DNA of 63,804 bases, from the NCBI GenBank assembly GCA_013286315.1, contig JABDFX010000009.1, forward strand, positions 347 through 64,150, written 5' to 3'. This DNA is from Bacteroidota bacterium (lineage in GTDB: Bacteria > Bacteroidota > Bacteroidia > Chitinophagales > Chitinophagaceae). Positions 1 to 63,804 of this stretch are shown here, one piece after another. The number at the start of each line of letters is the position of its first letter. Position 1 is the first letter of the stretch. The notes under the pieces were generated by a model. The model searched no databases. It had not been told where the DNA came from and saw only the letters and a list, made by a program, of their open reading frames with translations. The position numbers and the translations under genes are program-made.

Positions 1-1291
1 CCGCTTCCAGGTAATTGGACTGCGCCTGTGTATATGCCAGTTCCGCATCTGTCAATTCCAGACGGGAGGCTACTGCCCTGGCATATCGGTATTGGGTAAT
101 CTCATAGCTCAGCCTGGCCGTATTTTTTACGTTATCGCTGGTTTGTATACGGGCGGCGGTTTCGCGTACGTTTGCTACTGCCTGCTTTACAGAACTGCGC
201 AGTTCTTCATATGCCTGTTGGGAACGAATGACGGATTGATCTTTTTCAATCTGGGCTTTCTTTACCTTAGCCTTATTACTGTAGCCATTAAAGATGGGAA
301 CCGAAAACTGCGCCCCCACGAACGGAGTAGAAGGATAAAAAGCATTAAAATAATCGAATTTATTCGTTTGCGTTTGAATCAGGTATTGAGCGGTCAATGA
401 GATGGAGGGTTTCATCGCAGCCGCGGCAATCCTGATCTGCTGGTCTGAGGACTGTTGTTGCAGGTCGAGGGACTGCAGATCTGCCCTGTGAAGCCTGGCT
501 TCATTATAAACTTCTTCTTCTTTGAAGAATACCGGTACGGTTTCAGGCAGGATCAGTGAATCGGTTAATTCTATTTCCTGCAGGCTGTCCAGACCTGTCA
601 AGGTTCTGAGTTGCTGCTTACCTACCTCGATCGCCAGCGATAGTTTCAACAGATCAGGTTCCAGATTTTTTACAGATGTGTAAGCACGTAAAGTATCTAC
701 GCGCAAAGCCCTTCCCTGGGCCAATAAGGATTTTGCATCCTGCAATGCCTTTTCATTTCTTGCGAGACTTTCATTTTGCAACTTGATTCGCTCGCGCAGA
801 ACCAGTATCCGGATATAGGTTTGTTTCAGCAAAGCTGCGATATCCGTTTTTTTATCTATTACGGATAAGCGGCTCTGGCGTTCCTGCAGTTTAGCCTGAA
901 TGATTCCGGGTTTGGTAGCAGCATTGTAGACGGGTTGCGTGATCCAGGCAGTTGCCCCTGCCTGATCTCTTCCGCCAAAACGATCATATGATATTTTGTC
1001 GCTGCTGCCTCCCGAATTGCCGATTCCGAAAAAAGGTGCTTCATAAAAATAATGATATACCTGTGCACTAACACCGGCGGAAGGAAGTGATGCACTTTTT
1101 GCAACCTGAGTTAATTGTTCCGACCGGTCCACGTCCAAAGAACTGATTCTGATTTCGCGGTTGTTGGCTAACGTCAGACCAAGTGCTTCTCTGAGAGATA
1201 ACTGTTTTGGTTGTGCGCTGGCTATATAGGATAGCAGCACAATGAGCCCAAAAACAAGTGACGTATATATGAAAGCTTTTCTGAGTGTCAT
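1..1291 (-). CDS. TolC-family outer membrane efflux protein (partial, C-terminus beyond the window)
   Basis: Read directly on the minus strand from an ATG at 1291; the frame stays open to base 1, giving about 430 residues without a stop. The N-terminus (MTLRKAFIYTSLVF...SYIASAQ) is a Sec signal peptide, followed by LSLREALGLTLANNREI, the usual first helix of TolC-like outer membrane factors. The rest is long amphipathic helix rich in Gln and Ala, as in the TolC periplasmic tunnel. It starts 11 bases after the RND pump gene ends, so it is the third structural gene of a tripartite efflux operon. It would form the outer membrane exit duct. Substrate unknown. Family call is firm; the missing C-terminus cannot be judged. 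Confidence 0.93.
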   Translation of the reverse strand, partial: MTLRKAFIYTSLVFGLIVLLSYIASAQPKQLSLREALGLTLANNREIRISSLDVDRSEQLTQVAKSASLPSAGVSAQVYHYFYEAPFFGIGNSGGSSDKISYDRFGGRDQAGATAWITQPVYNAATKPGIIQAKLQERQSRLSVIDKKTDIAALLKQTYIRILVLRERIKLQNESLARNEKALQDAKSLLAQGRALRVDTLRAYTSVKNLEPDLLKLSLAIEVGKQQLRTLTGLDSLQEIELTDSLILPETVPVFFKEEEVYNEARLHRADLQSLDLQQQSSDQQIRIAAAAMKPSISLTAQYLIQTQTNKFDYFNAFYPSTPFVGAQFSVPIFNGYSNKAKVKKAQIEKDQSVIRSQQAYEELRSSVKQAVANVRETAARIQTSDNVKNTARLSYEITQYRYARAVASRLELTDAELAYTQAQSNYLEA

Positions 1292-1302
1292 ATAAAATTG
1301 AT

Positions 1303-4300
1303 TTATGCAGGAATAATCGTTCCTGGTATAGTTAATATGCCGGGATTTGATTCGGCTTTTGCTTTGTATGGTCTGGAGAAATATGAATAGACGGCGGGAA
1401 TCACATACAGGGTCAGAATGCCCGCAAATAATAATCCACCGACCACCACAATACCTAAGGATGTTCGGCTTCCTGAAGAAGTGCCCAGGGACAAAGCAAT
1501 GGGTAATGTTCCGAAAATCATGGCCAGGGTTGTCATCAGGATGGGGCGGAACCGGGAAGCGGCGGCGGCCAAAACCGCATCACGTACGTTCATCCCCTCA
1601 GCTTTCCGCTGGTTGGCGAATTCAACAATCAGTATTCCATTCTTGGTGATTAAACCGATGAGCATAATGATACCAATCTCACTGAACACATTGATCGACT
1701 GATGTGTGATCCAGAGACTAAGCAGGGCTCCGGTTACGGCCATGGGTACGGTGAGAAGGATGATGAAAGGATCAATCAGACTTTCAAACTGTGCAGCCAG
1801 CACGAGATAAATTAACAGGATCGCAAAAACGAAAGCAAAAATGAGACTGGAACTGCTTTCAGCAAAATCGCGGCTTTGTCCTGCAAGAGCCGTTCTGAAT
1901 CCGGCGGGTAATACTTTTTTAGTAATACTGTTCATCTCCCGGATCGCGTCTCCCAGACTAACACCCGGCGCAGGTGTAGCGGAAATGGTCGCACTGTAAG
2001 ATTGGTTATAACGGTATAAAGCAGGCGGACTGACTGATTCATTCATTTTTACCAGATTGTCTAATGAAATCATTTCCCCATTTCCTGACTTCAGGAAAAG
2101 AGAACGCAGGGCATCGGGGGAGGAACGTTCCTGCCTGTCCAGTTGTCCGATCACTTCATACTGGCGGTCGTTGTAGATAAAATATCCGTAGCGTCTTCCG
2201 CTTAAAGCGAGTTGCAAAGTGCGCCCGATTTCCTGAGTTGAAATACCCAATTGGGCAGCGCGTTGCCGGTCAATACTGATACCAATTTCGGGACGGTCAA
2301 TTTTAAAATCAGGATTTTGGAATACGAGTTTTCCTGATTTATATACTTCGCCCATCATCTTCGGAATAACGGCTTCCAGGCTTTTGAGATCTGGAGCTTC
2401 TACAACATATTCCAGGGGTTGTTCGCTGGAGAAACCACCGATGGTCGGAATCTGAATCGGGATTACGATCACGTTCCGGAATTTTTGTGATGCGACAATC
2501 AGTTTCTGATATACCTGGTTTTGTGTTAATCCGCTTTTGCGATCCTTTGGTTCCTTCAGAAAGATCCATTGAAACCCGCCATTCACCGGCTGCACCAATG
2601 TTCCGATCGATGCAGCAATCCCGGCGTAGGTTCTGTTTTCATTCAGGTCGGGTATGGAATCCGAAACATAATTGCTGATAGCCTTCATGGTTTCCTCCAT
2701 ACTTTCATAAGAAGTGCCTTCGGGAGCGATCACGGCCAGGCCCACCATGGAACGATCTTCCAGCGGAGCGAGTTCTGAAGGTAACTTGGGGGCGAGCAGC
2801 CAGGCTATTGCAAATGAGCCAATCAGCAGGCCAAAAGCAACCCATCTTGTTTTGAAAAAGAATCTCAATGATTTTTCATATCCGTCATTCAGCTTTATGA
2901 AAAACGGTTCTGTTTTTTTATAAAGCCAGTTATGATGTGAACCTGTTTTTAAAAGGTATGCGCTCATCATCGGAGAAAGGGTCAGGGCCACGAAGGCTGA
3001 AATTAAAACGGACCCCGAAACCACAATGGCAAACTCGCGGAATAACTTTCCTGTAATTCCTCCGAGGAAAAGTATTGGCAGGAAAACGGCAGCCAGTGTT
3101 ATCGTGGTCGAAATGACCGCGAAATAAATTTCATCAGATCCTTTTCTTGCCGCCTGTATCGGTGTCATGCCCTGTTCTACCTTACTATAGATATTTTCCA
3201 GTACTACGATGGCATCATCCACGACCAGACCGATTGCCAGCACCAGGCCCAATAAGGTTAATACATTTATGGAGAAATTTCCAATATACATGATGAAAAA
3301 AGCAGAGATGATCGAAACCGGAATGGCCACTAAAGGAATGATGGTACTTCTCCAGTCGCGTAAAAAGATAAAAATGATCAATGCGACCAACACAAAGGCG
3401 AGCAATAATGTTTCTCCCACTTCTGACAGAGAATTCCGCACAGGAACCGTAAAATCTTTACCCAGTGAAATAATGTAATCTTTGGGTGCGGTTTTCTGAA
3501 TGTCGGCAAAACGCTTTTTAAATTCATCCACAATAGCCAGCGAATTGGCTCCCCGTTGCGGTTGAACGCCTGTACCGACGCCGTAACGCGCAGTATTACC
3601 TTCACTGACGATCATGGCTGTTCGTTCGTTTTGAGAACTCATGATCGCCGTGCCAATGTCTTTGAACCGTATTATGGCGCCGTCCTGCTGACGCAGGATC
3701 ATATTATTGAAATCGTCTTCGGTAACCAGCCTGCCCTCTGTACGAAGAGTAACTTCAGTATTCTGACCTTCAATACGTCCGCTGGGCAAATCCACATTTT
3801 CTTTTTGCAGGGCAGCCTGCACATCGGCCGGTGTCAGTTGATATGCGGCAAGCCTGACCGGGTCCATACGCAAACGCATGGACCGTTTACGACCGGCGTA
3901 TGAATCGACGAGCCGTACACCCGGAATGGATTGCAGTCTTTCCTTGATATTAATGTTTACAAAATCGGTAATGTCTTCCAGGCTTTTTGTATCACTTTGT
4001 ACAGTCAGAAAGACAAGGAAATCCGGAGGGCCGGATTTTTCAACAATAGTGGGTTCAATATCCGTCGGCAGTTGCTGACGGGACTTTGAAACCTTGTCGC
4101 GGACATCATTCGCAGCGGCTTCCAAATCGGCGTTCAGATTGAACTCTACCGTGATCACACTTACCTGTTCACGGGACACCGAGCTCATGGCGCGGATGCC
4201 ATTGGCTTCGGCCACAGCTTCCTCGAGTGGTTTTGTAACCTGCGATGCAATAATATCTGCACTGGCTCCCGGGTATACAGTAGTGATCGTCACAATGGGT

Positions 4301-4428
4301 GAATCGGTAACCGGGTACTCACGGGTCCCCAGAAATGTGTAACCTACGATGCCGAAGAGAATTAGCAGAACCGACATTACGCCGGCCAGCACGGGCCGGG
4401 AAATACTTGCTTGTGATATAGCGCTCAT
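1303..4428 (-). CDS. RND efflux pump, inner membrane transporter (HAE-1/AcrB type)
   Basis: A 1041-residue proton-driven exporter of the AcrB/MexB class, the usual length for the family. The N-terminal membrane helix (residues 13-33) leads into the porter domain. The proton-relay aspartates of TM4 are visible as D404-D405 in LAIGLVVDDAIVVLENIY, and the TM10 lysine lies in LIGLITKNGILIVEFAN. Two repeats, each with a large periplasmic loop, are evident. It sits between the adaptor (upstream, 4515-5600) and TolC (downstream), all on the minus strand with an ArsR gene in front. The pump should extrude hydrophobic or amphiphilic compounds. The exact substrate cannot be inferred; the HAE-1 type makes organic compounds likelier than metal ions. 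Confidence 0.96.
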   Translation of the reverse strand: MSAISQASISRPVLAGVMSVLLILFGIVGYTFLGTREYPVTDSPIVTITTVYPGASADIIASQVTKPLEEAVAEANGIRAMSSVSREQVSVITVEFNLNADLEAAANDVRDKVSKSRQQLPTDIEPTIVEKSGPPDFLVFLTVQSDTKSLEDITDFVNINIKERLQSIPGVRLVDSYAGRKRSMRLRMDPVRLAAYQLTPADVQAALQKENVDLPSGRIEGQNTEVTLRTEGRLVTEDDFNNMILRQQDGAIIRFKDIGTAIMSSQNERTAMIVSEGNTARYGVGTGVQPQRGANSLAIVDEFKKRFADIQKTAPKDYIISLGKDFTVPVRNSLSEVGETLLLAFVLVALIIFIFLRDWRSTIIPLVAIPVSIISAFFIMYIGNFSINVLTLLGLVLAIGLVVDDAIVVLENIYSKVEQGMTPIQAARKGSDEIYFAVISTTITLAAVFLPILFLGGITGKLFREFAIVVSGSVLISAFVALTLSPMMSAYLLKTGSHHNWLYKKTEPFFIKLNDGYEKSLRFFFKTRWVAFGLLIGSFAIAWLLAPKLPSELAPLEDRSMVGLAVIAPEGTSYESMEETMKAISNYVSDSIPDLNENRTYAGIAASIGTLVQPVNGGFQWIFLKEPKDRKSGLTQNQVYQKLIVASQKFRNVIVIPIQIPTIGGFSSEQPLEYVVEAPDLKSLEAVIPKMMGEVYKSGKLVFQNPDFKIDRPEIGISIDRQRAAQLGISTQEIGRTLQLALSGRRYGYFIYNDRQYEVIGQLDRQERSSPDALRSLFLKSGNGEMISLDNLVKMNESVSPPALYRYNQSYSATISATPAPGVSLGDAIREMNSITKKVLPAGFRTALAGQSRDFAESSSSLIFAFVFAILLIYLVLAAQFESLIDPFIILLTVPMAVTGALLSLWITHQSINVFSEIGIIMLIGLITKNGILIVEFANQRKAEGMNVRDAVLAAAASRFRPILMTTLAMIFGTLPIALSLGTSSGSRTSLGIVVVGGLLFAGILTLYVIPAVYSYFSRPYKAKAESNPGILTIPGTIIPA

Positions 4429-4440
4429 ACAATTTTTAAT

Positions 4441-4514
4441 TATTAGTTATTAGTTATTAACGGTGGACGTCGTTGATGGAAAAGGCCTCCCGCCTCCCGC
4501 GTCCCGCCTCCCGC
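4441..4514. repeat. Heptamer arrays between adaptor and pump genes
   Basis: Two short arrays with a 7-bp period share this intergenic stretch. Bases 4441-4461 hold TATTAGT, TATTAGT, TATTAAC. Bases 4484-4514 hold about four degenerate CCTCCCG units. On the minus strand the second array starts directly after the TAG stop of the adaptor gene and reads GGCGGGA in that gene's sense. It belongs to the 3'-end heptamer family seen across the window. Confidence 0.75.
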
Positions 4515-5600
4515 CTACTTCAGGCTCGCAAACTGTACAACGGAACCGGGCATTAACCGCAATAAATTGCTGGTCACAACCGTATCTCCTTTATGTAAAC
4601 CGTGTAAAACTTCTACCGCATAGGGCCCGCGTTGACCGATTTCGATGGCAGCCAATTGAACCTGGTTACTTTTTACTGTATAGACGCTATATCCCTGTGA
4701 AGAAGGGATCAATGCCTGGGATGAAACCATCAATGCGTCGGCGGTCGAGTGCATGGACAGCTGCATTCTGGCGCTTTGCCCGGCAAGCAGAACCCTTCCG
4801 GGATTCTGACTTACGGCCCTGATCAAAAGGGTTCTTGTACTCTGATCCACCCCTGCTTCCCGCGCTATCACTTTGGCACTGTATTGTTTTGTATCGGAAG
4901 CCACCGTGAATTTCTGCTGGCTTCCGGTTAGAATGGTCTGTGCATATTTTTCAGGCACGTGGAAATCCAATTTGACCATGCTATTATCCTGAAGATGTGT
5001 AAGTACCGTATTTGCGGAAACCACGGCTCCCGGGTATACACGAACGATGCCCAGCTGACCGCTGAATGGTGCCCTGATCCTGGTTTTATTTATCAAAACC
5101 TGTAGTTCGGTAATCTGTGCTTCCAGAACTTTCAGGTTGGTAAAAGATTGATCATAGTCCTGCTGTACGACTGCTTCATGCTGGATGAGATCACGGAGGC
5201 GTTCTTCATTTAATCTCGCTAATTTTTCCTGCTGGTGAAGTTTTTCCAGTTGGGCCAGCAGGTCGGCATTGTCCATTTCAAAGAGTACCTGACCGGTTGT
5301 AACCGATGCTCCGTCTTTTACGTTGATCCGGATGATCTTCCGGGGAAGTTCGCTGACGATGTCCACTTCCTGGTTGGGTTCCAGGGTACCGGTGATTTCC
5401 AGTTCATCGTTTAAGACGGCCGGTTTTACAATGTATCCATCGACGGGTACACCCGGGGAAACCCGCGGAGCGGTAACAACGGGTTTAGCCTTTTCTTCTG
5501 CCTTGGCGTAACAGCCGCCGATCAACATGATAGAGAAATATGCAAGGGCGGCCAGTAAAGGGCTGCTGATTAAGTTTCTGGTGATGGTTTGTGTTGACAT
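4515..5600 (-). CDS. RND efflux periplasmic adaptor (membrane fusion protein), lipoprotein
   Basis: 361 residues, typical for an HlyD/AcrA-type adaptor. The N-terminus has a hydrophobic stretch ending in LIGGC, a lipobox that would lipidate Cys30. Residues about 50-100 form the first biotinyl-lipoyl half (GYIVKPAVLNDELEITGTL). A helical hairpin rich in Glu, Leu and Gln follows at about 110-165, then the second lipoyl half (TRIRAPFSGQLGIVRVYPGA), which is the family hallmark. A beta-barrel and membrane-proximal domain follow. It bridges the RND pump and TolC across the periplasm. It is the first structural gene after arsR (134 bp apart). Its last codon abuts a GC-rich heptamer array. Confidence 0.95.
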   Translation of the reverse strand: MSTQTITRNLISSPLLAALAYFSIMLIGGCYAKAEEKAKPVVTAPRVSPGVPVDGYIVKPAVLNDELEITGTLEPNQEVDIVSELPRKIIRINVKDGASVTTGQVLFEMDNADLLAQLEKLHQQEKLARLNEERLRDLIQHEAVVQQDYDQSFTNLKVLEAQITELQVLINKTRIRAPFSGQLGIVRVYPGAVVSANTVLTHLQDNSMVKLDFHVPEKYAQTILTGSQQKFTVASDTKQYSAKVIAREAGVDQSTRTLLIRAVSQNPGRVLLAGQSARMQLSMHSTADALMVSSQALIPSSQGYSVYTVKSNQVQLAAIEIGQRGPYAVEVLHGLHKGDTVVTSNLLRLMPGSVVQFASLK

Positions 5601-5695
5601 GGTGATGATTATTAATAGATATATTCAAATATTTCAATATAATTAATCGTAGGTATCCATTGAGTGTAACAAAAAAGAAAGAATAAAGTTATAGA

Positions 5696-5721
5696 TTTAT
5701 TTAAGTATTTCGATAAATAAA
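5696..5721. promoter_or_regulatory. Candidate ArsR operator copy upstream of the adaptor gene
   Basis: TTTATTTA (5696-5703) and TAAATAAA (5714-5721) form an inverted repeat. The right half TTCGATAAATAAA (5709-5721) is the exact reverse complement of TTTATTTATCGAA at 6039-6051 upstream of the arsR gene. AT-rich dyads of this kind are typical ArsR/SmtB sites. Its place between arsR and the adaptor suggests a second promoter for the efflux genes. This is inference from sequence symmetry only. Confidence 0.5.
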
Positions 5722-5734
5722 GATAAAATTTTTT

Positions 5735-6010
5735 TTAAATCTTCAGTCCTTCAATAAATCGTATATACTCGTCCATCAGTTTATTGTTCAGGTAATAACG
5801 CACATTCCGCCCCTCTTTATCAGACGTAACCAATTCACTTTCAATTAATAGTTTCAGGTGATGGGCAATCGAAGGCTGGGCGAGGTTCAATGTATTATTC
5901 AAATCCACACAATAGAGGCATTGTCTGCTCTTCTTGATTTCCTTCAGGATGGTCAGCCGGTTGGGGTCGGCCAGTGCTTTGGAGATCTTTTCTGCTTTTT
6001 TCGCATCCAT
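5735..6010 (-). CDS. ArsR/SmtB-family transcriptional regulator
   Basis: 91 residues with the compact winged-helix fold. KALADPNRLTILKEI is the conserved ArsR alpha-1/alpha-2 start, and LAQPSIAHHLKLL is the recognition helix. The wing GRNVRYYLN follows. A Cys pair, QCLYCVDL (CxxC), lies near where ArsR carries its CxC metal site, so a thiol or metal sensor is possible; a redox or organic ligand cannot be excluded. It is first in a minus-strand cluster with adaptor, RND pump and TolC and probably represses it. An AT-rich dyad lies just upstream (6039-6068) with a matching half-site before the adaptor gene. Confidence 0.9.
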   Translation of the reverse strand: MDAKKAEKISKALADPNRLTILKEIKKSRQCLYCVDLNNTLNLAQPSIAHHLKLLIESELVTSDKEGRNVRYYLNNKLMDEYIRFIEGLKI

Positions 6011-6038
6011 ATAAATGAATTACGACGCAAATATATAA

Positions 6039-6068
6039 TTTATTTATCGAAAAACTTCAATAAATAAA
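6039..6068. promoter_or_regulatory. Candidate ArsR autoregulatory operator
   Basis: TTTATTTATCGAA (6039-6051) and TTCAATAAATAAA (6056-6068) form a 13-bp inverted repeat with one mismatch and a 4-bp spacer. It lies about 30 bp upstream of the arsR start (6010) and before the divergent phosphoesterase gene. The same half-site recurs at 5709-5721. ArsR-family repressors commonly bind such AT-rich 12-2-12-like dyads. Binding itself is inferred. Confidence 0.6.
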
Positions 6069-6209
6069 AAAGGCTAACATTTTCTTAGGGATTAGAGGAA
6101 GATGCGTTCGTTATCAGATATTTGGCAAAAAACCTGTCGGGGTCAAGTCTGAAAAAAACGTATTTTTAATAGAAGGTAATATTTTCTTCTTCCGGCAAAT
6201 TCCCCCATC

Positions 6210-7295
6210 ATGAAGAAATGGTTGTCCATATGTTTTTCTCAATTACTCACGATCGTTTGTTCCGGACAGACACTGAATCAGTGTGAGGGGCCTTATGTGG
6301 AATACCGGAAAAATGATATCCTTGTCAGGGCTATCGCGGCAGATGGAAAGGTACTGATCGATTCCTTTCCGGTTGCCGAAAAGGACAGGCATCCGATAGA
6401 AGTTCATTTTTCCAATCACAGCGGCTGGGACTTTTCCGTACTCCTTCAGAAGAAATTAAAAACAGAGCCTTACAATGGAAGTAAGGCAGACAGGATCATC
6501 GCTTTTTCAGATATAGAAGGAGAGTTCGAAGCATTCAGAGGACTCTTAATCGCCAACCAGGTGATGGATGAAAAATACCAGTGGACCTTTGGAAAGGGAA
6601 ATCTGGTTATTTGCGGAGACCTTTTCGACCGTGGAAATGATGTGGCTGCAGAGCTCTGGCTGTTATATAAACTGGAAAGCGAAGCAAAGGAACAAGGCGG
6701 ATATGTACATACCATTCTTGGCAACCACGACATCATGAATCTGAGTGGTGATTTCCGGTATGTTCAACCGAAATATTTTGAACGTGCTAAAAAGATGGGA
6801 ACGAAGTATCAGTTTTTGTATAACTCCAGGACAGAGCTGGGCAGGTGGCTCCTGACCAAAAACCTGATGGAAAGGATAAGTAATGGCTTATATCTGCATG
6901 CCGGTATTTCCCGGGAAGTGCTGGATCTTCAGTGGCCCTTATATAAGATAAATTCAGATTGCCGCGAATACTATGACAAGGCAATGCAGGCGGATAAATA
7001 TCCGGATAAGAATATGTGGAGGATTTTTGACGGTGAATACTCGCCCTTTTGGTATCGGGGCTATTTTCTTGAACCGCGCGCCAGTCAGGGACTGGTTGAC
7101 AGCACTCTTTCATTTTACCAGGTTGGGAAAATAATCGTCGGGCACGACATTATCGATTCGGTTTCCTCTTTCTATCAGGGCAAAGTGATCGGTATAGACG
7201 TAAACGAACATGAAGGGAACTCGCAGGGATTACTGATTGAAGGGAATGTCTATTATAAAATTGACCTGACGGGCAAAAAATATCCTCTTCCATAG
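6210..7295 (+). CDS. Exported metallophosphoesterase (calcineurin-like)
   Basis: 361 residues with an N-terminal signal peptide (MKKWLSICFS...CSGQ). The metallophosphatase blocks are in order: SDIEGEFEAF (101-103 region, DIE in place of the usual DxH), GDLFDRGND (136-144), GNHD (171-174), a HAGIS block near 230 and VGHD near 310. These ligate the dinuclear metal centre of PPP-like phosphatases. The first block has Glu where most members have His, a variant that still can ligate metal. It is probably a periplasmic phosphatase of unknown substrate. It is divergent from the ArsR efflux cluster and 28 bp ahead of a receiver gene in the same direction, so the two may be co-transcribed. Confidence 0.85.
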   Translation: MKKWLSICFSQLLTIVCSGQTLNQCEGPYVEYRKNDILVRAIAADGKVLIDSFPVAEKDRHPIEVHFSNHSGWDFSVLLQKKLKTEPYNGSKADRIIAFSDIEGEFEAFRGLLIANQVMDEKYQWTFGKGNLVICGDLFDRGNDVAAELWLLYKLESEAKEQGGYVHTILGNHDIMNLSGDFRYVQPKYFERAKKMGTKYQFLYNSRTELGRWLLTKNLMERISNGLYLHAGISREVLDLQWPLYKINSDCREYYDKAMQADKYPDKNMWRIFDGEYSPFWYRGYFLEPRASQGLVDSTLSFYQVGKIIVGHDIIDSVSSFYQGKVIGIDVNEHEGNSQGLLIEGNVYYKIDLTGKKYPLP

Positions 7296-7323
7296 ACGGC
7301 AAACAACCTAATTTTAATACAAC

Positions 7324-7698
7324 ATGAAAATCCTGGTGGTAGACGATGAAAGGGATGTCAAAGCCCTGTTTGAACAGCGTTTCCGTAAAGAAATACGGGA
7401 TGGGGAAATGACTTTTGCATTTGCTTATTCCGGTGAAGAAGCATTGGGATATCTCAACTCGCTGAACCATGAAGCCGTGCTGATATTATCGGATATAAAC
7501 ATGCCGGGTATGAGCGGTCTTGAGCTGCTGAAACAAATCAAAATGCATTATGAAAAACCTCCGCCGACCGTTATGATGATTACCGCCTTTGGTGATGATG
7601 AAAATTATCAACAGGCTATGAAGCTGGGGGCAGATGATTTTTTAACGAAGCCGCTGAATTTTACTTACTTAAGAGAGAAACTTAAATTGGTAAAATGA
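7324..7698 (+). CDS. Single-domain response regulator
   Basis: 124 residues, a stand-alone CheY-like receiver with no output domain. The acidic pair is in ILVVDDERD, the phospho-acceptor Asp is in [17 protein letters not shown], the switch Thr/Ser in MMITAFGDD, and the conserved Lys in FLTKPLNF. Its stop overlaps the start of the next gene by 4 bp (ATGA), so the two are translationally coupled. The next protein has a similar receiver fused to a cyclase. The pair could form a phosphorelay or compete for one kinase. No histidine kinase is adjacent. Confidence 0.93.
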
Positions 7699-8738
7699 GT
7701 ACAAAGATTTTAGTGGTGGATGACGAAGCTGATCTGGAAGTTCTTATCAAGCAAAAATTTCGGAGGCAGATCAGAAATAAGGAGTTTGAATTTGTTTTTG
7801 CGATGAATGGAGTGGAAGCTCTTACAAAATTAAAACAGCATGAAGACATTGATATCGTTCTGAGCGATATCAATATGCCTGAAATGGATGGTCTTACATT
7901 ACTATCAAAAATACCGGATGTCAGTCCGCTTGTCAAAACGGTGATCATTTCCGCTTACGGGGACATGGAAAATATCCGGTCTGCCATGAATAAAGGAGCT
8001 TATGATTTTATATGTAAGCCGGTGAATTTCGAAGACCTTGAGACAACCATTCTGAAAACGATCCGGCAGGTGTTGCAGATAAAAGATACCGTCAGGGCAA
8101 TTAAAGAGAATAATATCCTGCGGATGTATGTGGACGAAACGGTTTTAAAGTATATGAACCGGAAGGAGTTTGAAAAATCACTTATTCTGAGTGATACGGT
8201 GGAAGCCACCGTTGTATTTATAGATATTTGCCGGTTTACAACGATTACGGAAAATGAAAACCCTGATTTTGTGGTATCGTTGCTGAACAGATATTTTGAC
8301 GTCATGGTGAAAGAAATTTTGGCTCAAAATGGATATATTGATAAATTCATCGGAGATGCGATCATGGCCGTATTTCGCGGGGATTTTCATCTGGACAGAG
8401 CCATGGATGCCTGTCTGGCGGTCAGGAAGCAGATCGAGGGACTTTCCAAAGTAAATGAAAATGCATTTTTTTCTCCGAAGGTTTCCATCGGCATTAACAG
8501 CGGGGAAATGATTTCCGGTAATATCGGATCTGAAAGTCTTCGGCGCTTTGATTTTACGGTAATCGGTGATGCGGTGAATCTGGCGCAGGCACTACAAACC
8601 GCAGCTGACGAGGGGCAAATTATCATTACCGAATCGTCTTATAAGAATGTGCAGGAATCTTTCAGTTGCAGAAAGGTGGGCGAAATAAATTTGAAGAATA
8701 AGAAAGATCCGGTGACGGTTTACGAAGTTTTGGGATAG
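7695..8738 (+). CDS. Response regulator with class III nucleotide cyclase output domain
   Basis: 347 residues. The receiver spans 1-125 (VVDDEAD, acceptor Asp in [19 protein letters not shown]). After a helical linker comes a class III cyclase homology domain, about 165-347. Metal-binding aspartates are D177 ([10 protein letters not shown]) and D221 (IGDAIMAVF). K217 and D286 (RFDFTVIGD) match the adenylate-type base pair of residues. N295 is present in [10 protein letters not shown], but position 299, where the transition-state Arg usually sits, is Ala. Activity may be reduced or different. ATP to cAMP is the default guess. It lies between a receiver gene and an ABC exporter; an HD/PycTM-like protein is encoded 2 kb away on the other strand. 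Confidence 0.9.
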
Positions 8739-8757
8739 AGTTAGCTATTTTTAACAG

Positions 8758-10596
8758 ATGCGTGCAAATAATATTGACCCTGAACGGCAGCATTCTTTCA
8801 TCAGTTTGATGATATGGGCGATCAGTCTGTCCAGATATTATCTGAAATGGGTGGTCATTATTCTTTTAGCCATGCTGGTGGAAGCAGTGATGAGTGTTGC
8901 TACGCCCTGGCCACTTAAAATCATTATTGATGATGTAGTTGCACATGGCACGCTCCCCCACTGGCTTCAGTGGTTACATGTTTTTGTCCCATTACAAAGT
9001 AAAGTAGCCATGGCCGCCGTTGTGGCCCTGGGATTTGTTCTCATCAACGCCATCGGATCACTGGCGGGCTTTATTAACAGCTATTATAATGAAAATGTTG
9101 CGCAACACATCGCCAATGATCTTCGCAGACGAATATATCATCACCTGCAGCACCTTTCTCTCTCTTACTACGACACACATCAGACTGGCAAACTTCTTAG
9201 TACGATTACTGCCGATGTTTCGACCATCCAGGATTTTGCTTCGTCCACTTTGTTAACCATTCTCGTGGATGCCATGACCATTTGCGGAATGCTCGTTCTG
9301 ATGTTTTACCTGGATACCGGTTTTACTCTGGCAGCACTGGCCGTTACACCTTTTTTACTTCTGTTTGTCGCCCGATTTAAAAGGGTAATGAAGAAAGCTA
9401 CCAGGGAGGTCAGGAAGGATCAGAGTAATATGCTGGTTGTTTTACAACAGGGTCTTGAATCTATACGGGCAGTAAATGCTTTCGGGCGGCATGATCTGGA
9501 AGAAGATAAACTGAAACAGGTCAGCAAGGAAACCATGGATGCCGCACTCAAGGCCAGGAGAGTAAAATCCGTACTTTCTCCCGTAGTAACGATTGTGGTT
9601 TCTCTCTGTATCGGTCTCGTGCTCTGGCGTGGAACGGACCTTATTTTTGCAAAAACGATGACGGTTGGAGCGTTGACCGTTTTTATCTGGTATATGAACA
9701 AATTTTTTAGTCCTGTACAGGATCTTGCCAAAATGACCAGTACCATAGCACAGGCCACGGTCGCGCTGGAAAGAATACAGTCAATCCTGGATACCAAACC
9801 ACTCATTCTTTATTCAAAGGGCAGGGAACCCGGCAAACTGAACGGGGATATTGTTTTTGACAGGGTCTTTTTTTCTTATAATCCGAAATTCCCTGTTCTG
9901 AGTAACATAAATTTCGAAATAAAATGTGGCCAGCGGATAGGAATTGTCGGACCCACCGGCGGCGGCAAGTCAACGATCGTAAGCCTGATCGCACGATTTT
10001 ATGATCCGACCGGAGGGCGGGTTCTCATTGATGGAACTGATATTACTGATTTCCGGCTGGACAGTTTACGCGGACAAATAGGATTTGTTTTACAGGATAC
10101 GGCTCTTTTTTATGGATCTGTCAGAGAGAATATTGCTTATGGAAGACCGAATGCAACAGAGGAAGACATAATCAATGCTGCAAAACTTTCCAATGCACAT
10201 GAATTTATTATGGATATGCCTTTTGGTTACGATACCATTGTAGGAGAAAGGGGTATTACGCTGTCAGGCGGCCAACGACAGCGGATCGGTATAGCCAGAG
10301 CCGTCGTGCGGAATTCACCGATTCTTATTTTGGATGAACCAACGGCCGCCCTGGACACGGAGTCTGAAAAAGAGGTCATGGAAGCTTTAGAAAACCTGAT
10401 GCAGGGAAGAACGGTTATTATTATTGCACACCGCCTGTCCACAATTCGGGATGCGGACAAAATTATCGTTTTAAATAAAGGTATGATCATGGAAGAAGGC
10501 ACCCATGATGAGTTGATGGCAAGAGGTAAAATGTATTCCGACCTGTGCAAGGTACAGGCATGGTCCGACCATTCCGTAATCCATACAGATATTTGA
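8758..10596 (+). CDS. ABC exporter, fused permease and ATPase (MsbA-like type)
   Basis: 612 residues. An N-terminal six-helix exporter domain (about 25-330) precedes the ATPase. The ATPase shows Walker A GPTGGGKST, the Q-loop in FVLQDTALFYGS, signature LSGGQRQRIGIARAVV, Walker B ILILDEPTAALD and the H-loop IIIAHRL. It works as a dimer in the inner membrane and exports lipid, drug or peptide. It starts 19 bp after the cyclase gene and is probably in the same transcript. The reading ends 5 bp from the stop of the convergent HD/PycTM gene. Substrate cannot be told from sequence. Confidence 0.95.
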   Translation: MRANNIDPERQHSFISLMIWAISLSRYYLKWVVIILLAMLVEAVMSVATPWPLKIIIDDVVAHGTLPHWLQWLHVFVPLQSKVAMAAVVALGFVLINAIGSLAGFINSYYNENVAQHIANDLRRRIYHHLQHLSLSYYDTHQTGKLLSTITADVSTIQDFASSTLLTILVDAMTICGMLVLMFYLDTGFTLAALAVTPFLLLFVARFKRVMKKATREVRKDQSNMLVVLQQGLESIRAVNAFGRHDLEEDKLKQVSKETMDAALKARRVKSVLSPVVTIVVSLCIGLVLWRGTDLIFAKTMTVGALTVFIWYMNKFFSPVQDLAKMTSTIAQATVALERIQSILDTKPLILYSKGREPGKLNGDIVFDRVFFSYNPKFPVLSNINFEIKCGQRIGIVGPTGGGKSTIVSLIARFYDPTGGRVLIDGTDITDFRLDSLRGQIGFVLQDTALFYGSVRENIAYGRPNATEEDIINAAKLSNAHEFIMDMPFGYDTIVGERGITLSGGQRQRIGIARAVVRNSPILILDEPTAALDTESEKEVMEALENLMQGRTVIIIAHRLSTIRDADKIIVLNKGMIMEEGTHDELMARGKMYSDLCKVQAWSDHSVIHTDI

Positions 10597-10601
10597 TCCA
10601 A

Positions 10602-11837
10602 TTAAAGGAAAAAGGAAATAATATAGGCAACCACTACGCTGGCAGTGCCATACATAAATATATTATATGAGGAACGTAACAGGCGAAACTTGCGACCCAG
10701 AATTTGTCCCTGCGCATAAATGTCCCGGATCAGGTTATCATAAAGGAAATCACTGTCATCCATCATTTGTTTCATACCATATTCAAAATCCACCAGGGGC
10801 ATTTTGAAGAAATTTCCAAAAAATAACAGATCCACTTTTTTATTTTGAACATCTTCCATGGAAAATTTTCCCTTCATTATTCCCGGTCTGGTAGCCAGAA
10901 CAGAATAAATGATAGTAAAGACGTTTACAAAAAGCAATAATACTGTTGGAATGAAGAGTTTAGGGATCAATACGAACTTTCCGATAATTAATCCAATGCC
11001 CAGGGAAATCAAAATGGAATTTACAGAAATCATAATGAAGGCCTTGTTGTCAGCCATTACACTTAAATTCAGATGATTTGAAGAGGAGTTCCTGAAAACG
11101 GTTTCCACTCCGCTGAGATGATGTTTCGACTTATATTTCCAGTCCGGTGGATGTATTACATGCTGGTGGTGCCTGTTCCCCCCCGGGTCGATTAAATTAT
11201 TTTTCTGATGAGGACTTTCAAAATGCGTTTGCTTATTCAGATGCTTTACCCCGTGCAGGCTTGTAATTGCCTTCAGGTTTTCTTCCTTGGTTTTATTCAG
11301 GAGATCCTGGCAAAATGATGTTTGAAACTGATGGTTTTGAAGTAATGAAAGGGTCCTGGATCTCCATACAGCACCCTTGATTTTTTCGCTTGTCACGGCT
11401 TCTGCTTCCTTACGCCTGAGTTTATTATACTCGAAAAAATAAGGAGAGCCCAAATAAAAGGAAACTGCGTCACAAACTATTTTTTCATTCAGCGTAACAG
11501 GTTGCCGCAACCCTTTTGCTGCCAAAATACAATTTTTAATCTCCTCCTTTTCAGCATCGTTCATTTCCAGGCTATCCAACAGGCTATCAGAAGGGCTTGT
11601 CGTTTTCATTTCGCCGTTTTCCGAAGAAATTTGTTCGAGGTCGTATAACCAGAGGGCTGCACAAACGATAAAATAATTTTTATCATCCAGCTTAAAGTGG
11701 TCGTTCATCCTTTTTACAGACTCAAGTAAACGGCCGGTATGTGCCAGGTTGTGGTAAAATAGCCTGTCATCGGCTTTGTCCACGTATAGCTGCATAGCCC
11801 GGGCAGATAATTTAGTTAAGGATTCAGGATAAGACAT
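10602..11837 (-). CDS. HD-like domain plus PycTM-like membrane domain (Pycsar-effector-family protein)
   Basis: 411 residues. Residues 1-185 resemble an HD phosphohydrolase: YHNLAHT at 28-34 and a helix where the HD dyad should be, but it reads WLYD (63-66), so the metal-binding His is Tyr. The later DAD(L) motif reads CDAVSFYLG (122-130). Residues 200-245 are a His-rich linker. The C-terminal part (about 262-411) matches the PycTM/DUF5706 pattern: ADNKAFIMISVNSI, ATRPGIMKG, FFGNFF, FEYGMKQMMDDSDFLYDNLI, RDIYAQGQILGRKFRLLRSSY, with three to four membrane helices. Such proteins can act as cyclic-nucleotide-triggered membrane effectors, but many relatives stand alone and their role is unknown. 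No Pycsar cyclase is in the same operon. Confidence 0.75.
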   Translation of the reverse strand: MSYPESLTKLSARAMQLYVDKADDRLFYHNLAHTGRLLESVKRMNDHFKLDDKNYFIVCAALWLYDLEQISSENGEMKTTSPSDSLLDSLEMNDAEKEEIKNCILAAKGLRQPVTLNEKIVCDAVSFYLGSPYFFEYNKLRRKEAEAVTSEKIKGAVWRSRTLSLLQNHQFQTSFCQDLLNKTKEENLKAITSLHGVKHLNKQTHFESPHQKNNLIDPGGNRHHQHVIHPPDWKYKSKHHLSGVETVFRNSSSNHLNLSVMADNKAFIMISVNSILISLGIGLIIGKFVLIPKLFIPTVLLLFVNVFTIIYSVLATRPGIMKGKFSMEDVQNKKVDLLFFGNFFKMPLVDFEYGMKQMMDDSDFLYDNLIRDIYAQGQILGRKFRLLRSSYNIFMYGTASVVVAYIISFFL

Positions 11838-12043
11838 ATGTCAGATTTCTGTATTAAGCGGTGTCAGTACATTTAATACAAAAGTGATTTTCAATTATTT
11901 GACAGCCGATCGGGAATAATTAGAAATGTAGGATATTTCTGTTTCTTTTCCAATACCTGGGATATTTGGTGTAACTTAATTATGAGATTTCCCTTTTTAT
12001 TTCTTTCACGATAACCTTTATTCCTAACCTACAATCCCAAAAA

Positions 12044-13078
12044 ATGAAGCCTTTTTTATTTGCAATCTGGCTGTTCTGCACAACCGCCATTCAAATTGCA
12101 AATGGTCAGTCTTCGACCATAGACAGATATGCTTTTTTTAAAGATACTTCATTGCTCAATGCAACCCTGGTGGTGAATTTGACAAAAATTCTAAACCACA
12201 ATAATAAAAAAGGATTTGACATGACCGGCACTTTCATTACCACACTGCCGGACGGAACGAAAGTGAATGACCAGATTCTGGTGGAAAAAAGGGGTCATAT
12301 GAGAAGTGATTTTTGTTATGTTCCCCCCGTAAAACTCATTTTCAATTATAAGGATTCTGCAAAATTGTATTACCTGAAATCTATGAAACTGGTCAGCGAA
12401 TGCAAAGTGTCGCAGGACCATGAGCAGTATTTATTTAAAGAATATCTGTGCTATAAGATATACAATTTATTATGCACTAAAAGTTTCCAGGTAAGATTGC
12501 TGAATATAAAATGGGAAGACACGGTCGGCAAAAAGAAAACCATTAATGCATATGGATTTCTGCTTGAAGACCTGAAGGATCTTGCTGCCCGTAATAAATG
12601 TTCCGAATGGAAAAGAAACAAGCTTACCACTGAGCAAACAGACAGGCGTCAGATGACCATGGTTGCCATTTTCGAATATATGATTGGAAATACTGACTGG
12701 GCGGTAACGGTGGAGCACAACACCAGGCTGATTCTGTCCAGAGATGATACCTTATCAAAACCATATGTCGTGCCATATGATTTTGATTATTCCGGGCTTG
12801 TAAATACATACTATTCGATTCCGGATGAGAAACTTGAGATTGAATCGGTGACAGAACGGGTATACCGTGGTTTTCCCCGTTCGATGCCTGAGTTGCAAAC
12901 TGTACTGGATACATTCAGGAGTCAGAAGAAAAACATCTATGATCTGATCAACAATTTCAACTACCTCACTCCGAAAAGCAAAAAAGAGATGATCGCCTAC
13001 CTGTCGGGTTTCTATGATATGATTGAAAACCCGAAGCTGGTAAAGTCTAATTTTATCGACAGGGCAAGATTGGAATAA
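12044..13078 (+). CDS. Exported protein with CotH/kinase-like features, function unknown
   Basis: 344 residues with a clear signal peptide (MKPFLFAIWLFCTTAIQIANGQ). The middle reads LVEKRGHMRSDFC and KLIFNYKDS, like the N-lobe strand and basic residues of CotH-type atypical kinases. GNTDWAVTVEHN followed by VPYDFDYSG resembles the catalytic N/D loop and the metal-binding DFD of CotH or HipA folds. This suggests a secreted or periplasmic protein kinase-like enzyme, but the resemblance is by eye only. It stands alone in its strand run, with 200 bp upstream that holds no obvious gene. A non-catalytic exported protein of unknown function is the alternative. Confidence 0.6.
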   Translation: MKPFLFAIWLFCTTAIQIANGQSSTIDRYAFFKDTSLLNATLVVNLTKILNHNNKKGFDMTGTFITTLPDGTKVNDQILVEKRGHMRSDFCYVPPVKLIFNYKDSAKLYYLKSMKLVSECKVSQDHEQYLFKEYLCYKIYNLLCTKSFQVRLLNIKWEDTVGKKKTINAYGFLLEDLKDLAARNKCSEWKRNKLTTEQTDRRQMTMVAIFEYMIGNTDWAVTVEHNTRLILSRDDTLSKPYVVPYDFDYSGLVNTYYSIPDEKLEIESVTERVYRGFPRSMPELQTVLDTFRSQKKNIYDLINNFNYLTPKSKKEMIAYLSGFYDMIENPKLVKSNFIDRARLE

Positions 13079-13145
13079 TCATTCCGCCGATCCATCGTGA
13101 TCTTGCCGTCTGCTGAAAGCACTGAAAAATCATCCCTGTTATGAA

Positions 13146-14576
13146 ATGAGAACCGCCGACGAGATTAAAAAAATCATACTTGACAAGGCAAAAACCGATA
13201 ACAGGATCAGGGCCGTTCTTTTGAATGGTTCCAGGGCTGATCAGAAACGACCACCGGATGTTCTCCAGGATTTTGATATCGTATATATCGTTCATCAGAT
13301 GGATTCTTTCATCGCTGACCATGACTGGACTTCCATTTTTGGAGAGAAACTTATTTGGCAGATGCCTGACGAAATGGAGCTCTTCAGCCAGAAGGAGAAA
13401 TTATCTGATTCCTTTCATTATTTAATGCTTTATAAAGATGGACATCGGATCGACCTGACCCTGTTTCCCATGGAGCAGTTTGAAACCCGGTTTACCCCTG
13501 ATAGTCTGACCGTCGTCTGGCTTGACAAGGACAGGTTATTTGAAAACATTGAACCGGCAACCGATAGAGACTACCGGGTACAAAGGCCCACTGAGAAAGA
13601 GTTCAGAGATGCCTGTAATGAATTCTGGTGGGTTTCTACCTATATAGCCAAGGGCCTGGTGAGACAGGAAATTTCCTATGCCAAAGCAATGATGGAGGGC
13701 CCTGTCAGGAAAATGTTTTTAAAAATGACAGAATGGTATATCGGCACAAAAACTGACTTCTCCGTTTCTCCTGGTCTGCATGGTAAATATGTAAGACAAT
13801 ATTTATCAGATGATGAATATACCAGTTGGTTAAAAACTTACCCGGATGCGAAAAGTAAAAATATTTGGAATGCACTCTTCCTGATGACAGGAATATTTAA
13901 AACATTCAATCGTCATATTGCAGAAAAATTACATTTCAGTTACAATGCCAGTGAACAGGACAATGTGATTTCCTATTTGCAGGAGCAGCACGAAAAAGCC
14001 GAAGGAATTATCATTCTCAAAGGAAAATCGATTGCACTTATACCGGTTGAAGAAAAATATCTGGATGAGCTGTTATCATTTTCTGCTAACCCGGTGATCT
14101 GGGAACATTTACCGAAGGAAATTTTCAGCCCGGAAGAATTATTGCAATGGTATCAGCAAACCAGGGAAGATGAAGCGACGGGTAAAGCGATTCCCTTCCT
14201 GATTCAGGATATTCAAACCCTGGAAATTATGGGCAGTACCAGGATTCTTGATTTGGACACTGCTAACCGGAAAGCTGAAATTGGATGGACTTGGATCAAT
14301 CCAAAATATTTCGGTACTAAAATAAATACGGAGGCGAAACTGCTGTTGCTGAATTATGCATTTACAGTACTCCGGTTAAACCGTATTCAGTTCCGGGCCG
14401 ACGAAAGAAATATACGTTCCCGGCGGGCAATCTTAAAACTCGGGGCAACTTTTGAAGCCGTATTGCGAAATTTTAAACAAAGAAGGGATGGATCTGTGGG
14501 TAATGCTTTTCTATACAGTATTCTCTCTTCGGAATGGGAACTGATTGAAAAAAGGCTCAGGGAACAGCTGGAATGA
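13146..14576 (+). CDS. Fusion: ANT(6)-like aminoglycoside nucleotidyltransferase + GNAT acetyltransferase
   Basis: 476 residues in one uninterrupted frame. Residues 1 to about 290 match streptomycin 6-adenylyltransferases (AadE/ANT(6)): LLNGSRADQ (25-33) with the following QDFDIVYIV (41-49) forms the nucleotidyltransferase GS...DxD motif, and HRIDLTLFP carries the third acidic residue. The normal family length is about 290-300. From about 296 a RimJ/RimL-like GNAT domain follows (GKSIALIPVEEKYLDELL, EIGWTWINPKYFG, FRADERNIRSRRAILKLGA). Both halves look complete. A bifunctional antibiotic-modifying or resistance-like enzyme is the obvious inference; activity on aminoglycosides is untested. The stop directly abuts the stop of the convergent gene. 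Confidence 0.85.
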   Translation: MRTADEIKKIILDKAKTDNRIRAVLLNGSRADQKRPPDVLQDFDIVYIVHQMDSFIADHDWTSIFGEKLIWQMPDEMELFSQKEKLSDSFHYLMLYKDGHRIDLTLFPMEQFETRFTPDSLTVVWLDKDRLFENIEPATDRDYRVQRPTEKEFRDACNEFWWVSTYIAKGLVRQEISYAKAMMEGPVRKMFLKMTEWYIGTKTDFSVSPGLHGKYVRQYLSDDEYTSWLKTYPDAKSKNIWNALFLMTGIFKTFNRHIAEKLHFSYNASEQDNVISYLQEQHEKAEGIIILKGKSIALIPVEEKYLDELLSFSANPVIWEHLPKEIFSPEELLQWYQQTREDEATGKAIPFLIQDIQTLEIMGSTRILDLDTANRKAEIGWTWINPKYFGTKINTEAKLLLLNYAFTVLRLNRIQFRADERNIRSRRAILKLGATFEAVLRNFKQRRDGSVGNAFLYSILSSEWELIEKRLREQLE

Positions 14577-15443
14577 TTATTTATTTAATTCTTCCACAAG
14601 ATTTGCCAGAACGGATTCTGTGATCACGTCATACCGGTGATCTTTAAAATACTTATTTATGGCGTGAATTTGCGAAGCAAATGTTTTCTTGATCGATTTT
14701 CTGGTCAACTCGAAAATTGCCCATTCTTCCTTTCTTTCATCCACCATATAATATGTTTCGATATCCTGGTATTCATCATAATCCTTTCCATCGGTAATAT
14801 ATCCGTTTGTCTTTTGATTTGCGTTGATGAAAATATTTTTAAATAATTTATAGCAGGAATATTTTGATCCCTTATTGATGACCTGAAAAAATTCATTTGA
14901 GCTTATCAAAGGTACCCGCATGAAAATATATCCTCCCTTGTCCAATTTAAGACAGAAGGAGTTGACCAGTTCCCTGTCCACTGCGATGGGTGATTCTTTG
15001 TCTTTTTTTAATAAAAGATTACCGGTTACTTTATCATAGTTATACAGAAACTCTTTTTTATTGACTATTCCGTAAGACCGGGTAACCACCAGGCCGGGCA
15101 CGTATAAAGGAATCAGGAAGGGGGAACCATGGGTTACTTCCTTATGGTAAACGGAGGGCAGGAATTTGTCATAACTGCTGTTGTCCTGTTCATATACTCC
15201 CGGGTTGGCCAGAATCGGTATAACCAGCCGGTGCTCTTCACCCAAATGAGAGATGTTATTTTTTTCAAACTCTGATATATTCAATACCAGGGTATCTGCA
15301 GAAACATAGTCCACCATTAATCTGAAAAGAAATGAATCCAGGCTTACGGCAACTCGTTTCGATGTATCATTGTTTATTTGAGCGACAGAGCTTCCGGATA
15401 AAAACAGGATAATAGAAATCGAAAGGAGAAATTTAGATTTCAT
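14577..15443 (-). CDS. Exported protein of unknown function
   Basis: About 288 residues from the ATG at 15443; an in-frame TTG 6 bp further upstream is a less likely start. The N-terminus MKSKFLLSISIILFLSGSSVAQ is a signal peptide cleaved after VAQ. The mature part has mixed charge, no transmembrane segment, and no motif I recognise. It contains a long stretch with many Tyr and Asn (ITDGKDYDEYQDIETYYMVDE). It is probably a periplasmic or surface protein of the kind common in Bacteroidota. It is convergent with the fusion resistance-like gene with no gap between stops, and divergent from the hexosaminidase gene. Confidence 0.7.
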   Translation of the reverse strand: MKSKFLLSISIILFLSGSSVAQINNDTSKRVAVSLDSFLFRLMVDYVSADTLVLNISEFEKNNISHLGEEHRLVIPILANPGVYEQDNSSYDKFLPSVYHKEVTHGSPFLIPLYVPGLVVTRSYGIVNKKEFLYNYDKVTGNLLLKKDKESPIAVDRELVNSFCLKLDKGGYIFMRVPLISSNEFFQVINKGSKYSCYKLFKNIFINANQKTNGYITDGKDYDEYQDIETYYMVDERKEEWAIFELTRKSIKKTFASQIHAINKYFKDHRYDVITESVLANLVEELNK

Positions 15444-15513
15444 AAGCAAGCAGTTACTTAAAGTTAATTAATTTGCCTGGTTTGATCATATTTTTAATAT
15501 CAAAAACAAAGCC

Positions 15514-17160
15514 ATGAAATGCTTGCTCTTTGGCCTTTTACTATGCTGTTTTACTGCAGTTGCACAGGTAAATATCATACCGCAGCCTGTGTCGGTTAAA
15601 TTATCCGGGACGAATGGGAAATTTACTTTGCGACCGGATACCCAAATCATAGTGGAGGGAAGTGGCCTCGAAAATTCAATAAATTTCTTTAACAGTTATT
15701 TGAAAGCATATTATGGTTTTGCATTGGAAACCGCTTCTGTGCCGAAGGGGAATAATAATCTGACGTTGAATTTTGAAAGAATGGATGATTCGATCCCGGG
15801 CGCCTACTATTTATCCGTGGATAAAAAGGGGATCTATATTGCCGGGGATAATGAAACGGGGGTTTTCTATGCTATTCAATCACTGATTCAATTGCTTCCG
15901 ATGGCCGCCGGCGGAAAACAACTTTCCATTCCCTATGTTGAAATCAGTGACAGACCCCGGTTTGCTTATCGCGGGCTGATGCTGGATGTAGGCCGTCATA
16001 TGATGCCGGTTCCTTTTATAAAAAAATTCATTGATTATCTCGCGATGCATAAAATGAATGAATTCCACTGGCATTTAACCGAAGATCAGGGCTGGCGCAT
16101 TGAGATTAAAAAATATCCCCGTCTTACGGAAGTAGGCGCCTGGCGTGACGGAACAGTAATAGGTAAAAGGCCATGGAAGGGGAACGACAATATCCGCTAT
16201 GGTGGTTTTTATACCCAGGACCAGGTCAGGGAGATAGTAGCCTATGCATCCAAGAGATATATTACAGTCATTCCCGAAATAGAAATGCCCGGCCATGGCA
16301 GTGCAGCCATTGCCGCCTATCCCTGGCTCAGCTGTTTTCCGAATGAGAAAACAAATATCCCCGACAGCCTGCTCTCGGAAGAAGGGAGAAAAACAAACGG
16401 TAAATTGGTTTATGAAAAATGGGGAGTGGCGGAAGATGTATTCTGCGCAGGAAATGACAGCGTCTTCGAATTTCTTCAGAACGTAATCGATGAAATCATT
16501 CCCCTGTTCCCTTCACAATATATTCATGTGGGTGGTGACGAATGTCCGAAAACAAATTGGAAAAGATGTCCGCAATGCCAAAAAAGGATCCGGGATCTTG
16601 GCCTGAAAGATGAGCACGAGTTACAAAGTTATTTTATTCAGAGAATGGAAAAATATATAAACAGTAAAGGAAAAACGCTGATCGGATGGGATGAGATTCT
16701 GGAAGGCGGGCTCGCACCGAACGCCGTCGTAATGAGCTGGCGGGGAGAAAAAGGAGGTATTGAGGCGGCAAAACAAAAACATACAGTCATTATGACTCCG
16801 ACCACATATGTTTACCTTGATTATTCACAAGCGAAACATGAGGATTCTCTCGTTATCGGCGGATACCTGCCCCTGGAAAAGGTATACCAATATGAACCCA
16901 TCCCGCCCGTATTATCGGCTGATGATGGCCGGTATATCCTCGGTGCTCAGGCCAATATCTGGACTGAATACATGACCAGCCCGTCGAAAGTAGAGTATAT
17001 GATATTCCCGAGAGTAGATGCACTTAGTGAAGTGCTGTGGAGTCCAAAGTCGGCTAAAAACTGGATGGATTTCAAAAAGAGATTGCCTTACCAGTTTGAA
17101 CGGTACAATCTTTGGGCGACCCATTATTTTAGTGATTCGTCTGAGTACGATACACGATGA
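15514..17160 (+). CDS. Beta-N-acetylhexosaminidase, GH20
   Basis: 548 residues with a signal peptide (MKCLLFGLLLCCFTAVAQ). An N-terminal GH20b-like domain (about 20-145) precedes the TIM barrel, which starts at RFAYRGLMLDVGRHM. HWHLTEDQGWRIEI (185-198) lines the active site. The catalytic pair is D342-E343 in HVGGDECPK: Asp polarises the substrate acetamido group and Glu is the acid. Trp residues in VMSWRG and ANIWTEY complete the pocket. It releases terminal GlcNAc or GalNAc from chitin oligomers or glycans in the periplasm or at the surface. The rhamnosidase gene follows on the same strand, with a small minus-strand gene between them. Confidence 0.95.
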   Translation: MKCLLFGLLLCCFTAVAQVNIIPQPVSVKLSGTNGKFTLRPDTQIIVEGSGLENSINFFNSYLKAYYGFALETASVPKGNNNLTLNFERMDDSIPGAYYLSVDKKGIYIAGDNETGVFYAIQSLIQLLPMAAGGKQLSIPYVEISDRPRFAYRGLMLDVGRHMMPVPFIKKFIDYLAMHKMNEFHWHLTEDQGWRIEIKKYPRLTEVGAWRDGTVIGKRPWKGNDNIRYGGFYTQDQVREIVAYASKRYITVIPEIEMPGHGSAAIAAYPWLSCFPNEKTNIPDSLLSEEGRKTNGKLVYEKWGVAEDVFCAGNDSVFEFLQNVIDEIIPLFPSQYIHVGGDECPKTNWKRCPQCQKRIRDLGLKDEHELQSYFIQRMEKYINSKGKTLIGWDEILEGGLAPNAVVMSWRGEKGGIEAAKQKHTVIMTPTTYVYLDYSQAKHEDSLVIGGYLPLEKVYQYEPIPPVLSADDGRYILGAQANIWTEYMTSPSKVEYMIFPRVDALSEVLWSPKSAKNWMDFKKRLPYQFERYNLWATHYFSDSSEYDTR

Positions 17161-17186
17161 GAAAATAAAAACAGAAAGGATCCTTC

Positions 17187-17456
17187 TTAAGATTCCAGTT
17201 TTGATTTTTCTTTAAAAAGGGTAAATGAGTATTTTTTACCCGTCGTCGCTGCAGCCAGTGAGACAAGGGTAGTTGTATCGACCAGACTTTTATTGCTGTT
17301 TGTATTAAAAACAAAAGTTGAGTCTGATCCGCCGGCCGCATTCTTTCTGGTTTCAGGAACAGGATTGAAGGAGTTTTTTTTCATCTCCCTGGAAAGAACC
17401 GCATAATCTTTTTCATTGGCTCCCTGCAGGCGGATGGATGTAATGAATTTTGGCAT
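17187..17456 (-). CDS. Small protein of unknown function (possible GhoS/DUF2622-like fold)
   Basis: 89 residues, no signal peptide. The start MPKFITSIRLQGANEKDY then LSREMKKNSF looks like the first strand and helix of a small ferredoxin-like protein of the DUF2622/GhoS type, judged by eye only. The second half is Ser/Thr-rich with strands (STFVFNTNSNKSL, KKYSFTLFKEK). It lies alone on the minus strand between two glycosidase genes and has codon use like its neighbours. Function is unknown; a toxin-antitoxin role should not be assumed, since no partner gene is present. Confidence 0.6.
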   Translation of the reverse strand: MPKFITSIRLQGANEKDYAVLSREMKKNSFNPVPETRKNAAGGSDSTFVFNTNSNKSLVDTTTLVSLAAATTGKKYSFTLFKEKSKLES

Positions 17457-17602
17457 ATGAAAGGTTTTAAATGATAACTAGGGGGTACAAATGTAGCGAG
17501 TAGTTATTATCATAAAATGAACGGAATGCGAATTTTTCGTGAAGATGGTGGCCGGATCGCGCGAATTAGGGTTATTTTGGCAGTGCGAAGTAAAATCCTG
17601 TC

Positions 17603-20320
17603 ATGAAAAAGATGTTTTTCGTTCTGATAATCTCAGTTCCCGCCATAGGAGGATTTGCGCAGGTATCCGTAAAAAATCTTCGCCTGGAGAACCGGATCAA
17701 TCCGGTCGGTATGGATGTTCCAACACCAAGATTCAGCTGGCAGCTGATTTCCGGCAACAAAAACGGGATGCAAACGGCGTATGAGATTCGCGTGACGAAT
17801 AAGTCCGGAAAATCGGTTGTCTGGAACAGTGGTAAACAGGCAACGGATCAATCCTTGTATGTCCCGTATTCCGGCCGGCCATTGCAATCGGCCGCAACAT
17901 ATTATTGGCAGGTAAGAGTTTGGGACAATAAAGGAAATACTTCTGACTGGAGCGACCGGGCATTCTGGGAAATGGGATTACTGCAGAAAGAAGACTGGAA
18001 AGCAAAATGGATAGAATCCGGATCTCCTGCCGATAGTGTAAACGGACCGGCCCTTTTATTCAGGAAACCTTTTCTGATTAAAAAGAAAATAATGTCAGCC
18101 ACTGCATTTATTACGGCGCACGGAATGTATGAGGCTTCGCTGAATGGGAGGAAAATCGGGGATGCGTTCCTAACGCCCGGCTGGACAAGTTATAATAAGC
18201 GGCTTCAATACCAGGCTTACGATATCACAGATCTGATTGCAATGGGTGAAAACGTGATTGGAATGAATGTAGGCAGCGGATGGTACAGAACCCCGCTCGC
18301 ATGGAATGATAATAAGAATCTGTATGGGAAAAAACTGGGTTTGCTTCTTCAGGTAAATATTACTTATCCGGACGGCAGTCAGGAAACAGTCATATCTGAT
18401 AACAGCTGGAAAACAACCGACAAGGGCCCGATCCGGTTTTCGGAAATTTATAATGGGGAAATTTTGGATGCACGCCAGGAACTACCTGGCTGGAATAACG
18501 CGGGTTTTGATGATCAGTCCTGGCAACCGGTTGCGGAAAAGGATTATTCAAAATTAAACCTGATTGGTACTTATAATGAACCCGTTTTAAAACATGAATC
18601 ATTTCAACCCGTAAGAATTTTTAAAACGGCAAAAGGTGAACAGATTATAGACTTCGGTCAAAATATGGTGGGATGGGTCCGGTTCCGGGTTCAGGGTAAG
18701 GCAGGCGACGAAATGATCGTCGAACATGCGGAGGTTTTGGATAAGAACGGAAACTTTTACACTGAAAATTTACGTGCCGCTAAAGCCACCGATACTTACA
18801 TATTTAGTGGAAAAGGCGAAGAATTTTTTGAACCTCACTTTACTTTTCATGGGTTTCGGTATTTGAGGGTGAAAGGATTTCCGGGTGAAATGAAAACGGA
18901 AAATATTACCGCTGTTGCGCTCTATTCCGGCATGAGACCATCCGGACAATTTAAATGTTCGAATCCCATGCTAAACCAGTTACAGCATAATATTCAATGG
19001 GGACAAAGAGGTAATTTTCTGGACGTACCCACGGATTGCCCGCAACGGGACGAAAGGCTGGGTTGGACAGGTGATGCACAGGCTTTTTCGAGAACGGCCA
19101 GTTTCAATATGGATGTACATAATTTTTTCTCCAAATGGATGAAGGATGTCGCCGCTGATCAATCCGAAGACGGAAAAGTTCCTTTCGTGGTTCCGAATGT
19201 GTTGGGTCCGGAGTCTGGCGGTTCAGCCGGTTGGTCGGACGTATCAACGATTATTCCATGGAATATGTGGCTTGCTTACGGAGATCCGAAAATACTGGAA
19301 GACCAATATCAGAGCATGAAGGGTTGGGTTGGTTTTATGCAAAACCACAGCAGGGATTATTTATGGAACACCGGCTTTCATTTTGGGGACTGGCTGTTTT
19401 ATCGACCTGCGGATGATAATGACGGACGTTCTGCTGTTACAGATAAATATTTAATTGCCCAATGCTTTTTTGCCCATTCTACACAGCTTCTTATAAACGC
19501 AGCAAGAGTTTTAAATAAACAAAACGACATACAAAAATATTCAGAACTGCTGCATCAGGTTAAGGATGCATTTCTAAAGGAATATACGACATCTTCCGGT
19601 CGTCTGGTATCCGGCACCCAAACAGCTTATGTGCTGGCACTTCAATTTGATATGTTACCGGATTCATTAAGGGCGCAGGCTGCAAAGCGCCTGGTGAATA
19701 ATATTCAGGACTACAACAATCATCTGACAACAGGATTTCTCGGAACACCCTATCTATGCGAGGTACTGACACGTTATGGGTATGATACTGTAGCGTATAA
19801 ACTGTTGTTACAGGAAACCTATCCTTCCTGGTTATACCCGGTTAAAATGGGCGCTACTACCATTTGGGAAAGATGGGACGGACAAAAGCCCGACAGTAGT
19901 TTTCAAACGCCCGGAATGAATTCATTCAATCACTATGCTTATGGTGCGATCGGGGACTGGATGTACCGGAATATTGCCGGGCTCGATACATATGAAGACG
20001 GAGCAGGGTACAAAAAAATCAGGATCCTGCCGCATATTGGCGGAAATCTGAATTATGCCAGTGCCGAATTGGAAACAGGCTATGGTAAATTAAGTGTGAA
20101 CTGGAAAGTGAATAACGGAAACTTCTCGATGGATGTTGAAATTCCTTCCAATACCACAGCTGCCATCTTTATTCCGGTGTCAACTCCTGCCACCATTTCA
20201 GAAAATGGAAAACCCTTATCAGATGAAAAAGAAATTATAGTAAAAGGGAAGGAGGGAAACTACATTGAATTACAAACTGGTTCAGGTATCTATCATTTCT
20301 CGACCGCAGCTGCAAAATAA
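17603..20320 (+). CDS. Alpha-L-rhamnosidase, GH78
   Basis: 905 residues with a signal peptide (MKKMFFVLIISVPAIGGFAQ). Domain order matches GH78: a fibronectin-like N-domain (VSVKNLRLENRINP... RFSWQL), a beta-sandwich (WKAKWIESG, AFITAHGMYEASLNG), a Bac_rhamnosid domain, then the (alpha/alpha)6 barrel starting near CSNPMLNQL. The barrel carries the hallmark DVPTDCPQRDERLGWTGDA, with the acidic catalytic residues of the family. WERWDG and MNSFNHYAYG lie in the active-site half. It ends with a C-terminal beta-sandwich. It removes L-rhamnose from pectins, glycosides or bacterial glycans. The gene run agrees with a plant- or glycan-degrading lifestyle. Confidence 0.95.
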   Translation: MKKMFFVLIISVPAIGGFAQVSVKNLRLENRINPVGMDVPTPRFSWQLISGNKNGMQTAYEIRVTNKSGKSVVWNSGKQATDQSLYVPYSGRPLQSAATYYWQVRVWDNKGNTSDWSDRAFWEMGLLQKEDWKAKWIESGSPADSVNGPALLFRKPFLIKKKIMSATAFITAHGMYEASLNGRKIGDAFLTPGWTSYNKRLQYQAYDITDLIAMGENVIGMNVGSGWYRTPLAWNDNKNLYGKKLGLLLQVNITYPDGSQETVISDNSWKTTDKGPIRFSEIYNGEILDARQELPGWNNAGFDDQSWQPVAEKDYSKLNLIGTYNEPVLKHESFQPVRIFKTAKGEQIIDFGQNMVGWVRFRVQGKAGDEMIVEHAEVLDKNGNFYTENLRAAKATDTYIFSGKGEEFFEPHFTFHGFRYLRVKGFPGEMKTENITAVALYSGMRPSGQFKCSNPMLNQLQHNIQWGQRGNFLDVPTDCPQRDERLGWTGDAQAFSRTASFNMDVHNFFSKWMKDVAADQSEDGKVPFVVPNVLGPESGGSAGWSDVSTIIPWNMWLAYGDPKILEDQYQSMKGWVGFMQNHSRDYLWNTGFHFGDWLFYRPADDNDGRSAVTDKYLIAQCFFAHSTQLLINAARVLNKQNDIQKYSELLHQVKDAFLKEYTTSSGRLVSGTQTAYVLALQFDMLPDSLRAQAAKRLVNNIQDYNNHLTTGFLGTPYLCEVLTRYGYDTVAYKLLLQETYPSWLYPVKMGATTIWERWDGQKPDSSFQTPGMNSFNHYAYGAIGDWMYRNIAGLDTYEDGAGYKKIRILPHIGGNLNYASAELETGYGKLSVNWKVNNGNFSMDVEIPSNTTAAIFIPVSTPATISENGKPLSDEKEIIVKGKEGNYIELQTGSGIYHFSTAAAK

Positions 20321-20373
20321 ATCTCAGGAAAAGACGCCTGAAACGACCACGGTTTTTAATACGCCTGCCGTTT

Positions 20374-20470
20374 GATCCAGCCTGCGAATTCGACCTTTAG
20401 ATCCAGCCTGTGAATTCGATCTTTAGATCCAGCCTGTGAATTCGATCTTTGATCCAATCTACGAATTCGG
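20374..20470. repeat. 26-bp tandem repeat (4 copies) between rhamnosidase and receiver genes
   Basis: Four copies of a unit GATCCAGCCTGTGAATTCGA... at 20374-20399, 20400-20425, 20426-20450 (25 bp) and 20451-20470 (partial, diverged). Each contains GAATTC. The last copy overlaps the final codons and stop of the minus-strand receiver gene (20459). No ORF or hairpin explains it. The spacing of 26 bp is unlike the 7-bp arrays elsewhere in the window. Confidence 0.9.
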
Positions 20471-20878
20471 ATGCTGGCTTGTCTTCCAGTATTCAAAAAT
20501 GATCCTTAGCTGATCCTTTATATCTTTCATATTTTGGCCCTTCAGGAAAAATCCCTGGACGGTTAAATGCAAATATGCCTCATTGACATATTTTTTTTCA
20601 GCAGAAGTACTGTAAAATACAAATGGAATGGATTTCTTTTTCAGTCTCTCGTTTTGATCCAATTTGTTTTTGAATTCAAGACCGCTCATACCTGGCAAAT
20701 TCACATCACTGATGATGATGAATGGCTGCTCTTCATTATTATCTAAAAAATGATAAGCATCCGCAGGATTTATAAATGAAATCAATCGATTGGGAATATC
20801 GAGATCCGTCAAAACCTGGCTAAATATTACTGCATCATCCTCGTCGTCTTCTACCAGTACAATCGGGCCTGTAATCAT
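20459..20878 (-). CDS. Single-domain response regulator (Rcp1-like)
   Basis: 139 residues, CheY-like receiver only. Acidic pocket in VLVEDDEDDA, acceptor Asp in IIISDVNLPGMSGLEF, switch Ser/Thr in FYSTSAEKK, conserved Lys in FFLKGQN. This resembles the Rcp1 type that pairs with bacteriophytochrome or PAS kinases encoded elsewhere. It has no neighbour in the same direction. Its C-terminus (HPNS, stop) is written by the last copy of the 26-bp tandem repeat, so the end of the protein has probably changed recently. It probably shuttles phosphate in a phosphorelay. Confidence 0.92.
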   Translation of the reverse strand: MITGPIVLVEDDEDDAVIFSQVLTDLDIPNRLISFINPADAYHFLDNNEEQPFIIISDVNLPGMSGLEFKNKLDQNERLKKKSIPFVFYSTSAEKKYVNEAYLHLTVQGFFLKGQNMKDIKDQLRIIFEYWKTSQHPNS

Positions 20879-20980
20879 TATCGCGTATTTATTCTATTGA
20901 AGATATAACATATTCATTTCTGTTATATGCCCTTTAAAAGGTGAAAACCCCACAGGCGGCAAATATAAAAAAATATTTGC

Positions 20981-21022
20981 GTAAGTAAATACTTACATAT
21001 ATATTTGTAAGCAATTACTTAC
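20981..21022 (+). promoter_or_regulatory. Two palindromic operators upstream of the arsR-SRPBCC-hydrolase genes
   Basis: GTAAGTAAATACTTAC at 20981-20996 and GTAAGCAATTACTTAC at 21007-21022 are near-identical 16-bp dyads with GTAAG/CTTAC arms, 26 bp centre to centre (between two and three helical turns). They end 9 bp before the ATG of the ArsR gene at 21032, where a bound dimer would block transcription. This is a textbook autorepression layout; the ArsR protein is the likely ligand. Confidence 0.8.
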
Positions 21023-21031
21023 ATATAAATT

Positions 21032-21370
21032 ATGAGACGAGATGTATTCCAGGCCATTGCAGATCCCAACAGAAGGGCCATATTGGGGCGATTGTCCGGC
21101 AGTCCGTTAAATTTGAACCAGGTGGCAGAGCATTTTAATATCAGCCGGTCCGCAGTTTCTCAGCACATGAAAATATTGACGGAATGCGGATTGGTTGTGA
21201 TTAAACAAAATGGAAGAGAACGTTTTTGTGAAGCGAAGTTTGAAAAGCTGGATGAAGTAACCACCTGGATCGGTCAATACCGGAATTTCTGGGTGGGTAA
21301 ATTCGATGCCATGGAAATGGCATTACAAAAGATGAAATCTAAAAATAAAAAACATGGAACTAAAAAATGA
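21032..21370 (+). CDS. ArsR-family transcriptional regulator (SRPBCC-associated type)
   Basis: 112 residues. The winged helix shows FQAIADPNRRAILGRL, then NISRSAVSQHMKILTECGLV (recognition helix) and GRERFCEAKFEKL (wing). No cysteine metal motif is seen. This subtype is commonly encoded next to an AHSA1/SRPBCC protein, as here. The next gene starts 17 bp before this one's stop, so they overlap and are coupled. It very likely represses its own operon by binding the two GTAAG palindromes at 20981-21022. Confidence 0.93.
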   Translation: MRRDVFQAIADPNRRAILGRLSGSPLNLNQVAEHFNISRSAVSQHMKILTECGLVVIKQNGRERFCEAKFEKLDEVTTWIGQYRNFWVGKFDAMEMALQKMKSKNKKHGTKK

Positions 21371-21833
21371 AGTCCTGGAAAATCAGGACCTTGTCATCAC
21401 ACGCGTCTTTGATGCGCCCCGCAAACTGGTTTTTAAAATGTGGACCGACAGCAAATTGGTTGCGACCTGGCGGGGTCCCGGGGGATTTACAAATCCTGTT
21501 TGTAAGCTGGACTCCAAAGTAAATGGCGCAATCCGTATTGTAATGCAGGGACCTGATGGAACGCGCTATCCGGTCAGCGGGCTCTTCCGGGAAATAAAGG
21601 AACCGGAAAGGCTGGTTTTTATTACCCGCAAGGAAGACGCAGAAGGCAATATGGAACTGGAAATAGAAAACACTGTCAGCTTTCTTGAAGAAGGTGAAAA
21701 AACGAGGATATTATTTAAGGCCGTTATTTTGAAAACAACACCTGAAGGAACTGAAGCCTGCAGGGGAATGAGCATGGGCTGGAATCAGAGTCTGGACCGC
21801 CTGGCAGAGAGTCTTTATAGATTTTCAGATTAA
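21354..21833 (+). CDS. SRPBCC (AHSA1-like) domain protein
   Basis: 159 residues. The opening DLVITRVFDAPRKLVFKMWTD and the WRGPGGFTNP block are the typical start of bacterial AHSA1/CalC-like START-fold proteins, which bind hydrophobic ligands in a beta-barrel cavity. The C-terminal helix MSMGWNQSLDRLAESL matches the GWxxSLxxL signature of the family. It overlaps arsR upstream and abuts the alpha/beta-hydrolase downstream (stop then start with no gap). The trio may sense and process a small organic compound. Ligand is unknown. Confidence 0.92.
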   Translation: MELKNEVLENQDLVITRVFDAPRKLVFKMWTDSKLVATWRGPGGFTNPVCKLDSKVNGAIRIVMQGPDGTRYPVSGLFREIKEPERLVFITRKEDAEGNMELEIENTVSFLEEGEKTRILFKAVILKTTPEGTEACRGMSMGWNQSLDRLAESLYRFSD

Positions 21834-22631
21834 ATGTTTTGCATCATGTTTACAGCCATTTCAAAGGACGGAACAACGGTTGCCTATGAAAAAAAGGGCC
21901 AGGGATTTCCTGTTATATTAATTGACGGGGCGCTTTGCAGCAGGGATATGGGTCCCATGCCCGGATTGTCTGAATTATTGAGCCCGGAATGTATGGTCAT
22001 CCATTATGACCTTCGTGGCCGAAACGACAGTGGTGATACCGCGCCGTATTCAGTGGAAAAGGAAATTGAGGATATCGACGCGTTAATCAAAACAGCAGGC
22101 GGAGAGGCAGATTTATTTGGAATTTCCTCAGGCGCCGTGCTTGCCATGACAGCTGTTTCCCGGGGACTCGCGGTCAGGAAACTGGCAATATATGAACCTC
22201 CTTTTTCAGTTGATAAGAACGCTCACATTACGCCCGCCGATTCTGAGGCAAAATTGAAAAAATTGATCTCAAATAACGACCGTTCAGGTGCCGTGAAATT
22301 TTTCATGAAAGATATGGTCGGACTTCCTGCAATTTTTGCCTATGTCATGAGAATACTTCCGGTTTGGTCCAAGCTTAAAAGAGTTGCGCATACATTGCCT
22401 TATGATGCAGCCGTGATGGGAGATTTCACGCTGCCCAGGGATATGATCAGTTCAATCAAAATTCCAACACTCGTGGCCGGCGGTGAAAAAAGTCCGGGCG
22501 GTCTGAAAAGCGCTGTTCGTGCTGTAGCCGGAATAATACCGAATCACAAATTTGAAGAACTGAAAGGTCAGACACATAATGTATCTCCCAAAGTGCTGGC
22601 ACCTGTGTTGATTGAATTTTTTAAAAGCTGA
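21834..22631 (+). CDS. Alpha/beta-fold hydrolase
   Basis: 265 residues from the ATG touching the previous stop; an internal ATG at 21846 (MFTAISKDG) is an equally good start. The core shows VILIDGALCSRDM (oxyanion region), HYDLRGRNDSG, nucleophile elbow LFGISSGAVLAM (GxSxG, Ser) and a C-terminal His in QTHNVSPK. The acid is probably in the IPTLVAGGEKSP region. It hydrolyses an ester or similar bond of unknown substrate. It is third gene of the ArsR-SRPBCC operon and likely induced with it. Confidence 0.9.
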   Translation: MFCIMFTAISKDGTTVAYEKKGQGFPVILIDGALCSRDMGPMPGLSELLSPECMVIHYDLRGRNDSGDTAPYSVEKEIEDIDALIKTAGGEADLFGISSGAVLAMTAVSRGLAVRKLAIYEPPFSVDKNAHITPADSEAKLKKLISNNDRSGAVKFFMKDMVGLPAIFAYVMRILPVWSKLKRVAHTLPYDAAVMGDFTLPRDMISSIKIPTLVAGGEKSPGGLKSAVRAVAGIIPNHKFEELKGQTHNVSPKVLAPVLIEFFKS

Positions 22632-22658
22632 TATTGATCTTTCGTGAAATGGCTTTTT

Positions 22659-22697
22659 AAGGCTTTACGCGTTACGCGTTATGCTTTTAGCTTTTAA
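22659..22697. repeat. Heptamer array after the KAS III gene
   Basis: On the minus strand the sequence reads AAAAGCT, AAAAGCAT, AACGCGT, AACGCGT, AAAGCC immediately after the TAA stop of the KAS III gene (22694). It lies between that gene and the convergent hydrolase gene and follows the usual gene-sense orientation. Confidence 0.75.
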
Positions 22698-23767
22698 CAC
22701 CTGTAGCAAACCGCATTGATGTTCATACCCGCACCGACGGACGCGAACAGAATGATATCACCGGTTGATAAGGTATGCTCCGGAAACCGGTGTTTTCGTA
22801 CCAGGTCAAGTAAGGTCGGGATGGTTGCCACTGAGCTATTGCCGAGCCAGCTGATGCTCATCGGCGTTATGTTAAGAGGTGGATGGTCGATTCCGTAAAG
22901 AAGGTATAATTTCTTGATGATGGCATCATCCATTTTTTCATTCGCCTGGTGGATGAATATTTTGCTGATATCACGGATGGATATCCCGGATTTATCAATG
23001 CAGGCTTTCATAGCTGTGGGCACATGCTTTAAAGCATATTCATAAACCTTTTTGCCCTTCATTTTCAGATAACGGATGCGCGGGTTGCTGTCCGGGAAAA
23101 AAGATTTGCCCATATTGATATAATCGAATTCTTCCACGCTATGCGTCTGTGCAGTAAACGCCAGCATACCGGATGAATGATTATCACCTTCCTTTTTTTC
23201 CAGCACAACGGCCCCGGCACCATCACTGAAAATCATGCTGTCACGGTCAAACATGTCAATCACCCGGCTCAAAGTTTCCGTACCGACGATCAAAGCCTTA
23301 TTCGCCATACCGGATTTAAAAAAGGCATCTGCCTGAATCAGGCCCTGCAGCCATCCGGGACATCCGAATAAAATATCGTACGCTATACAATCCGGGTTTC
23401 GGATACCCAATGCATGTTTTAATTGACTGGCGAGGGAAGGAACAGCAGCGGTTTGAACGGTATCCTTAATTACGTTTCCGAAATTATGTGCAACAATGAG
23501 TTGATCCAATGTTTCGGGATCCACCCCGGCGTCTTCGATTGCTTTTTTTGCTGCTTCATAGCCAATATTGGAGGCATTCAGGTCGTCTGTTGTATATCGT
23601 CTTTCTTCGATGCCTGTAATCTTTTTAAACTTATTGACGACTTCCGAAGGATCAACCGGCAAGGGTATCCCGTCCGCCGTAAAAAATTCATGCTCTGCAA
23701 AATCCTGATTGGTTTGTACAAAAGGAGGAATATAGGATCCAGAACCTGTAATAACAGAATGAATCAT
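22694..23767 (-). CDS. 3-oxoacyl-ACP synthase III-like ketosynthase (FabH family)
   Basis: 357 residues. The thiolase-fold catalytic triad is visible: Cys136 in DILFGCPGWLQG, His in FIHQANEKM (about 268), and Asn in WLGNSSVATI (about 300). A C-terminal SVGAGMNINAVCY is also typical. It condenses an acyl-CoA primer with malonyl-ACP to start fatty acid chains, or serves a specialised pathway. It is slightly longer than E. coli FabH (317), with an N-terminal insertion after residue 20, as in other Bacteroidota paralogues. It stands alone on the minus strand and no acyl carrier or other fab gene is near, so a housekeeping role is uncertain. Confidence 0.9.
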   Translation of the reverse strand: MIHSVITGSGSYIPPFVQTNQDFAEHEFFTADGIPLPVDPSEVVNKFKKITGIEERRYTTDDLNASNIGYEAAKKAIEDAGVDPETLDQLIVAHNFGNVIKDTVQTAAVPSLASQLKHALGIRNPDCIAYDILFGCPGWLQGLIQADAFFKSGMANKALIVGTETLSRVIDMFDRDSMIFSDGAGAVVLEKKEGDNHSSGMLAFTAQTHSVEEFDYINMGKSFFPDSNPRIRYLKMKGKKVYEYALKHVPTAMKACIDKSGISIRDISKIFIHQANEKMDDAIIKKLYLLYGIDHPPLNITPMSISWLGNSSVATIPTLLDLVRKHRFPEHTLSTGDIILFASVGAGMNINAVCYRC

Positions 23768-23868
23768 GCTGAAGTAAAATTATTTGAAGGGAATAAATCC
23801 GCTATTAGATATATCCCACGATCCTGACACCCTTAAATTTAAGTTGTATTGCAATAAAAATAAAATCT

Positions 23869-24963
23869 TCATTTAGAAATCGCGACGCCTACAAAGGAAT
23901 CCGCTGTTCCATAATATAGGAACCATTTTCCCTTAAAATAAACCAGGCCCTCAGCAAAGGTAGTTCCTGCTGCATACTGGCCACTGATTTCATATGGTAG
24001 CGTGGGTTTTAAAAAAGGGCCGTCTGAACGTATGAGAATGGTTTGCAAATCTTTTGGGTCGAAAAAAACTCTTCCGGTTGAATAGGTTCCCCGGGGCAAT
24101 GAAGGGTCAGCGTCTTTTGGATTATTTGCATTTTTCCCATTATAAATCAGCATAACGCCACGGTCGGTTATCAATGCCGGTGGACCACATTCATCCAGGT
24201 CACTGTCAAAATAATTTGGCCTGGTTTCCATTGACTTTTTCAGAAAACCGGCCTTATCCAGGACCGGGTACCAGTCGAACAGGTTTTCGGACCAGGCCAG
24301 GTTTACAAAATGTTCTCCCCAATACATCCAGTATTTACCTGCAATTTTCGCCAGCACGATTTTATTATCTACCATTTTTGTGATCATGGAAGCTGACTTG
24401 CTGGCCGTGTCCAAAAACCTGTGGTTATGCGCTTTGGCAAAAGCTGGCCCTTTTTTCTCCCAATGAAAAAGATCTTTTGAAAACGCAATCGACAAACGGG
24501 GTATTTTATAATTCCAGGAAGTATAAGCCAGTACATATAGTCCCTCTTCCGTCTGAACGATGCGGGGATCTTCACAGCCTCCGGGATAATCATATTGCTG
24601 AAAACTATCTTTTGCAGGGTAAAGAACGGGTTCCCCGAAAGAAGAGAAATGGATACCGTCCAGACTGGCAGAGATACCGATGCGTGAAGTACGTCCACCC
24701 AGTATCGCAGCCGGATTATCCTCACAACGTGATAAAACATATATCGTATCATTCCGCACGATGGCTGCAGGGTTGAATACATCCGCTTTTTTCCAATACA
24801 CGGTTTCGTTTTTCAGGGAATCGAAAAAAACAGCCGTTGAATCATGACTCAAAACCGGTTCAGTCACCGGTTTATAAAATGAGGAAAGAGAATCAAATAC
24901 ATTCGGTTTTTCTTTGCACGCCACAAAAAAAATAAGCAAAGCCAGATAAATCGTTTTTTTCAT
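23869..24963 (-). CDS. GH130-family lipoprotein (glycoside phosphorylase or hydrolase)
   Basis: 364 residues. The signal ends in LIFFVACKE, a lipobox (Cys16). The five-bladed propeller shows WKKADVFNPAAIVRNDTIYVL, the family motif GGCEDPRIV (Asp is the catalytic acid region in GH130), ARxx-like SRIGISASLDG, and ECGPPALITDRGVMLIYNG. GH130 enzymes act on beta-mannosides, either by phosphorolysis or hydrolysis; subfamily cannot be set here. A lipoprotein at the membrane or surface would argue for hydrolysis or binding rather than cytosolic phosphorolysis. It is convergent with nothing and stands alone; upstream is the divergent cvfB. Confidence 0.85.
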   Translation of the reverse strand: MKKTIYLALLIFFVACKEKPNVFDSLSSFYKPVTEPVLSHDSTAVFFDSLKNETVYWKKADVFNPAAIVRNDTIYVLSRCEDNPAAILGGRTSRIGISASLDGIHFSSFGEPVLYPAKDSFQQYDYPGGCEDPRIVQTEEGLYVLAYTSWNYKIPRLSIAFSKDLFHWEKKGPAFAKAHNHRFLDTASKSASMITKMVDNKIVLAKIAGKYWMYWGEHFVNLAWSENLFDWYPVLDKAGFLKKSMETRPNYFDSDLDECGPPALITDRGVMLIYNGKNANNPKDADPSLPRGTYSTGRVFFDPKDLQTILIRSDGPFLKPTLPYEISGQYAAGTTFAEGLVYFKGKWFLYYGTADSFVGVAISK

Positions 24964-25016
24964 TTTGGCAGATTGGTGCTGGATAAATTGAGCTTATACC
25001 CGTCATGCTAACCAAT

Positions 25017-25024
25017 TACCTTTG
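25017..25024 (+). promoter_or_regulatory. Candidate Bacteroidota -7 promoter box before the cvfB-like gene
   Basis: TACCTTTG fits the TAnnTTTG consensus of the Bacteroidota housekeeping sigma factor. Transcription would start a few bases downstream, near 25030, which would exclude the TTG at 25022 as start codon and supports the ATG at 25046. No good -33 TTG at ideal spacing was seen, so confidence is limited. Confidence 0.45.
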
Positions 25025-25045
25025 TTACAAAATGAACCAGTCAGC

Positions 25046-25873
25046 ATGGTAAGGATGGGTGAATATAATCTGCTTAAAGTTATTAAAGTAAAGGATATGG
25101 GGGTTTTCATGGATAATGGGGAAGAAGGTATCCTGATGCCCAAACGATTTGTTCCTCCCGGAACCCGGATAGGCGATCAATTGAATGTGTTTTTGTACCA
25201 CGACGGAGAAGGCAGGCCTATTGCTACTACTCAAAAACCCCTGGGTGTATTGGGCGATATCGTAAAACTCAGGGCTGTCAGTATCACACCGCAGGGTGCA
25301 TTTCTGGACTGGGGACTGATGAAAGACCTTTTTATTCCGAAATCCGCCATGGTTAGTTTTATGCGACCCATGGGAGAGTACCTGGTCAAGATTGTGATGG
25401 ATGAACAAACGGGCAGGATAGCTGCAACGGAAAAACTGGAAAGGTTCCTGTCGAATGAAACCCTGACAGTCTCTGAGAAGGAAGAAGTAGATCTCCTGGT
25501 TTATCGGCAAACGGAAATTGGCTATGAAATGGTGATCAATAACCGTCATAAGGGGATACTGCATGCAAATGAGATATATCGGCCGATAGAAATCGGGGAC
25601 CGGTTTCAGGGTTTTATAAAAAAAATTCTGCCGGAAAACAAAATAGATGTGGCAGCAGGGAAACCTGGATATCAGCGCGTAGAAAATGAATCTGAAAAAA
25701 TTTTGAGGTTGCTAGCTGAAAACAACGGATATCTTCCATATTACGACAAGTCCTCGCCGGAAGAAATTTATGAGTTCTTCCATATCAGCAAAAAGACGTT
25801 TAAAATGACGACGGGCAATTTGTATAAGCAAAAGAAGATTCTGTTTACTGAAACAGGCATTAAATTGACTTAG
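25046..25873 (+). CDS. CvfB-like S1-domain RNA-binding protein
   Basis: About 275 residues from ATG 25046; the longest frame begins at a TTG (25022) but the promoter-like TACCTTTG overlaps that codon, so I prefer the later start. Tandem S1-like barrels are seen (LLKVIKVKDMGVFMDNGEEG, VKLRAVSITPQGAFLDWGLMKDLFIP, VVINNRHKGILHANEIYRP) followed by a winged-helix (AENNGYLPYYDKSSPEEIYEFFHISKKTFKMTTGNL split over about 45 residues). This is the CvfB/YitL architecture, a global RNA-binding regulator in Gram-positive relatives. Its TAG stop is the first triplet of a palindromic element. Confidence 0.93.
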   Translation: MVRMGEYNLLKVIKVKDMGVFMDNGEEGILMPKRFVPPGTRIGDQLNVFLYHDGEGRPIATTQKPLGVLGDIVKLRAVSITPQGAFLDWGLMKDLFIPKSAMVSFMRPMGEYLVKIVMDEQTGRIAATEKLERFLSNETLTVSEKEEVDLLVYRQTEIGYEMVINNRHKGILHANEIYRPIEIGDRFQGFIKKILPENKIDVAAGKPGYQRVENESEKILRLLAENNGYLPYYDKSSPEEIYEFFHISKKTFKMTTGNLYKQKKILFTETGIKLT

Positions 25874-26020
25874 TGTGGTGAATATGAAAAGGGTGGAAAA
25901 TGGGGAAAAGTGGAAGTTGAGAAAGGGAATGATAGTGTGTAAAAACACATTACTACACTATCATTTCCTTTCTTCATTTTGAATTCTCACATTTCTCACT
26001 CTTCTCATATTCACCACACT
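25872..26020. repeat. Palindromic element B1 (TGTGGTGAA family)
   Basis: A 149-bp long imperfect inverted repeat. It starts AGTGTGGTGAATATG and ends CATATTCACCACACT; the arms match over most of their 70 bp. It would fold into one long hairpin. It begins inside the stop codon of the cvfB-like gene (TAG, 25871-25873). There is no ORF inside. Related copies are at 53704, 60570 and 62862. It may act as a terminator or be a MITE-like relic. Confidence 0.85.
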
Positions 26021-26025
26021 ACAGA

Positions 26026-26045
26026 GTTAGGCTTTAGGCTTGGTA
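26026..26045. repeat. Short heptamer pair at the 3' end of the FAD-oxidase gene
   Basis: TTAGGCTTTAGGCTTGG on the plus strand, i.e. AAGCCTAAAGCC on the minus strand. It supplies the last codons and stop (Gln-Ala-stop) of the minus-strand oxidase gene ending at 26034. Two units only, but of the same class as the longer arrays. Confidence 0.6.
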
Positions 26046-27380
26046 GATTGTTTGGTTTAAGAAATCATTTCTGAATTTTCCTTTTGGATCATAGGTCGCT
26101 GCCAGTTTTTTAAAATCCGTAAGTTTTTCATAGCGGGATTCCAACATGGCTGCAGACATGGTGAACAGTTTGCCCCAGTGAGGTCTTGCATTGAAAGGAG
26201 CGAGTTCTTTTTCTATAAGGGGTAATAGATTTTTTACCTCATCCCATTCCTGTTTCCAGGTAAAATGTATGGTTACTGAATCCTGGTTTCTACACGGGCT
26301 TAGCCAGAGATTGTCCGCCGCGATGGTTCGGATTTCTGTAATAAATAAATGCGGCCCGATCTGTTTGCCCATTTTTTGAATGGCAAGGATTGCTTCGACG
26401 GCATTTTTTTGCGGTATAAAATATTCTGATTGTAATTCCTTGCCACTGCTTGGTGTGAAGCCCATTTTGAAATGGGGAAGTCTTTCGTACCAGGGTCCGG
26501 GCTTACCCATTTGTTCAGTACAGTTTTCAGCCGATAGTTCAATAATGGGATGAAGGTCCTTAGTGGCCGCCTTGGCGCCATAAAATTCCGACATGCCGCG
26601 ATAGGCTATGTCAGGATGCACTTTATCTTTTATCCAGACCTCATTAATGGAATCCGTTTGCCAGTCAGTGAACAAACTAACACTGTAACCGGCAGAAACG
26701 ATTTCCAAAAAATGATCTTTCAATTGATCCAGTGGAAGCTTTACAAAAACCTGCTGCCGCATAGTATATGCAGGCTCTATGGACAGCGTCAACCGGGTAA
26801 TAAATCCCAGAGCACCCAGACCGACAACCGCTCCATTAAAAAGATCTCCGTCTTTTTCTCTGGACAGTTTTATAACAGAACCGTCTGCAGCAATAATTTC
26901 CAATGCGCGAACCTGCGTGGACAGATTACCATTCTTCACGCCTGATCCATGAGTTGCAGTAGTGATACTGCCGGCGACAGAGATATGTGGAAGGGATGCC
27001 AGATTATGCAGTGCAAATCCTTTTTTATCCAGGTAGGGAGCCAGTTCACCATATTTTATCCCGCCTTCCACGGTCACTGTATTATTAACTGTATCCAGTG
27101 ACAGAATATTATTCAGACTATTGGATGAAATCAGATTGTATTTACTATCTGCAATGGAATTGAAACAATGCCTTGTACCCAACCCGCGAAGTTTGTCAGA
27201 TTTTTTTATGAGCGACTGAACTTCTGAAACTGTTTTGGGATAAAAAACATTGCTGGTGCTGAACGTCAGGTTTCCAGCCCAGTTCAGCAGTCTTGCCTGC
27301 TGGGCGAAATCAGAAAGTGGAGAAAGCAATGGAGCAGCAGCGAATGCGGAACTCAATTTGATAAACGTTTTTCTATGCAT
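26034..27380 (-). CDS. FAD-linked oxidase (alditol/lactone oxidase type), exported
   Basis: About 448 residues from MHRKTFIKLSSAFAAAPLLS, a start with a secretion signal; an upstream ATG (27419) would add 13 residues. The PP-loop/FAD domain shows RGLGTRHCFNSIADS, where the His is the usual site of covalent FAD attachment in alditol/aldonolactone oxidases, and SVAGSITTATHGSG, the pyrophosphate-binding loop. The C-terminal D-arabinono-lactone-oxidase-like domain follows to the end. Likely oxidises a sugar alcohol or lactone with O2, giving H2O2. The SAM-hydrolase gene is 48 bp upstream in the same direction, so they may be co-expressed. Substrate unknown. Confidence 0.85.
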   Translation of the reverse strand: MHRKTFIKLSSAFAAAPLLSPLSDFAQQARLLNWAGNLTFSTSNVFYPKTVSEVQSLIKKSDKLRGLGTRHCFNSIADSKYNLISSNSLNNILSLDTVNNTVTVEGGIKYGELAPYLDKKGFALHNLASLPHISVAGSITTATHGSGVKNGNLSTQVRALEIIAADGSVIKLSREKDGDLFNGAVVGLGALGFITRLTLSIEPAYTMRQQVFVKLPLDQLKDHFLEIVSAGYSVSLFTDWQTDSINEVWIKDKVHPDIAYRGMSEFYGAKAATKDLHPIIELSAENCTEQMGKPGPWYERLPHFKMGFTPSSGKELQSEYFIPQKNAVEAILAIQKMGKQIGPHLFITEIRTIAADNLWLSPCRNQDSVTIHFTWKQEWDEVKNLLPLIEKELAPFNARPHWGKLFTMSAAMLESRYEKLTDFKKLAATYDPKGKFRNDFLNQTIYQA

Positions 27381-27427
27381 GATGAACATATATCGATTTT
27401 TCAAAACAGACGCCTGCATATCAGGGA

Positions 27428-28327
27428 TCAGGGTGCAGGATGCACTTCCACACGCCAGTCATTTCCGCTTGCCACAGAATATGTCTTTGCAAAATCATCC
27501 TGATTAAGTGCAAAAGACAGTTGTAGCAAACTGTTCAAATAGGCAAGTGGTTTCCCTTTATCCACCGCACCAAAGGTCTGGGAATAAGGCATATCCCCGG
27601 AATAAACTTTATCCTTCCCGTGAAAAATATCAACATGCAATTGATCTCCGTATTTTATATTAAGCTGGTTGAATAGCGGCCCTCCGATATTCGTCCATAT
27701 ATTTCCATACTGTACATCCAGGATCGAAATGGTTCCTTTCAATGTATTTCCTTCTTTCACAGCCTGCTGATAGGAAATTTGGACTACTTCATTTGGAAGC
27801 TTCATTCCAACCTGCTCATATGTGATAACTCCGGCAGCCAGTCTGGCGGCCGTGTAGGCGTATACATCGCGTCCATGAAATGTATATGATTCCTGTGAAT
27901 TCTTTCGTCGGTTCAACACTTCATCTATTTGTCGCACTTCTGCAATGCCCTGGGAGGAAGCGATCAGCGTTAAAGTGCCATTATCCGGTGTAACGATATA
28001 TTGTCCTGTTTTTGTTTTGAGTACAACTGATTTGCGGGTGGTTCCCACTCCGGGATCCACAACCGATACGAATACCGTGCCGGTGGGCCAGTAGGGTACT
28101 GTCTGCTCCAGCCGGTAAGCGGCTTCCCATATATTATAGGCTGGTATATCATGCGTAAGGTCAAATAATTTCAGATCGGCTGAAACGCCCATGGCCACTC
28201 CTTTCATGGCTGATACGGCTCCGTCTTTCAGTCCGAAATCAGATTGAAATACGACAATTTTAATTTGTCCGGAAACAAATGAACAAATCAAAAATAACAT
28301 GAGAGATGTTGAAAGGATCTTACGCAT
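27428..28327 (-). CDS. SAM hydroxide adenosyltransferase (DUF62 family), with signal peptide
   Basis: 299 residues. The N-terminus MRKILSTSLMLFLICSFVSGQ is a signal peptide, then the DUF62 blocks: VFQSDFGLKDGAVSAMKG, DLTHDIPAYN, VFVSVVDPGVGT, IVTPDNGTLTL and TFHGRDVYAYTA. Family members hydrolyse S-adenosylmethionine to adenosine and methionine or swap halide for methionine. Most are cytosolic; export is common in Bacteroidota but its purpose is unclear because SAM is not normally periplasmic. It lies upstream of the FAD oxidase on the same strand. Function in the envelope is unresolved. Confidence 0.9.
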   Translation of the reverse strand: MRKILSTSLMLFLICSFVSGQIKIVVFQSDFGLKDGAVSAMKGVAMGVSADLKLFDLTHDIPAYNIWEAAYRLEQTVPYWPTGTVFVSVVDPGVGTTRKSVVLKTKTGQYIVTPDNGTLTLIASSQGIAEVRQIDEVLNRRKNSQESYTFHGRDVYAYTAARLAAGVITYEQVGMKLPNEVVQISYQQAVKEGNTLKGTISILDVQYGNIWTNIGGPLFNQLNIKYGDQLHVDIFHGKDKVYSGDMPYSQTFGAVDKGKPLAYLNSLLQLSFALNQDDFAKTYSVASGNDWRVEVHPAP

Positions 28328-28413
28328 GGGGAAGTATTTTCAATCCAATTTACGGTAAGAAACTTGCATTTGCCTTCGGCAGAAAGAATCCTGAAAACTT
28401 TGTAAGTATAGAT

Positions 28414-29187
28414 TTAGTTCCGCACTTCTCCCGAATATTGTGTGGCTGCAACGATATATCCGGTTTTGGGATTTTGTAAAAACGCAATTACGGTATAATC
28501 GGATGGTTGCAGGCCTGCGGGAATATTTAAAAATGTTGTATTCGAACCGTTGTTAACAGGTAAAGACTGGAAATCCCTGACCGTAAAATAATGGTTTAAT
28601 GTCTGACCCTTATTTTCTCCCCTTTGAATATAGTCCTTTGTAAAATTTTGTGCAAGTGCCAGGTTGATGATTAGTTCCGGATTGGGATTCGTTGTCCATG
28701 ACACGGCTAGCTGATTTTTATTTTTGGGTTGAACTTTTATTTGCAGTTCAGTATTCGGAATTTCTTTCAGATCTGTTTCGATGGTTGCTTTTAACCTGGT
28801 TTCATCACTACCGACAAATTGAACCTTGCCATTTACAACTATCTGCGGGGTGTATATGCTGCTTAAATGAAATAAGTTTCCATAATTCTGCTGACGGCTG
28901 GAATATGCTGCATTCGAAAAGACATCTTTCCATCCGAGGTAATTCCAATAGTCAACATGATAACTTAAAACATACACGTTTTTCTTCCATCCGTTTAATC
29001 TGCCGACCGCCTCATCGGCCGGAGGGCAACTGGAACAACCTTCAGAGGTAAATAACTCCACCAGAACAAAGCCTTCGCGATCCGGAATGTATTTATAGGT
29101 GTTGTTCTGTGTTTTATATGAAGAAAAAAGAATTTGAAATATAAGGATGCTGATCAAAGCAGTATTTTCTTTCATGGAGCGAAACAT
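28414..29187 (-). CDS. DUF1223-family exported thioredoxin-fold protein
   Basis: 257 residues; the start could also be the Met at residue 5. The N-terminal hydrophobic stretch (NTALISILIFQILFSS) is a signal or anchor. Thioredoxin-like core: FVLVELFTSEGCSSCPPADE (CxxC motif, residues about 45-60), HVDYWNYLGWKDVF, IYTPQIVVNGK (cis-Pro loop). This is the DUF1223 profile, of unknown biochemical role but probably periplasmic redox. Upstream lies a strong terminator-like hairpin for the neighbouring SnoaL gene, so it has its own promoter. Confidence 0.88.
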   Translation of the reverse strand: MFRSMKENTALISILIFQILFSSYKTQNNTYKYIPDREGFVLVELFTSEGCSSCPPADEAVGRLNGWKKNVYVLSYHVDYWNYLGWKDVFSNAAYSSRQQNYGNLFHLSSIYTPQIVVNGKVQFVGSDETRLKATIETDLKEIPNTELQIKVQPKNKNQLAVSWTTNPNPELIINLALAQNFTKDYIQRGENKGQTLNHYFTVRDFQSLPVNNGSNTTFLNIPAGLQPSDYTVIAFLQNPKTGYIVAATQYSGEVRN

Positions 29188-29229
29188 ATATTCTTAGCCG
29201 TTTTTGTCATTGTAAAATATACAAGAAAA

Positions 29230-29267
29230 ATCCTTCTGTTTGTCAGTTTTATGACACACAGAAGGAT
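29230..29267 (-). terminator. Rho-independent terminator after the SnoaL-like gene
   Basis: ATCCTTCTGT and ACAGAAGGAT pair around a loop with further TGTCA/TGACA pairing. On the minus strand the stem is followed by a run of T (TTTTTC). It lies 22 bp downstream of the stop of the SnoaL-like gene, in its sense. A clear intrinsic terminator. Confidence 0.85.
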
Positions 29268-29289
29268 CTTTCGGAAAGTTCAACCAGAA

Positions 29290-29673
29290 TTACATGAAAA
29301 ACTGTTCGGAGATGATTTTGCCATCTTTCACATGGTAGACACAAAGCTCAGTCATATCTGAACGCTTCTTGTCCTTCATAGTCATGTCCATGCGCATGGT
29401 AACAGCAAAAGTATTTCCGGCTACCATCGGTTCGGAAACTTCAATCTCATGAACTTCAGAAACCATGCCTTCCCATTTTTTCCCTTTTTCAATGATGGCA
29501 TCCAATCCATGAGATTCCTTTTCAAAACCTCCGGAAGCCTCCGGTTCAATACTCACCGCATCCTTCGCATATAATTCTCTGTGTGCTCCTTCCCAATCCC
29601 CCTTATCGCAAAGTTTTTTAAGTCTCTTGGCGATCTCTTTCGTTGTCATTTTTGCCGTTGCAGTTGTAGACAT
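29290..29673 (-). CDS. SnoaL-like (NTF2-fold) protein
   Basis: 127 residues from MSTTATAKMTTKEIAKRL at 29673. An in-frame ATG at 29733 would add 20 basic and hydrophobic residues and is less likely. The cone-shaped NTF2-like fold is suggested by KLCDKGDWEGAHRELYAKDAVSIEPEA, SHGLDAIIEKGKKWEG, and the closing strands MRMDMTMKDKKRSD / LCVYHVKDGKIISEQFF, which is the typical SnoaL ending. A ligand-binding or isomerase-type role is possible; none is proven. A terminator follows at 29230-29267. Confidence 0.85.
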   Translation of the reverse strand: MSTTATAKMTTKEIAKRLKKLCDKGDWEGAHRELYAKDAVSIEPEASGGFEKESHGLDAIIEKGKKWEGMVSEVHEIEVSEPMVAGNTFAVTMRMDMTMKDKKRSDMTELCVYHVKDGKIISEQFFM

Positions 29674-29726
29674 AATTGTAGATTTTAAAAATGAAATAAT
29701 ACGATTTACCTGCAAAAATCGTACTA

Positions 29727-29759
29727 GGCGCAAAGCGTAAATGCGTAAAGCGTGAAGCC
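29727..29759. repeat. Degenerate heptamer array
   Basis: GGCGCAAAGCGTAAATGCGTAAAGCGTGAAGCC: four to five degenerate GCGTAAA units. It lies upstream of the SnoaL-like gene rather than right after a stop codon, one of the few arrays in that position. Confidence 0.65.
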
Positions 29760-29840
29760 AATTTATTGAGTAATAAGTGAGTGGATTTTAGTCGGGGGAG
29801 AAATGTTAAACTTCCACTCTTAACTGCATTAAATATTGAG

Positions 29841-29878
29841 GCGTTAAGCGTTACGCATTAAGCGTTAGACGTTAAGCC
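29841..29878. repeat. Heptamer array downstream of the small membrane-protein gene
   Basis: GCGTTAA, GCGTTAC, GCATTAA, GCGTTAG, ACGTTAA units (plus strand), i.e. TTAACGC-type units in the sense of the minus-strand gene at 29899, starting about 20 bp after its stop. Confidence 0.75.
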
Positions 29879-29898
29879 CTGAATGTTAATTTCTAATT

Positions 29899-30135
29899 TC
29901 ATTTTTTTGGAACCAGAAGAGCGTAAATAACATAAAACCATCCAAGGAATCCATGAATGATGGCCCACAAAATGGACTTATTTCTGCTCCAGGAAACAAC
30001 AACGGCGATGACAGTACCCAGTCCGATACCCGGACCTACATAAACGGGAACTACATACCCGCTATCACCCGGGCCGCCATAACAAGCGGTCAGAAGTGAC
30101 AGCAGCACAAATAAGAATGGATAAGATGTACGCAA
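29899..30135 (-). CDS. Small membrane lipoprotein of unknown function
   Basis: 78 residues. LLSLLTACYGG is a lipobox (Cys18). After a Gly/Pro/Val segment (VVPVYVGPGIGLGTVIAVVVSW) comes a second hydrophobic helix (WAIIHGFLGWFYVIYALL), a pattern of small Bacteroidota inner membrane proteins. The residue pattern GHGFLGW-like and closing Lys-Lys are common but carry no function. A 40-bp heptamer array follows its stop. A Lys-rich small protein gene lies upstream on the same strand. Confidence 0.6.
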   Translation of the reverse strand: MRTSYPFLFVLLSLLTACYGGPGDSGYVVPVYVGPGIGLGTVIAVVVSWSRNKSILWAIIHGFLGWFYVIYALLVPKK

Positions 30136-30177
30136 TTCTATTATTTGTCAGCAATTTCCTTAAATCCAGCAAGAAAA

Positions 30178-30438
30178 TTATGAAGCAACCTCTTTTTCAG
30201 CAACTTTTTTTTCTTTTTTCGGAGCTTTTGTTTTTTCCTTATGAACAACTTTTATATGTTCTTTATTCGTTAAGGATTTTGCAAGAAGCTTACCCGCCCT
30301 GCGAATTTGTTTTTCTAATTTTTTCTCACTGGTCTTCTTGTGAAACCCTTTTACTGTTTCAGCAATTTTAGATTCAATCTCCCTGAGCAGAGACTTTTTA
30401 GATTTTTTTGGAGACTGATCTTTATTATTCTTTCCCAT
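30178..30438 (-). CDS. Small lysine-rich protein
   Basis: 86 residues from the ATG at 30438 (MGKNNKDQ); a longer frame starts at 30453. Composition is strongly basic (runs of Lys, EKKLEKQIRRAG, KKEKKVAEKE) with an amphipathic helical middle (SLLREIESKIAETVKGF). No membrane segment or catalytic motif. It may bind nucleic acid or act as a structural or stress peptide; unknown. The neighbouring sequence on the same strand is a decayed monooxygenase gene upstream. Confidence 0.55.
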   Translation of the reverse strand: MGKNNKDQSPKKSKKSLLREIESKIAETVKGFHKKTSEKKLEKQIRRAGKLLAKSLTNKEHIKVVHKEKTKAPKKEKKVAEKEVAS

Positions 30439-30548
30439 ATAATTCGATAACAATTTAATAATATAAAGTTAGCAGGTTTTCCAATATTGACAGTGTTAAG
30501 ATTTCCTGAGGCGGTATTAATCGGAATGTTAACTGCAATACCAGGGAA

Positions 30549-30769
30549 ATAATTTCTCAAATTTCATGGAATAATGTTCCACAACAGATCTTTTGCATGC
30601 TGCCATCGGACTAGTGAAATAAAGTGGTTTGGAACTTCTCGGCACATTGCAAATGATGACCCAACCAGCCGTTCACAGAAGATATGATCCTCTGTGCTTT
30701 TTGGAAACTAACCTCAAATTCTGCTGTTTTATCAGGAATTACATCCAAAATTGCGACCTCAGGAATCAT
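30549..30769 (-). pseudogene. Decayed antibiotic-biosynthesis-monooxygenase (ABM)-like gene
   Basis: An ATG at 30769 opens a 52-codon frame whose start (MIPEVAILDVIPDKTAEFEV and SSVNGWLGHHLQCAEKF) fits the N-terminus of small ABM-fold enzymes. It stops at 30611. A second frame nearby gives VVEHYSMKFEKLFPW at about 30547-30588, which resembles the C-terminal part of the same family (PFPVVEHY-like). The middle of the domain (about 35-40 residues) is missing. This looks like an internal deletion and frame loss. Identification is by eye on short stretches. The surrounding 500 bp otherwise hold nothing I can call. Confidence 0.5.
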
Positions 30770-30967
30770 CGAATAATATTTATTTTTTGCCCGTAACCTT
30801 TACTCCTGCTGCGTTTGCAGGAATTAGAGGAAAGTTTACACAATAAAATTAACAGCCCTATTTGTATATATTAGAATCTATACTGGGATAATAAGCGTAC
30901 ATTGTTTGCAGTCTGCCGGGGCAGGCGACCATGGTATCCTGATTTTTCAATTAACCGTTCTTTTTTT

Positions 30968-32017
30968 ATGGCTTTTATCGATGAAATCCTCCAAACTCCT
31001 TCGTATGGATGGATGGATGCTAAGGGGTTGTTTCTGAAGCCCACGACTCGTCAATTATTCAAAGAAGCTTTTTCCCGAATCAATATATTCAAAACAAGGA
31101 AAAACTGGATCACTCTTATAAGCTGGTTTATGGCAACCTGTATGTTGCCACTGTTTGTAATTTTCCTGATGCATTATTTGTCGTGGAAGTCAGCCATTGT
31201 ATTGGTTGTATATGCCATGGTTATCATGAGCACGCATGGAACGATTTGGTTTCACCGTTACTGCACTCATAAATCTTATAAGTTTAGCCATCCGATATTC
31301 AGATTGATAACCCAGAACCTGGTCATTAAAACTTTTCCTGAGGAAATTTATGTGATTTCACATCATGTTCATCATGTAAAATCTGATGAACCGGGTGATC
31401 CTTACAATCCGATGGGTGGATTTATGTATTGTATGCTTTCGGACGTGAATCATCAGAGCATAGCAAAAGGATTGAGCCGGGATCAATATCATCGTGTAAG
31501 AAATTTTCTAAGTCATACAGGCGTGGGACTAAATTCATATGAGCAATATCAATCCTGGGGTTCCGTATCCAAACCGGCATATGTAGTTGCGCTGTGGTTG
31601 TTAAATTGGAGTTTTTGGTATGGAGCACTTTGGCTGATCGGTGGTCATGCATTGGCACTGGCTTGTTTCAGCGGAGCTTTTTTCTGGTTTGTGCTGGTCA
31701 GGGCATTTAATTATACAGGTCACGGCAAGGGTGAAAATAAACACGTCGACGGAATTGATTTTGACCGGTCGAACCTTTCTATCAATCAAACCCGACCCGG
31801 AATGCTTTCCGGTGAATGGCATAATAATCATCATCTTTTCCCCGGAAGTGCGCGGGCCGGATTTCTCCCATACCAGCTTGACCTTGCCTGGATCTATATT
31901 TACAGTCTCTTCAAGCTTGGGATGGTCTCCAACTATAAGGATTCCAAAAAGGAATTCATGAGTCGTTACTATTCTGTGGGGATGGCAACAAAAAATAAAG
32001 CTGCCTTTAAAATTTGA
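30968..32017 (+). CDS. Fatty acid (acyl-CoA) desaturase
   Basis: 349 residues from the ATG at 30968; the frame can be extended upstream to 30902, but that stretch lacks desaturase features. The three His boxes of membrane diiron desaturases are present: HGTIWFHRYCTHKS (HxxxxH), HHVHH, and EWHNNHH, spaced as in the delta-9 family. Hydrophobic segments flank them (WFMATCMLPLFVIFLMHY, ALWLLNWSFWYGALWLIGG). It inserts a double bond into acyl chains using O2 and electrons from a ferredoxin or cytochrome, tuning membrane fluidity. It is a lone gene; the nucleoside hydrolase follows 21 bp later on the same strand. Confidence 0.92.
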   Translation: MAFIDEILQTPSYGWMDAKGLFLKPTTRQLFKEAFSRINIFKTRKNWITLISWFMATCMLPLFVIFLMHYLSWKSAIVLVVYAMVIMSTHGTIWFHRYCTHKSYKFSHPIFRLITQNLVIKTFPEEIYVISHHVHHVKSDEPGDPYNPMGGFMYCMLSDVNHQSIAKGLSRDQYHRVRNFLSHTGVGLNSYEQYQSWGSVSKPAYVVALWLLNWSFWYGALWLIGGHALALACFSGAFFWFVLVRAFNYTGHGKGENKHVDGIDFDRSNLSINQTRPGMLSGEWHNNHHLFPGSARAGFLPYQLDLAWIYIYSLFKLGMVSNYKDSKKEFMSRYYSVGMATKNKAAFKI

Positions 32018-32038
32018 TGTAGTCTTGCATATTACACT

Positions 32039-33055
32039 ATGCTCCACAGACGCTTTTTTTTAGTTATTATTTTTATTTGCATTTACGGTTTTGCGCGGTC
32101 GCAATCTGTATTCCCGCCTCCTCAGCATCCTATACGCGTTATATTCGATACCGATTTCGGTCCGGATTATGACGATGTGGGCGCCATTACTCTATTACAT
32201 GGTTTTGCCGATAGCGGTTTTATCAAAATACTGGCAACGGTGGCCAGTTCAAAACATAAAAATGCTGCTGCCGCCATCAATGTTTTCAATACTTATTTTA
32301 ACCGTCCGGAAATTCCGATCGGAGTTGTGCGGGGTAACGCGGTTGCATTGGGAGATAAACAACATTGGACGGACTCGGTCATCAGCCGGTATCCCCATAA
32401 GATCCGGAGTAACGAGGAAGCAGAAGATGCACTCGACCTGTATAGAAAAATACTTGCGTCTCAGCCGGATCGTTCCGTCACAATTATCACGGTCGGTTTC
32501 CTGACCAATCTCGCCCATTTGCTGGAATCCGGCCCTGACAAATATTCTGCACTGAATGGTCCCGATCTCGTAAGAAAAAAAGTAGCCGGACTAATTTGCA
32601 TGGCCGGTCGCTTCCCTTCCGGTAAAGAGTTTAATCTGGATCAGGATGTAGTTGCCTCAAAAAAAGTAATGGAGACCTGGCCGGGGCCCATACTTTTTAG
32701 TGGATTTGAAATCGGGCAAAAAATTAAAACCGGTCTTCCGCTCATTCATAACAACAAGATTCAGCTCAGCCCGGTGAAAGATGTATTTACCATCTGTATT
32801 CCCATGGCCGCCGAGGACAGTGTCGGAAGAATGAGTTGGGATGAAACGGCGGTTTTTGTAGCCGTTAAGGGTTGGCGGAATTACTATGATCTGCAGATGG
32901 GAGACTGCCTGATAAATTCCGATGGTACGGATGAGTGGATTGATCGGGGTGGGATGAAAGCCCACCTGATAGAAAAAAAATCTCCACAGGAAATGGCGAC
33001 CATCATTAACCAACTGATCATGCATCAGCCTGTGGGGAGCTCAACGAATAAATAA
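32039..33055 (+). CDS. Exported nucleoside hydrolase (IUNH family)
   Basis: 338 residues. A signal peptide (FFLVIIFICIYGFARSQ) precedes VIFDTDFGPDYDDVGAI, the Ca-binding DTDxxxDD motif that defines inosine-uridine nucleoside hydrolases. IITVGFLTNLAHLL is the next conserved block, and a catalytic-loop-like MSWDETAVFVA lies near the C-terminus. It cleaves the N-glycosidic bond of ribonucleosides to base and ribose, here in the periplasm. The preceding desaturase gene ends 21 bp upstream, so co-transcription is possible although the functions differ. Confidence 0.9.
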   Translation: MLHRRFFLVIIFICIYGFARSQSVFPPPQHPIRVIFDTDFGPDYDDVGAITLLHGFADSGFIKILATVASSKHKNAAAAINVFNTYFNRPEIPIGVVRGNAVALGDKQHWTDSVISRYPHKIRSNEEAEDALDLYRKILASQPDRSVTIITVGFLTNLAHLLESGPDKYSALNGPDLVRKKVAGLICMAGRFPSGKEFNLDQDVVASKKVMETWPGPILFSGFEIGQKIKTGLPLIHNNKIQLSPVKDVFTICIPMAAEDSVGRMSWDETAVFVAVKGWRNYYDLQMGDCLINSDGTDEWIDRGGMKAHLIEKKSPQEMATIINQLIMHQPVGSSTNK

Positions 33056-33061
33056 ACTACT

Positions 33062-33268
33062 TCAACTGGCATTTTTTGCAGCCACTTTTTCCCGGGGGGC
33101 CCTGGGTACTTTGCTTCCCTGTTTTCTCGCTTCCGACAACCCGATGGCGATTGCCTGTTTCCGATTAGTTACCTTCTTTCCACTCCGACCGCTTTTTAGT
33201 TTGCCTTCTTTCATTTCATCCATCACTTTTTTTACTTTTTCCTGACTCCCTTTTGAATATCTGGCCAT
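33062..33268 (-). CDS. Small basic protein, DUF6496-like
   Basis: 68 residues, highly basic and Lys/Gly/Arg-rich. The pattern MARYSKGSQEKVKKVMDEMKEG, then SGKKVTNRKQAIAIGLSEARKQG, matches small Bacteroidota proteins of the DUF6496 type, of unknown function. The AIAIGLSEARK helix suggests a nucleic-acid or plasmid-stability-like peptide, but that is a guess. It lies alone between the convergent nucleoside hydrolase gene and a repeat-rich intergenic region. Confidence 0.65.
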   Translation of the reverse strand: MARYSKGSQEKVKKVMDEMKEGKLKSGRSGKKVTNRKQAIAIGLSEARKQGSKVPRAPREKVAAKNAS

Positions 33269-33417
33269 AACATTTCTTTTTGGTTATATACAACTGATCA
33301 ATTTTTTTGCCAGCTGATATTTAGTAACATGAACGATTAAAAAGGAGCCTTACGGGTAGCATTTTCTACAAAAGAAATGGTTGACGGCTTTGCCCATCAT
33401 AGCTTTATTGGAGGTGG

Positions 33418-33461
33418 GTTGGCGGTTGGCGGTTGACAGTTGACGGTTGACGGTTGACGGA
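33418..33461. repeat. GGTTGAC-class heptamer array
   Basis: Six 7-bp units: GGTTGGC, GGTTGGC, GGTTGAC, AGTTGAC, GGTTGAC, GGTTGAC. On the minus strand they read GTCAACC. It is a third sequence class with exactly the same period as the AACGCTT arrays and is 30 bp from one of those (33489-33518). Confidence 0.85.
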
Positions 33462-33488
33462 GGAGAGATGCATAAAGCATGGCAGAAA

Positions 33489-33518
33489 GCGTTAAGCGTT
33501 AAGCGTTGAGCGTTCAGC
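33489..33518. repeat. GCGTTAA-class heptamer array, overlapping a gene end
   Basis: GCGTTAA, GCGTTAA, GCGTTGA, GCGTTCA units. They overlap the 3' end of the minus-strand gene at 33492 and encode its last residues (ERSTLNA). Confidence 0.85.
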
Positions 33519-33707
33519 TTTCTTCAGTTCCTTCAGGAAAAACGAATAACACTTACTTAACAACTGGCTGTAAGAGCTGTGTTCAAAACTGGTGAAGCTT
33601 CCTGTACTTTTATCCACCAGGGTTAGTTTCAAAAGATTTTCTTCTTCCATGGAAAGTGCCAGATCGTATTTTAATAAAATCTGTTTTAGTTTGGTGGTGT
33701 TTCGCAT
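33492..33707 (-). CDS. Small protein of unknown function
   Basis: 71 residues. Amphipathic helices (TTKLKQILLKYDLALSMEE, SYSQLLSKCYSFFLKELKKA) separated by a strand-rich centre (LLKLTLVDKSTGSFTSF). No signal or known motif. The last six to seven residues (RSTLNA) come from a 7-bp repeat array, so the native C-terminus was probably shorter or different. Divergent from the DUF2252 gene. Coding likelihood is moderate. Confidence 0.5.
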   Translation of the reverse strand: MRNTTKLKQILLKYDLALSMEEENLLKLTLVDKSTGSFTSFEHSSYSQLLSKCYSFFLKELKKAERSTLNA

Positions 33708-33765
33708 ACCGAATAAAGATCAGTAATTCAACCGAATTTGGGATATTTAAAGGATATTACTTCTC

Positions 33766-34986
33766 ATGGACAATTGCTTTAAGAGAATAGAATTATTTAA
33801 TCAGGGCCGCATTCCGGATATGCTGCGGGTGAAATATAAACTGATGGAGGGAGATACCTTCCGTTTCTTCAGGGGATCCAATCATTTGTTTTTTGAAGAT
33901 CTTGCCGGTAATAATCCCTTACCGCCTTCACCGATTTCCTGGCTTTGCGGGGATCTTCATTTGGAAAACTTCGGCAGTTTCAAAGGGGACAACAGATTGG
34001 TTTATTTTGATATGAACGATTTTGACGATGCCCTGCTCGGCCCGGCCGTTTATGATGTGGCACGGCTGGTTTGCAGCCTATTCATTGCATTCGAATCTCT
34101 GAAAATTGAAGAGGATAAAGCGATCAACATGGGAAAACTGTTTCTGAAGATTTATTCAGAAACCCTGGAGAAAGGTAAAGCGCGTTATATTGAGCCACAA
34201 ACTGCCAAAGGCATTGTATACAAATTTCTTTCTGTTGTTAGTAAACGAAAAGACAAACAGATACTCAGGAAAAGAACAGTCAGAAAAAAAGACAGCATAG
34301 CCATTTTGCTCGCACATCCCCGTCATTTCGCTTTAGATGCCGGATTAAAAAAGGAATTAATTACTTACCTGAACGATTGGTTACAAAATAACAGTTATAC
34401 GCCTTATAATTTTGATGTTCAGGATGTCGCTTTTCGCATGGCCGGTACCGGTAGTCTGGGTTTGAAAAGATATCTCTTTCTGTTACAAAGCAAAAACCGG
34501 GAAAGTAAACACATGTTGATGGAGATGAAACAATCAGTTGAGCCGGCCCCCAAGAAATATATTAAGATGCAGCAACCGCAATGGGTATCAGAGTCAGAAC
34601 GTGTGGTGAATATTCAGCAGCGGATGCAAAATATACCACCGGCTTTACTGAGTTTCAGCGATTTCAGAAACGAGTCCTATATGATCCAGGAAATGCAACC
34701 AACTAAGGACAGTTTTAATTTTAAACTGGTCAGGGACGCTTACCGGGACTTATACCAGGTTATCCACGACATGGGTCTATTAACGGCCTCCGCACAAATA
34801 AGAAGTTCGGGCTGGAAAGGAGCTTCTGTAGTAGATGAGCTAAGTGCTTTTGGCGGAAATAAACAATGGCAGGATTCAGTCCTTGATTTTGCCAGGATAT
34901 ATAGCCAGATCGTTAAGAAAGATTATTTGGAATTTTGCCAGGCAATGAAAGACACAAAAGCCCAAAGCCTAAAGCCCAAAGCCTAA
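33766..34986 (+). CDS. DUF2252-family protein (kinase-like fold)
   Basis: 406 residues. The DUF2252 pattern is clear: FRFFRGSNHLFFEDL, SWLCGDLHLENFG (HxxN catalytic-loop-like) and YFDMNDFDDALLGPAVYDVARL (metal-binding Asp-rich loop), with RLVCSL continuing. This places it in the aminoglycoside-phosphotransferase-like kinase clan. Substrate unknown. The C-terminal residues (AQSLKPKA) and the stop are read from a heptamer array (AAAGCCTA units), so the end of the protein has drifted. It stands alone. Confidence 0.9.
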   Translation: MDNCFKRIELFNQGRIPDMLRVKYKLMEGDTFRFFRGSNHLFFEDLAGNNPLPPSPISWLCGDLHLENFGSFKGDNRLVYFDMNDFDDALLGPAVYDVARLVCSLFIAFESLKIEEDKAINMGKLFLKIYSETLEKGKARYIEPQTAKGIVYKFLSVVSKRKDKQILRKRTVRKKDSIAILLAHPRHFALDAGLKKELITYLNDWLQNNSYTPYNFDVQDVAFRMAGTGSLGLKRYLFLLQSKNRESKHMLMEMKQSVEPAPKKYIKMQQPQWVSESERVVNIQQRMQNIPPALLSFSDFRNESYMIQEMQPTKDSFNFKLVRDAYRDLYQVIHDMGLLTASAQIRSSGWKGASVVDELSAFGGNKQWQDSVLDFARIYSQIVKKDYLEFCQAMKDTKAQSLKPKA

Positions 34987-35073
34987 AAGCCTAAAGCCAA
35001 ACTATATCACATAGCGTAACGCCAAACTATATCACATAGCGTTAAGCGTTACGCATTAGGCGTTAGGCTTAAG
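34957..35073. repeat. Heptamer array with 25-bp duplication after the DUF2252 gene
   Basis: Starts with AAAGCCC/AAAGCCT units that still encode the end of the DUF2252 protein, then a 25-bp tandem pair (34996-35020 and 35021-35045, GCCAAACTATATCACATAGCG core), then GCGTTAA and GGCGTTA units to 35073. The stretch to the permease start at 35204 holds nothing else I can call. Confidence 0.85.
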
Positions 35074-35203
35074 TGAACAGTCGCTGCATCAGAAACGAAC
35101 AGTATTTTCCTGATTCATTTTTAAATAATTGATTTATAGAGATATAATTCATGGCATTTTATTGGCTGGAAAGCGTAGAGCTTCACGGATCAATCCATCG
35201 CAC

Positions 35204-37618
35204 ATGCTAAAAAATTATTTGCTGATAGCCTTCAGGCAATTTACAAGGCATAAAATGTTTTCTGCGCTCAACGTATTTTGCCTGGCAATAGGTATTAGTT
35301 TTTGCATGCTGATCGGACAGTATATAGTTCACGAAACCCTGGTCAATTCAATCTATAAAGATGTACATCAGCAATATTTCCTGAAAAGCGAATGGAAATC
35401 GAAGAACACAGGTCCCGACATGACGACGGTCGGTGCATTGGTCAAGGCATTGAAACGAAATTATTCTAACCTTGTTTCGGATTGTTACCGGTTCAATCCG
35501 GTAGTAAATGTCGTATCTGCTGCTGATAAACATTTCAGGGAAGACGTCTCCATCGGAGATACCAACCTGGTCTCGATGTATGGCCTTCCGCTCCTGTACG
35601 GAAATCCGAATAAGGCATTTGCAGATATTCATTCTGCCGTGATCACGGAGCCTTTTGCCATGAAATTGTTCGGTGAAAAAAACGTCATTAATAAAGTCAT
35701 CACTTTTACCAATTTGTCGGGCAGAACGACTGATTATAAGGTCTCCGCTGTACTAAAGGCCCTTCCATATAATACGATCAGCAATGCCTATGCAGATGCA
35801 CACTATGGTTATGCCATGTATATCCCTTTCGAAGGCAATCAGTATTATCCGTCGGGTACCGGCGAAGATTCATGGAATGATTTCTATACGGTGAGTTTTG
35901 TAAAATTACAACCAGGTATTCAGTCCCGGCAACTGGATGCGCCGATAAAAAAATTATTGACGCAAAATGCACCGGAGAATATCAGTAAGAATATGTCGAT
36001 TCACCTTGAACCGCTGGATACTTATTATCTGAATTCGAACGGTGGTACTGTCTCCAAAACGCTCTCTATTTTAACATGGGTGGCGCTGGGTATATTATTT
36101 CTGGCGGTCATCAACTTTGTGAATATCATGATCGGCACATCTTCTTACCGTATCAAAGAAATCGGGTTGAGGAAAGTGTTTGGCGGTCGCAGGAAAGAAT
36201 TGATCTTTCAGTACATTGTTGAATCCATCATGTTAACCCTGTTTGCTGCTCTCCTGTCATTGTTATTTTATTCCATCTTCCGTCCGCTTTTTAATGACAT
36301 ATTGAATACCACACTTTCGCCGTTGAATGGTTTTCACTTCGCGGAATGGACAGCGATCGCGCTGGTTGTTCTGATTGTCGGAAGCCTGGCGGGTGCATAT
36401 CCGGCTTTTATATTGAGCGGATCGGAGATGGTCAGCTCTGTGAAAGGGAAACTGGAAGGCATTGAGCGCGGCATGTGGATGCGGAAATCACTTCTGACAG
36501 CACAATTTACCATCGCGATCGGGGTTTTTATTTTTTCTATGATATTGTCAAGGCAGGTTAACTATTTTTTTAACAATGACCTCGGGTATAACAAGGACAG
36601 ACTGATGGTTATCGTGGCTTTTCCAAAACAATGGGACTCCGCAGGGGTAGCGAAGATGGAATCCGTTCGGAATGGCCTGCTTAGTGAAAGCGTAATAAAA
36701 GACGCCTCTGTTTCATTCGATATTCCTGAAAGAACGCCTCCCAACCGGTTAGCTGTAAATCCGGAAGGCAGAAAGGATAATGATCCTCTGAGTGTTGAAG
36801 CCATCACAGTCGACGAGAAATACGCGTCTACCTATGGCATGCAATTAAAAGAAGGAAAATTTTTTAGCAACCAAACAGGCGCTTTTGTGGCTGACGAAAC
36901 GGTTATCAATGAGTCGGCAATGAAAAGTTTTGGCTGGAAGACGGCGATCGGAAAAAAGATCCGGTTTACCGCCGGGGGCCCGGACGTTGTTGTAGCCGGC
37001 GTGGTAAAAGATTTTCATCTGACGAGCATGCAGGAACCCATAGAACCATTGGTCTTTTTCCAGGTAAAAGCCAGCAGAGCCTTCAGGTTCATAACGGTAA
37101 AATTGGGACCTGGTGATCTGGCTAATTCTATCGAGCGTGTAAGGACCCGGTGGAAGGAAATATCACCGACCGCTCCCTTTGAATTTACATTTATGGATGA
37201 GAAACTTCAATCCATGTATCGATCAGAACTTCAACTGAAAAAAGCATCGGGTATAGCAACCGGACTGATGATATTAATTATACTATTTGGCATATTTGGG
37301 GTGTTGGCCCTCGCGCTCACCAGGCGGACAAAGGAAATTGCTGTCAGAAAAGTACTGGGTGCAGAGATTCATCATATCATTACACTATTTATAAAACAAT
37401 ATGCCGCACTGCTGCTGATTTCCAATCTGATTGCCTGGCCGTTGACTTTTTATTTTTGTAACAGGTGGTTACAACAATATGCTTACCGGGTGAACCAGCC
37501 AATGAGCATGTATTTTATGGCCGGGATTTTTATCACATTCATTGCTTTTATACTGATTACATTGCAATGCCTGAAGGTTGCGTTGTCAAATCCCGTTAGG
37601 AGTCTGAAGGCGGAATAA
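35204..37618 (+). CDS. FtsX-like/MacB-type ABC permease, lone
   Basis: About 804 residues from ATG 35204 (MLKNYLLIAFRQFTRHK); the frame extends to a TTG at 35129, less likely. The MacB-type plan has an N-terminal helix (ALNVFCLAIGISFCMLIG), a large extracytoplasmic domain, three helices with the FtsX signature (EIGLRKVFGGRRKELIFQYI), then a second copy of the whole plan and a C-terminal FtsX block (EIAVRKVLGAEIHHIITLFI). No ATPase gene is adjacent. These permeases are used in export or envelope stress. A similar gene lies 1.3 kb further on the other strand. Confidence 0.93.
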   Translation: MLKNYLLIAFRQFTRHKMFSALNVFCLAIGISFCMLIGQYIVHETLVNSIYKDVHQQYFLKSEWKSKNTGPDMTTVGALVKALKRNYSNLVSDCYRFNPVVNVVSAADKHFREDVSIGDTNLVSMYGLPLLYGNPNKAFADIHSAVITEPFAMKLFGEKNVINKVITFTNLSGRTTDYKVSAVLKALPYNTISNAYADAHYGYAMYIPFEGNQYYPSGTGEDSWNDFYTVSFVKLQPGIQSRQLDAPIKKLLTQNAPENISKNMSIHLEPLDTYYLNSNGGTVSKTLSILTWVALGILFLAVINFVNIMIGTSSYRIKEIGLRKVFGGRRKELIFQYIVESIMLTLFAALLSLLFYSIFRPLFNDILNTTLSPLNGFHFAEWTAIALVVLIVGSLAGAYPAFILSGSEMVSSVKGKLEGIERGMWMRKSLLTAQFTIAIGVFIFSMILSRQVNYFFNNDLGYNKDRLMVIVAFPKQWDSAGVAKMESVRNGLLSESVIKDASVSFDIPERTPPNRLAVNPEGRKDNDPLSVEAITVDEKYASTYGMQLKEGKFFSNQTGAFVADETVINESAMKSFGWKTAIGKKIRFTAGGPDVVVAGVVKDFHLTSMQEPIEPLVFFQVKASRAFRFITVKLGPGDLANSIERVRTRWKEISPTAPFEFTFMDEKLQSMYRSELQLKKASGIATGLMILIILFGIFGVLALALTRRTKEIAVRKVLGAEIHHIITLFIKQYAALLLISNLIAWPLTFYFCNRWLQQYAYRVNQPMSMYFMAGIFITFIAFILITLQCLKVALSNPVRSLKAE

Positions 37619-37626
37619 TTTACACC

Positions 37627-37746
37627 CAACGCCTAACGCCTTACGCTTAAAGCCTCAAGCTTCAAGCCTCCTGCCTCCTGCCTCCCGCCTCCTGCCTCCT
37701 GCCTCCTGCCTCCCGCCTCCCGCCTCCTGCCTCCCGCCTCAGGCTT
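37627..37746. repeat. Mixed heptamer array between permease and DsbA-like genes
   Basis: On the plus strand it begins AACGCCT, AACGCCT, TACGCTT, AAGCCTC-like units next to the permease stop and turns into about 13 GCCTCCY units ending at GCCTCAGGC. The second part, read on the minus strand, is GAGGCGGGAGGCAGG right after the DsbA-like stop. The array thus joins two gene ends and shows the two heptamer classes can sit in one array. Confidence 0.9.
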
Positions 37747-38290
37747 TAGTTTTTGAAGCAGCGTTCTTCGAAATTGCCTTGTCGATCGCCTGGGTTAATG
37801 AATCATAATCGTATGAGTCATCATATTTAATGCCGTTAATATAGAAAGAAGGAGTTCCATTCACGCCGCTCATGATCCCGCTTTCAAATTGATCTTCCAC
37901 TTTCTTGAACATCTTTGGATCCCTGAAATCGTGTTCGAAGGTTTTCATATCCAACTTCAGCGACTCGGCCAGCTGAAGTAACATTTCCAATCCCAACAAA
38001 TGCTGGTTCTCAAAAATCAGGGCATGCATTTGCCAGAATTTACCCTGGTTGGCAGCCGCTTCTGAAGCCACGGCCGCTGCCTGCGCAAAGGGATGAGCTT
38101 CTGCCAGCGGAAAATGCCGGAATACAAAAGCCATCTTTTCTTTGTAATCTTTTACGATCTGTTTGACAATCGGATAAGCGGCACCACAATGCGGACATTG
38201 AAAATCGCCGTATTCAACTAATATCACATGAGCGCGAGGGTCTCCTTTCATATGATCCTGTTCACTGACAGGAGGTTTTAATTTTGCCAT
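37739..38290 (-). CDS. DsbA-like thioredoxin-fold oxidoreductase (no signal peptide)
   Basis: 183 residues. VEYGDFQCPHCGAAYP contains the CPHC motif of DsbA-family enzymes, followed by the helical insertion (PFAQAAAVASEAAANQG) and the cis-Pro loop GVNGTPSFYINGIKYD. No N-terminal signal is seen, so it acts in the cytoplasm, unlike classical DsbA. The peroxiredoxin gene lies 5 bp upstream in the same direction; they are probably co-expressed and share thiol redox chemistry. The last residues (SKTKA) and the stop come from the adjacent heptamer array. Confidence 0.9.
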   Translation of the reverse strand: MAKLKPPVSEQDHMKGDPRAHVILVEYGDFQCPHCGAAYPIVKQIVKDYKEKMAFVFRHFPLAEAHPFAQAAAVASEAAANQGKFWQMHALIFENQHLLGLEMLLQLAESLKLDMKTFEHDFRDPKMFKKVEDQFESGIMSGVNGTPSFYINGIKYDDSYDYDSLTQAIDKAISKNAASKTKA

Positions 38291-38295
38291 AATAA

Positions 38296-38760
38296 TTATT
38301 TTTTTGAACTGATCATTTCAAGAGCGTCTAAAATGCCATCGGCACCCGGATTGATACCTACGGGTGAAAGATAATTCCAGCGAATGATTCCTTCAGCATC
38401 CAACACAAAAAGCGCCCTTTCACTTTGGCCCTTTTTTTCGTCATAAACACCATAGAGTTTTGAAACAGCACCCTTGGGTTCGAAATCGGCAAGTAATGTA
38501 AAATGTAATTTTCTCGCTTCACGGAAAGCCGCATGACACCATTTTCCATCCACTGAAATACCCAGTATATCCGCATTGTACTTATTGAAATAATGGAGCA
38601 TCTCGTTGTATAATGACATCTGGTCCCCGCAAACCGGACTCCAGTCAGCCGGATAAAACGTGAGAATTACATTTTTACCTTTCAACTCACTAAGCGAAAA
38701 TTTTTGATCGGGCGTCGCATTTAACCGAAAATCCGGCGCGGCAGTATTGACATCCAGCAT
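38296..38760 (-). CDS. Peroxiredoxin (AhpC/TSA type)
   Basis: 154 residues. LDVNTAAPDFRLNATPDQKFSLSEL then ILTFYPADWSPVCGDQMSLY, where Cys in PVCGDQ is the peroxidatic cysteine (normally TxxC; here SPVC). GKWCHAAFREARKLHFTLLADF carries a second Cys that may serve as resolving residue. RWNYLSPVG is the family Arg region. It reduces peroxides via thiol. It starts 5 bp from the DsbA-like gene. Start ATG at 38760 is preceded by no strong SD. Confidence 0.93.
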   Translation of the reverse strand: MLDVNTAAPDFRLNATPDQKFSLSELKGKNVILTFYPADWSPVCGDQMSLYNEMLHYFNKYNADILGISVDGKWCHAAFREARKLHFTLLADFEPKGAVSKLYGVYDEKKGQSERALFVLDAEGIIRWNYLSPVGINPGADGILDALEMISSKK

Positions 38761-38837
38761 CTGTAAATTATTTGTATTTCGAAATGCAAAGATAATTAAA
38801 GCATCATACCACCGGAAATTTCTATCCTCTCACGAAA

Positions 38838-38933
38838 AAGCCTAATGTTTAAGGCTAAGGCTTAAGGCTAAGGCCAAGGTTTAAGGTTTAAAGCATCGTT
38901 AAGCGTTACGCGTTACGCGTTAAGCTTAAAGGG
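38838..38933. repeat. Heptamer array after the second permease gene
   Basis: On the minus strand, 4 bp after the permease stop: AAGCTTAACGCGTAACGC then AACGCTTAACG, then a run of degenerate CCTTAAG/GCCTTAG units up to 38838. The array lies between the permease end and the peroxiredoxin start. Confidence 0.85.
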
Positions 38934-38935
38934 AG

Positions 38936-41344
38936 TTATTCTGTCTTCAGACTTGCAACCGGGTTTGCAACAGACGCTTTGATTGCCCGGAAACTGATTG
39001 TAAGGAGTGCGATAAAAACAGCCGTAAGTCCCGAAAGCGGGAAGACCCATATATTTATTTTTATACGATAGGCAAAATCCTGCAACCAGCTGTTCATTGC
39101 CCACCAGGTGAAGGGAATTGATAAAATAAAAGCCGCACCAACCAGGTAAAGGAAATCTTTTGTCACCAGTACGATCAACTGTCTTATAGAAGCCCCCAAT
39201 ACCTTTCGTATACCAATTTCCTTTGTTCTTTGTTCGGTAACGAATGCGGCCAGGCCGAATAATCCCAGGCTGGCAATTAAAATGGCGATGATCGTAAACG
39301 AAGTAAATATTTGGCCTGTACTCTGTTCCGCGGCATACAAAGAGGCGAAATTTTCATCGAGGAATTGATAGGTAAAAGTGCCGTCCGGATGATAGGAATT
39401 CCATTTCTTTTTTAAATCATCGATATACGATTTTACATCTCCTGGTTTTAATTTGATGATCAGGCCACCATAATTTTTGCCAAGCAACATCATCAGCGGG
39501 GCGATTTTTTGTTTTAGCGAAGCATAATGAAAATCAGCTACCACACCCACCACTTTATATTCCTGTTGTCCCGAACGGACGATAGACCGGCCCAGGGGAT
39601 TTAATCCGGACCATCCCAATTGTCGAACGGCCGCTTCATTAATCAGAACAGCAGAAGAATCTGTTGCAAATTCTTTCGAAAAATCCCTTCCCTGTGCAAT
39701 CGGTATATTCAGTGTTTGCAGAAAATCATAATCGATATGATAAATATTTGAGTGAATTTCGACTCCGTTACCATTTTCATTTTTAGGAAATATTTCAGTT
39801 CCGTCCATATTAACTGAACCGGGAACAGATCTTGCGATGCTTGCAGACACGACCCGGGTATCCCGTATCAAATCCTCTTTGAAAGCGTCCTGAGTACTTC
39901 CTAACAGATAAGCATCTGGTAAGTACAGGACCCGTTCCTTATCATAGCCAAGCTTTTTGTTCTGCATATAATGCAGTTGCTGATAAACAATGATCGTTGC
40001 TATAATTAATGTGATAGAAACGAAAAATTGAAATATCACCAATCCGTTACGCAAAATATTTTTTCCGGTTCCGTGTGAAGACGATCCTTTTAACACTTTA
40101 ATTGTATTGAAGGAAGAAAGAAAAAATGAAGGATAGATACCTGCCAGTATACCAACCAAAATGCTGAGTAACAGGATGACCGAAACAGAATTAAAATCGA
40201 AAAAAAATGAAAATGAAATGTTTTTACCCGAGACATGATTGAAATAAGGCAATAGCATGAAAACTAAAATATAGGCACAAATCATAGAAAGAAATGTGAG
40301 TAGAACGGACTCGGTCAGGAATTGAAAGATCAATTGTTTTTTCAGCGAGCCTATGACTTTACGGATGCCCACTTCCCTGGCTCTTTTCGCTGCGCTGGCG
40401 GTGGAGAGATTTGTGAAATTTATACAGGCCAGCAGTAAAATGAATATGGCCAGGGCCGCAAAAATATACACATAGTGGATATCGCCGTTGGGTTCCAATT
40501 CATATTTGGTATTGGAATGCAGGTGTATATCACCCAGTGGTTCGAGCGAAAAAAGGAAACTGCCGACGGATTTTTGCGCTTCAACCAGGCTGACACCCAT
40601 ATCATGTTGAATTTCCGGAACTACATATTTGGCTACCAACTGCGGAAATTTTGCTTCCAGTTTTTCGGGATCCGCATGATCGTTCAGTTGTATATAGGTA
40701 AAGTAGCCGATATTACTCCAGGTTAAATGGGAAGGATGAAATGAAGAAAGACTGAGAAATGCATCAAAATGAAAATGAGAGTTATCAGGAATTTTATCCA
40801 AAACACCCGTTATTTTAAACACATTATTTTTCCCGACCAACAACGATTTACCCAGAGCCTGTCCTTTTCCAAAATATTTATTCGCAAAAGATTTTGAAAC
40901 AACGATACTGTTCGGATCTATTAATGCCATTGAGATGTCGCCTTCAATAAGGGGAATAGAAAATACCTGCAGAAAATTAGAATCTGCATAGGCCAGATGT
41001 TCTTCCTTAAATTGTCTTTCGTCATATTTAAGAAAAGCCGGTCCGCTTGGCGTGAGCCTGGTAAAAGATTTTACTTCCGGGAAGGCCTTTTTGATACCAG
41101 GTCCAACGCCTAGATCTACATTTGGATATACAGCCACATCACCATTTCCAATGGTTGATAGTTTTATCCTATAAATATTTTTTGCATCAGCCGGGTATTT
41201 ATCGTAGTTCAGTTCATTGTAAACAAAAGAAGCGATCAGCATAAAACTGGTTAATCCGATCGCCAGACCGAAGATGTTGATAAAAGAAAAGGCTTTATTT
41301 TTTTTGAGATTCCGGACCGCAATTTTGACAAAATTCTTTATCAT
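38936..41344 (-). CDS. FtsX-like/MacB-type ABC permease, lone, beside a LytTR system
   Basis: 802 residues. N-terminal helix (NIFGLAIGLTSFMLIASFVYN), periplasmic core (DYDFLQTLNIPIAQGRDF), FtsX signature in the middle (REVGIRKVIGSLKKQLIFQFL) and again at the end (EIGIRKVLGASIRQLIVLVT). It pairs with the gene at 35204 by length and architecture. No ATPase is nearby. It lies 179 bp downstream of a LytTR regulator in the same direction, with an inverted repeat at 41372-41406 in the gap; the LytTR system may control it. Confidence 0.93.
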   Translation of the reverse strand: MIKNFVKIAVRNLKKNKAFSFINIFGLAIGLTSFMLIASFVYNELNYDKYPADAKNIYRIKLSTIGNGDVAVYPNVDLGVGPGIKKAFPEVKSFTRLTPSGPAFLKYDERQFKEEHLAYADSNFLQVFSIPLIEGDISMALIDPNSIVVSKSFANKYFGKGQALGKSLLVGKNNVFKITGVLDKIPDNSHFHFDAFLSLSSFHPSHLTWSNIGYFTYIQLNDHADPEKLEAKFPQLVAKYVVPEIQHDMGVSLVEAQKSVGSFLFSLEPLGDIHLHSNTKYELEPNGDIHYVYIFAALAIFILLLACINFTNLSTASAAKRAREVGIRKVIGSLKKQLIFQFLTESVLLTFLSMICAYILVFMLLPYFNHVSGKNISFSFFFDFNSVSVILLLSILVGILAGIYPSFFLSSFNTIKVLKGSSSHGTGKNILRNGLVIFQFFVSITLIIATIIVYQQLHYMQNKKLGYDKERVLYLPDAYLLGSTQDAFKEDLIRDTRVVSASIARSVPGSVNMDGTEIFPKNENGNGVEIHSNIYHIDYDFLQTLNIPIAQGRDFSKEFATDSSAVLINEAAVRQLGWSGLNPLGRSIVRSGQQEYKVVGVVADFHYASLKQKIAPLMMLLGKNYGGLIIKLKPGDVKSYIDDLKKKWNSYHPDGTFTYQFLDENFASLYAAEQSTGQIFTSFTIIAILIASLGLFGLAAFVTEQRTKEIGIRKVLGASIRQLIVLVTKDFLYLVGAAFILSIPFTWWAMNSWLQDFAYRIKINIWVFPLSGLTAVFIALLTISFRAIKASVANPVASLKTE

Positions 41345-41371
41345 AGCCCAAATCCATCAAGACGGGTGCCG

Positions 41372-41406
41372 TTCATATATTGAAATGATATTCAATTATA
41401 TATGAA
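41372..41406 (-). promoter_or_regulatory. Inverted repeat before the permease gene
   Basis: TTCATATATTGAA (41372-41384) and TTCAATTATATATGAA (41391-41406) form an imperfect dyad about 30-60 bp upstream of the permease ATG (minus strand). LytTR-family proteins bind AT-rich direct or inverted elements, and the regulator gene is just upstream, so this is a candidate target. No binding evidence. Confidence 0.45.
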
Positions 41407-41523
41407 TCAAATATCAATTGCTACTGTCCGGATCCGATACATGGATCGTGCGATCGTAAGGCATCCTATCCTTGTGTTACAGAAATGACTTGACTGACAG
41501 GTTCAGATTCTATGCTGAAGGGC

Positions 41524-42303
41524 TCAGATGGATTTATTGTTTTTAATTTCTTTATGTCCGTTGGAAGTAACATACGAATTACTCTGGAGCAGCTTGTTTA
41601 CGTTTTGTTTGAATAAACGGCCGATCGGTAAACTCTTATTTCTTATATAAATAATATCCGCGTTATAAGATTCAATCTTATGAATGGAAACGATGAATGA
41701 TCGGTGAATACGAATAAAACCGTCTTTGGGCAATGTTTCCTCCAGGGAAGAAATCAGGTGTTTGGTAATAATTGTCTTTGTGTTTGTAATGATCTTTATA
41801 TAATCACTGAACCCTTCGATATAAAGAATGTCATTTAAAAGGACTTTTACCATTTTACGGTCGACCCTGAAATATAAACAGGATGGCGAAGATTCTGATA
41901 TCGGATCATTTAAATGATTGACCGATTCCGGGGCATTGAAATTTGTTTGAAGAACCTTATTTACCGCTTTTAAAAATCGTTCAAAGGAAATGGGTTTTAA
42001 TAAATAGTCGACCGCATCCAGTTCAAATCCCTCGATGGCATATTTTCTAAAAGCGGTGGTAAAAATGATTTTTGGAGCTTTTTTCAAAGTGCGTATAAAA
42101 TCAGTTCCCATGATCTGCGGCATCTGGATATCCAGGAAAATGAGATCCACAGGGAATTTCTGGAGGAGTTGCAATGCCTGGACGGCATTTTCGCAACTAC
42201 CCACGAGTTCCAGGTTTTCCACCGAACCGATATATTTTTTTAATATCGATAATGCCAGGGGTTCGTCGTCTACAGCAAGACAGACTATTTTTTTGTTAAG
42301 CAT
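41524..42303 (-). CDS. LytTR-family response regulator
   Basis: 259 residues. Receiver 1-120: CLAVDDEPLALSIL, acceptor Asp in LIFLDIQMPQIMGTDF, FTTAFRKYAIEGFELDAVDYLLKPISF (Lys). LytTR DNA-binding domain about 145-250: LYFRVDRKMVKVLLNDILYIEGFSDYIKI, TLPKDGFIRIHRSFIVSIHKI, a strong match. It overlaps the kinase gene by 8 bp (start inside its end), so the two are translationally linked. It likely controls the downstream FtsX-like permease gene. Confidence 0.96.
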   Translation of the reverse strand: MLNKKIVCLAVDDEPLALSILKKYIGSVENLELVGSCENAVQALQLLQKFPVDLIFLDIQMPQIMGTDFIRTLKKAPKIIFTTAFRKYAIEGFELDAVDYLLKPISFERFLKAVNKVLQTNFNAPESVNHLNDPISESSPSCLYFRVDRKMVKVLLNDILYIEGFSDYIKIITNTKTIITKHLISSLEETLPKDGFIRIHRSFIVSIHKIESYNADIIYIRNKSLPIGRLFKQNVNKLLQSNSYVTSNGHKEIKNNKSI

Positions 42304-43468
42304 ACACGGGGATATTTTTATTGGTTAAAATGGAATTTTCCTTCTGTTCTGGTTTTTGTTTTCCCAGAAATATTTTCATCGAGACTGTAAATATTTCATT
42401 GATCGAATGAAATTGGAGCAGGTGCTTTTCAGGATAAAGAATTTGTAATCTTTTCCTGACATTCTTCAAACCGATTTTTACGCGTCCTGCATCGGACTCC
42501 AGGAAAGGATAGATATTATTTGTCAGTTTAAAATCCAGCCATTCATTCTCCGTGGAAATATACAAATGGATCCTGGCCTTGTCCAGGGTCTTGCTGGCTC
42601 CATGTTTAAAACTATTTTCAACAAATGGTATCATCAGCAGAGGAGCGATGAACAGATCGCTTTCCGGATTATGATGTATGTTGACGGTCATTTCCAACCT
42701 GTCTCCATACCTTATTTTTTCAAGCCCGATATAATCCAATAGCATTTTAATTTCATTGCTCAGGGGAACGATGGACCTGTTTCCCTCATTCGTCATATAT
42801 AAAACCATCCCTGATAATTCATTCAAAACTGTGATTGCCTTGGGTGAGTCATCGAGCATCAGGGAATAAATATTATTGAGCGTGTTAAAAAGAAAATGAG
42901 GATGTACCTGCGCTTTTAAAAGCTGCAATTCGGCCTGGGAGTTTTGGTAAATCAGAATTTCATTTTCACGTTCTTTTTTGAACCAGCTCTTGTAATATTT
43001 GACCGCCAGGATCAGACTCAACGAAACAAGAGTACCGGTGCAATGAAGATTGCTGTATATAGAGAAGTACTGAGTTTGGAATAAGTTCAATGGCTTGACG
43101 TTCGGGAGATCTAAAAAAATCGGCGAACTACGATCGGACCAGATGTACAGGTAATCATAGTACGTTATACAATAAAAGGCAACAATAAATATACCCGTTA
43201 CAAAGGCAAACTTTTTAAACTTTCTTTTTTGAAAGAAGGCAGGCATGATCAGGTAAATAAACGGGTAACAAAAAAGTATCTGTAATAAGACCCGGTTTGC
43301 TGAAACACACAATTGATAAATAATAAAATGGTTCATGCCGATTTCATCCGGACTCTGATTTCTCAATTGCGTGCACGATAAATATAAAAACCAGCAAAGC
43401 CAGAAGATGGAGTGCCGGCTCCATCTTGCGTTACGCTCACTGGAAAATATGAAATCATGCATCGTCAT
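42296..43468 (-). CDS. LytS-type sensor histidine kinase
   Basis: 390 residues. An N-terminal membrane sensor with about four helices (FWLCWFLYLSC, RVLLQILFCYPFIYLIMP, KFAFVTGIFIVAFYCITYY, LVSLSLILAVKYY), then the PF06580 kinase: LLKAQVHPHFLFNTLNNIYS with phospho-acceptor His191, N-box LLMIPFVENSFKHG, and VKIGLKNVRKRLQILY (G-box). All catalytic parts look intact. Its start overlaps the end of the pseudokinase gene by 4 bp (ATGA). Partner is the LytTR regulator. Signal unknown. Confidence 0.95.
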   Translation of the reverse strand: MTMHDFIFSSERNARWSRHSIFWLCWFLYLSCTQLRNQSPDEIGMNHFIIYQLCVSANRVLLQILFCYPFIYLIMPAFFQKRKFKKFAFVTGIFIVAFYCITYYDYLYIWSDRSSPIFLDLPNVKPLNLFQTQYFSIYSNLHCTGTLVSLSLILAVKYYKSWFKKERENEILIYQNSQAELQLLKAQVHPHFLFNTLNNIYSLMLDDSPKAITVLNELSGMVLYMTNEGNRSIVPLSNEIKMLLDYIGLEKIRYGDRLEMTVNIHHNPESDLFIAPLLMIPFVENSFKHGASKTLDKARIHLYISTENEWLDFKLTNNIYPFLESDAGRVKIGLKNVRKRLQILYPEKHLLQFHSINEIFTVSMKIFLGKQKPEQKENSILTNKNIPVYA

Positions 43469-44592
43469 ATGAATACAGGCATTTCGCTTGGTTTTTTTAT
43501 AATAGAAGCGTATCCATGCAGTTTTAAAATCATCATGAGATAAGTCGTTCCATTTTCAGAAAAAAGATCCAGGTTGCTCTTTCCTTCGTATAATAATTCT
43601 ATCCTTTTGATTGAACTCATCAGTTTCGTATCAAAAACATCTTTCTCCAAACCGGCATCCATGTTTCTTACGCACTCTAGTTGAAAATGCAATTCCTGAT
43701 CGACCGTTTTGATGTTCAGTTTCAGAAGAATGATTTGATTTTCATTTTGCTCAAGCGTGTCAAGACAATTTTCCATCAGGGACAGAAGCAAAAGGGGAGG
43801 AATAAATAAATCGTTGGATTCTGTTTGCTGATGATACTGAACTTTTAGTGCATTCGGGTAAAAAGTTTTCTTCAGTATCAGAAAAGATTTTACAATTTCA
43901 AGCTCTTTCTCCAGTGGAACTCTTTCTTTTTCGCTTTCGTACAAAACATAACTCAATAATTCTGACAATTTCATGAGCGTGGATGGAGATTCGGCTGATT
44001 GATTACGAATAAGAAATAAAATGTGCTGCAATGCATCATATAAGAACCGTGGCTGGAACCTCGTTTTGAGTAACTGAAGCTCCGTATTAATCTTCTCCCT
44101 TAACAATAGGTCATTTGCTTTTTGTTCCAGGTGGAAGTCTTTGAATAATTTAATGATACAGACGATGACAGTTGAAGTCAGCGGAAAACCGACGCCGTAC
44201 CGGACTGGCAGGAACCATCTGAAGCTTACCGGCAGCGACTGATAGGGAACATGACTGGTTAAACGGGCAAAGAGAATGGTAATCCCAAAGGCCAGCGAAA
44301 AATAGAAGATCGTCAGCACACTTAGTACGAGAAAAAAAGAAAGATACTTCCCGCTATAAATGTAACGAGGTAATAAAATACGGAGTGCTATGTACACGGC
44401 CAGGACATTTACCGGGAAATAGATCATTAATTGAAGTGAATTCAGATAGGTTTTTTCATGGAACAGATCCTGTGTACTTCCGGGAAGAAGATTAACGTAA
44501 AAAAAATAAATTAAAAAAGTGGACCAGAAAATGATATATCTGGAAAGGCGGTGAAATGCACGGTTTGAGAATATGAAGTCATACGATTTCAT
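43465..44592 (-). CDS. Degenerate LytS-like paralogue (pseudo-histidine kinase)
   Basis: 375 residues, same architecture and clear homology to the next gene (both begin with a DFIFSN/DFIFSS stretch followed by SRxxIFW). The phospho-acceptor region reads TRFQPRFLYDALQHIL: the His of PHFLFN is Arg182, and Asn is Asp. The N-box is SLMENCLDTL instead of PFVENSFKHG, and no GLGL-like G-box remains. It cannot autophosphorylate as normal kinases do. It keeps membrane segments, so it may act as a sensor or regulator by dimerising with the intact kinase. Frame is unbroken, which argues it is retained rather than dead. Confidence 0.88.
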   Translation of the reverse strand: MKSYDFIFSNRAFHRLSRYIIFWSTFLIYFFYVNLLPGSTQDLFHEKTYLNSLQLMIYFPVNVLAVYIALRILLPRYIYSGKYLSFFLVLSVLTIFYFSLAFGITILFARLTSHVPYQSLPVSFRWFLPVRYGVGFPLTSTVIVCIIKLFKDFHLEQKANDLLLREKINTELQLLKTRFQPRFLYDALQHILFLIRNQSAESPSTLMKLSELLSYVLYESEKERVPLEKELEIVKSFLILKKTFYPNALKVQYHQQTESNDLFIPPLLLLSLMENCLDTLEQNENQIILLKLNIKTVDQELHFQLECVRNMDAGLEKDVFDTKLMSSIKRIELLYEGKSNLDLFSENGTTYLMMILKLHGYASIIKKPSEMPVFI

Positions 44593-44811
44593 ATGAATAT
44601 TTCTCAGTTAAAGATAGACGAATCTTCTGCCTGAAAGAAAATACGGCCCTGAAATATGGACGGCACGGTATTTAGGAGGAAAAATGCAGTTTGTCGTCGG
44701 TAAACGGACTAAAGCAGCATTATCCGCTGTGGCAGGGCAGAGAGGTTTTTTACTTCCTGATCGTAAAAATGTTAATAGATTTATATCAAGAACTCCGGAT
44801 ATCATTCAGTT

Positions 44812-45558
44812 ATGCCAGATTATAAACAGATGTTATATTCGATTGAAGTGCATTCTGTAGAAGGAATTCAAAATTATTTTAGGGAGGGTGGCAACCCGAA
44901 TGAATCGCACGATGGCGTTCCCTTATTTACCGTCATGATTGAAATGTATACGCGGACGCCCAGGTTCAAAGAATGCGTAAAGGCCTTTGTACAAGCCGGG
45001 CTTGTTTTTGAAAATCAATCCCTGCTGGCTGTATTATTGGATGATGCGAAAAAATTAAAGGAGATGATCACCGCATCGGCGACTGATGCAGTTGAAACGT
45101 TTTCACTATTTAAAAATGCTTATACCCCATTACTGGGTGCGTCCCTGCTTCATTTTTGTGCTGAGTATAATGCGGTTAATTGTGGAAGATTACTCATCAG
45201 ACTGGGAGCCGATGTGGATGCAAAAGCCGGATTGGATGAATATGGTTTTGGCGGACATACACCGATATTTCATACTGTCAATCAAAACGGTAATAATTCC
45301 ATGGACATGCTGAATCTCCTCCTGGAGTATTCTGCTGATCTGACCATTACGGTAAAGGGACTGATTTGGGGTAAGGGTTATGAATGGGAGACCTGGATAC
45401 CTTCTGTAAATCCGATCAGTTATGCCATGATGGGTTTGTTGCCACAGATGCATCGTAAAGAAACTACGATTGCTTCCGTCGTTTCACTTCTGACTAAAAA
45501 GGCTTATGGTATTGACTATAATCCGGCAAATGTGCCGTGTGCGTATCTGACCCATTGA
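44812..45558 (+). CDS. Ankyrin-repeat protein
   Basis: 248 residues. Ankyrin-like segments: SVEGIQNYFREGGNPNESHDGVPLFTVMIEM, then ASLLHFCAEYNAVNCGRLLIRLGADVDAKAG and FGGHTPIFHTVNQNGNNSMDMLNLLLEYSADLTITVKG, which carry the TPLH/LL..GAD pattern. No signal peptide or membrane segment, so cytoplasmic and probably a protein-protein interaction module. It faces away from the kinase gene across a 219-bp intergenic region. No partner is evident. Function unknown. Confidence 0.85.
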   Translation: MPDYKQMLYSIEVHSVEGIQNYFREGGNPNESHDGVPLFTVMIEMYTRTPRFKECVKAFVQAGLVFENQSLLAVLLDDAKKLKEMITASATDAVETFSLFKNAYTPLLGASLLHFCAEYNAVNCGRLLIRLGADVDAKAGLDEYGFGGHTPIFHTVNQNGNNSMDMLNLLLEYSADLTITVKGLIWGKGYEWETWIPSVNPISYAMMGLLPQMHRKETTIASVVSLLTKKAYGIDYNPANVPCAYLTH

Positions 45559-45596
45559 TCAGGCGGTATTCTTTTATTAACGGTAAACGATATTTT

Positions 45597-45788
45597 CTAA
45601 ATATTTACCAGCCCGGTATAGAGGCTGTTGCCTGCATCTTTTCCATCTGCCGCAATGAAACCGGTAAAGCTCTGTGCTGATTTGCCTGGGAAGTTCTTCA
45701 AAACCATCTCGCATTTTCCCTGACTCCTTGTGGCGATATTCAATTGATATTCCAAATTGGCAATTTCTTCCTGGGATAGTTTTGCCAT
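45597..45788 (-). CDS. Small hypothetical protein
   Basis: 63 residues. MAKLSQEEIANLEYQLNIATR then SQGKCEMVLKNFPGKSAQSFTGFIAADGKDAGNSLYTGLVNI. The first part looks helical, the second like two or three strands. No known motif. It is convergent with the ankyrin gene (38 bp apart). Coding likelihood is moderate; no homologue is recalled. Confidence 0.5.
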   Translation of the reverse strand: MAKLSQEEIANLEYQLNIATRSQGKCEMVLKNFPGKSAQSFTGFIAADGKDAGNSLYTGLVNI

Positions 45789-45904
45789 GCCGCTGTTTTT
45801 AAGTTGTCAGGACGCTATCAGGTTAATGCTCCTGCCTTATATAATAAGTGGAATAAAAAGAGATAAATAGTAAATAAGAAGTATATAACATAGGAATTTA
45901 GCTG

Positions 45905-45948
45905 TTATACCCTTATTATACCCTTGTTATGTCCCTGTTATATCCTTT
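45905..45948. repeat. 11-bp tandem repeat
   Basis: Four copies of TTATACCCTTR-like units: TTATACCCTTA, TTATACCCTTG, TTATGTCCCTG, TTATATCCTTT. The 380-bp gap from 45789 to the tRNA holds this repeat, an AT-rich stretch, and the hairpin at 46123-46155. No gene is supported in it. Confidence 0.8.
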
Positions 45949-46122
45949 TAATTTAATAGTGAATATAGGCCCGGATACGGGGTTGACCTGGTTTAAGACT
46001 GGTTTGGAGACTTTTGGAATTGGGTTCAGGGATGGAGCAACCCTGCACGGCGGATATCAGGTTTTTTTCATTTTTTCGCTTTGCTTAGCCGGACAGGCTC
46101 GGAACGCATCGCTCTACAACAA

Positions 46123-46155
46123 CAAATCCTCCCCGTTGAAAGTGAAGAGGATTTG
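46123..46155 (-). terminator. Candidate terminator downstream of tRNA-Pro
   Basis: CAAATCCTC (46123-46131) pairs with GAGGATTTG (46147-46155) over a 15-nt loop. In the minus-strand sense it lies 13 bp downstream of the tRNA 3' end. A U-tract is not seen, so termination strength is uncertain. Confidence 0.5.
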
Positions 46156-46167
46156 TATTTCTGTTAG

Positions 46168-46242
46168 TCGGGGCGGCAAGATTCGAACTTGCGACCTCCT
46201 GGTCCCAAACCAGGCGCGATGACCGGGCTACGCTACGCCCCG
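46168..46242 (-). tRNA. tRNA-Pro (anticodon TGG)
   Basis: On the minus strand, CGGGGCG acceptor arm, D-arm GCGTAGCCCGGTCATCGC, anticodon stem-loop CCTGG-TTTGGGA-CCAGG with TGG anticodon, TpsiC arm GCAAG-TTCGAAT-CTTGC, and closing CGCCCCG plus discriminator A. CCA is not encoded. Acceptor stem pairs perfectly. This is the standard bacterial tRNA-Pro(UGG) layout. Confidence 0.95.
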
Positions 46243-46322
46243 AACTTCGGTTACCGGGTTGCAAAAGTAAGGGTTCGGGGTCAATATAAGAAGCTGGGTG
46301 TAAAAATTCGGAAGCCTGTTTT

Positions 46323-46460
46323 AAGCGGGAGGCAGGAAGCGGGGGGCAGGAAGCGGGAAGCAGGAAGCTGGATGCAGGAAGCTGGAAGCAGGAAGCTGGA
46401 GGCTTGCTGTCGGAGCCTCATGCCTCCTGCCTCCTGCCTCACGCCTGCTCACGCTTGCTC
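46323..46460. repeat. Heptamer arrays between tRNA-Pro and the nitrilase gene
   Basis: A long array of AAGCRGGAGGCAGG-like 14-bp double units (46323-46402) is followed, after a short spacer, by inverted GCCTCCT/GCCTCAC units (46422-46460). The second part reads GGCAGGA in the sense of the nitrilase gene and supplies that gene's final codons (Glu-Gln-Ala-stop). The two halves could pair into a long hairpin. Confidence 0.9.
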
Positions 46461-47399
46461 AAGCCAGGAAACTCTTTGTTCTGCGTGATGTGCTTTTCCA
46501 ATGATATCCTTGTAGAGTTCCGGTCTCCGGGCCTTCATATAGCGGTATCCACCTGCGAGTTTTAGCTTTTCTTCATTTAAGGTTGCCATCACAAATTCAT
46601 CTGAAAAACTCCTGCATTCCGCCAGAATATCCCCATAAGGATCCAAAATTATGGAACAGCCATTTTTTAGCTGATCGTCGTCCATGCCGATCGGATTTGA
46701 AAATATGGCGTATAAAGCATTGTCATACGCGCGGGCCGGCAGCCATTTCATCAGCCAGGCTCTGCCTTTAAGGCCGTCAAATTCCATTCGCAAAGACGTC
46801 GGATCTGTCTCCCGGTTTTTCCATAACGCAGGATCAACAAATCCTGCTCCGGGCCTGGTAGATGGTGTGCACATAGTGACATGGGGCATGAATATAATGT
46901 CCGCACCTAACAACTTTGTCGCCCGCACATTTTCGATGATATTATTATCGTAGCAGATCAGAATTCCGGCTTTCCATCCTCTCAGATCGAAGACAGTATA
47001 TTCATTTCCCGGAAGAATATGTTTGTTTACGAAGGGGTGCAATTTGCGGTGTTTGGCCAGCATACCGGTCTTATCAACACATACATACGCTTTATAAATA
47101 TCACCGAGCTCGTCTTTTTCAAAGAGACCCGCAAGGACTATGATTTTGTTTTTCTCTGCAATGGATTGCAATCGTTGAATACTCTCACCATCCGGAATGA
47201 ATTCGCAAAGGTCAAACATTTGTCCGCGGGACAATTTTCTGGCAAAACTGTATCCGGTTATGGAGCATTCATGAAAGGCGATCGCGTCGGCGCCTGCCTC
47301 AGCGGCCTTTTTAGAGAGCCGGTCGATGACACTCAAATTATATTCTTTATCGCCGGATTTATTTTCAAACTGAGCAGTGGCAATTTTTATGTTTCGCAT
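46449..47399 (-). CDS. Carbon-nitrogen hydrolase (nitrilase superfamily)
   Basis: 316 residues. The triad is visible: E44 in AFHECSITGYSFA, K119 in KHRKLHPF and C149 in GILICYDNNIIE. The fold is aliphatic amidase/N-carbamoyl hydrolase-like; substrate cannot be set. No signal peptide, so cytoplasmic. Its last three residues come from an adjacent heptamer array. It stands alone on its strand; the hexuronate operon starts divergently 265 bp away. That 265-bp gap holds a promoter-like box for uxaA and nothing else I can call. Confidence 0.9.
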   Translation of the reverse strand: MRNIKIATAQFENKSGDKEYNLSVIDRLSKKAAEAGADAIAFHECSITGYSFARKLSRGQMFDLCEFIPDGESIQRLQSIAEKNKIIVLAGLFEKDELGDIYKAYVCVDKTGMLAKHRKLHPFVNKHILPGNEYTVFDLRGWKAGILICYDNNIIENVRATKLLGADIIFMPHVTMCTPSTRPGAGFVDPALWKNRETDPTSLRMEFDGLKGRAWLMKWLPARAYDNALYAIFSNPIGMDDDQLKNGCSIILDPYGDILAECRSFSDEFVMATLNEEKLKLAGGYRYMKARRPELYKDIIGKAHHAEQRVSWLEQA

Positions 47400-47631
47400 A
47401 TTTCATAGTTGATATTTATACATTTATCTTCCGTGAGCTTACCTCGATTGACAAAGAAGTACGTCGAAAAACAGATAGCGTCATTCCTATATTCACCTTA
47501 CGGTTATTCCCAATCCACTAATGGTGGTCAGGATCTTATAATAGGGGAGGCATGATAAGATAAATCAGCGGTGAATTTGAATTACGCTGCTTATACAAAG
47601 ATAGTTTTTAAAAATCATGCGTTCGCTTTCG

Positions 47632-47639
47632 TAAATTTG
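47632..47639 (+). promoter_or_regulatory. Candidate -7 promoter box of the hexuronate operon
   Basis: TAAATTTG fits the TAnnTTTG Bacteroidota -7 consensus, 26 bp before the uxaA start codon (47665). The -33 region is not clear. Confidence 0.5.
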
Positions 47640-47664
47640 GTGACGTCTTAGTAGAAATCTAACA

Positions 47665-49308
47665 ATGAAGAATAGCATCTTACAAATTCACCCGGCAGAT
47701 TCCATCCTGGTTGCTTTGAAAAATCTGCAGGCGGGTGAAACCGTTGAATATAACGACCATCATTATACGTTAAAGGAAAATATACCGGCCAAACATAAAT
47801 TTTATATACAGGATGCCGCGGCAGGTACGGAAGTAATTATGTATGGTGTGCTTGTTGGAAAAACGGAAATGGCAGTTTCAGCCGGAAGCCGTGTGTCAAC
47901 CGAAAATCTGAAACATGCCTCAGGTGCTTACGATTACCGGAATGCCAGTTATAAATGGTCCCCGCCCGATATTTCAAAATTCAGGGACCTGGATTTTAAT
48001 GGTTATCACCGCCACGACGGAAGGGTAGGCACGGCAAACTATTGGTTATTTATTCCAACGGTATTTTGTGAAAACAGGAATCTTGACGTCATTCGCGAAG
48101 TGTTGCAGGATGAATTGGGTTATTCTGTAACGGAAAAATATAAATCATTTACGAGGGAACTCATCCTGGCCCGGCAACAGGGAAGAAAGATTTCTGATAG
48201 TGACATCCCTTCTTTCGCAGCGATGGATAACAGGTCCAGGGTCTTTAAAAATGTGGATGGTATTCGCTTTCTTACACATAATGGGGGCTGTGGTGGCATC
48301 CGCCAGGATTCGGCTGTACTCGGGAAATTATTGGCCGCCTATGCGAATCATCCCAATGTAGGGGGTATTACCATCCTGAGCCTGGGTTGTCAGCATTTGC
48401 AATCACCGGAATTGCTGGAAGATATAAAAAAGTCAAGCCCGGGATTCGATAAACCCATATATGTATTTGAACAACAGCAATCACAAAGTGAGGAACAGAT
48501 GATTCGGGAAGCGATCCGGAAAACATTTGAAGGCCTTGTTCAGATCAATGAACTTCAGAGAAAACCCGCATCACTTGATAAATTATGCATTGGCGTAAAA
48601 TGTGGCGGCAGCGACGGATTCAGCGGCATTACCGCTAACCCGGCTGTAGGGTATTGTGCCGACCTGCTTGTAGCACTCGGAGGAAAAGTATTACTCGCAG
48701 AATTTCCCGAGCTCTGCGGGGTGGAACAGGAACTGGTAGATCGTTCCGTGAATGAAACAGTGGCCAGAAAATTCATTCGCCTGATGAGAGATTATGAAGC
48801 TTCGGCCATCCGTTCCGGCTCCGGCTTTCACATGAATCCTTCACCGGGAAATATCAGGGATGGTTTGATTACCGATGCCATGAAATCGGCTGGTGCGGCG
48901 AAGAAGGGAGGCAACGCGCCTGTTGCAGATGTGCTCGATTATACAGAACAGGCTGTAAAACCGGGTCTCAGCCTGGTTTGCACACCGGGCAACGACGTGG
49001 AAGCAACCACGGGGCAAGCCGCGTCCGGTGCAACATTGATTTTATTTACTACCGGGTTGGGTACTCCAACGGGAAATCCGGTATGCCCCACCATTAAAAT
49101 TTCAACAAACACTTCACTCGCGCGGCGTATGCCCGATATCATTGATATCGATACCGGTTCAATCATTGAAGGAGAAAAATCCATCAGGGAAATGGGCGAA
49201 GAAATATTAGCATATTGCATCCGGGCCGCCAGCGGAGAGATAACGCCCAAAGCCGTACTTCTGAACCAGGACGATTTTATTCCCTGGAAAAGAGGTGTTT
49301 CGTTATAA
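47665..49308 (+). CDS. uxaA: Altronate dehydratase
   Basis: 547 residues, the full UxaA length. The N-terminal SAF-like domain (about 1-90: ILQIHPADSILVALKNLQAGETVEYN) is followed by the dehydratase domain with LTHNGGCGGIRQDSAVLGKLLAAYANHPNVGG split over the 200-235 region, GVKCGGSDGFSGITANPAVG and PGNDVEATTGQAASGATLILFTTGLGTP, all typical. It removes water from D-altronate to give 2-keto-3-deoxygluconate (KDG). First gene of the hexuronate operon, 13 bp before uxaC. A TAnnTTTG box lies 26 bp upstream. Confidence 0.94.
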   Translation: MKNSILQIHPADSILVALKNLQAGETVEYNDHHYTLKENIPAKHKFYIQDAAAGTEVIMYGVLVGKTEMAVSAGSRVSTENLKHASGAYDYRNASYKWSPPDISKFRDLDFNGYHRHDGRVGTANYWLFIPTVFCENRNLDVIREVLQDELGYSVTEKYKSFTRELILARQQGRKISDSDIPSFAAMDNRSRVFKNVDGIRFLTHNGGCGGIRQDSAVLGKLLAAYANHPNVGGITILSLGCQHLQSPELLEDIKKSSPGFDKPIYVFEQQQSQSEEQMIREAIRKTFEGLVQINELQRKPASLDKLCIGVKCGGSDGFSGITANPAVGYCADLLVALGGKVLLAEFPELCGVEQELVDRSVNETVARKFIRLMRDYEASAIRSGSGFHMNPSPGNIRDGLITDAMKSAGAAKKGGNAPVADVLDYTEQAVKPGLSLVCTPGNDVEATTGQAASGATLILFTTGLGTPTGNPVCPTIKISTNTSLARRMPDIIDIDTGSIIEGEKSIREMGEEILAYCIRAASGEITPKAVLLNQDDFIPWKRGVSL

Positions 49309-49321
49309 AATTTAATATGGA

Positions 49322-50731
49322 ATGAAGAAGTTTCTTTCTCCCGATTTTTTGTTGAATACGGAAACCGGCAGGCAGTTGTACCATGATTATGCGGCCGACC
49401 TGCCGATCATCGATTATCATTGCCATCTTCCCCCGAAGGAAATTGCAGAAAATCACTCATATCAAAATATAACAGAGATCTGGTTACGGGGGGATCATTA
49501 TAAATGGCGCGCCATGCGGATCAATGGCATTGATGAGTCTTTTGTAACAGGGGCAAAATCTGATTGGGAGAAATTTTTGAAATGGGCCGAAACGGTACCC
49601 TTTACATTACGTAATCCACTATATCACTGGACGCATCTCGAATTACAACGATATTTTGGAATTGACAAAATACTGAATGAAGGATCGGCCAAAGGAATTT
49701 ACGAAACCTGTAATCAGAAATTACAAACGCCTGAATTCTGTGTGCATGGACTGCTGAAAAAGATGAAAGTGGAAGTGATTGGTACAACGGATGATCCCTC
49801 GGATTCCCTGGAATACCATCAGGCGATGGGTAAATCCGATTTACAGATTAAAGTGCTGCCTTCATTCCGCCCGGATCAGTCAATGGCGATTGCTGATCCC
49901 GTCCGGTTCAGGGATTATGTCGGAAAATTGGGAAAATCGGTTAATATTTCCATTGATAGTTTTTTGCAGTTTATGGATGTATTAAAAAATCGTCACGACT
50001 TTTTTCATTCTATGGGATGCCGCGTTTCTGATCATGGTCTGGAACGGTTTTATGAAGTTGAATGGTCGGAATCGGAACTGAAGAGTATTTTTGATAAAGT
50101 GGTTTCAGGTAAGATTCCGGAGCATCTGGAAATCCGGAAATTTCAATCAGCACTGCTCCTTCAATTTGCCGAATGGGATTTTGAGAAAAACTGGGTTCAG
50201 CAATACCATCTCGGTGCTTTGCGAAATAATAACAGCCGCATGCTCGGTTTGCTGGGCCCGGATACCGGATGGGATTCCATCGGTGATTTTTCACAGGCCG
50301 GGGCACTGTCTTCTTTTTTGAATTCCCTCGACAAAAATAACCGGCTGGCAAAGACCATATTATATAATAATAACCCGTCAGACAATGAAGTGATGGCCAC
50401 CATGATTGGTAATTTTAATGACGGGACAATGGCCGGAAAAGTGCAATGGGGTTCAGCCTGGTGGTTCATGGATCAGAAAGAAGGCATGACCAGACAGTTG
50501 AATGCACTTTCAAATATGGGACTGATCAGCCGCTTTGTGGGTATGATCACCGATTCACGCAGTTTTCTCTCTTTTCCCAGGCACGAATATTTCCGGCGTA
50601 TTCTATGTGGATTATTTGGCGAAGAAATTGAAAAAGGAGAATTGCCGGGCGATATCGAATGGACCGGTAGGCTGATCAGGGACATCTGTTATTTTAATGC
50701 CCGGAACTATTTTAACTGGAATGAAAAGTAA
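49322..50731 (+). CDS. uxaC: Uronate isomerase
   Basis: 469 residues, standard for UxaC. The amidohydrolase-like barrel shows IIDYHCHLPPKEIAEN (HxH metal site), GTTDDPSDSLEYH and SDHGLERFYEVEWSE, with AWWFMDQKEGMTRQLNALSNMG near the C-terminus. It converts galacturonate to tagaturonate and glucuronate to fructuronate, entering the pathway that uxaA, kdgK and eda continue. Follows uxaA by 13 bp. The tagaturonate/fructuronate reductase (UxaB/UxuB) that should act between uxaC and uxaA is not in this window. Confidence 0.95.
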   Translation: MKKFLSPDFLLNTETGRQLYHDYAADLPIIDYHCHLPPKEIAENHSYQNITEIWLRGDHYKWRAMRINGIDESFVTGAKSDWEKFLKWAETVPFTLRNPLYHWTHLELQRYFGIDKILNEGSAKGIYETCNQKLQTPEFCVHGLLKKMKVEVIGTTDDPSDSLEYHQAMGKSDLQIKVLPSFRPDQSMAIADPVRFRDYVGKLGKSVNISIDSFLQFMDVLKNRHDFFHSMGCRVSDHGLERFYEVEWSESELKSIFDKVVSGKIPEHLEIRKFQSALLLQFAEWDFEKNWVQQYHLGALRNNNSRMLGLLGPDTGWDSIGDFSQAGALSSFLNSLDKNNRLAKTILYNNNPSDNEVMATMIGNFNDGTMAGKVQWGSAWWFMDQKEGMTRQLNALSNMGLISRFVGMITDSRSFLSFPRHEYFRRILCGLFGEEIEKGELPGDIEWTGRLIRDICYFNARNYFNWNEK

Positions 50732-50751
50732 GAAGTCTAAAATAAAAAGCC

Positions 50752-51768
50752 ATGGGAAAAATTCTATGTTTTGGTGAATTCCTGCTGAGGTTTTCACCGG
50801 CTGCGGATGGCCAATGGTTGAAAACACATGACCTGCCTGTTTATATGGGCGGAGCAGAATTGAATGTGGCAACTGCGCTGGCCAGATGGGACATGCCTGT
50901 TTCTTATTGCACTGCCCTGCCGGAAAATTATTTATCAAGGGATATTCTGGCTGGACTAAAGGAAAGAAATATAATCACCGATACCATTTTGTACTCCGGT
51001 AACCGGATCGGCAGCTATTATCTGGCACAGGGAACGGATTTGAAAAATAATGCCGTGGTCTATGATCGTGCCCATTCTTCATTTGGAGATTTGAAAAAAG
51101 GAATGATAAACTGGGATCACGTACTGCATGATATTTCCTGGTTTCATTTTAGCGCCATTAGTCCGGCTTTAAACGAATCTGTTGCGGCCGTTTGTCTGGA
51201 AGCTTTGCAGGCAGCATCAAAAAGAAATATCATTATTTCCATCGACCTGAATCACCGCCCGAAATTATGGGGTCATAGAAACCCACACAATTTAATGGCG
51301 GAGCTGCTTCCTTATTGTGACGTCGTGATGGGCAATATCTGGTCGGCGCATGATCTGCTGGGCATTCCGTTGGATCCGCATTTGATTGAGATGAATAATA
51401 AAACGGCTTATCTTCAGCATGCGCATCAGACTTCTGTCAAAATAATGAAGAGATTTGCGCGTGTCAAACAGGTCGCCTGCACCTTTCGTTTTGAAGAAGG
51501 TGAGCACGGGATATCCTATTTTGCCTCTCTGTATTCGGCGCATCATTGGACAGATTCAACTGTTTATCGTAGTGAACATATTTTTGATAAAGTGGGAACG
51601 GGGGATTGCTTTATGGCCGGTTTGATTTATGGATTGTATAATCAGATCCCCGATAAGGAGATTATACAATTTGCGACTGCGGCAGCTTTTGGGAAATTTT
51701 TTGAAAAAGGAGACGCCACAAGCCAGGATCTGAATATGATACAAAAAAGAATTAAGCAATATGAATAG
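50752..51768 (+). CDS. kdgK: 2-dehydro-3-deoxygluconokinase (PfkB family)
   Basis: 338 residues. PfkB features: GKILCFGEFLLRFSPAADG at the start, MGGAELNVATALARW (substrate), SIDLNHRPKLW and FDKVGTGDCFMAGLIYGL, where Asp in GTGD is the catalytic base (most relatives have GAGD). It phosphorylates KDG to KDPG. It starts 20 bp after uxaC and its end overlaps eda by 8 bp. The operon context fixes the substrate. Confidence 0.93.
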   Translation: MGKILCFGEFLLRFSPAADGQWLKTHDLPVYMGGAELNVATALARWDMPVSYCTALPENYLSRDILAGLKERNIITDTILYSGNRIGSYYLAQGTDLKNNAVVYDRAHSSFGDLKKGMINWDHVLHDISWFHFSAISPALNESVAAVCLEALQAASKRNIIISIDLNHRPKLWGHRNPHNLMAELLPYCDVVMGNIWSAHDLLGIPLDPHLIEMNNKTAYLQHAHQTSVKIMKRFARVKQVACTFRFEEGEHGISYFASLYSAHHWTDSTVYRSEHIFDKVGTGDCFMAGLIYGLYNQIPDKEIIQFATAAAFGKFFEKGDATSQDLNMIQKRIKQYE

Positions 51769-52423
51769 AGATAAAATCATTCAGGCAATCATTCAGCAGG
51801 GGGTCCTTCCTTTATATTTCCATCCGGATGAAGACACGAGCATAAAAATCCTTCAGGCATTATATGAATCGGGCATTCGCGTGATAGAATATACAAATCG
51901 CGGAAAACAGGCTCTTAAAAATTTCAGAAGCATAAAAAAGGAAACGTATAAACAATTTCCGGATCTGATACTGGGACTCGGAACAGTCATGGATCCAAAA
52001 ACCGCCAGTAAAGGAATTCAGAACGGGGCTGATTTCCTCGTGAGCCCGGGTTATACCCGCGAGTTGTCAAAATTTGCCGGCAATGAAAACATGCTTTGGA
52101 TTCCCGGATGCATCACACCAACTGAATTATTTCTGGCACAGGACGATGGCCTACAACTTGTAAAGGTATTTCCTGCAAACGCCGTCGGTCCCGGGTTTGT
52201 GAAATCAGTAAAGGAAGTTTTCCCGGATCTTTTATACATGTCCACGGGTGGTGTCAATAGTGAAAACATGGAGTCCTGGTTCAAGGCAGGCGTTTCTGTG
52301 GTGGGCATAGGCAGCAGTTTGATCACCAGTGAAATTGTAGAACAGAAAAATTTCGATCTTTTAAAAATGGATACCGGTGCGCTTTTAAAACGAATTGCCG
52401 CTATCAGGTCCTCTCCAGCATAA
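51761..52423 (+). CDS. eda: KDPG aldolase
   Basis: 220 residues, normal for Eda. VIEYTNRGKQALKNF (Glu and Arg of the active site; the usual IEVTLRT reads IEYTNR), GLGTVMDPKTASKGIQNGADFLVSPG, IPGCITPTELFLA, QLVKVFPANAVGP (Schiff-base Lys) and STGGVNSENMESWF. It splits KDPG to pyruvate and glyceraldehyde 3-phosphate. The start overlaps kdgK by 8 bp, and the next gene starts immediately at its stop (TAA ATG). Confidence 0.95.
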   Translation: MNRDKIIQAIIQQGVLPLYFHPDEDTSIKILQALYESGIRVIEYTNRGKQALKNFRSIKKETYKQFPDLILGLGTVMDPKTASKGIQNGADFLVSPGYTRELSKFAGNENMLWIPGCITPTELFLAQDDGLQLVKVFPANAVGPGFVKSVKEVFPDLLYMSTGGVNSENMESWFKAGVSVVGIGSSLITSEIVEQKNFDLLKMDTGALLKRIAAIRSSPA

Positions 52424-53749
52424 ATGAAATCTACGATACGGCAACCCATGGGCAGATACCGGTGGGTAGTGGTTAGTCTGCTTTTTTTTGCAACTACAAT
52501 CAACTACCTGGACAGGCAGGTGATTGGTTTGCTGAAAGATAATCTGGCAAAGGATTTCAGCTGGTCCGAAAAAGATTATAGCCGGATCGTGATGGCATTT
52601 TCAACTGCGTATGCCATTGCCCTGATGTTATTCGGTCGCCTGATTGATAAAATCGGGACCCGTCTGGGATATGCCATTTCTATTATCATATGGAGCGTAG
52701 CGGCGATGTTTCATGCACTGGCGACAGGAACCATCGGTTTCGGCATCGCGAGAACAGCCCTTGGTCTTGGCGAGGCAGGCAATTTTCCCGCTGCTATCAA
52801 AGCGGTGGCCGAATGGTTTCCAAAAAAAGACAGGGCGCTGGCTACCGGAATTTTCAACAGCGGAACCAATGTGGCAGCTATCATCGGTCCGCCGCTGATT
52901 GCATTGATTTTTTCTAATTATGGATGGCAGGAAGCATTTGTCTGGACGGGTTCGCTTGGGTTTATCTGGTTGATTTTCTGGTGGTGGTTGTACGAGGTTC
53001 CTTCCAGACAAAAAAAAATTACGAAGGAAGAATTCGAATACATCCATAGCGATCAGGATGAAGATATAAAGGATCGATCTCAAAAGCCGGGATGGTCGGG
53101 ATTATTTCGCCTGAGACAAACCTGGGCCATTATATTTGGAAAATTCCTGACGGATCCTGTCTGGTGGTTTTATCTTTTCTGGATTCCTTCCTATTTTAAC
53201 AGCACCTATCATTTGAATCTGACGAGCTCGGCCATTCATGTTTCCACCGTTTATATCGTAGCGAGTTTTGGAAGTATACTGGGTGGATATTTATCCGGAT
53301 GGCTGATCAGAAGAGGAATCCCGATTTATAAAGCGAGGAAATATTCCATGTTCATTTTTGCCTGTTGTGTGGTCCCCATTTTTTTTGTCAGATATACGAA
53401 TGGCATCTGGCCCGCTGTCTGGCTGATCAGTATGGCAGCTGCTGCTCACCAGGCATGGAGTGCGACGATTTATACAGTGGCCGGTGATATGTTTCCCAAA
53501 AAAATTCTGAGCTCGGTGATCGGAATCGGTGGCATGGCCGGGTCTGCGGGTGGCATTCTTTTTCCTTTTCTGATTGGAATCATACTTGATCATTTCAAAT
53601 TATTGGGTGCATTGGGCACAGGATACAATATTATTTTTGGTATTTGTGCCGGTGCGTATTTACTCGCCTGGGGTATCATGCAGTTACTTTATAAACCGGA
53701 GATTAGTGTGGTGAATGTGGAAGCCACCCTTCCACATCCACCACACTAA
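52424..53749 (+). CDS. exuT: MFS hexuronate transporter (ExuT/GudP-like)
   Basis: 441 residues, 12 predicted TMs. Motifs: TINYLDRQVIGLLKDNL, GRLIDKIGTRLGYAIS (MFS loop 2-3), ARTALGLGEAGNFPAAIKAVAEWFP (anion/carboxylate family signature), and SVIGIGGMAGSAGGILFP. It imports hexuronates with H+. It directly follows eda with no gap. Its last 15 codons (VVNVEATLPHPPH) and stop are read from a palindromic element (53704-53747), so the C-terminal tail is probably not ancestral. Symbol given by function and operon context. Confidence 0.88.
   Translation: MKSTIRQPMGRYRWVVVSLLFFATTINYLDRQVIGLLKDNLAKDFSWSEKDYSRIVMAFSTAYAIALMLFGRLIDKIGTRLGYAISIIIWSVAAMFHALATGTIGFGIARTALGLGEAGNFPAAIKAVAEWFPKKDRALATGIFNSGTNVAAIIGPPLIALIFSNYGWQEAFVWTGSLGFIWLIFWWWLYEVPSRQKKITKEEFEYIHSDQDEDIKDRSQKPGWSGLFRLRQTWAIIFGKFLTDPVWWFYLFWIPSYFNSTYHLNLTSSAIHVSTVYIVASFGSILGGYLSGWLIRRGIPIYKARKYSMFIFACCVVPIFFVRYTNGIWPAVWLISMAAAAHQAWSATIYTVAGDMFPKKILSSVIGIGGMAGSAGGILFPFLIGIILDHFKLLGALGTGYNIIFGICAGAYLLAWGIMQLLYKPEISVVNVEATLPHPPH
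53704..53747. repeat. Palindromic element B2 inside the transporter 3' end
   Basis: AGTGTGGTGAATGTGGAAG (53704-53722) and CTTCCACATCCACCACACT (53729-53747) form a 19-bp inverted repeat with one mismatch and a 6-bp loop. It is a minimal copy of the B1/B3 family. It encodes the C-terminal tail of the MFS transporter, and the stop TAA starts at its last base. Confidence 0.88.
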
Positions 53750-53771
53750 AAAGTATTTACCTTCGCAGGGA

Positions 53772-55079
53772 ATGAATGATTTTATCGCGGCCCGCTCCCA
53801 AATGGCGCTGTCGCTGGCATTTCATATTATCTTTTCCTGTATCGGAATGGTCATGCCTTTTTTTATGGCCGTGTCACACTATTATTATTTGAAAACAGGG
53901 AAAACCGTTTTCCGCAACATCACAAAAGCCTGGAGCAAGGGAGTAGCCATTTTTTTTGCAACCGGCGCGGTTTCAGGTACGGTACTTTCTTTTGAACTCG
54001 GATTATTGTGGCCCGTTTTTATGAAAAATGCCGGACCCATATTCGGATTACCGTTTTCACTCGAAGGGACTGCCTTTTTTATTGAAGCCATCGCCCTTGG
54101 ATTTTATTTGTATGGCTGGGGGAAATTCAACAAATGGTTTCATTGGTTCACCGGCGTTGTGGTTGGAGTCAGTGGATTGATTTCCGGCATTCTGGTAGTT
54201 GCAGCGAATGCCTGGATGAACAGTCCGGCAGGTTTTGAATTTGCGGATGGGAAATATTTCAATATCGATCCGGTGAAAGCGATGTTCAATGATGCATGGT
54301 TTTCGCAGGCCCTGCACATGTGTCTGGCGGCTTTTGTGGCCACAGGATTTGCTGTTGCCGGGGTGCATGCACTGATGGTGGTAAAAAGAAAAAATATCGA
54401 ATTCCATACAAAATCTTTTCGAATTGCAGCGCTGTTTGCCTGCGTAGCCGCGCTCCTGCAACCCATCAGTGGTGATCACTCTGCCAAAGATGTTGCACAT
54501 CGTCAGCCGGCTAAACTGGCTGCAATGGAAGCTGTTTTTGAAACAGGAACCCATGTTCCTTTGTTGATCGGCGGCATTCCGGATGAAAAAACAGGCCAGA
54601 TAAAATATGGATTTGAAATACCCGGCATGCTCAGCTTCATGATCAGTGGTAATACAAACACTGAAGTGAAGGGACTCGATCAGTTCGCGTTAGCTGACCG
54701 GCCACCGGTGCTTATTACGCATATCGCATTTCAGATCATGGTTGGGCTGGGTATGTGTATGTTCGCTGTGAGTATTTTATATTTTTTTGTTTTATGGAAG
54801 AAGCGAAACTTCGAAAAAAATCTTTGGCTTCTGAAGTTATTCGCCCTATCCACACCGCTGGGTTTTATGGCCGTGGAAGCCGGATGGGTCGTTACAGAAG
54901 TGGGCCGTCAGCCCTGGATCCTGCACGGCATTTTGCGAACGAGAGACGCCGTTACCCCGATGCCGGGAATTCAATATACTTTTTATCTTTTTACACTTAT
55001 TTATATTTCACTGGCCGTCGTGGTCACATTGCTTTTATACAGACAGATAAAAATGGTTCCTGTCAAGTATGACATTTAA
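53772..55079 (+). CDS. cydA: Cytochrome bd ubiquinol oxidase subunit I
   Basis: 435 residues from MNDFIAARSQ (53772); the longer frame from 53715 overlaps the MFS stop and lacks sense. His18 in MALSLAFHIIFSC is the b595 ligand position. ALHMCLAAFVATGFAVAGVHAL carries the b558 His, and GWVVTEVGRQPWI is the TM with the conserved Gly-Arg-Gln. The quinol loop is short (HRQPAKLAAMEAVFETGT...), typical of the CIO/short-loop type. It reduces O2 with quinol without proton pumping, for low O2. cydB follows 254 bp later. A 60-bp stretch from its last codons is duplicated downstream. Confidence 0.93.
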   Translation: MNDFIAARSQMALSLAFHIIFSCIGMVMPFFMAVSHYYYLKTGKTVFRNITKAWSKGVAIFFATGAVSGTVLSFELGLLWPVFMKNAGPIFGLPFSLEGTAFFIEAIALGFYLYGWGKFNKWFHWFTGVVVGVSGLISGILVVAANAWMNSPAGFEFADGKYFNIDPVKAMFNDAWFSQALHMCLAAFVATGFAVAGVHALMVVKRKNIEFHTKSFRIAALFACVAALLQPISGDHSAKDVAHRQPAKLAAMEAVFETGTHVPLLIGGIPDEKTGQIKYGFEIPGMLSFMISGNTNTEVKGLDQFALADRPPVLITHIAFQIMVGLGMCMFAVSILYFFVLWKKRNFEKNLWLLKLFALSTPLGFMAVEAGWVVTEVGRQPWILHGILRTRDAVTPMPGIQYTFYLFTLIYISLAVVVTLLLYRQIKMVPVKYDI

Positions 55080-55328
55080 GCGAAACGCTTAACGCTTAAC
55101 GCGTAACGCATTAAGGTTCCTGTCAAGTATGACATTTAAGCGAAACGCTTAACGCTTAACGCTTAACGCGTAACGCATTAATTTGAAAATGTAGAAATGT
55201 ATTGTGTAACGCGTAACGCATTAATTTGAAAATGTAAAAATGTATTGCGTAACGCGAAACGCGTAACGCGTAAATTTGAAGATATAAAAATGTATTGCGT
55301 TACGCGTCACGCGTTATGCTTTAAGCCC
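55055..55328. repeat. Heptamer array and tandem duplications between cydA and cydB
   Basis: 55055-55114 and 55115-55181 are direct copies of a 60-bp unit that includes the last eight codons and stop of cydA; the second copy has one more 7-bp unit (CGCTTAA). After it come three units of about 44-50 bp, each containing ATTTGAAAATGTA, ATGTATTG and then AACGCGT-class heptamers, up to the cydB start at 55334. No gene fits in the space. Confidence 0.92.
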
Positions 55329-55333
55329 GAAGG

Positions 55334-56347
55334 ATGGTTTATATAGTTATTGCTTATTTATGGACAGCCATTTTACTTTATCTGCTTCTGGGCGGAGCTG
55401 ATTTTGGTGCGGGCATTATCGAGCTGTTTACGTCAGACGATAATAAGATCAAAACATCTGTGAAAATGTCACGTACGATCGGACCGATCTGGGAAGCTAA
55501 CCATATGTGGCTGATCATCGTGATCGTTATTTTATTTACCGGCTTTCCGGATATTTACGCATCAGTATCAACCTATCTGCATATTCCTTTATTAATCATG
55601 CTCATGGGAATTATTGCAAGAGGTACTGCTTTTGCATTCCGTCACTATGATGCGGTTGAAGATTTTATGCAGGCCGTCTATAATAAAATATTCCGTTATT
55701 CCAGTTTTATAACTCCATTTTTTCTTGGCATCATTGCGGCCAGCGCAGTTTCAGGCACTATCAACCCGGATGCAAAGGGTTTTGCTGATGCCTATATTTT
55801 TTCATGGCTGCATTTTTTTTCAATTTCGGTTGGATTGTTTACAGTATGCATTTGTGGATATCTGGCAGCGATTTTTTTGATCGGTGAAACCGAAACACCT
55901 GAAGAACGCAGGCGATATATTGTTAAAGCCAGATCCATGAATATAGCAGCGGTTATTTCGGGAGCGCTTGTTTTTCTCGCTGCGGCCCATGATCATGTGC
56001 CACTGACCAAATGGTTGTTTGGAAATCCCGTGGGTATAGCAGCTATCGCAGCCGCCATTGCTTCATTGATTTTGCAATGGATCCTGATACGGCATGGGCA
56101 GAAAATAATTATTCGTATGCTGGCCGGATTCCAGATTACCATGCTGCTGGTAGCAACCACATTATTTCATTACCCAAAGATTATTTTATTTTCAGGAGAA
56201 CGATATCTTTCATTATTGGAACATCATGGGGATGATAAGGCCATCGAGTCCCTCGCCATGGCATTACTGATTGGAAGCTTATTTATTTTGCCTGCGCTTT
56301 TTTATCTCATCTACAGCTTTCAGAAAAAACAGCCAGGCGAAGTTTGA
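55334..56347 (+). CDS. cydB: Cytochrome bd ubiquinol oxidase subunit II
   Basis: 337 residues. VYIVIAYLWTAILLYLLLGGADFGAGIIELF is the first membrane segment with the Gly-Ala-Asp-Phe-Gly motif of CydB; EANHMWLIIVIVILFTGFPDIYASVS is typical second. Eight to nine TMs in all. It pairs with CydA to form the oxidase. The two genes are separated by a 254-bp repeat block rather than the usual short gap, so they may be separately controlled or the RNA may be processed there. No CydX or CydDC is seen here. Confidence 0.94.
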   Translation: MVYIVIAYLWTAILLYLLLGGADFGAGIIELFTSDDNKIKTSVKMSRTIGPIWEANHMWLIIVIVILFTGFPDIYASVSTYLHIPLLIMLMGIIARGTAFAFRHYDAVEDFMQAVYNKIFRYSSFITPFFLGIIAASAVSGTINPDAKGFADAYIFSWLHFFSISVGLFTVCICGYLAAIFLIGETETPEERRRYIVKARSMNIAAVISGALVFLAAAHDHVPLTKWLFGNPVGIAAIAAAIASLILQWILIRHGQKIIIRMLAGFQITMLLVATTLFHYPKIILFSGERYLSLLEHHGDDKAIESLAMALLIGSLFILPALFYLIYSFQKKQPGEV

Positions 56348-56497
56348 ACGCTTAACGCGTAACGCTTAACGCATTAAGTGCAACATGGACATTTTAAAAT
56401 GTAAATATGTATTGCTTTAAGCTTCGCATAAGCGTTACGCATTACGCGTTAAGCATAAAGCGTTACGCGTTCCGCGTTACGCGTTAAGCGTTAAGTG
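56348..56497. repeat. Heptamer arrays between cydB and the VWA gene
   Basis: AACGCTT, AACGCGT, AACGCTT, AACGCAT units follow the cydB stop on the plus strand, then an ATTTTAAAATGTAAATATGTATTGC stretch similar to the cydA-cydB block. On the other side GCGTTAAGC-type units run up to the VWA gene's stop. Each gene thus has an array in its own sense, making a convergent pair. Confidence 0.9.
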
Positions 56498-58288
56498 TTA
56501 TTGTTCCTCAACAACTTTTTTCTTCTTCTTGTCCTTATGATAAATTTTCCTTGCTTTTTCAATCAGCTGGATGTATTCAGTTTGTGATACGTCACTGGAT
56601 TCATAGCTTGCTTTGGCTATCAGGGAAAGTTCATCCCAACTGGTTTTTGCAGTATAAGAGGATTTTTTCAGCAGTCCTCCGAACAACGCAACGGAGGCGG
56701 AAAAACGGTAGTAATTCGGAAGATCCGCAAAGGGCACAAAGTGATAGGCCACGTCAAATTCCTCCAGATGGTTGATATTTTCAACGGGCAACTGGTAATG
56801 CATTCTCATTTTAGCAAAAGGAACAGTATGAAATGTATTCACTGTTTCCAATTGCACAGGATCTATTTCTATCAGGGCCATCAACGAATGTCCGGATCCG
56901 ATTTCACCTCCCTGTAATACATTCAACGTGTCCTCCAATGCGCTTGCCTTGTTATCAAAACCGATCAGGCGATAGCTTTTAACGACAGCCGGATCAAAAC
57001 GGATATCGATATATGCATCTTTTGCAACAGCGTAAATAGTTTGTGCAAATTCCTGCATCAAAACTTTTTCGGCTTCCTTCTCATTGTCCAGGTAGGCAAA
57101 ATTTCCTTTGCCCTGGTTGGCCAGTACTTCCAGTTTTGAATCTTTATAATTTCCCATGCCAACGCCCAAACACGTGAGATAAATTTCAGAGGAACGGTAG
57201 CTATTGATGAGTTGATTGAGCTCTTCCTCTGATTGCTGACCCACATTAAAATCTCCGTCTGTTGCGAGGATCACACGGTTGGTGCCGCCCTTGATAAAAG
57301 TGCTTTTTGCCAGCTGGTAAGCTGCGCGAATGCCGCCCTCCCCGGGTGTAGATCCGCCGGCTTCCAGTTGCGCAATGGACTCAAGAATTTTCTTTTTTTC
57401 CGCCCCGCTGGTTGGCGTAAGCCATACTCCGTTCACACCGCCATAGACTACAATGGAAACTGTATCCATCTGACGAAGGTTATTGATCATGAGGCTGAAT
57501 GCGGATTTTAACAGGGGCAACCGGTTCGGCAGGTCCATCGAGCCGGATACATCGATCAGGAAAACAAGATTGGCCGGCGGGATACTATCCAGCCTTGCTT
57601 TTTTTGCGCAAATATTTAAGAACAGTAACTCGTGCGCGGCATTCCAGGGGCAGGAAGAAATAATCGACTGGTAGTTAAAAACACTGTCGTAACCCGGCTC
57701 AGTATAATGAATGTTGAAGTAGTTCATCATTTCTTCCAGACGAATGGCATCCGGAGGAACGATATTATCCAGATTGATAAAGCGCCGGATATTACTATAA
57801 GAAGCTTTATTGATATTGATGGCAAAGCCCGTTTCCGGATATTCATCAGCCGGTATGAATGGGTTTTCGAGTAGTGAGCTATAGGTCTCCGCACCAACGG
57901 TCCAGCGGTTTCTCATCTCTGACGACAGGTTCCTGGTTAAAGACCATAACCGGTTTGAAGGTTTTGGTGGCGGAGCAAAACGTGCTTTAAGAGTGATCGT
58001 TTGATATTTATCTGCATTTACGGCGACTATATTGGTGTAAAATCCATCAGCGACAATGGTCATGGTATCCAGTGCCCGTGGAATGGTGATACCAAAGCCG
58101 CCCATGGATCCGGAATAGTATAAGTACTCGCTGGACTGGAGCCGGATTTTTACATTGCTGACGGGATTTTTCTGTTCATCCCTGATTTCGCCCCGGAGAT
58201 AGTATTGTCCATGGCCCTGCAGGCAGGTGCATAAGGCTATACATATGGTTAGCACGGTTTTCAAATAGAATATATTGGTTACGGGCAA
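56498..58288 (-). CDS. VWA-domain protein (YfbK-like) with CarboxypepD-like N-domain
   Basis: 596 residues with a signal or anchor (NIFYLKTVLTICIALCTC). Residues about 30-100 are a carboxypeptidase-regulatory-like beta domain (YLRGEIRDEQKNPVSNVKIR). A von Willebrand N-terminal segment follows (ENPFIPADEYPETGFAININKASYSN split), then the VWA domain at about 240-400 with MIDAS FLIDVSGSMDLPNR, Thr, and VILATDGDFNVG. A DUF3520-type C-terminal region ends in a Lys-rich tail. YfbK-type proteins are exported and bind partners through the metal-dependent site. Role is unknown. It ends at a heptamer array shared with cydB. Confidence 0.9.
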   Translation of the reverse strand: MPVTNIFYLKTVLTICIALCTCLQGHGQYYLRGEIRDEQKNPVSNVKIRLQSSEYLYYSGSMGGFGITIPRALDTMTIVADGFYTNIVAVNADKYQTITLKARFAPPPKPSNRLWSLTRNLSSEMRNRWTVGAETYSSLLENPFIPADEYPETGFAININKASYSNIRRFINLDNIVPPDAIRLEEMMNYFNIHYTEPGYDSVFNYQSIISSCPWNAAHELLFLNICAKKARLDSIPPANLVFLIDVSGSMDLPNRLPLLKSAFSLMINNLRQMDTVSIVVYGGVNGVWLTPTSGAEKKKILESIAQLEAGGSTPGEGGIRAAYQLAKSTFIKGGTNRVILATDGDFNVGQQSEEELNQLINSYRSSEIYLTCLGVGMGNYKDSKLEVLANQGKGNFAYLDNEKEAEKVLMQEFAQTIYAVAKDAYIDIRFDPAVVKSYRLIGFDNKASALEDTLNVLQGGEIGSGHSLMALIEIDPVQLETVNTFHTVPFAKMRMHYQLPVENINHLEEFDVAYHFVPFADLPNYYRFSASVALFGGLLKKSSYTAKTSWDELSLIAKASYESSDVSQTEYIQLIEKARKIYHKDKKKKKVVEEQ

Positions 58289-58308
58289 TCTGTTAACTAT
58301 AACGTTCT

Positions 58309-58845
58309 TTACTCAGATAGCTGATAAATTGAGGCTGTATTCCTTCCAAGGCCGTTATAGTCCAAACCATAGCCCACTACAAATTTATCAGGAATTTCGA
58401 ATCCTTTATAATCTACTTTCAGTGGATATACTGTTGCCGCCGGTTTATGTAAGAGGGCAACGATCTTAAGAGAGGCCGGCTGCTGATGCATTAACTGCGG
58501 AAGAAATTCGTTCAGGGTCTTACCGGTATCCACAATATCTTCCAGGATCACTACATGACGGTCATATAATTCGATATCCAGTCCAATCGCAGTTATCACC
58601 TGTCCGGATGATTTCATTCCTTTATAAGAAGCCAGTTTTATAAAAGAAATCTCCGCATCGATTATAAGGGATTTAAAAAGATCAGCAGCAAAAATGAAAG
58701 CGCCATTCAGAACGGCGATGAAAATGGGGTTTTTATGCTCGTAATCCCTATTCAGGGCATTAGCCAATTCGCCTACTTTCTGTTGTATGTCTTCTTTGGA
58801 AATATAAAGGGTAAAAATTTTATCATGTATTCGAATCCTGGTCAT
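58309..58845 (-). CDS. hpt: Hypoxanthine phosphoribosyltransferase
   Basis: 178 residues. PRPP motif VVILEDIVDTGKTLNEFL (the ED..DTG loop), ISFIKLASYKGMKSSGQV (flexible loop with SY) and IPDKFVVGYGLDYNGLGRNTASI at the C-terminus, as in hypoxanthine-guanine PRTases. It salvages hypoxanthine and guanine to IMP and GMP in the cytoplasm. It is 8 bp from the glucosaminidase gene on the same strand, so co-transcription is likely though unrelated in role. Confidence 0.95.
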   Translation of the reverse strand: MTRIRIHDKIFTLYISKEDIQQKVGELANALNRDYEHKNPIFIAVLNGAFIFAADLFKSLIIDAEISFIKLASYKGMKSSGQVITAIGLDIELYDRHVVILEDIVDTGKTLNEFLPQLMHQQPASLKIVALLHKPAATVYPLKVDYKGFEIPDKFVVGYGLDYNGLGRNTASIYQLSE

Positions 58846-58853
58846 ATGATGTT

Positions 58854-59882
58854 TTAGGAGGAGGGGATAGTCGTTTTTATGCTGGCTGAATTTTTCAGGG
58901 CTGGTTTGTTTCCAGCCATCATTTGCAGGTAGAGCTTTTCACCGGGCGCCGGTTCTTCCCCCGGTCTCAACCGGTTGAACGCGAGAATACTTTCATAACG
59001 TATTCCTTCTGACTGACATATGGAGTATATGGATTCTCCGGGCTGAACAATGTGAAAAGCAGTAAATCCGATTTTTCTCTTACGCTGCAGAAAAATAAGT
59101 TGATCATTACTGAGGATGTCTTCCTGTTTCATATCATTAAACTCAAGCAGGTGAGCCAGGGGAATTTCATATTGGTTTGACAGGTACAATAGCGAAACGC
59201 CTGCCTTCGCATAGATACATTTTGCAGCGTTGATGGAAAATGCGCCATCCGGATATAAAGTGGCGGGAGCAGCCTTTTGTATGGATGAATCTGTGAAACC
59301 CGGCAGGGAGGCGCGCATCATATCACCGGCAAGACTGCCTTCCACAGGCTGTTCTGCCGGAAGCTTACCCATCGCAATCAGGCTGTATTTTTCGAGATCA
59401 TAATCTTCGATCAGTTTTATCAGGATCTGTGAATATTTAATGTTCGTAGCATAACCCGCTTTTTTTAAACCGTAGGCCCATCCTTCGTAATCTTCCGGAT
59501 TTAATTTAAAAAGTAAGGCATAGCGGGGTGTCTGTTTTAAATAATCCGAATGGTCTTTGTATGAATCCGCAGCGATCGCATAACTGCGAAAACATTCTCC
59601 TTTCGCATCGTCATCATGATAAACAGTCTGACCCGTCCAGGACGCCTTGCATTTTATCCCGAAATGATTATTGGAGGCGATGACCAGTTCGCTGGTACCG
59701 GCGCTGGTTTCATGTATTCCCTGGGCCAGAATAATGGAGGCAGGGACACCGGATCGCTGCATTTCAGCGATCGCCAGAAATTTATATGTATTGATATAGG
59801 CATTTACCTGCTCAGGAGTTTGCGCAGATACCCAACCGGAAAAGGACATTATAATAAGCAGTATCTGAAGTTTTAAACGCAT
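58854..59882 (-). CDS. Exported glucosaminidase (GH73-like) with LysM domain
   Basis: 342 residues. Signal peptide MRLKLQILLIIMSFSGWVSA. Glucosaminidase domain about 25-180: ASIILAQGIHETSAGTSEL with catalytic Glu58, NNHFGIKCKASW, DHSDYLKQTPRYALLF and GYATNIKYSQILIKLIEDYDL. A C-terminal LysM-like repeat (FHIVQPGESIYSICQSEGIRYESI split, LRPGEEPAPGEKLYLQ) at about 275-325 binds peptidoglycan, and an earlier weaker LysM may exist near 215-260. It cleaves between GlcNAc and MurNAc in the wall, for cell separation or growth. Neighbours are Hpt downstream and an O-methyltransferase upstream. Confidence 0.94.
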   Translation of the reverse strand: MRLKLQILLIIMSFSGWVSAQTPEQVNAYINTYKFLAIAEMQRSGVPASIILAQGIHETSAGTSELVIASNNHFGIKCKASWTGQTVYHDDDAKGECFRSYAIAADSYKDHSDYLKQTPRYALLFKLNPEDYEGWAYGLKKAGYATNIKYSQILIKLIEDYDLEKYSLIAMGKLPAEQPVEGSLAGDMMRASLPGFTDSSIQKAAPATLYPDGAFSINAAKCIYAKAGVSLLYLSNQYEIPLAHLLEFNDMKQEDILSNDQLIFLQRKRKIGFTAFHIVQPGESIYSICQSEGIRYESILAFNRLRPGEEPAPGEKLYLQMMAGNKPALKNSASIKTTIPSS

Positions 59883-59891
59883 CAGCCGATT

Positions 59892-60530
59892 TTATTTTTT
59901 GCGGATCAGATAAACGCCATCCCGAAGTGTCAGCATTATTTTTTCCACCCGGTCGTCTGAATTTATCATTTCATTAAAAGCCTGGATGGCTTTTGCACTC
60001 TTTCCTTTTACTTCCTTTTCCAGTACCTGTCCGTGAAACAAAACGTTATCTGCCATGATCAGACAGCCGGGTTTAAGTTTTGGAACCAGGGCCTGATAAT
60101 AATCTGCATATCCCGTTTTATCGGCATCTATAAATATCAGATCCCAGGGGTAATGAAGTGTATTGAGCAGCTCTAACGCGTTTCCGGTGTGTAAAATTAT
60201 TTTATTAGCTGTTTTAGATTTCTTAAAGTTTTCCCGGGCAGCTGCAGCTGCTTCCTCATCGATCTCGATGGTATGCAGTTCCCCACCCGGTTTCAGACCT
60301 TTTTCCAGGCATAAAGCACTGTAACCCAGGAATGTACCTATTTCAAGGATATACATTGGATTTAGTAAACGGCTGATCATTTCCAGGAATTTCCCCTGCA
60401 AGGCACCACTCAGCATATGTGCCTCCGGATGATCCCGCATCGTTTGGGCTTCGATTTCATTCAGCAGGCTGTCTTCCTGCCTGGAGTGATTTTCGGCATA
60501 AATCTGCGCCTTTGGGTTGATCAGGTCCAT
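59892..60530 (-). CDS. SAM-dependent O-methyltransferase (catechol/caffeoyl-CoA type)
   Basis: 212 residues. Class I methyltransferase: MYILEIGTFLGYSALCLEKGL (motif I, GTFxGYS), LHTIEIDEEAAAAA (motif II acidic), DLIFIDADKTGYADYYQ (Asp metal ligand) and IMADNVLFHG (AxNV). These match the cation-dependent O-MT family (SafC, CCoAOMT). It methylates a catechol-like hydroxyl; substrate unknown. It is 9 bp upstream of the glucosaminidase gene on the same strand. Confidence 0.94.
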   Translation of the reverse strand: MDLINPKAQIYAENHSRQEDSLLNEIEAQTMRDHPEAHMLSGALQGKFLEMISRLLNPMYILEIGTFLGYSALCLEKGLKPGGELHTIEIDEEAAAAARENFKKSKTANKIILHTGNALELLNTLHYPWDLIFIDADKTGYADYYQALVPKLKPGCLIMADNVLFHGQVLEKEVKGKSAKAIQAFNEMINSDDRVEKIMLTLRDGVYLIRKK

Positions 60531-60569
60531 TTTTACAAATTTACATATTCATGGATAAACACGGTACTA

Positions 60570-60764
60570 ATGTGGTGAATGTGGAAGGTGGGGAATGTGG
60601 GAATTCAAAGTGGAGTGTACTAATGACAGTGTGGTCGTGTGAGATTTTTGACGATAAATAGCAAAACCCAGCGGGGCGAAAGTATTGTCCCACACTTCTA
60701 CATTATCATTAGTACACTCCACTTTGAATTCCCACATTTCTCACCCTTCCACGTTCACCACACT
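60570..60764. repeat. Palindromic element B3 between O-methyltransferase and symporter genes
   Basis: 195 bp. Left arm starts TGTGGTGAATGTGGAAGG, right arm ends CCTTCCACGTTCACCACA. Internal arms match for about 70 bp, including GGGAATTCAAAGTGGAGTG and its complement, around a loop with CCCAGCGGGGCGAAAG. The right end includes the symporter gene's stop codon region (60763-60765). No ORF inside. Best copy of the family. Confidence 0.9.
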
Positions 60765-62211
60765 AGATAGGTTTGGGTTTACTGATGAGGAATAATCCAA
60801 TGAATGTTAATATGCCATTGATCAATAAAAGCTCCAGACCGATATGAAAGTTTCCGAAAATATATTCCTGGTATTTGTCCAGGAAATAACAACAGATGGG
60901 TGATAATACACAAACCAGGGGCACCCATTTATTTATCAGACTGCGGCGTGTCAGGATCGAGAAGGAGAATAAACCGAGTAAAGGTCCGTAAGTATAAGTG
61001 GCCACTTTAAGAATGATTCCAATCATGCTGTCGCTGGAAATCCATTTATATATCAGTACAAAAATCAAAAAAACGAAAATAAAGACGAGGTGCACCCGCT
61101 GACGGATTTTTTTTCTTCTGGCCTCATCCAGTTGCTCATTACGGTTGATACCGAGGATATCAATACAAAAAGATGCAGTCAGGGCAGTTATCGCACCGTC
61201 AGAACTGGGGAACAGGGCAGAAATGAGGGCAATGATAAAAATAACAGAAACGATATGCGGCATATGGTGCAGCGCCAGTTCCGGAAACAGATGATCGCCT
61301 GTTACGGGAATATTTTCTGCCGCTCCGAATAAGTGTAAAAGTCCACCGAGGAACAAGAAAAGAAAAATCACCAGCAGCATGATGAATCCCAGCACCACCA
61401 TATTCTTTTGCGAGTCCCTAAGTGTTTTTACGGAAATACTTTTCTGCATCATTTCCTGATCCATGCCTGTCATGGTTACCGTTATAAATATCCCCGCAAC
61501 GATTTGCTTCAGGAAGAACATCTTGCTGTCGGGGTCCGTGAAGAAAATTTTGGAATATCCTTTCACCTGCAACGCCTGGAACGCACCGGAGAGATTCAGG
61601 TTGAGATGATGTAAGATATAGATGACGCAAATCAGCATACCGCCGAGCATACAGGTCGTTTGAAGGGTATCCGTCCAGACAATGGTTTTCACGCCCCCTT
61701 CATAAGTATACAATAAGATCATCAGCAGTATAATGAGGGTGGTGAGCCAAAAGGGAACATGAAATCCTGAGAGGATAGCATCCTGTAAAATGTTTACAAC
61801 CAGGTAAAGTCTTGCGGTAGCCCCCAGTACCCTCGACAGAATAAAAAAAGCAGCTCCCGTTTTATAGGAACTCATGCCCAGCCTCTCATTCAGATAATTG
61901 TAGATGGAAGTGAGGTGAAGTCGGTAATAGAGCGGCAACAGCACATAGGCAATCAGGATATAGCCCAGAAAATAACCCAGCGTAATTTGAAAATAGGAAA
62001 ACGAGTCGCGGGCAACAGCACCCGGGACACTGACAAACGTTACACCAGACAGAGAAGTGCCGATCATTCCAAAAGCCACCAGCATCCAGTTGGAATTCCG
62101 GTTACCGATAAAAAAGGATTCATTATTGGAACCCCTCGAAGTGCGGTAGGCCACTACAAGCAGTAAAACGAAATAAGCCACCACAAAGGAGAACAGTAAG
62201 AGGGGAGACAT
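60763..62211 (-). CDS. Sodium:solute symporter (SSS family)
   Basis: 482 residues with about 13 TMs. FVVAYFVLLLVVAYRTSRGSNNESFFIG, VAFGMIGTSLSGVTFVSVPG (the classic SLC5 TM1 GxxGTxLSGxTF pattern), MDQEMMQKSISVKTLRDSQKNMVVLGFIML, and SALFPSSDGAITALTASFCIDI. It co-imports a small organic solute with Na+; substrate unknown. No partner genes. Its TAG stop lies in the right terminal repeat of element B3. Confidence 0.93.
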   Translation of the reverse strand: MSPLLLFSFVVAYFVLLLVVAYRTSRGSNNESFFIGNRNSNWMLVAFGMIGTSLSGVTFVSVPGAVARDSFSYFQITLGYFLGYILIAYVLLPLYYRLHLTSIYNYLNERLGMSSYKTGAAFFILSRVLGATARLYLVVNILQDAILSGFHVPFWLTTLIILLMILLYTYEGGVKTIVWTDTLQTTCMLGGMLICVIYILHHLNLNLSGAFQALQVKGYSKIFFTDPDSKMFFLKQIVAGIFITVTMTGMDQEMMQKSISVKTLRDSQKNMVVLGFIMLLVIFLFLFLGGLLHLFGAAENIPVTGDHLFPELALHHMPHIVSVIFIIALISALFPSSDGAITALTASFCIDILGINRNEQLDEARRKKIRQRVHLVFIFVFLIFVLIYKWISSDSMIGIILKVATYTYGPLLGLFSFSILTRRSLINKWVPLVCVLSPICCYFLDKYQEYIFGNFHIGLELLLINGILTFIGLFLISKPKPI

Positions 62212-62296
62212 GCCTGGATGTGAAATTAGTGATTGAAAATTAGGAAATGCAATATTAAAATTTCAATTTTAATAGTTCTCTCAACGTCAACATTCT

Positions 62297-62836
62297 ATGA
62301 ATATTGAATCCGTAGCCGTTTTTTGCGGTTCCCACAGTGGAAAAAATCCTTTGTTTACTGAACATGTCAAAGAGCTTGGCAAACTGCTGGCCATGCTAAA
62401 AGTCAAACTGGTTTATGGGGGTGGGCATAAAGGGCTGATGGGCACATTGGCTGATTCGGTACTGGCGCACGAAGGCCGTATCATGGGCATCATTCCTGAA
62501 TTACTGATCGAATGGGAAGTGCAGCACAAGGGACTTACCGAGCTCGCGGTTGTTCCGGATATGCATACCCGTAAGAAAATGATCTATGATCATTGCGACG
62601 CCGTGATTGTGCTGCCGGGTGGTTTTGGAACCATGGATGAATTATTTGAAATCCTTACCTGGAACCAGCTCAAGATCCATCACAAGAAAATTTATATTCT
62701 CAATTCAGACGGATTTTATAATCATCTGCAGAAACATATCAACCAAATGAAGAAGGAAGGTTTCCTGCAGGATGACCTGTTGGAGTCGATTTATTTCTGT
62801 CATACACCGATTGAGCTTTTCAACAAGATCAGCTGA
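62297..62836 (+). CDS. LOG-family nucleotide 5'-monophosphate phosphoribohydrolase
   Basis: 179 residues. VAVFCGSHSGKNPLFTEH, VYGGGHKGLMGTLAD (nucleotide loop) and the signature VLPGGFGTMDELFEILTWNQL (PGGxGTxxE) with preceding HTRKKMIYD. It cleaves the N-glycosidic bond of nucleoside monophosphates, producing ribose 5-phosphate and base, and may make cytokinin-like bases. The stop TGA lies within a 21-bp perfect hairpin (62818-62862). It is divergent from the SSS gene. Confidence 0.94.
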   Translation: MNIESVAVFCGSHSGKNPLFTEHVKELGKLLAMLKVKLVYGGGHKGLMGTLADSVLAHEGRIMGIIPELLIEWEVQHKGLTELAVVPDMHTRKKMIYDHCDAVIVLPGGFGTMDELFEILTWNQLKIHHKKIYILNSDGFYNHLQKHINQMKKEGFLQDDLLESIYFCHTPIELFNKIS

Positions 62837-62862
62837 TTAAAAATCAGCTGATCTTGTTGAAA
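62818..62862 (+). terminator. Perfect 21-bp hairpin spanning the LOG gene stop
   Basis: Left arm 62818-62838 (TTTCAACAAGATCAGCTGATT), loop AAA (62839-62841), right arm 62842-62862 is its exact complement. The left arm includes the last five codons and stop. It is very stable and likely stops transcription; no T-run follows. The right arm runs directly into element B4. Confidence 0.85.
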
Positions 62863-62998
62863 GTGTGGTGAACGTGGAAGGGTGGTGAATATGGGAATTC
62901 AAAATGAAATGTGGTAATGACAATATGCTGATGTGTTTTTCCATCCCACACGTGCGGGATCATTTCCTTTTTAGCTTTCACATTCTTACCCTTCAGGA
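62862..62998. repeat. Palindromic element B4 (degenerate right end)
   Basis: Left arm AGTGTGGTGAACGTGGAAGG and an inner GGGAATTCAAAATGAAATGTGG match B1 and B3. The right side keeps the inner part (ATCATTTCC... and CATTCTTACCCTTC) but lacks the terminal TTCACCACACT. A decayed member of the family. A hairpin GATCCCGCACGTGTGGGATG-like sits in its middle. Confidence 0.75.
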
Positions 62999-63007
62999 CT
63001 CCTTTAT

Positions 63008-63041
63008 ACGCGTTAAGCGTTATGCGTTAAGCGTTCGGCTT
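63008..63041. repeat. Heptamer array after the outer membrane protein gene
   Basis: ACGCGTTAAGCGTTATGCGTTAAGCGTTCGGC: GCGTTAA, GCGTTAT, GCGTTAA, GCGTTCG units on the plus strand, i.e. TTAACGC units in the sense of the minus-strand gene, about 10 bp after its stop. Confidence 0.8.
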
Positions 63042-63043
63042 AT

Positions 63044-63595
63044 TTAGAACCCAATGTTGTATCCAAACCCATAAACCGCCTGGTGATAATAGGGCGACCA
63101 GATATTCTGAAGCACATCGTACATGACGCTGATCGTAATAGCACCATTTGCACCCGTTGGAATAGCGGCACCACCGCCCATTAAAAGAGAAGGGACAAAC
63201 TGATTGATTTTAAGTTCCGGAAGATTCTGACCGTTATCGGGAACCTGGCTCGCCCACATATAATTCAATTCCGGCTGGACCTGTATAAATAGTTGTGGAA
63301 TTGGATATACCCTTCCAAAAATGCTCATACCGACATAGGATTGTTTGGAAGTATAAAATCCGTCATCATAACCATAATAAGAATAATTCACTCCTACACC
63401 TGCTGCCAAAACATTTGTAAAATGATATCCCACCAGCGGGGAAATATTAACGATCGTATAGGTGCCAAAAGCCAGACCCAGATTTCCACCTACAAATAGT
63501 TTCGATTTATCAAATCCTTTTCCATCGGAATCCTGGGCCACCGCACACTGCAGAATGCCCATGGTGATCATCAGCAGGCCAAAAAATTTCTTCAT
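63044..63595 (-). CDS. Small outer membrane beta-barrel protein
   Basis: 183 residues. Signal peptide MKKFFGLLMITMGILQCAVAQ. The mature part has alternating hydrophobic strands (KLFVGGNLGLAFGTYTIVNISP, LAAGVGVNYSYYG, SYVGMSIFGRVYPIPQLFIQVQP) and ends in GFGYNIGF, an outer membrane C-terminal Phe signature. An eight-stranded barrel of OmpX/OmpW-like size is likely. Function unknown. It lies between the LOG region and a PorP/SprF gene in the same direction, 24 bp from the latter. Confidence 0.85.
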   Translation of the reverse strand: MKKFFGLLMITMGILQCAVAQDSDGKGFDKSKLFVGGNLGLAFGTYTIVNISPLVGYHFTNVLAAGVGVNYSYYGYDDGFYTSKQSYVGMSIFGRVYPIPQLFIQVQPELNYMWASQVPDNGQNLPELKINQFVPSLLMGGGAAIPTGANGAITISVMYDVLQNIWSPYYHQAVYGFGYNIGF

Positions 63596-63619
63596 AGAAT
63601 TTATATGAATAAAGGATGA

Positions 63620-63804
63620 TTAGTTTTTAAAATTCGGACAAAGAGACTGATTCCTGGACCCGTTATTATCAGAATAATAACCATTACGTATAAGCGAAAA
63701 TTCCCAGGCGCCGTTTCCGTTATTGTATTGTTTGAGGGAGGAGGTGGTGACGTCATAAGAAAACATGATCCGGATATCTTTATAAATAAATCCAATCATA
63801 GGAA
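63620..63804 (-). CDS. PorP/SprF-family protein, C-terminal end (partial, start beyond the window)
   Basis: Read on the minus strand from the right edge to a TAA at 63620-63622: PMIGFIYKDIRIMFSYDVTT then SSLKQYNNGNGAWEFSLIRN and SRNQSLCPNFKN. This is the usual end of PorP/SprF-like outer membrane proteins of the type IX secretion or gliding apparatus in Bacteroidota (DIRVxxSYDVTxSSL... GxxExSL...CPxF). A different frame here is longer but is a shadow. About 60 residues visible. Call rests on the tail pattern. Confidence 0.75.
   Translation of the reverse strand, partial: PMIGFIYKDIRIMFSYDVTTSSLKQYNNGNGAWEFSLIRNGYYSDNNGSRNQSLCPNFKN

What the first reader, a model, noticed from the sequence alone, without database searches (positions are those of the whole stretch)
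4441..63041. A family of 7-bp repeat arrays placed at gene 3' ends across the window
About fifteen arrays share a strict 7-bp period but several sequence classes: AACGCTT/AACGCGT, AAGCCTA, GGCGGGA, CCGTCAA, TATTAGT. Most start at or within roughly 20 bp of a stop codon. In gene sense they keep orientation: AACGC/AAGCC/GGCGGGA after the gene, for plus and minus genes alike (22659, 29841, 33489, 34957, 37627, 38838, 46422, 55055, 56348, 63008, 4484). Convergent pairs carry two arrays facing each other (56348-56497; 37627-37746). Known heptamer repeats exist in cyanobacteria, but this gene-end linkage with mixed classes is not one I can name. Roles might be RNA end processing, stability, or selfish expansion.
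Basis: partly seen in the sequence, partly recalled or inferred. Interest (0 to 1): 0.75.

Follow-up and report, generated by a model that had tools for sequence, protein, structure and literature searches.

The report
Fast-changing tandem repeats at gene ends
This bacterium carries many short 7- or 8-letter DNA repeats placed right where genes end, often as mirror-image pairs, and a related species has repeats at the same gene ends but spelled differently, which suggests that place and shape last longer than the sequence.

Summary
In detail: 18 period-7 arrays in the window, none in 20 shuffles. In 464 kb of its genome (apparently Bacteroidota) and 400 kb of a same-genus genome, arrays concentrate at gene 3' ends: about 5.5 per kb between convergent genes, 2.8 tandem, 1.0 divergent. 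They sit at the stop codon in one orientation (106 to 8, 14 undecided) and often supply the stop. Stems show no RNA-specific compensation (G·U 66, A·C 65). I read them as DNA-level repeats, made by slippage and arm-to-arm copying, that live at gene ends; a termination or insulation role is possible but unproven. Xanthomonas GGGAATC heptamers (PMC4692102) share most of the layout, so this is a new variant of a known kind.

The parts
4431..4459 (-). (TTAGTTA)n array, 2 bp upstream of the start codon of gene 1303-4428 (-); not at a gene end
4485..4516 (-). gene-sense AGGCGGG-type array overlapping the stop codon of gene 4515-5600 (-)
   Evidence: in same-genus genome G007 the orthologous pair is 2 bp apart
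22662..22696 (-). AACGCGT-type array overlapping the stop of gene 22694-23767 (-)
   Evidence: lone array, RNA fold of 22632-22696 z -0.35
29841..29874 (-). AACGC-type array 24 bp past the stop of a small predicted ORF 29899-30108 (-), weakly supported
33417..33460 (+). GGTTGAC-type array between divergent predicted genes
33487..33522 (-). AACGCTT-type array (plus strand reads AAGCGTT) between divergent predicted genes
34957..35001 (+). AAAGCCT-type array that begins 30 bp before the end of gene 33766-34986 (+) and covers its stop codon
35038..35068 (-). array in inverted orientation to 34957-35001
   Evidence: RNA fold of 34984-35073 z -5.51
37622..37740 (+). composite array between convergent genes that shifts AACGCCT to AAAGCCT to GCCTCCT in one register; flush with both stops (37618 and 37739)
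   Evidence: RNA fold z -0.45
38838..38891 (-). AAGCCTT-like array with mixed periods beside 38897-38931
   Evidence: Tandem Repeats Finder, periods 13, 6 and 19; below my lag-7 threshold
38897..38931 (-). AACGC-type array 4 bp past the stop of gene 38936-41344 (-)
46325..46404 (+). AGGCAGG-type array, 5' arm of an inverted pair
   Evidence: RNA fold of 46323-46446 z -4.47
46415..46446 (-). inverted partner, 2 bp past the stop of gene 46449-47399 (-)
55084..55109 (+). AACGCTT array 4 bp past the stop of gene 53772-55079 (+)
55144..55176 (+). AACGCTT array in the second copy of a 60-bp tandem duplication (55055-55169, 98% matches) that includes the gene's 3' end
55247..55273 (+). further AACGCGT array in the same intergenic region
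   Evidence: an inverted repeat 55147-55180 / 55293-55326 spans the region
56347..56372 (+). AACGCTT array touching the stop of gene 55334-56347 (cydB-like, +)
56429..56500 (-). inverted partner array overlapping the stop of the convergent gene 56498-58288 (-)
   Evidence: RNA fold of 56345-56494 -61.5 kcal/mol, z -5.57
63007..63035 (-). AACGCTT-type array 8 bp past the stop of gene 63044-63595 (-)
   Evidence: in G017 this site has 67 bp, no array over threshold, but short octamer-like stretches by eye

Best explanation
A lineage-specific family of tandem arrays, often palindromic, at gene 3' ends. Units of 7 or 8 nt are repeated mostly 3-6 times. Arrays start at or inside the stop codon, which they often supply, and in over half of cases an array with a matching unit in inverted orientation lies in the same intergenic region. 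Shown: placement, polarity, pairing with matched units, stop codons that follow the unit, and retention of site and mostly of period, but not of unit letters, between two related species. Inferred: arrays grow by replication slippage, and inverted arms copy each other by template switching on DNA, so the unit drifts in concert while the site persists. Also inferred: they stay at 3' ends because they do least harm there, and any benefit (transcription insulation or termination by a hairpin) does not depend on the unit letters. I put the chance that such a benefit is real at about one in three.
For: Density follows the number of gene 3' ends: convergent 5.1 and 5.9 per kb, tandem 2.9 and 2.7, divergent 1.1 and 1.0 in G000 and G017. 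Edges within 15 bp of a stop: 69 against 34.6 expected and 60 against 28.4; of a start: 14 against 17.1 and 16 against 14.4. Orientation near stops 113:15 by class labels, 106:8 with 14 ties by a label-free rule; 81:0 (75:0 label-free, 9 ties) when an opposite array is present; held-out 42/47 and 32/36. Inverted partner beats all 40 controls in 131 of 231 arrays. Of 78 outermost pairs 42 have units within one letter of each other in inverted sense; shuffled mean 10.0, maximum 20 of 2000. Arms in one region are more alike than same-class arms elsewhere (43 pairs, p = 1e-4). 67 syntenic regions G000/G017: both 14, one only 4 and 1, none 48; among those of 50 bp or more in either, 14/4/1/29, p = 8e-8. 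At the 14 shared sites a common period in 13 (68% at random, p = 0.03), octamers in both 6, one only 2, neither 6 (p = 0.01), yet units within one letter in only 1 of 14 (19% at random) and a mean unit distance of 2.23 against 2.25. Stop codon follows unit: TAA 55/62, TGA 10/12, TAG 20/48 in three groups of classes, against 56%, 29%, 15% background (groups formed after seeing the table). G·U 66 and A·C 65 in 45 tandem-gene array stems fit shaping at the DNA level.
Against: Slippage and template switching were not seen happening. The test of mirrored unit order gave no signal (71 pairs, 0 with p below 0.05, overall p = 0.26). 61 of 139 array-bearing regions hold one array, and only 15 of those 61 have a significant inverted partner; for lone arrays the orientation bias is weaker (29:11; 3:4 where several arrays all point one way). 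Simple slippage does not explain why similar units recur at many loci that share little else. Against a benefit: where a relative lacks the array the genes are often nearly adjacent (10 of 14 such syntenic cases 67 bp or less; the others 122, 183, 186 and 961 bp), and array-bearing tandem regions hold the -7 promoter motif no more often than others (8/43 and 17/82; 11/60 and 30/125).
Confidence: 0.5

Rival explanations
1. Purely neutral or selfish repeats: they expand wherever coding and promoter sequence permit, and gene 3' ends are simply the free space.
For: Lineage-specific load: AACGCKT doublets occur 92, 151 and 27 times in G000, G017, G015 but 0-2 times in the 30 other genus members searched. 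Array presence goes with longer spacers in most comparisons. No RNA signature.
Against: Free space alone does not predict the twofold excess at stops under random placement in the same region, the fixed polarity (81:0), nor the strong retention of sites between two species.
Confidence: 0.35
2. The arrays are functional transcription terminators or 3'-end stabilisers, kept by selection on RNA hairpins whose sequence drifts.
For: Placement after stops and scaling with 3' ends; strong hairpins at paired sites (z -5.57, -4.47, -5.51: 3 of 10 stretches folded, two more at -2.2 and -2.6); canonical U-tract terminators avoid array-bearing ends (1 of 12 against 86/223 in G000; 4 of 24 against 71/182 in G017; p = 0.03 and 0.02); sites retained while units change.
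Against: No excess of G·U over A·C in stems of tandem genes (66:65; power about 0.75 for a 62% share). Five of 10 window stretches fold no better than shuffles (z above -1). The avoidance of canonical terminators may only reflect taken space. Predicted terminators at convergent ends of array-rich genomes (0.04 and 0.13) are no scarcer than in several relatives, though scarcer than in others such as G007, 6 of 12.
Confidence: 0.2
3. A mobile element of REP or MITE type carries the arrays.
For: Dispersed, intergenic, often palindromic, similar units at many loci. Some intergenic regions do share a palindromic sequence outside arrays.
Against: With arrays masked, 20 similar pairs among 243 regions in G000 and 4 among 207 in G017; 10 and 2 of these involve an array-bearing region, but only 2 and 0 join two of them. 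The REP-associated transposase family Y1_Tnp has no hit in G000, G015 and G017, while 23 of 33 genus genomes have one; the three MAGs are 59-77% complete, and close relatives G005 and G007 lack it too.
Confidence: 0.05
4. Sequence-specific function (G-quadruplex or a binding protein), as considered for Xanthomonas heptamers.
For: Some classes are G-rich (AGGCAGG, AGTATGGG, GGGATAT).
Against: The largest classes (AACGCNT 64 and AAAGCNT 29 of 231 arrays) have no GGG in the reference unit, and the same gene ends carry clearly different units in two species.
Confidence: 0.04
5. Artefact: arrays hold stop codons in several frames, so an ORF caller ends genes at arrays wherever they lie.
For: Many units contain TAA, TAG or TGA and periods 7 and 8 shift the frame; stops follow the unit.
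Against: Among 18 ortholog pairs with an array at one or both ends, unaligned C-terminal residues are 4 or fewer on both sides in 15. Classes whose reference unit has no stop codon are equally stop-flush (AAGTMTGG 11 sense to 0, AAGTCTGG 6 to 0).
Confidence: 0.03

Closest known systems
GGGAATC / GGGGA(C/T)T heptamer arrays of Xanthomonas and Nostoc (Rehm et al. 2015, PMC4692102; abstract and passages seen)
   Same: Degenerate heptamer arrays, mostly within 50 bp of the stop on the sense strand, some over it; paired convergent arrays (70 cases in Xcc, 75 in Xac); few between divergent genes; mostly between the same genes in two species, with much length and sequence variation.
   Different: One G-rich unit type per genome there; here several unit classes of 7 and 8 nt, most not G-rich, with different unit letters at the same gene ends in two species and stop codons that follow the unit.
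TAACTGA heptamer repeats of Beggiatoaceae, Cyanobacteria and some Bacteroidetes (MacGregor 2015, PMC4679880; abstract and passages seen)
   Same: Intergenic heptamer arrays with a patchy spread; some overlap the stop of an upstream gene; in two Bacteroidetes other heptamers occur beside them and close relatives have shorter spacers without repeats.
   Different: One unit; in the main genome mostly just upstream of start codons; related heptamers rarely repeated there. No TAACTGA doublet in 478 kb of G000 and 811 kb of G017.
Long simple sequence repeats with heptamers in excess (Mrazek et al. 2007, seen only as described in PMC4679880 and PMC4692102)
   Same: [quoted passage not shown] polymerase slippage proposed.
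   Different: No gene-end pairing or unit turnover described in what I saw.
REP elements and REP-associated transposases (PMC2817692, search listing only)
   Same: Intergenic palindromes in high copy.
   Different: No hit to the transposase family in the array-rich genomes; little sharing outside arrays.
Intrinsic transcription terminators (recalled)
   Same: Hairpin after the stop codon, possible from both sides.
   Different: U-tract terminator found at only 5 of 157 array-bearing ends; arms are tandem arrays; no RNA compensation signal.
Tandem repeats of archaeal Borgs (PMC9879509, abstract start in a search listing only)
   Same: Fast-evolving tandem repeats across a genome.
   Different: No link to stop codons or inverted pairs in what I saw.

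Membership tests
Xanthomonas-type gene-end heptamer arrays (PMC4692102) | tandem degenerate heptamers in intergenic regions | tested here: met
   lag-7 arrays 95 intergenic and 2 coding in G000, 132 and 3 in G017; octamers in addition
[quoted passage not shown]
Xanthomonas-type gene-end heptamer arrays (PMC4692102) | paired arrays in convergent orientation | tested here: met
   131 of 231 arrays with a significant inverted partner; 42 of 78 outermost pairs within one letter
Xanthomonas-type gene-end heptamer arrays (PMC4692102) | G-rich, quadruplex-forming unit | tested here: not met
   by unit sequence only: AACGCNT 64, AAAGCNT 29, AATTGTY 19, GTTGRCG 19 of 231 arrays have no GGG in the reference unit
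TAACTGA repeats (PMC4679880) | unit TAACTGA, just upstream of start codons | tested here: not met
   0 TAACTGA doublets; no excess near starts
REP / RAYT elements | REP-associated tyrosine transposase (Y1_Tnp) in the genome | tested here: not met
   no hit in G000, G015, G017; 23 of 33 genus genomes have hits; the three genomes are 59-77% complete
REP / RAYT elements | conserved palindrome with a tetranucleotide guide | not tested
   recalled feature; no motif search made
MITEs | conserved sequence beyond the repeat arms | tested here: not met
   of 20 and 4 similar region pairs outside arrays, 2 and 0 join two array-bearing regions
Intrinsic terminators | stable hairpin just after the stop | tested here: inconclusive
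   3 of 10 window stretches fold far better than shuffles; 57% of arrays have an inverted partner
Intrinsic terminators | U-tract after the hairpin | tested here: not met
   U-tract terminator at 5 of 157 array-bearing ends (1 of 86 in G000, 4 of 71 in G017)
Intrinsic terminators | RNA-level compensation (G·U tolerated over A·C); my own criterion | tested here: not met
   66 to 65 in 45 tandem-gene array stems
Cyanobacterial STRR heptamers | specific heptamer units used for typing | not tested
   recalled; AACGC/AAAGC arrays in 26 Brasilonema loci are not stop-linked (4 of 21 within 25 bp of a stop)

The most novel reading that the evidence does not exclude
The cell has an active process that writes and rewrites short tandem arrays at gene 3' ends: it sets both arms together in fixed polarity and replaces the stop codon with one from the unit, so that a gene end is a persistent slot whose place and period are kept while its spelling changes quickly between species.
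Probability: 0.12. Interest if true: 0.88.

Novelty: new variant of a known kind. Interest (0 to 1): 0.6.

Why it matters
Heptamer arrays have been noted in bacteria for years without an agreed role, and the Xanthomonas case was framed as G-quadruplex DNA. Here the same layout appears with units that mostly lack G runs, and two related species keep the array at the same gene ends with different letters. That moves the question from 'what does this sequence bind' to 'what makes and keeps a mirrored tandem array at a stop codon', and gives many natural replicates to test it.

Tried and rejected
Mobile element: regions compared all against all with arrays masked, Y1_Tnp searched in 33 genus genomes; both mostly against. 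RNA-compensation test, first on a smaller set (tandem G·U 52, A·C 47) and then on the enlarged set (66 and 65); null both times. Mirrored unit-order test: null. Operon-boundary test by the -7 promoter motif TAnnTTTG (motif recalled): no difference. Loss of canonical terminators in array-rich genomes: unclear, my predictor finds few in most of these genomes. Further genome pairs gave too few syntenic regions: both species with arrays in 0 of 8, 0 of 2 and 0 of 13 (G000 with G005, G007, G015), 1 of 10, 1 of 15 and 0 of 8 (G017 with G005, G007, G015). A first reading, that whole unit classes are exchanged at random between species, did not survive: at 13 of 14 shared sites the period is common; I lowered the novel-case probability from 0.15 to 0.12 for that. 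Naming ten window genes, most of them beside arrays, showed no common theme (RND pump, FabH-like, ADOP permeases, nitrilase-like, cydB-like; two without a family).

Limits: G000 sample = window plus 20 stretches of contigs C1-C6, plus 13.8 kb from then on. G017 sample = 20 stretches, several chosen because AACGC arrays were listed there, so its array density is biased upward; 20 further stretches entered and three more. Of 129 and 121 arrays of lag 7 or 8, 122 and 111 lie in regions of 50 bp or more and 231 of these 233 were classified; the rest were dropped from class counts. Class labels are fuzzy: 68 of 237 lag-7 arrays tie between reference units, so orientation, pairing and site comparisons were redone without labels. 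The '+' orientation of each reference was set after looking at hairpins; the held-out test and the best-per-class null (115 of 128, null maximum 95 of 5000) address that. Genes are from my own ORF caller. Shared and unshared sites depend on the score threshold; at least two 'unshared' G017 sites hold short octamer-like stretches by eye.
Full report
WHAT WAS CHECKED. The window (63,804 bases) is contig C9:347-64150 of a 3.3-Mb, 202-contig genome, 58.8% complete, here G000. In array-free tandem regions of G000 the Bacteroidota -7 motif TAnnTTTG (recalled) occurs in 17 of 82 in the gene direction and 2 of 82 in reverse, which fits that phylum. Same-genus genome G017 has contig lengths equal to those of JABDDT01, titled 'Bacteroidetes bacterium'. 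The family was not established. Genes were called with my own dicodon-based ORF caller.

A lag-7 scan finds 18 arrays in the window and none in 20 shuffles. Ten of the 18 overlap or lie within 10 bp of a stop codon; one more lies 24 bp from the stop of a small predicted ORF; two (33417, 33487) lie between divergent genes; one (4431) lies just upstream of a start; four lie farther out in regions that also hold a stop-flush array.

GENOME-WIDE PLACEMENT. In 464 kb of G000 and 400 kb of G017, arrays of period 7 or 8 occur in 22 of 39 and 22 of 35 convergent regions of 50 bp or more, 46 of 145 and 32 of 112 tandem ones, and 11 of 59 and 7 of 60 divergent ones. Edges lie within 15 bp of a stop twice as often as under random placement in the same regions (69 against 34.6, 60 against 28.4); near starts there is no excess (14 against 17.1, 16 against 14.4). 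The distance of the nearest array edge to the stop peaks between -5 and +5 bp; on the start side it is diffuse. In intergenic DNA of G000 the periods are 7 (95), 8 (32) and 11 (8), with at most 3 for any other lag from 4 to 12. Most arrays hold 3-6 copies, the longest about 30.

POLARITY AND PAIRING. Sixteen reference units, chosen by me, cover 231 of 233 arrays in regions of 50 bp or more. Within 15 bp of a stop 113 arrays have the reference orientation and 15 the other. With orientation learned in one genome and tested in the other the score is 42 of 47 and 32 of 36. If an opposite array is present in the region the count is 81:0, for lone arrays 29:11, and 3:4 where several arrays all point one way. 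Because 68 of 237 lag-7 arrays tie between reference units, I repeated this without labels: 106:8 with 14 ties, and 75:0 with 9 ties where an opposite array is present. 131 of 231 arrays have an inverted partner better than all 40 controls, about 2% being expected. Of 78 regions with two or more separate arrays, the outermost ones carry the same label in 44 (shuffled mean 9.3) and units within one letter of each other, in inverted sense, in 42 (shuffled mean 10.0, maximum 20 of 2000). A separate inverted-repeat scan finds 46 repeats in G000 and 42 in G017; 28 and 32 of these have arms of period 6-9, nearly all 7 or 8. Often, then, the object is a palindrome whose arms are tandem arrays: one leaves the gene end, and its mirror image lies before the next gene.

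STOP-CODON CAPTURE. Where arrays are flush with the stop, the stop codon follows the unit: TAA in 55 of 62 for AACGC, AAAGC and AAGGC units, TGA in 10 of 12 for two GTTG units, TAG in 20 of 48 for five of the six octamer units, against 612, 315 and 159 of 1086 genes (the groups were formed after seeing the table). The array unit itself often serves as the stop. Proteins are mostly not truncated: in 15 of 18 ortholog pairs with an array at one or both ends, at most 4 C-terminal residues are unaligned on either side.

SITE AND PERIOD KEPT, LETTERS CHANGED. G000 and G017 orthologs have a median identity of about 80%. In 67 syntenic intergenic regions, 14 have arrays in both species, 4 only in G000, 1 only in G017, 48 in neither; with at least 50 bp in one species it is 14, 4, 1, 29 (p = 8e-8). 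By my labels 3 of the 14 share a class, 18% being expected for random pairs. Without labels, 13 of 14 have a common period (68% at random, p = 0.03), and octamers are present in both species at 6 sites, in one at 2, in neither at 6 (p = 0.01); given a common period the units differ by 2.23 letters on average, random pairs by 2.25, and only 1 of 14 is within one letter (19% at random). So place and period carry memory, the letters do not. Examples read by eye: AAGTATGG palindrome against AGTATAAG palindrome (L151:8538 / L266:9039), AAGTATGG against AGTGTGAG (L153:1357 / L303:9650), and one change of period, octamer against AACGC heptamer (L151:15239 / L266:4459). At window 60531 G000 has an irregular palindrome, G017 an AACGC pair and G005 a GTTG pair. 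Where one species lacks a detected array that the other has (14 cases over all genome pairs in which G000 or G017 has it and the other genome is the one lacking it, the reverse G017-only case against G000 not counted), its spacer is 67 bp or less in 10 and 122, 183, 186 and 961 bp in the others. At least two such G017 sites still hold short octamer-like stretches below my threshold.

DNA OR RNA? If stems were kept for RNA pairing, G·U should outnumber A·C in the transcript sense between tandem genes. They are equal: 66 and 65 in 45 array stems; convergent 29 and 37; divergent 16 and 11. With this sample a 65% G·U share would have been seen with 92% power. The mirror symmetry therefore looks more like a product of DNA copying. 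Arms in one region resemble each other slightly more than same-class arms elsewhere (43 pairs, p = 1e-4), which fits local copying; the order of variant units is not significantly mirrored (71 pairs, p = 0.26). Three paired stretches of the window would form strong RNA hairpins (z -5.57, -4.47, -5.51); of the other seven stretches folded, two reach -2.2 and -2.6 and five stay above -1.

DISTRIBUTION. AACGCKT doublets: 92 in G000, 151 in G017, 27 in G015, and 0-2 in the 30 other genus members searched. AGTRTRRG doublets: 104, 371 and 1, and 0-1 in the others; in G017 the backward control also matches 80 times, so that count is partly low complexity. I examined 100 of these (leaving out the 11 of JABDDT01), grouped by title. 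Arrays within 25 bp of a stop: Chitinophagaceae 5 sense, 0 anti (5 loci); uncultured Gammaproteobacteria 1 sense, 12 anti (11 loci, 16 arrays); Prevotella 2 and 3; Brasilonema 3 and 1 of 21 arrays; Sulfurovum 1 and 0; other Bacteroidota 0 and 1; Nitrospirae and Cytophagales none; remaining taxa 3 and 8 of 28 arrays. The same heptamer thus follows different placement rules in different lineages. Y1_Tnp, the family that serves REP elements, has no hit in the three array-rich genomes.

COMPARISON WITH PRINT. Papers seen: PMC4692102 and PMC4679880 (abstracts and passages), PMC4060949 (passages). The Xanthomonas GGGAATC arrays share the stop-codon link, the inverted pairs and the site persistence with sequence variation. 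What I did not find in the held library is a system with several unit classes of 7 and 8 nt, turnover of the unit at orthologous gene ends in this form, or stop codons that follow the unit. That library lacks most subscription papers.

VERDICT. The anatomy is secure in the samples taken. The mechanism (slippage plus arm-to-arm template switching at the DNA level) is the most economical inference and is not shown. A unit-independent role in ending or insulating transcription is possible; for it speak placement and site retention, against it the missing RNA signature and the many gene ends and relatives that do without.

Noticed in passing
window 25871-26021, 53703-53749, 60587-60745, 62837-63044; L157:626 and L157:10297 regions: A dispersed, irregular palindromic sequence around TAGTGTGGTGAATGTGG, about 80-85% alike between copies, several of them close to gene ends; perhaps an older relative of the octamer arrays or a separate small element.
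   Followed up: partly
window 55055-55169: A 60-bp tandem duplication (98% matches) that includes the end of gene 53772-55079 and its first array: probably a recent duplication.
   Followed up: no
G017 L163:9527 and L163:10055: Two intergenic regions share 75 bp at 91% identity, with a weaker copy in L173: a possible small dispersed element of that genome.
   Followed up: no
L036, L045, L058, L069 (uncultured Gammaproteobacteria MAGs): AACGCTT arrays sit at stops in the orientation opposite to that in this genome (12 anti, 1 sense among 16 arrays in 11 loci of this group), apparently an independent case of gene-end heptamers.
   Followed up: partly
G002 locus L205: By eye, the convergent region next to the ortholog of window gene 56498 holds a degenerate AGCTGYR-like period-7 array with an inverted partner, although this genome has few arrays by my scan.
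   Followed up: no
window 35255-37618 and 38936-41344: Two genes matching the ADOP duplicated-permease family below its cut-off; a search with the first, and with a related L157 gene, gave about 20-60 hits in each of four related genomes.
   Followed up: no
window 20374-20469 and 20973-21027: 26-bp tandem repeats (3.7 copies, 90%; and 2.1 copies, 82%) near gene 20459-20878, of another kind than the 7-bp arrays.
   Followed up: no
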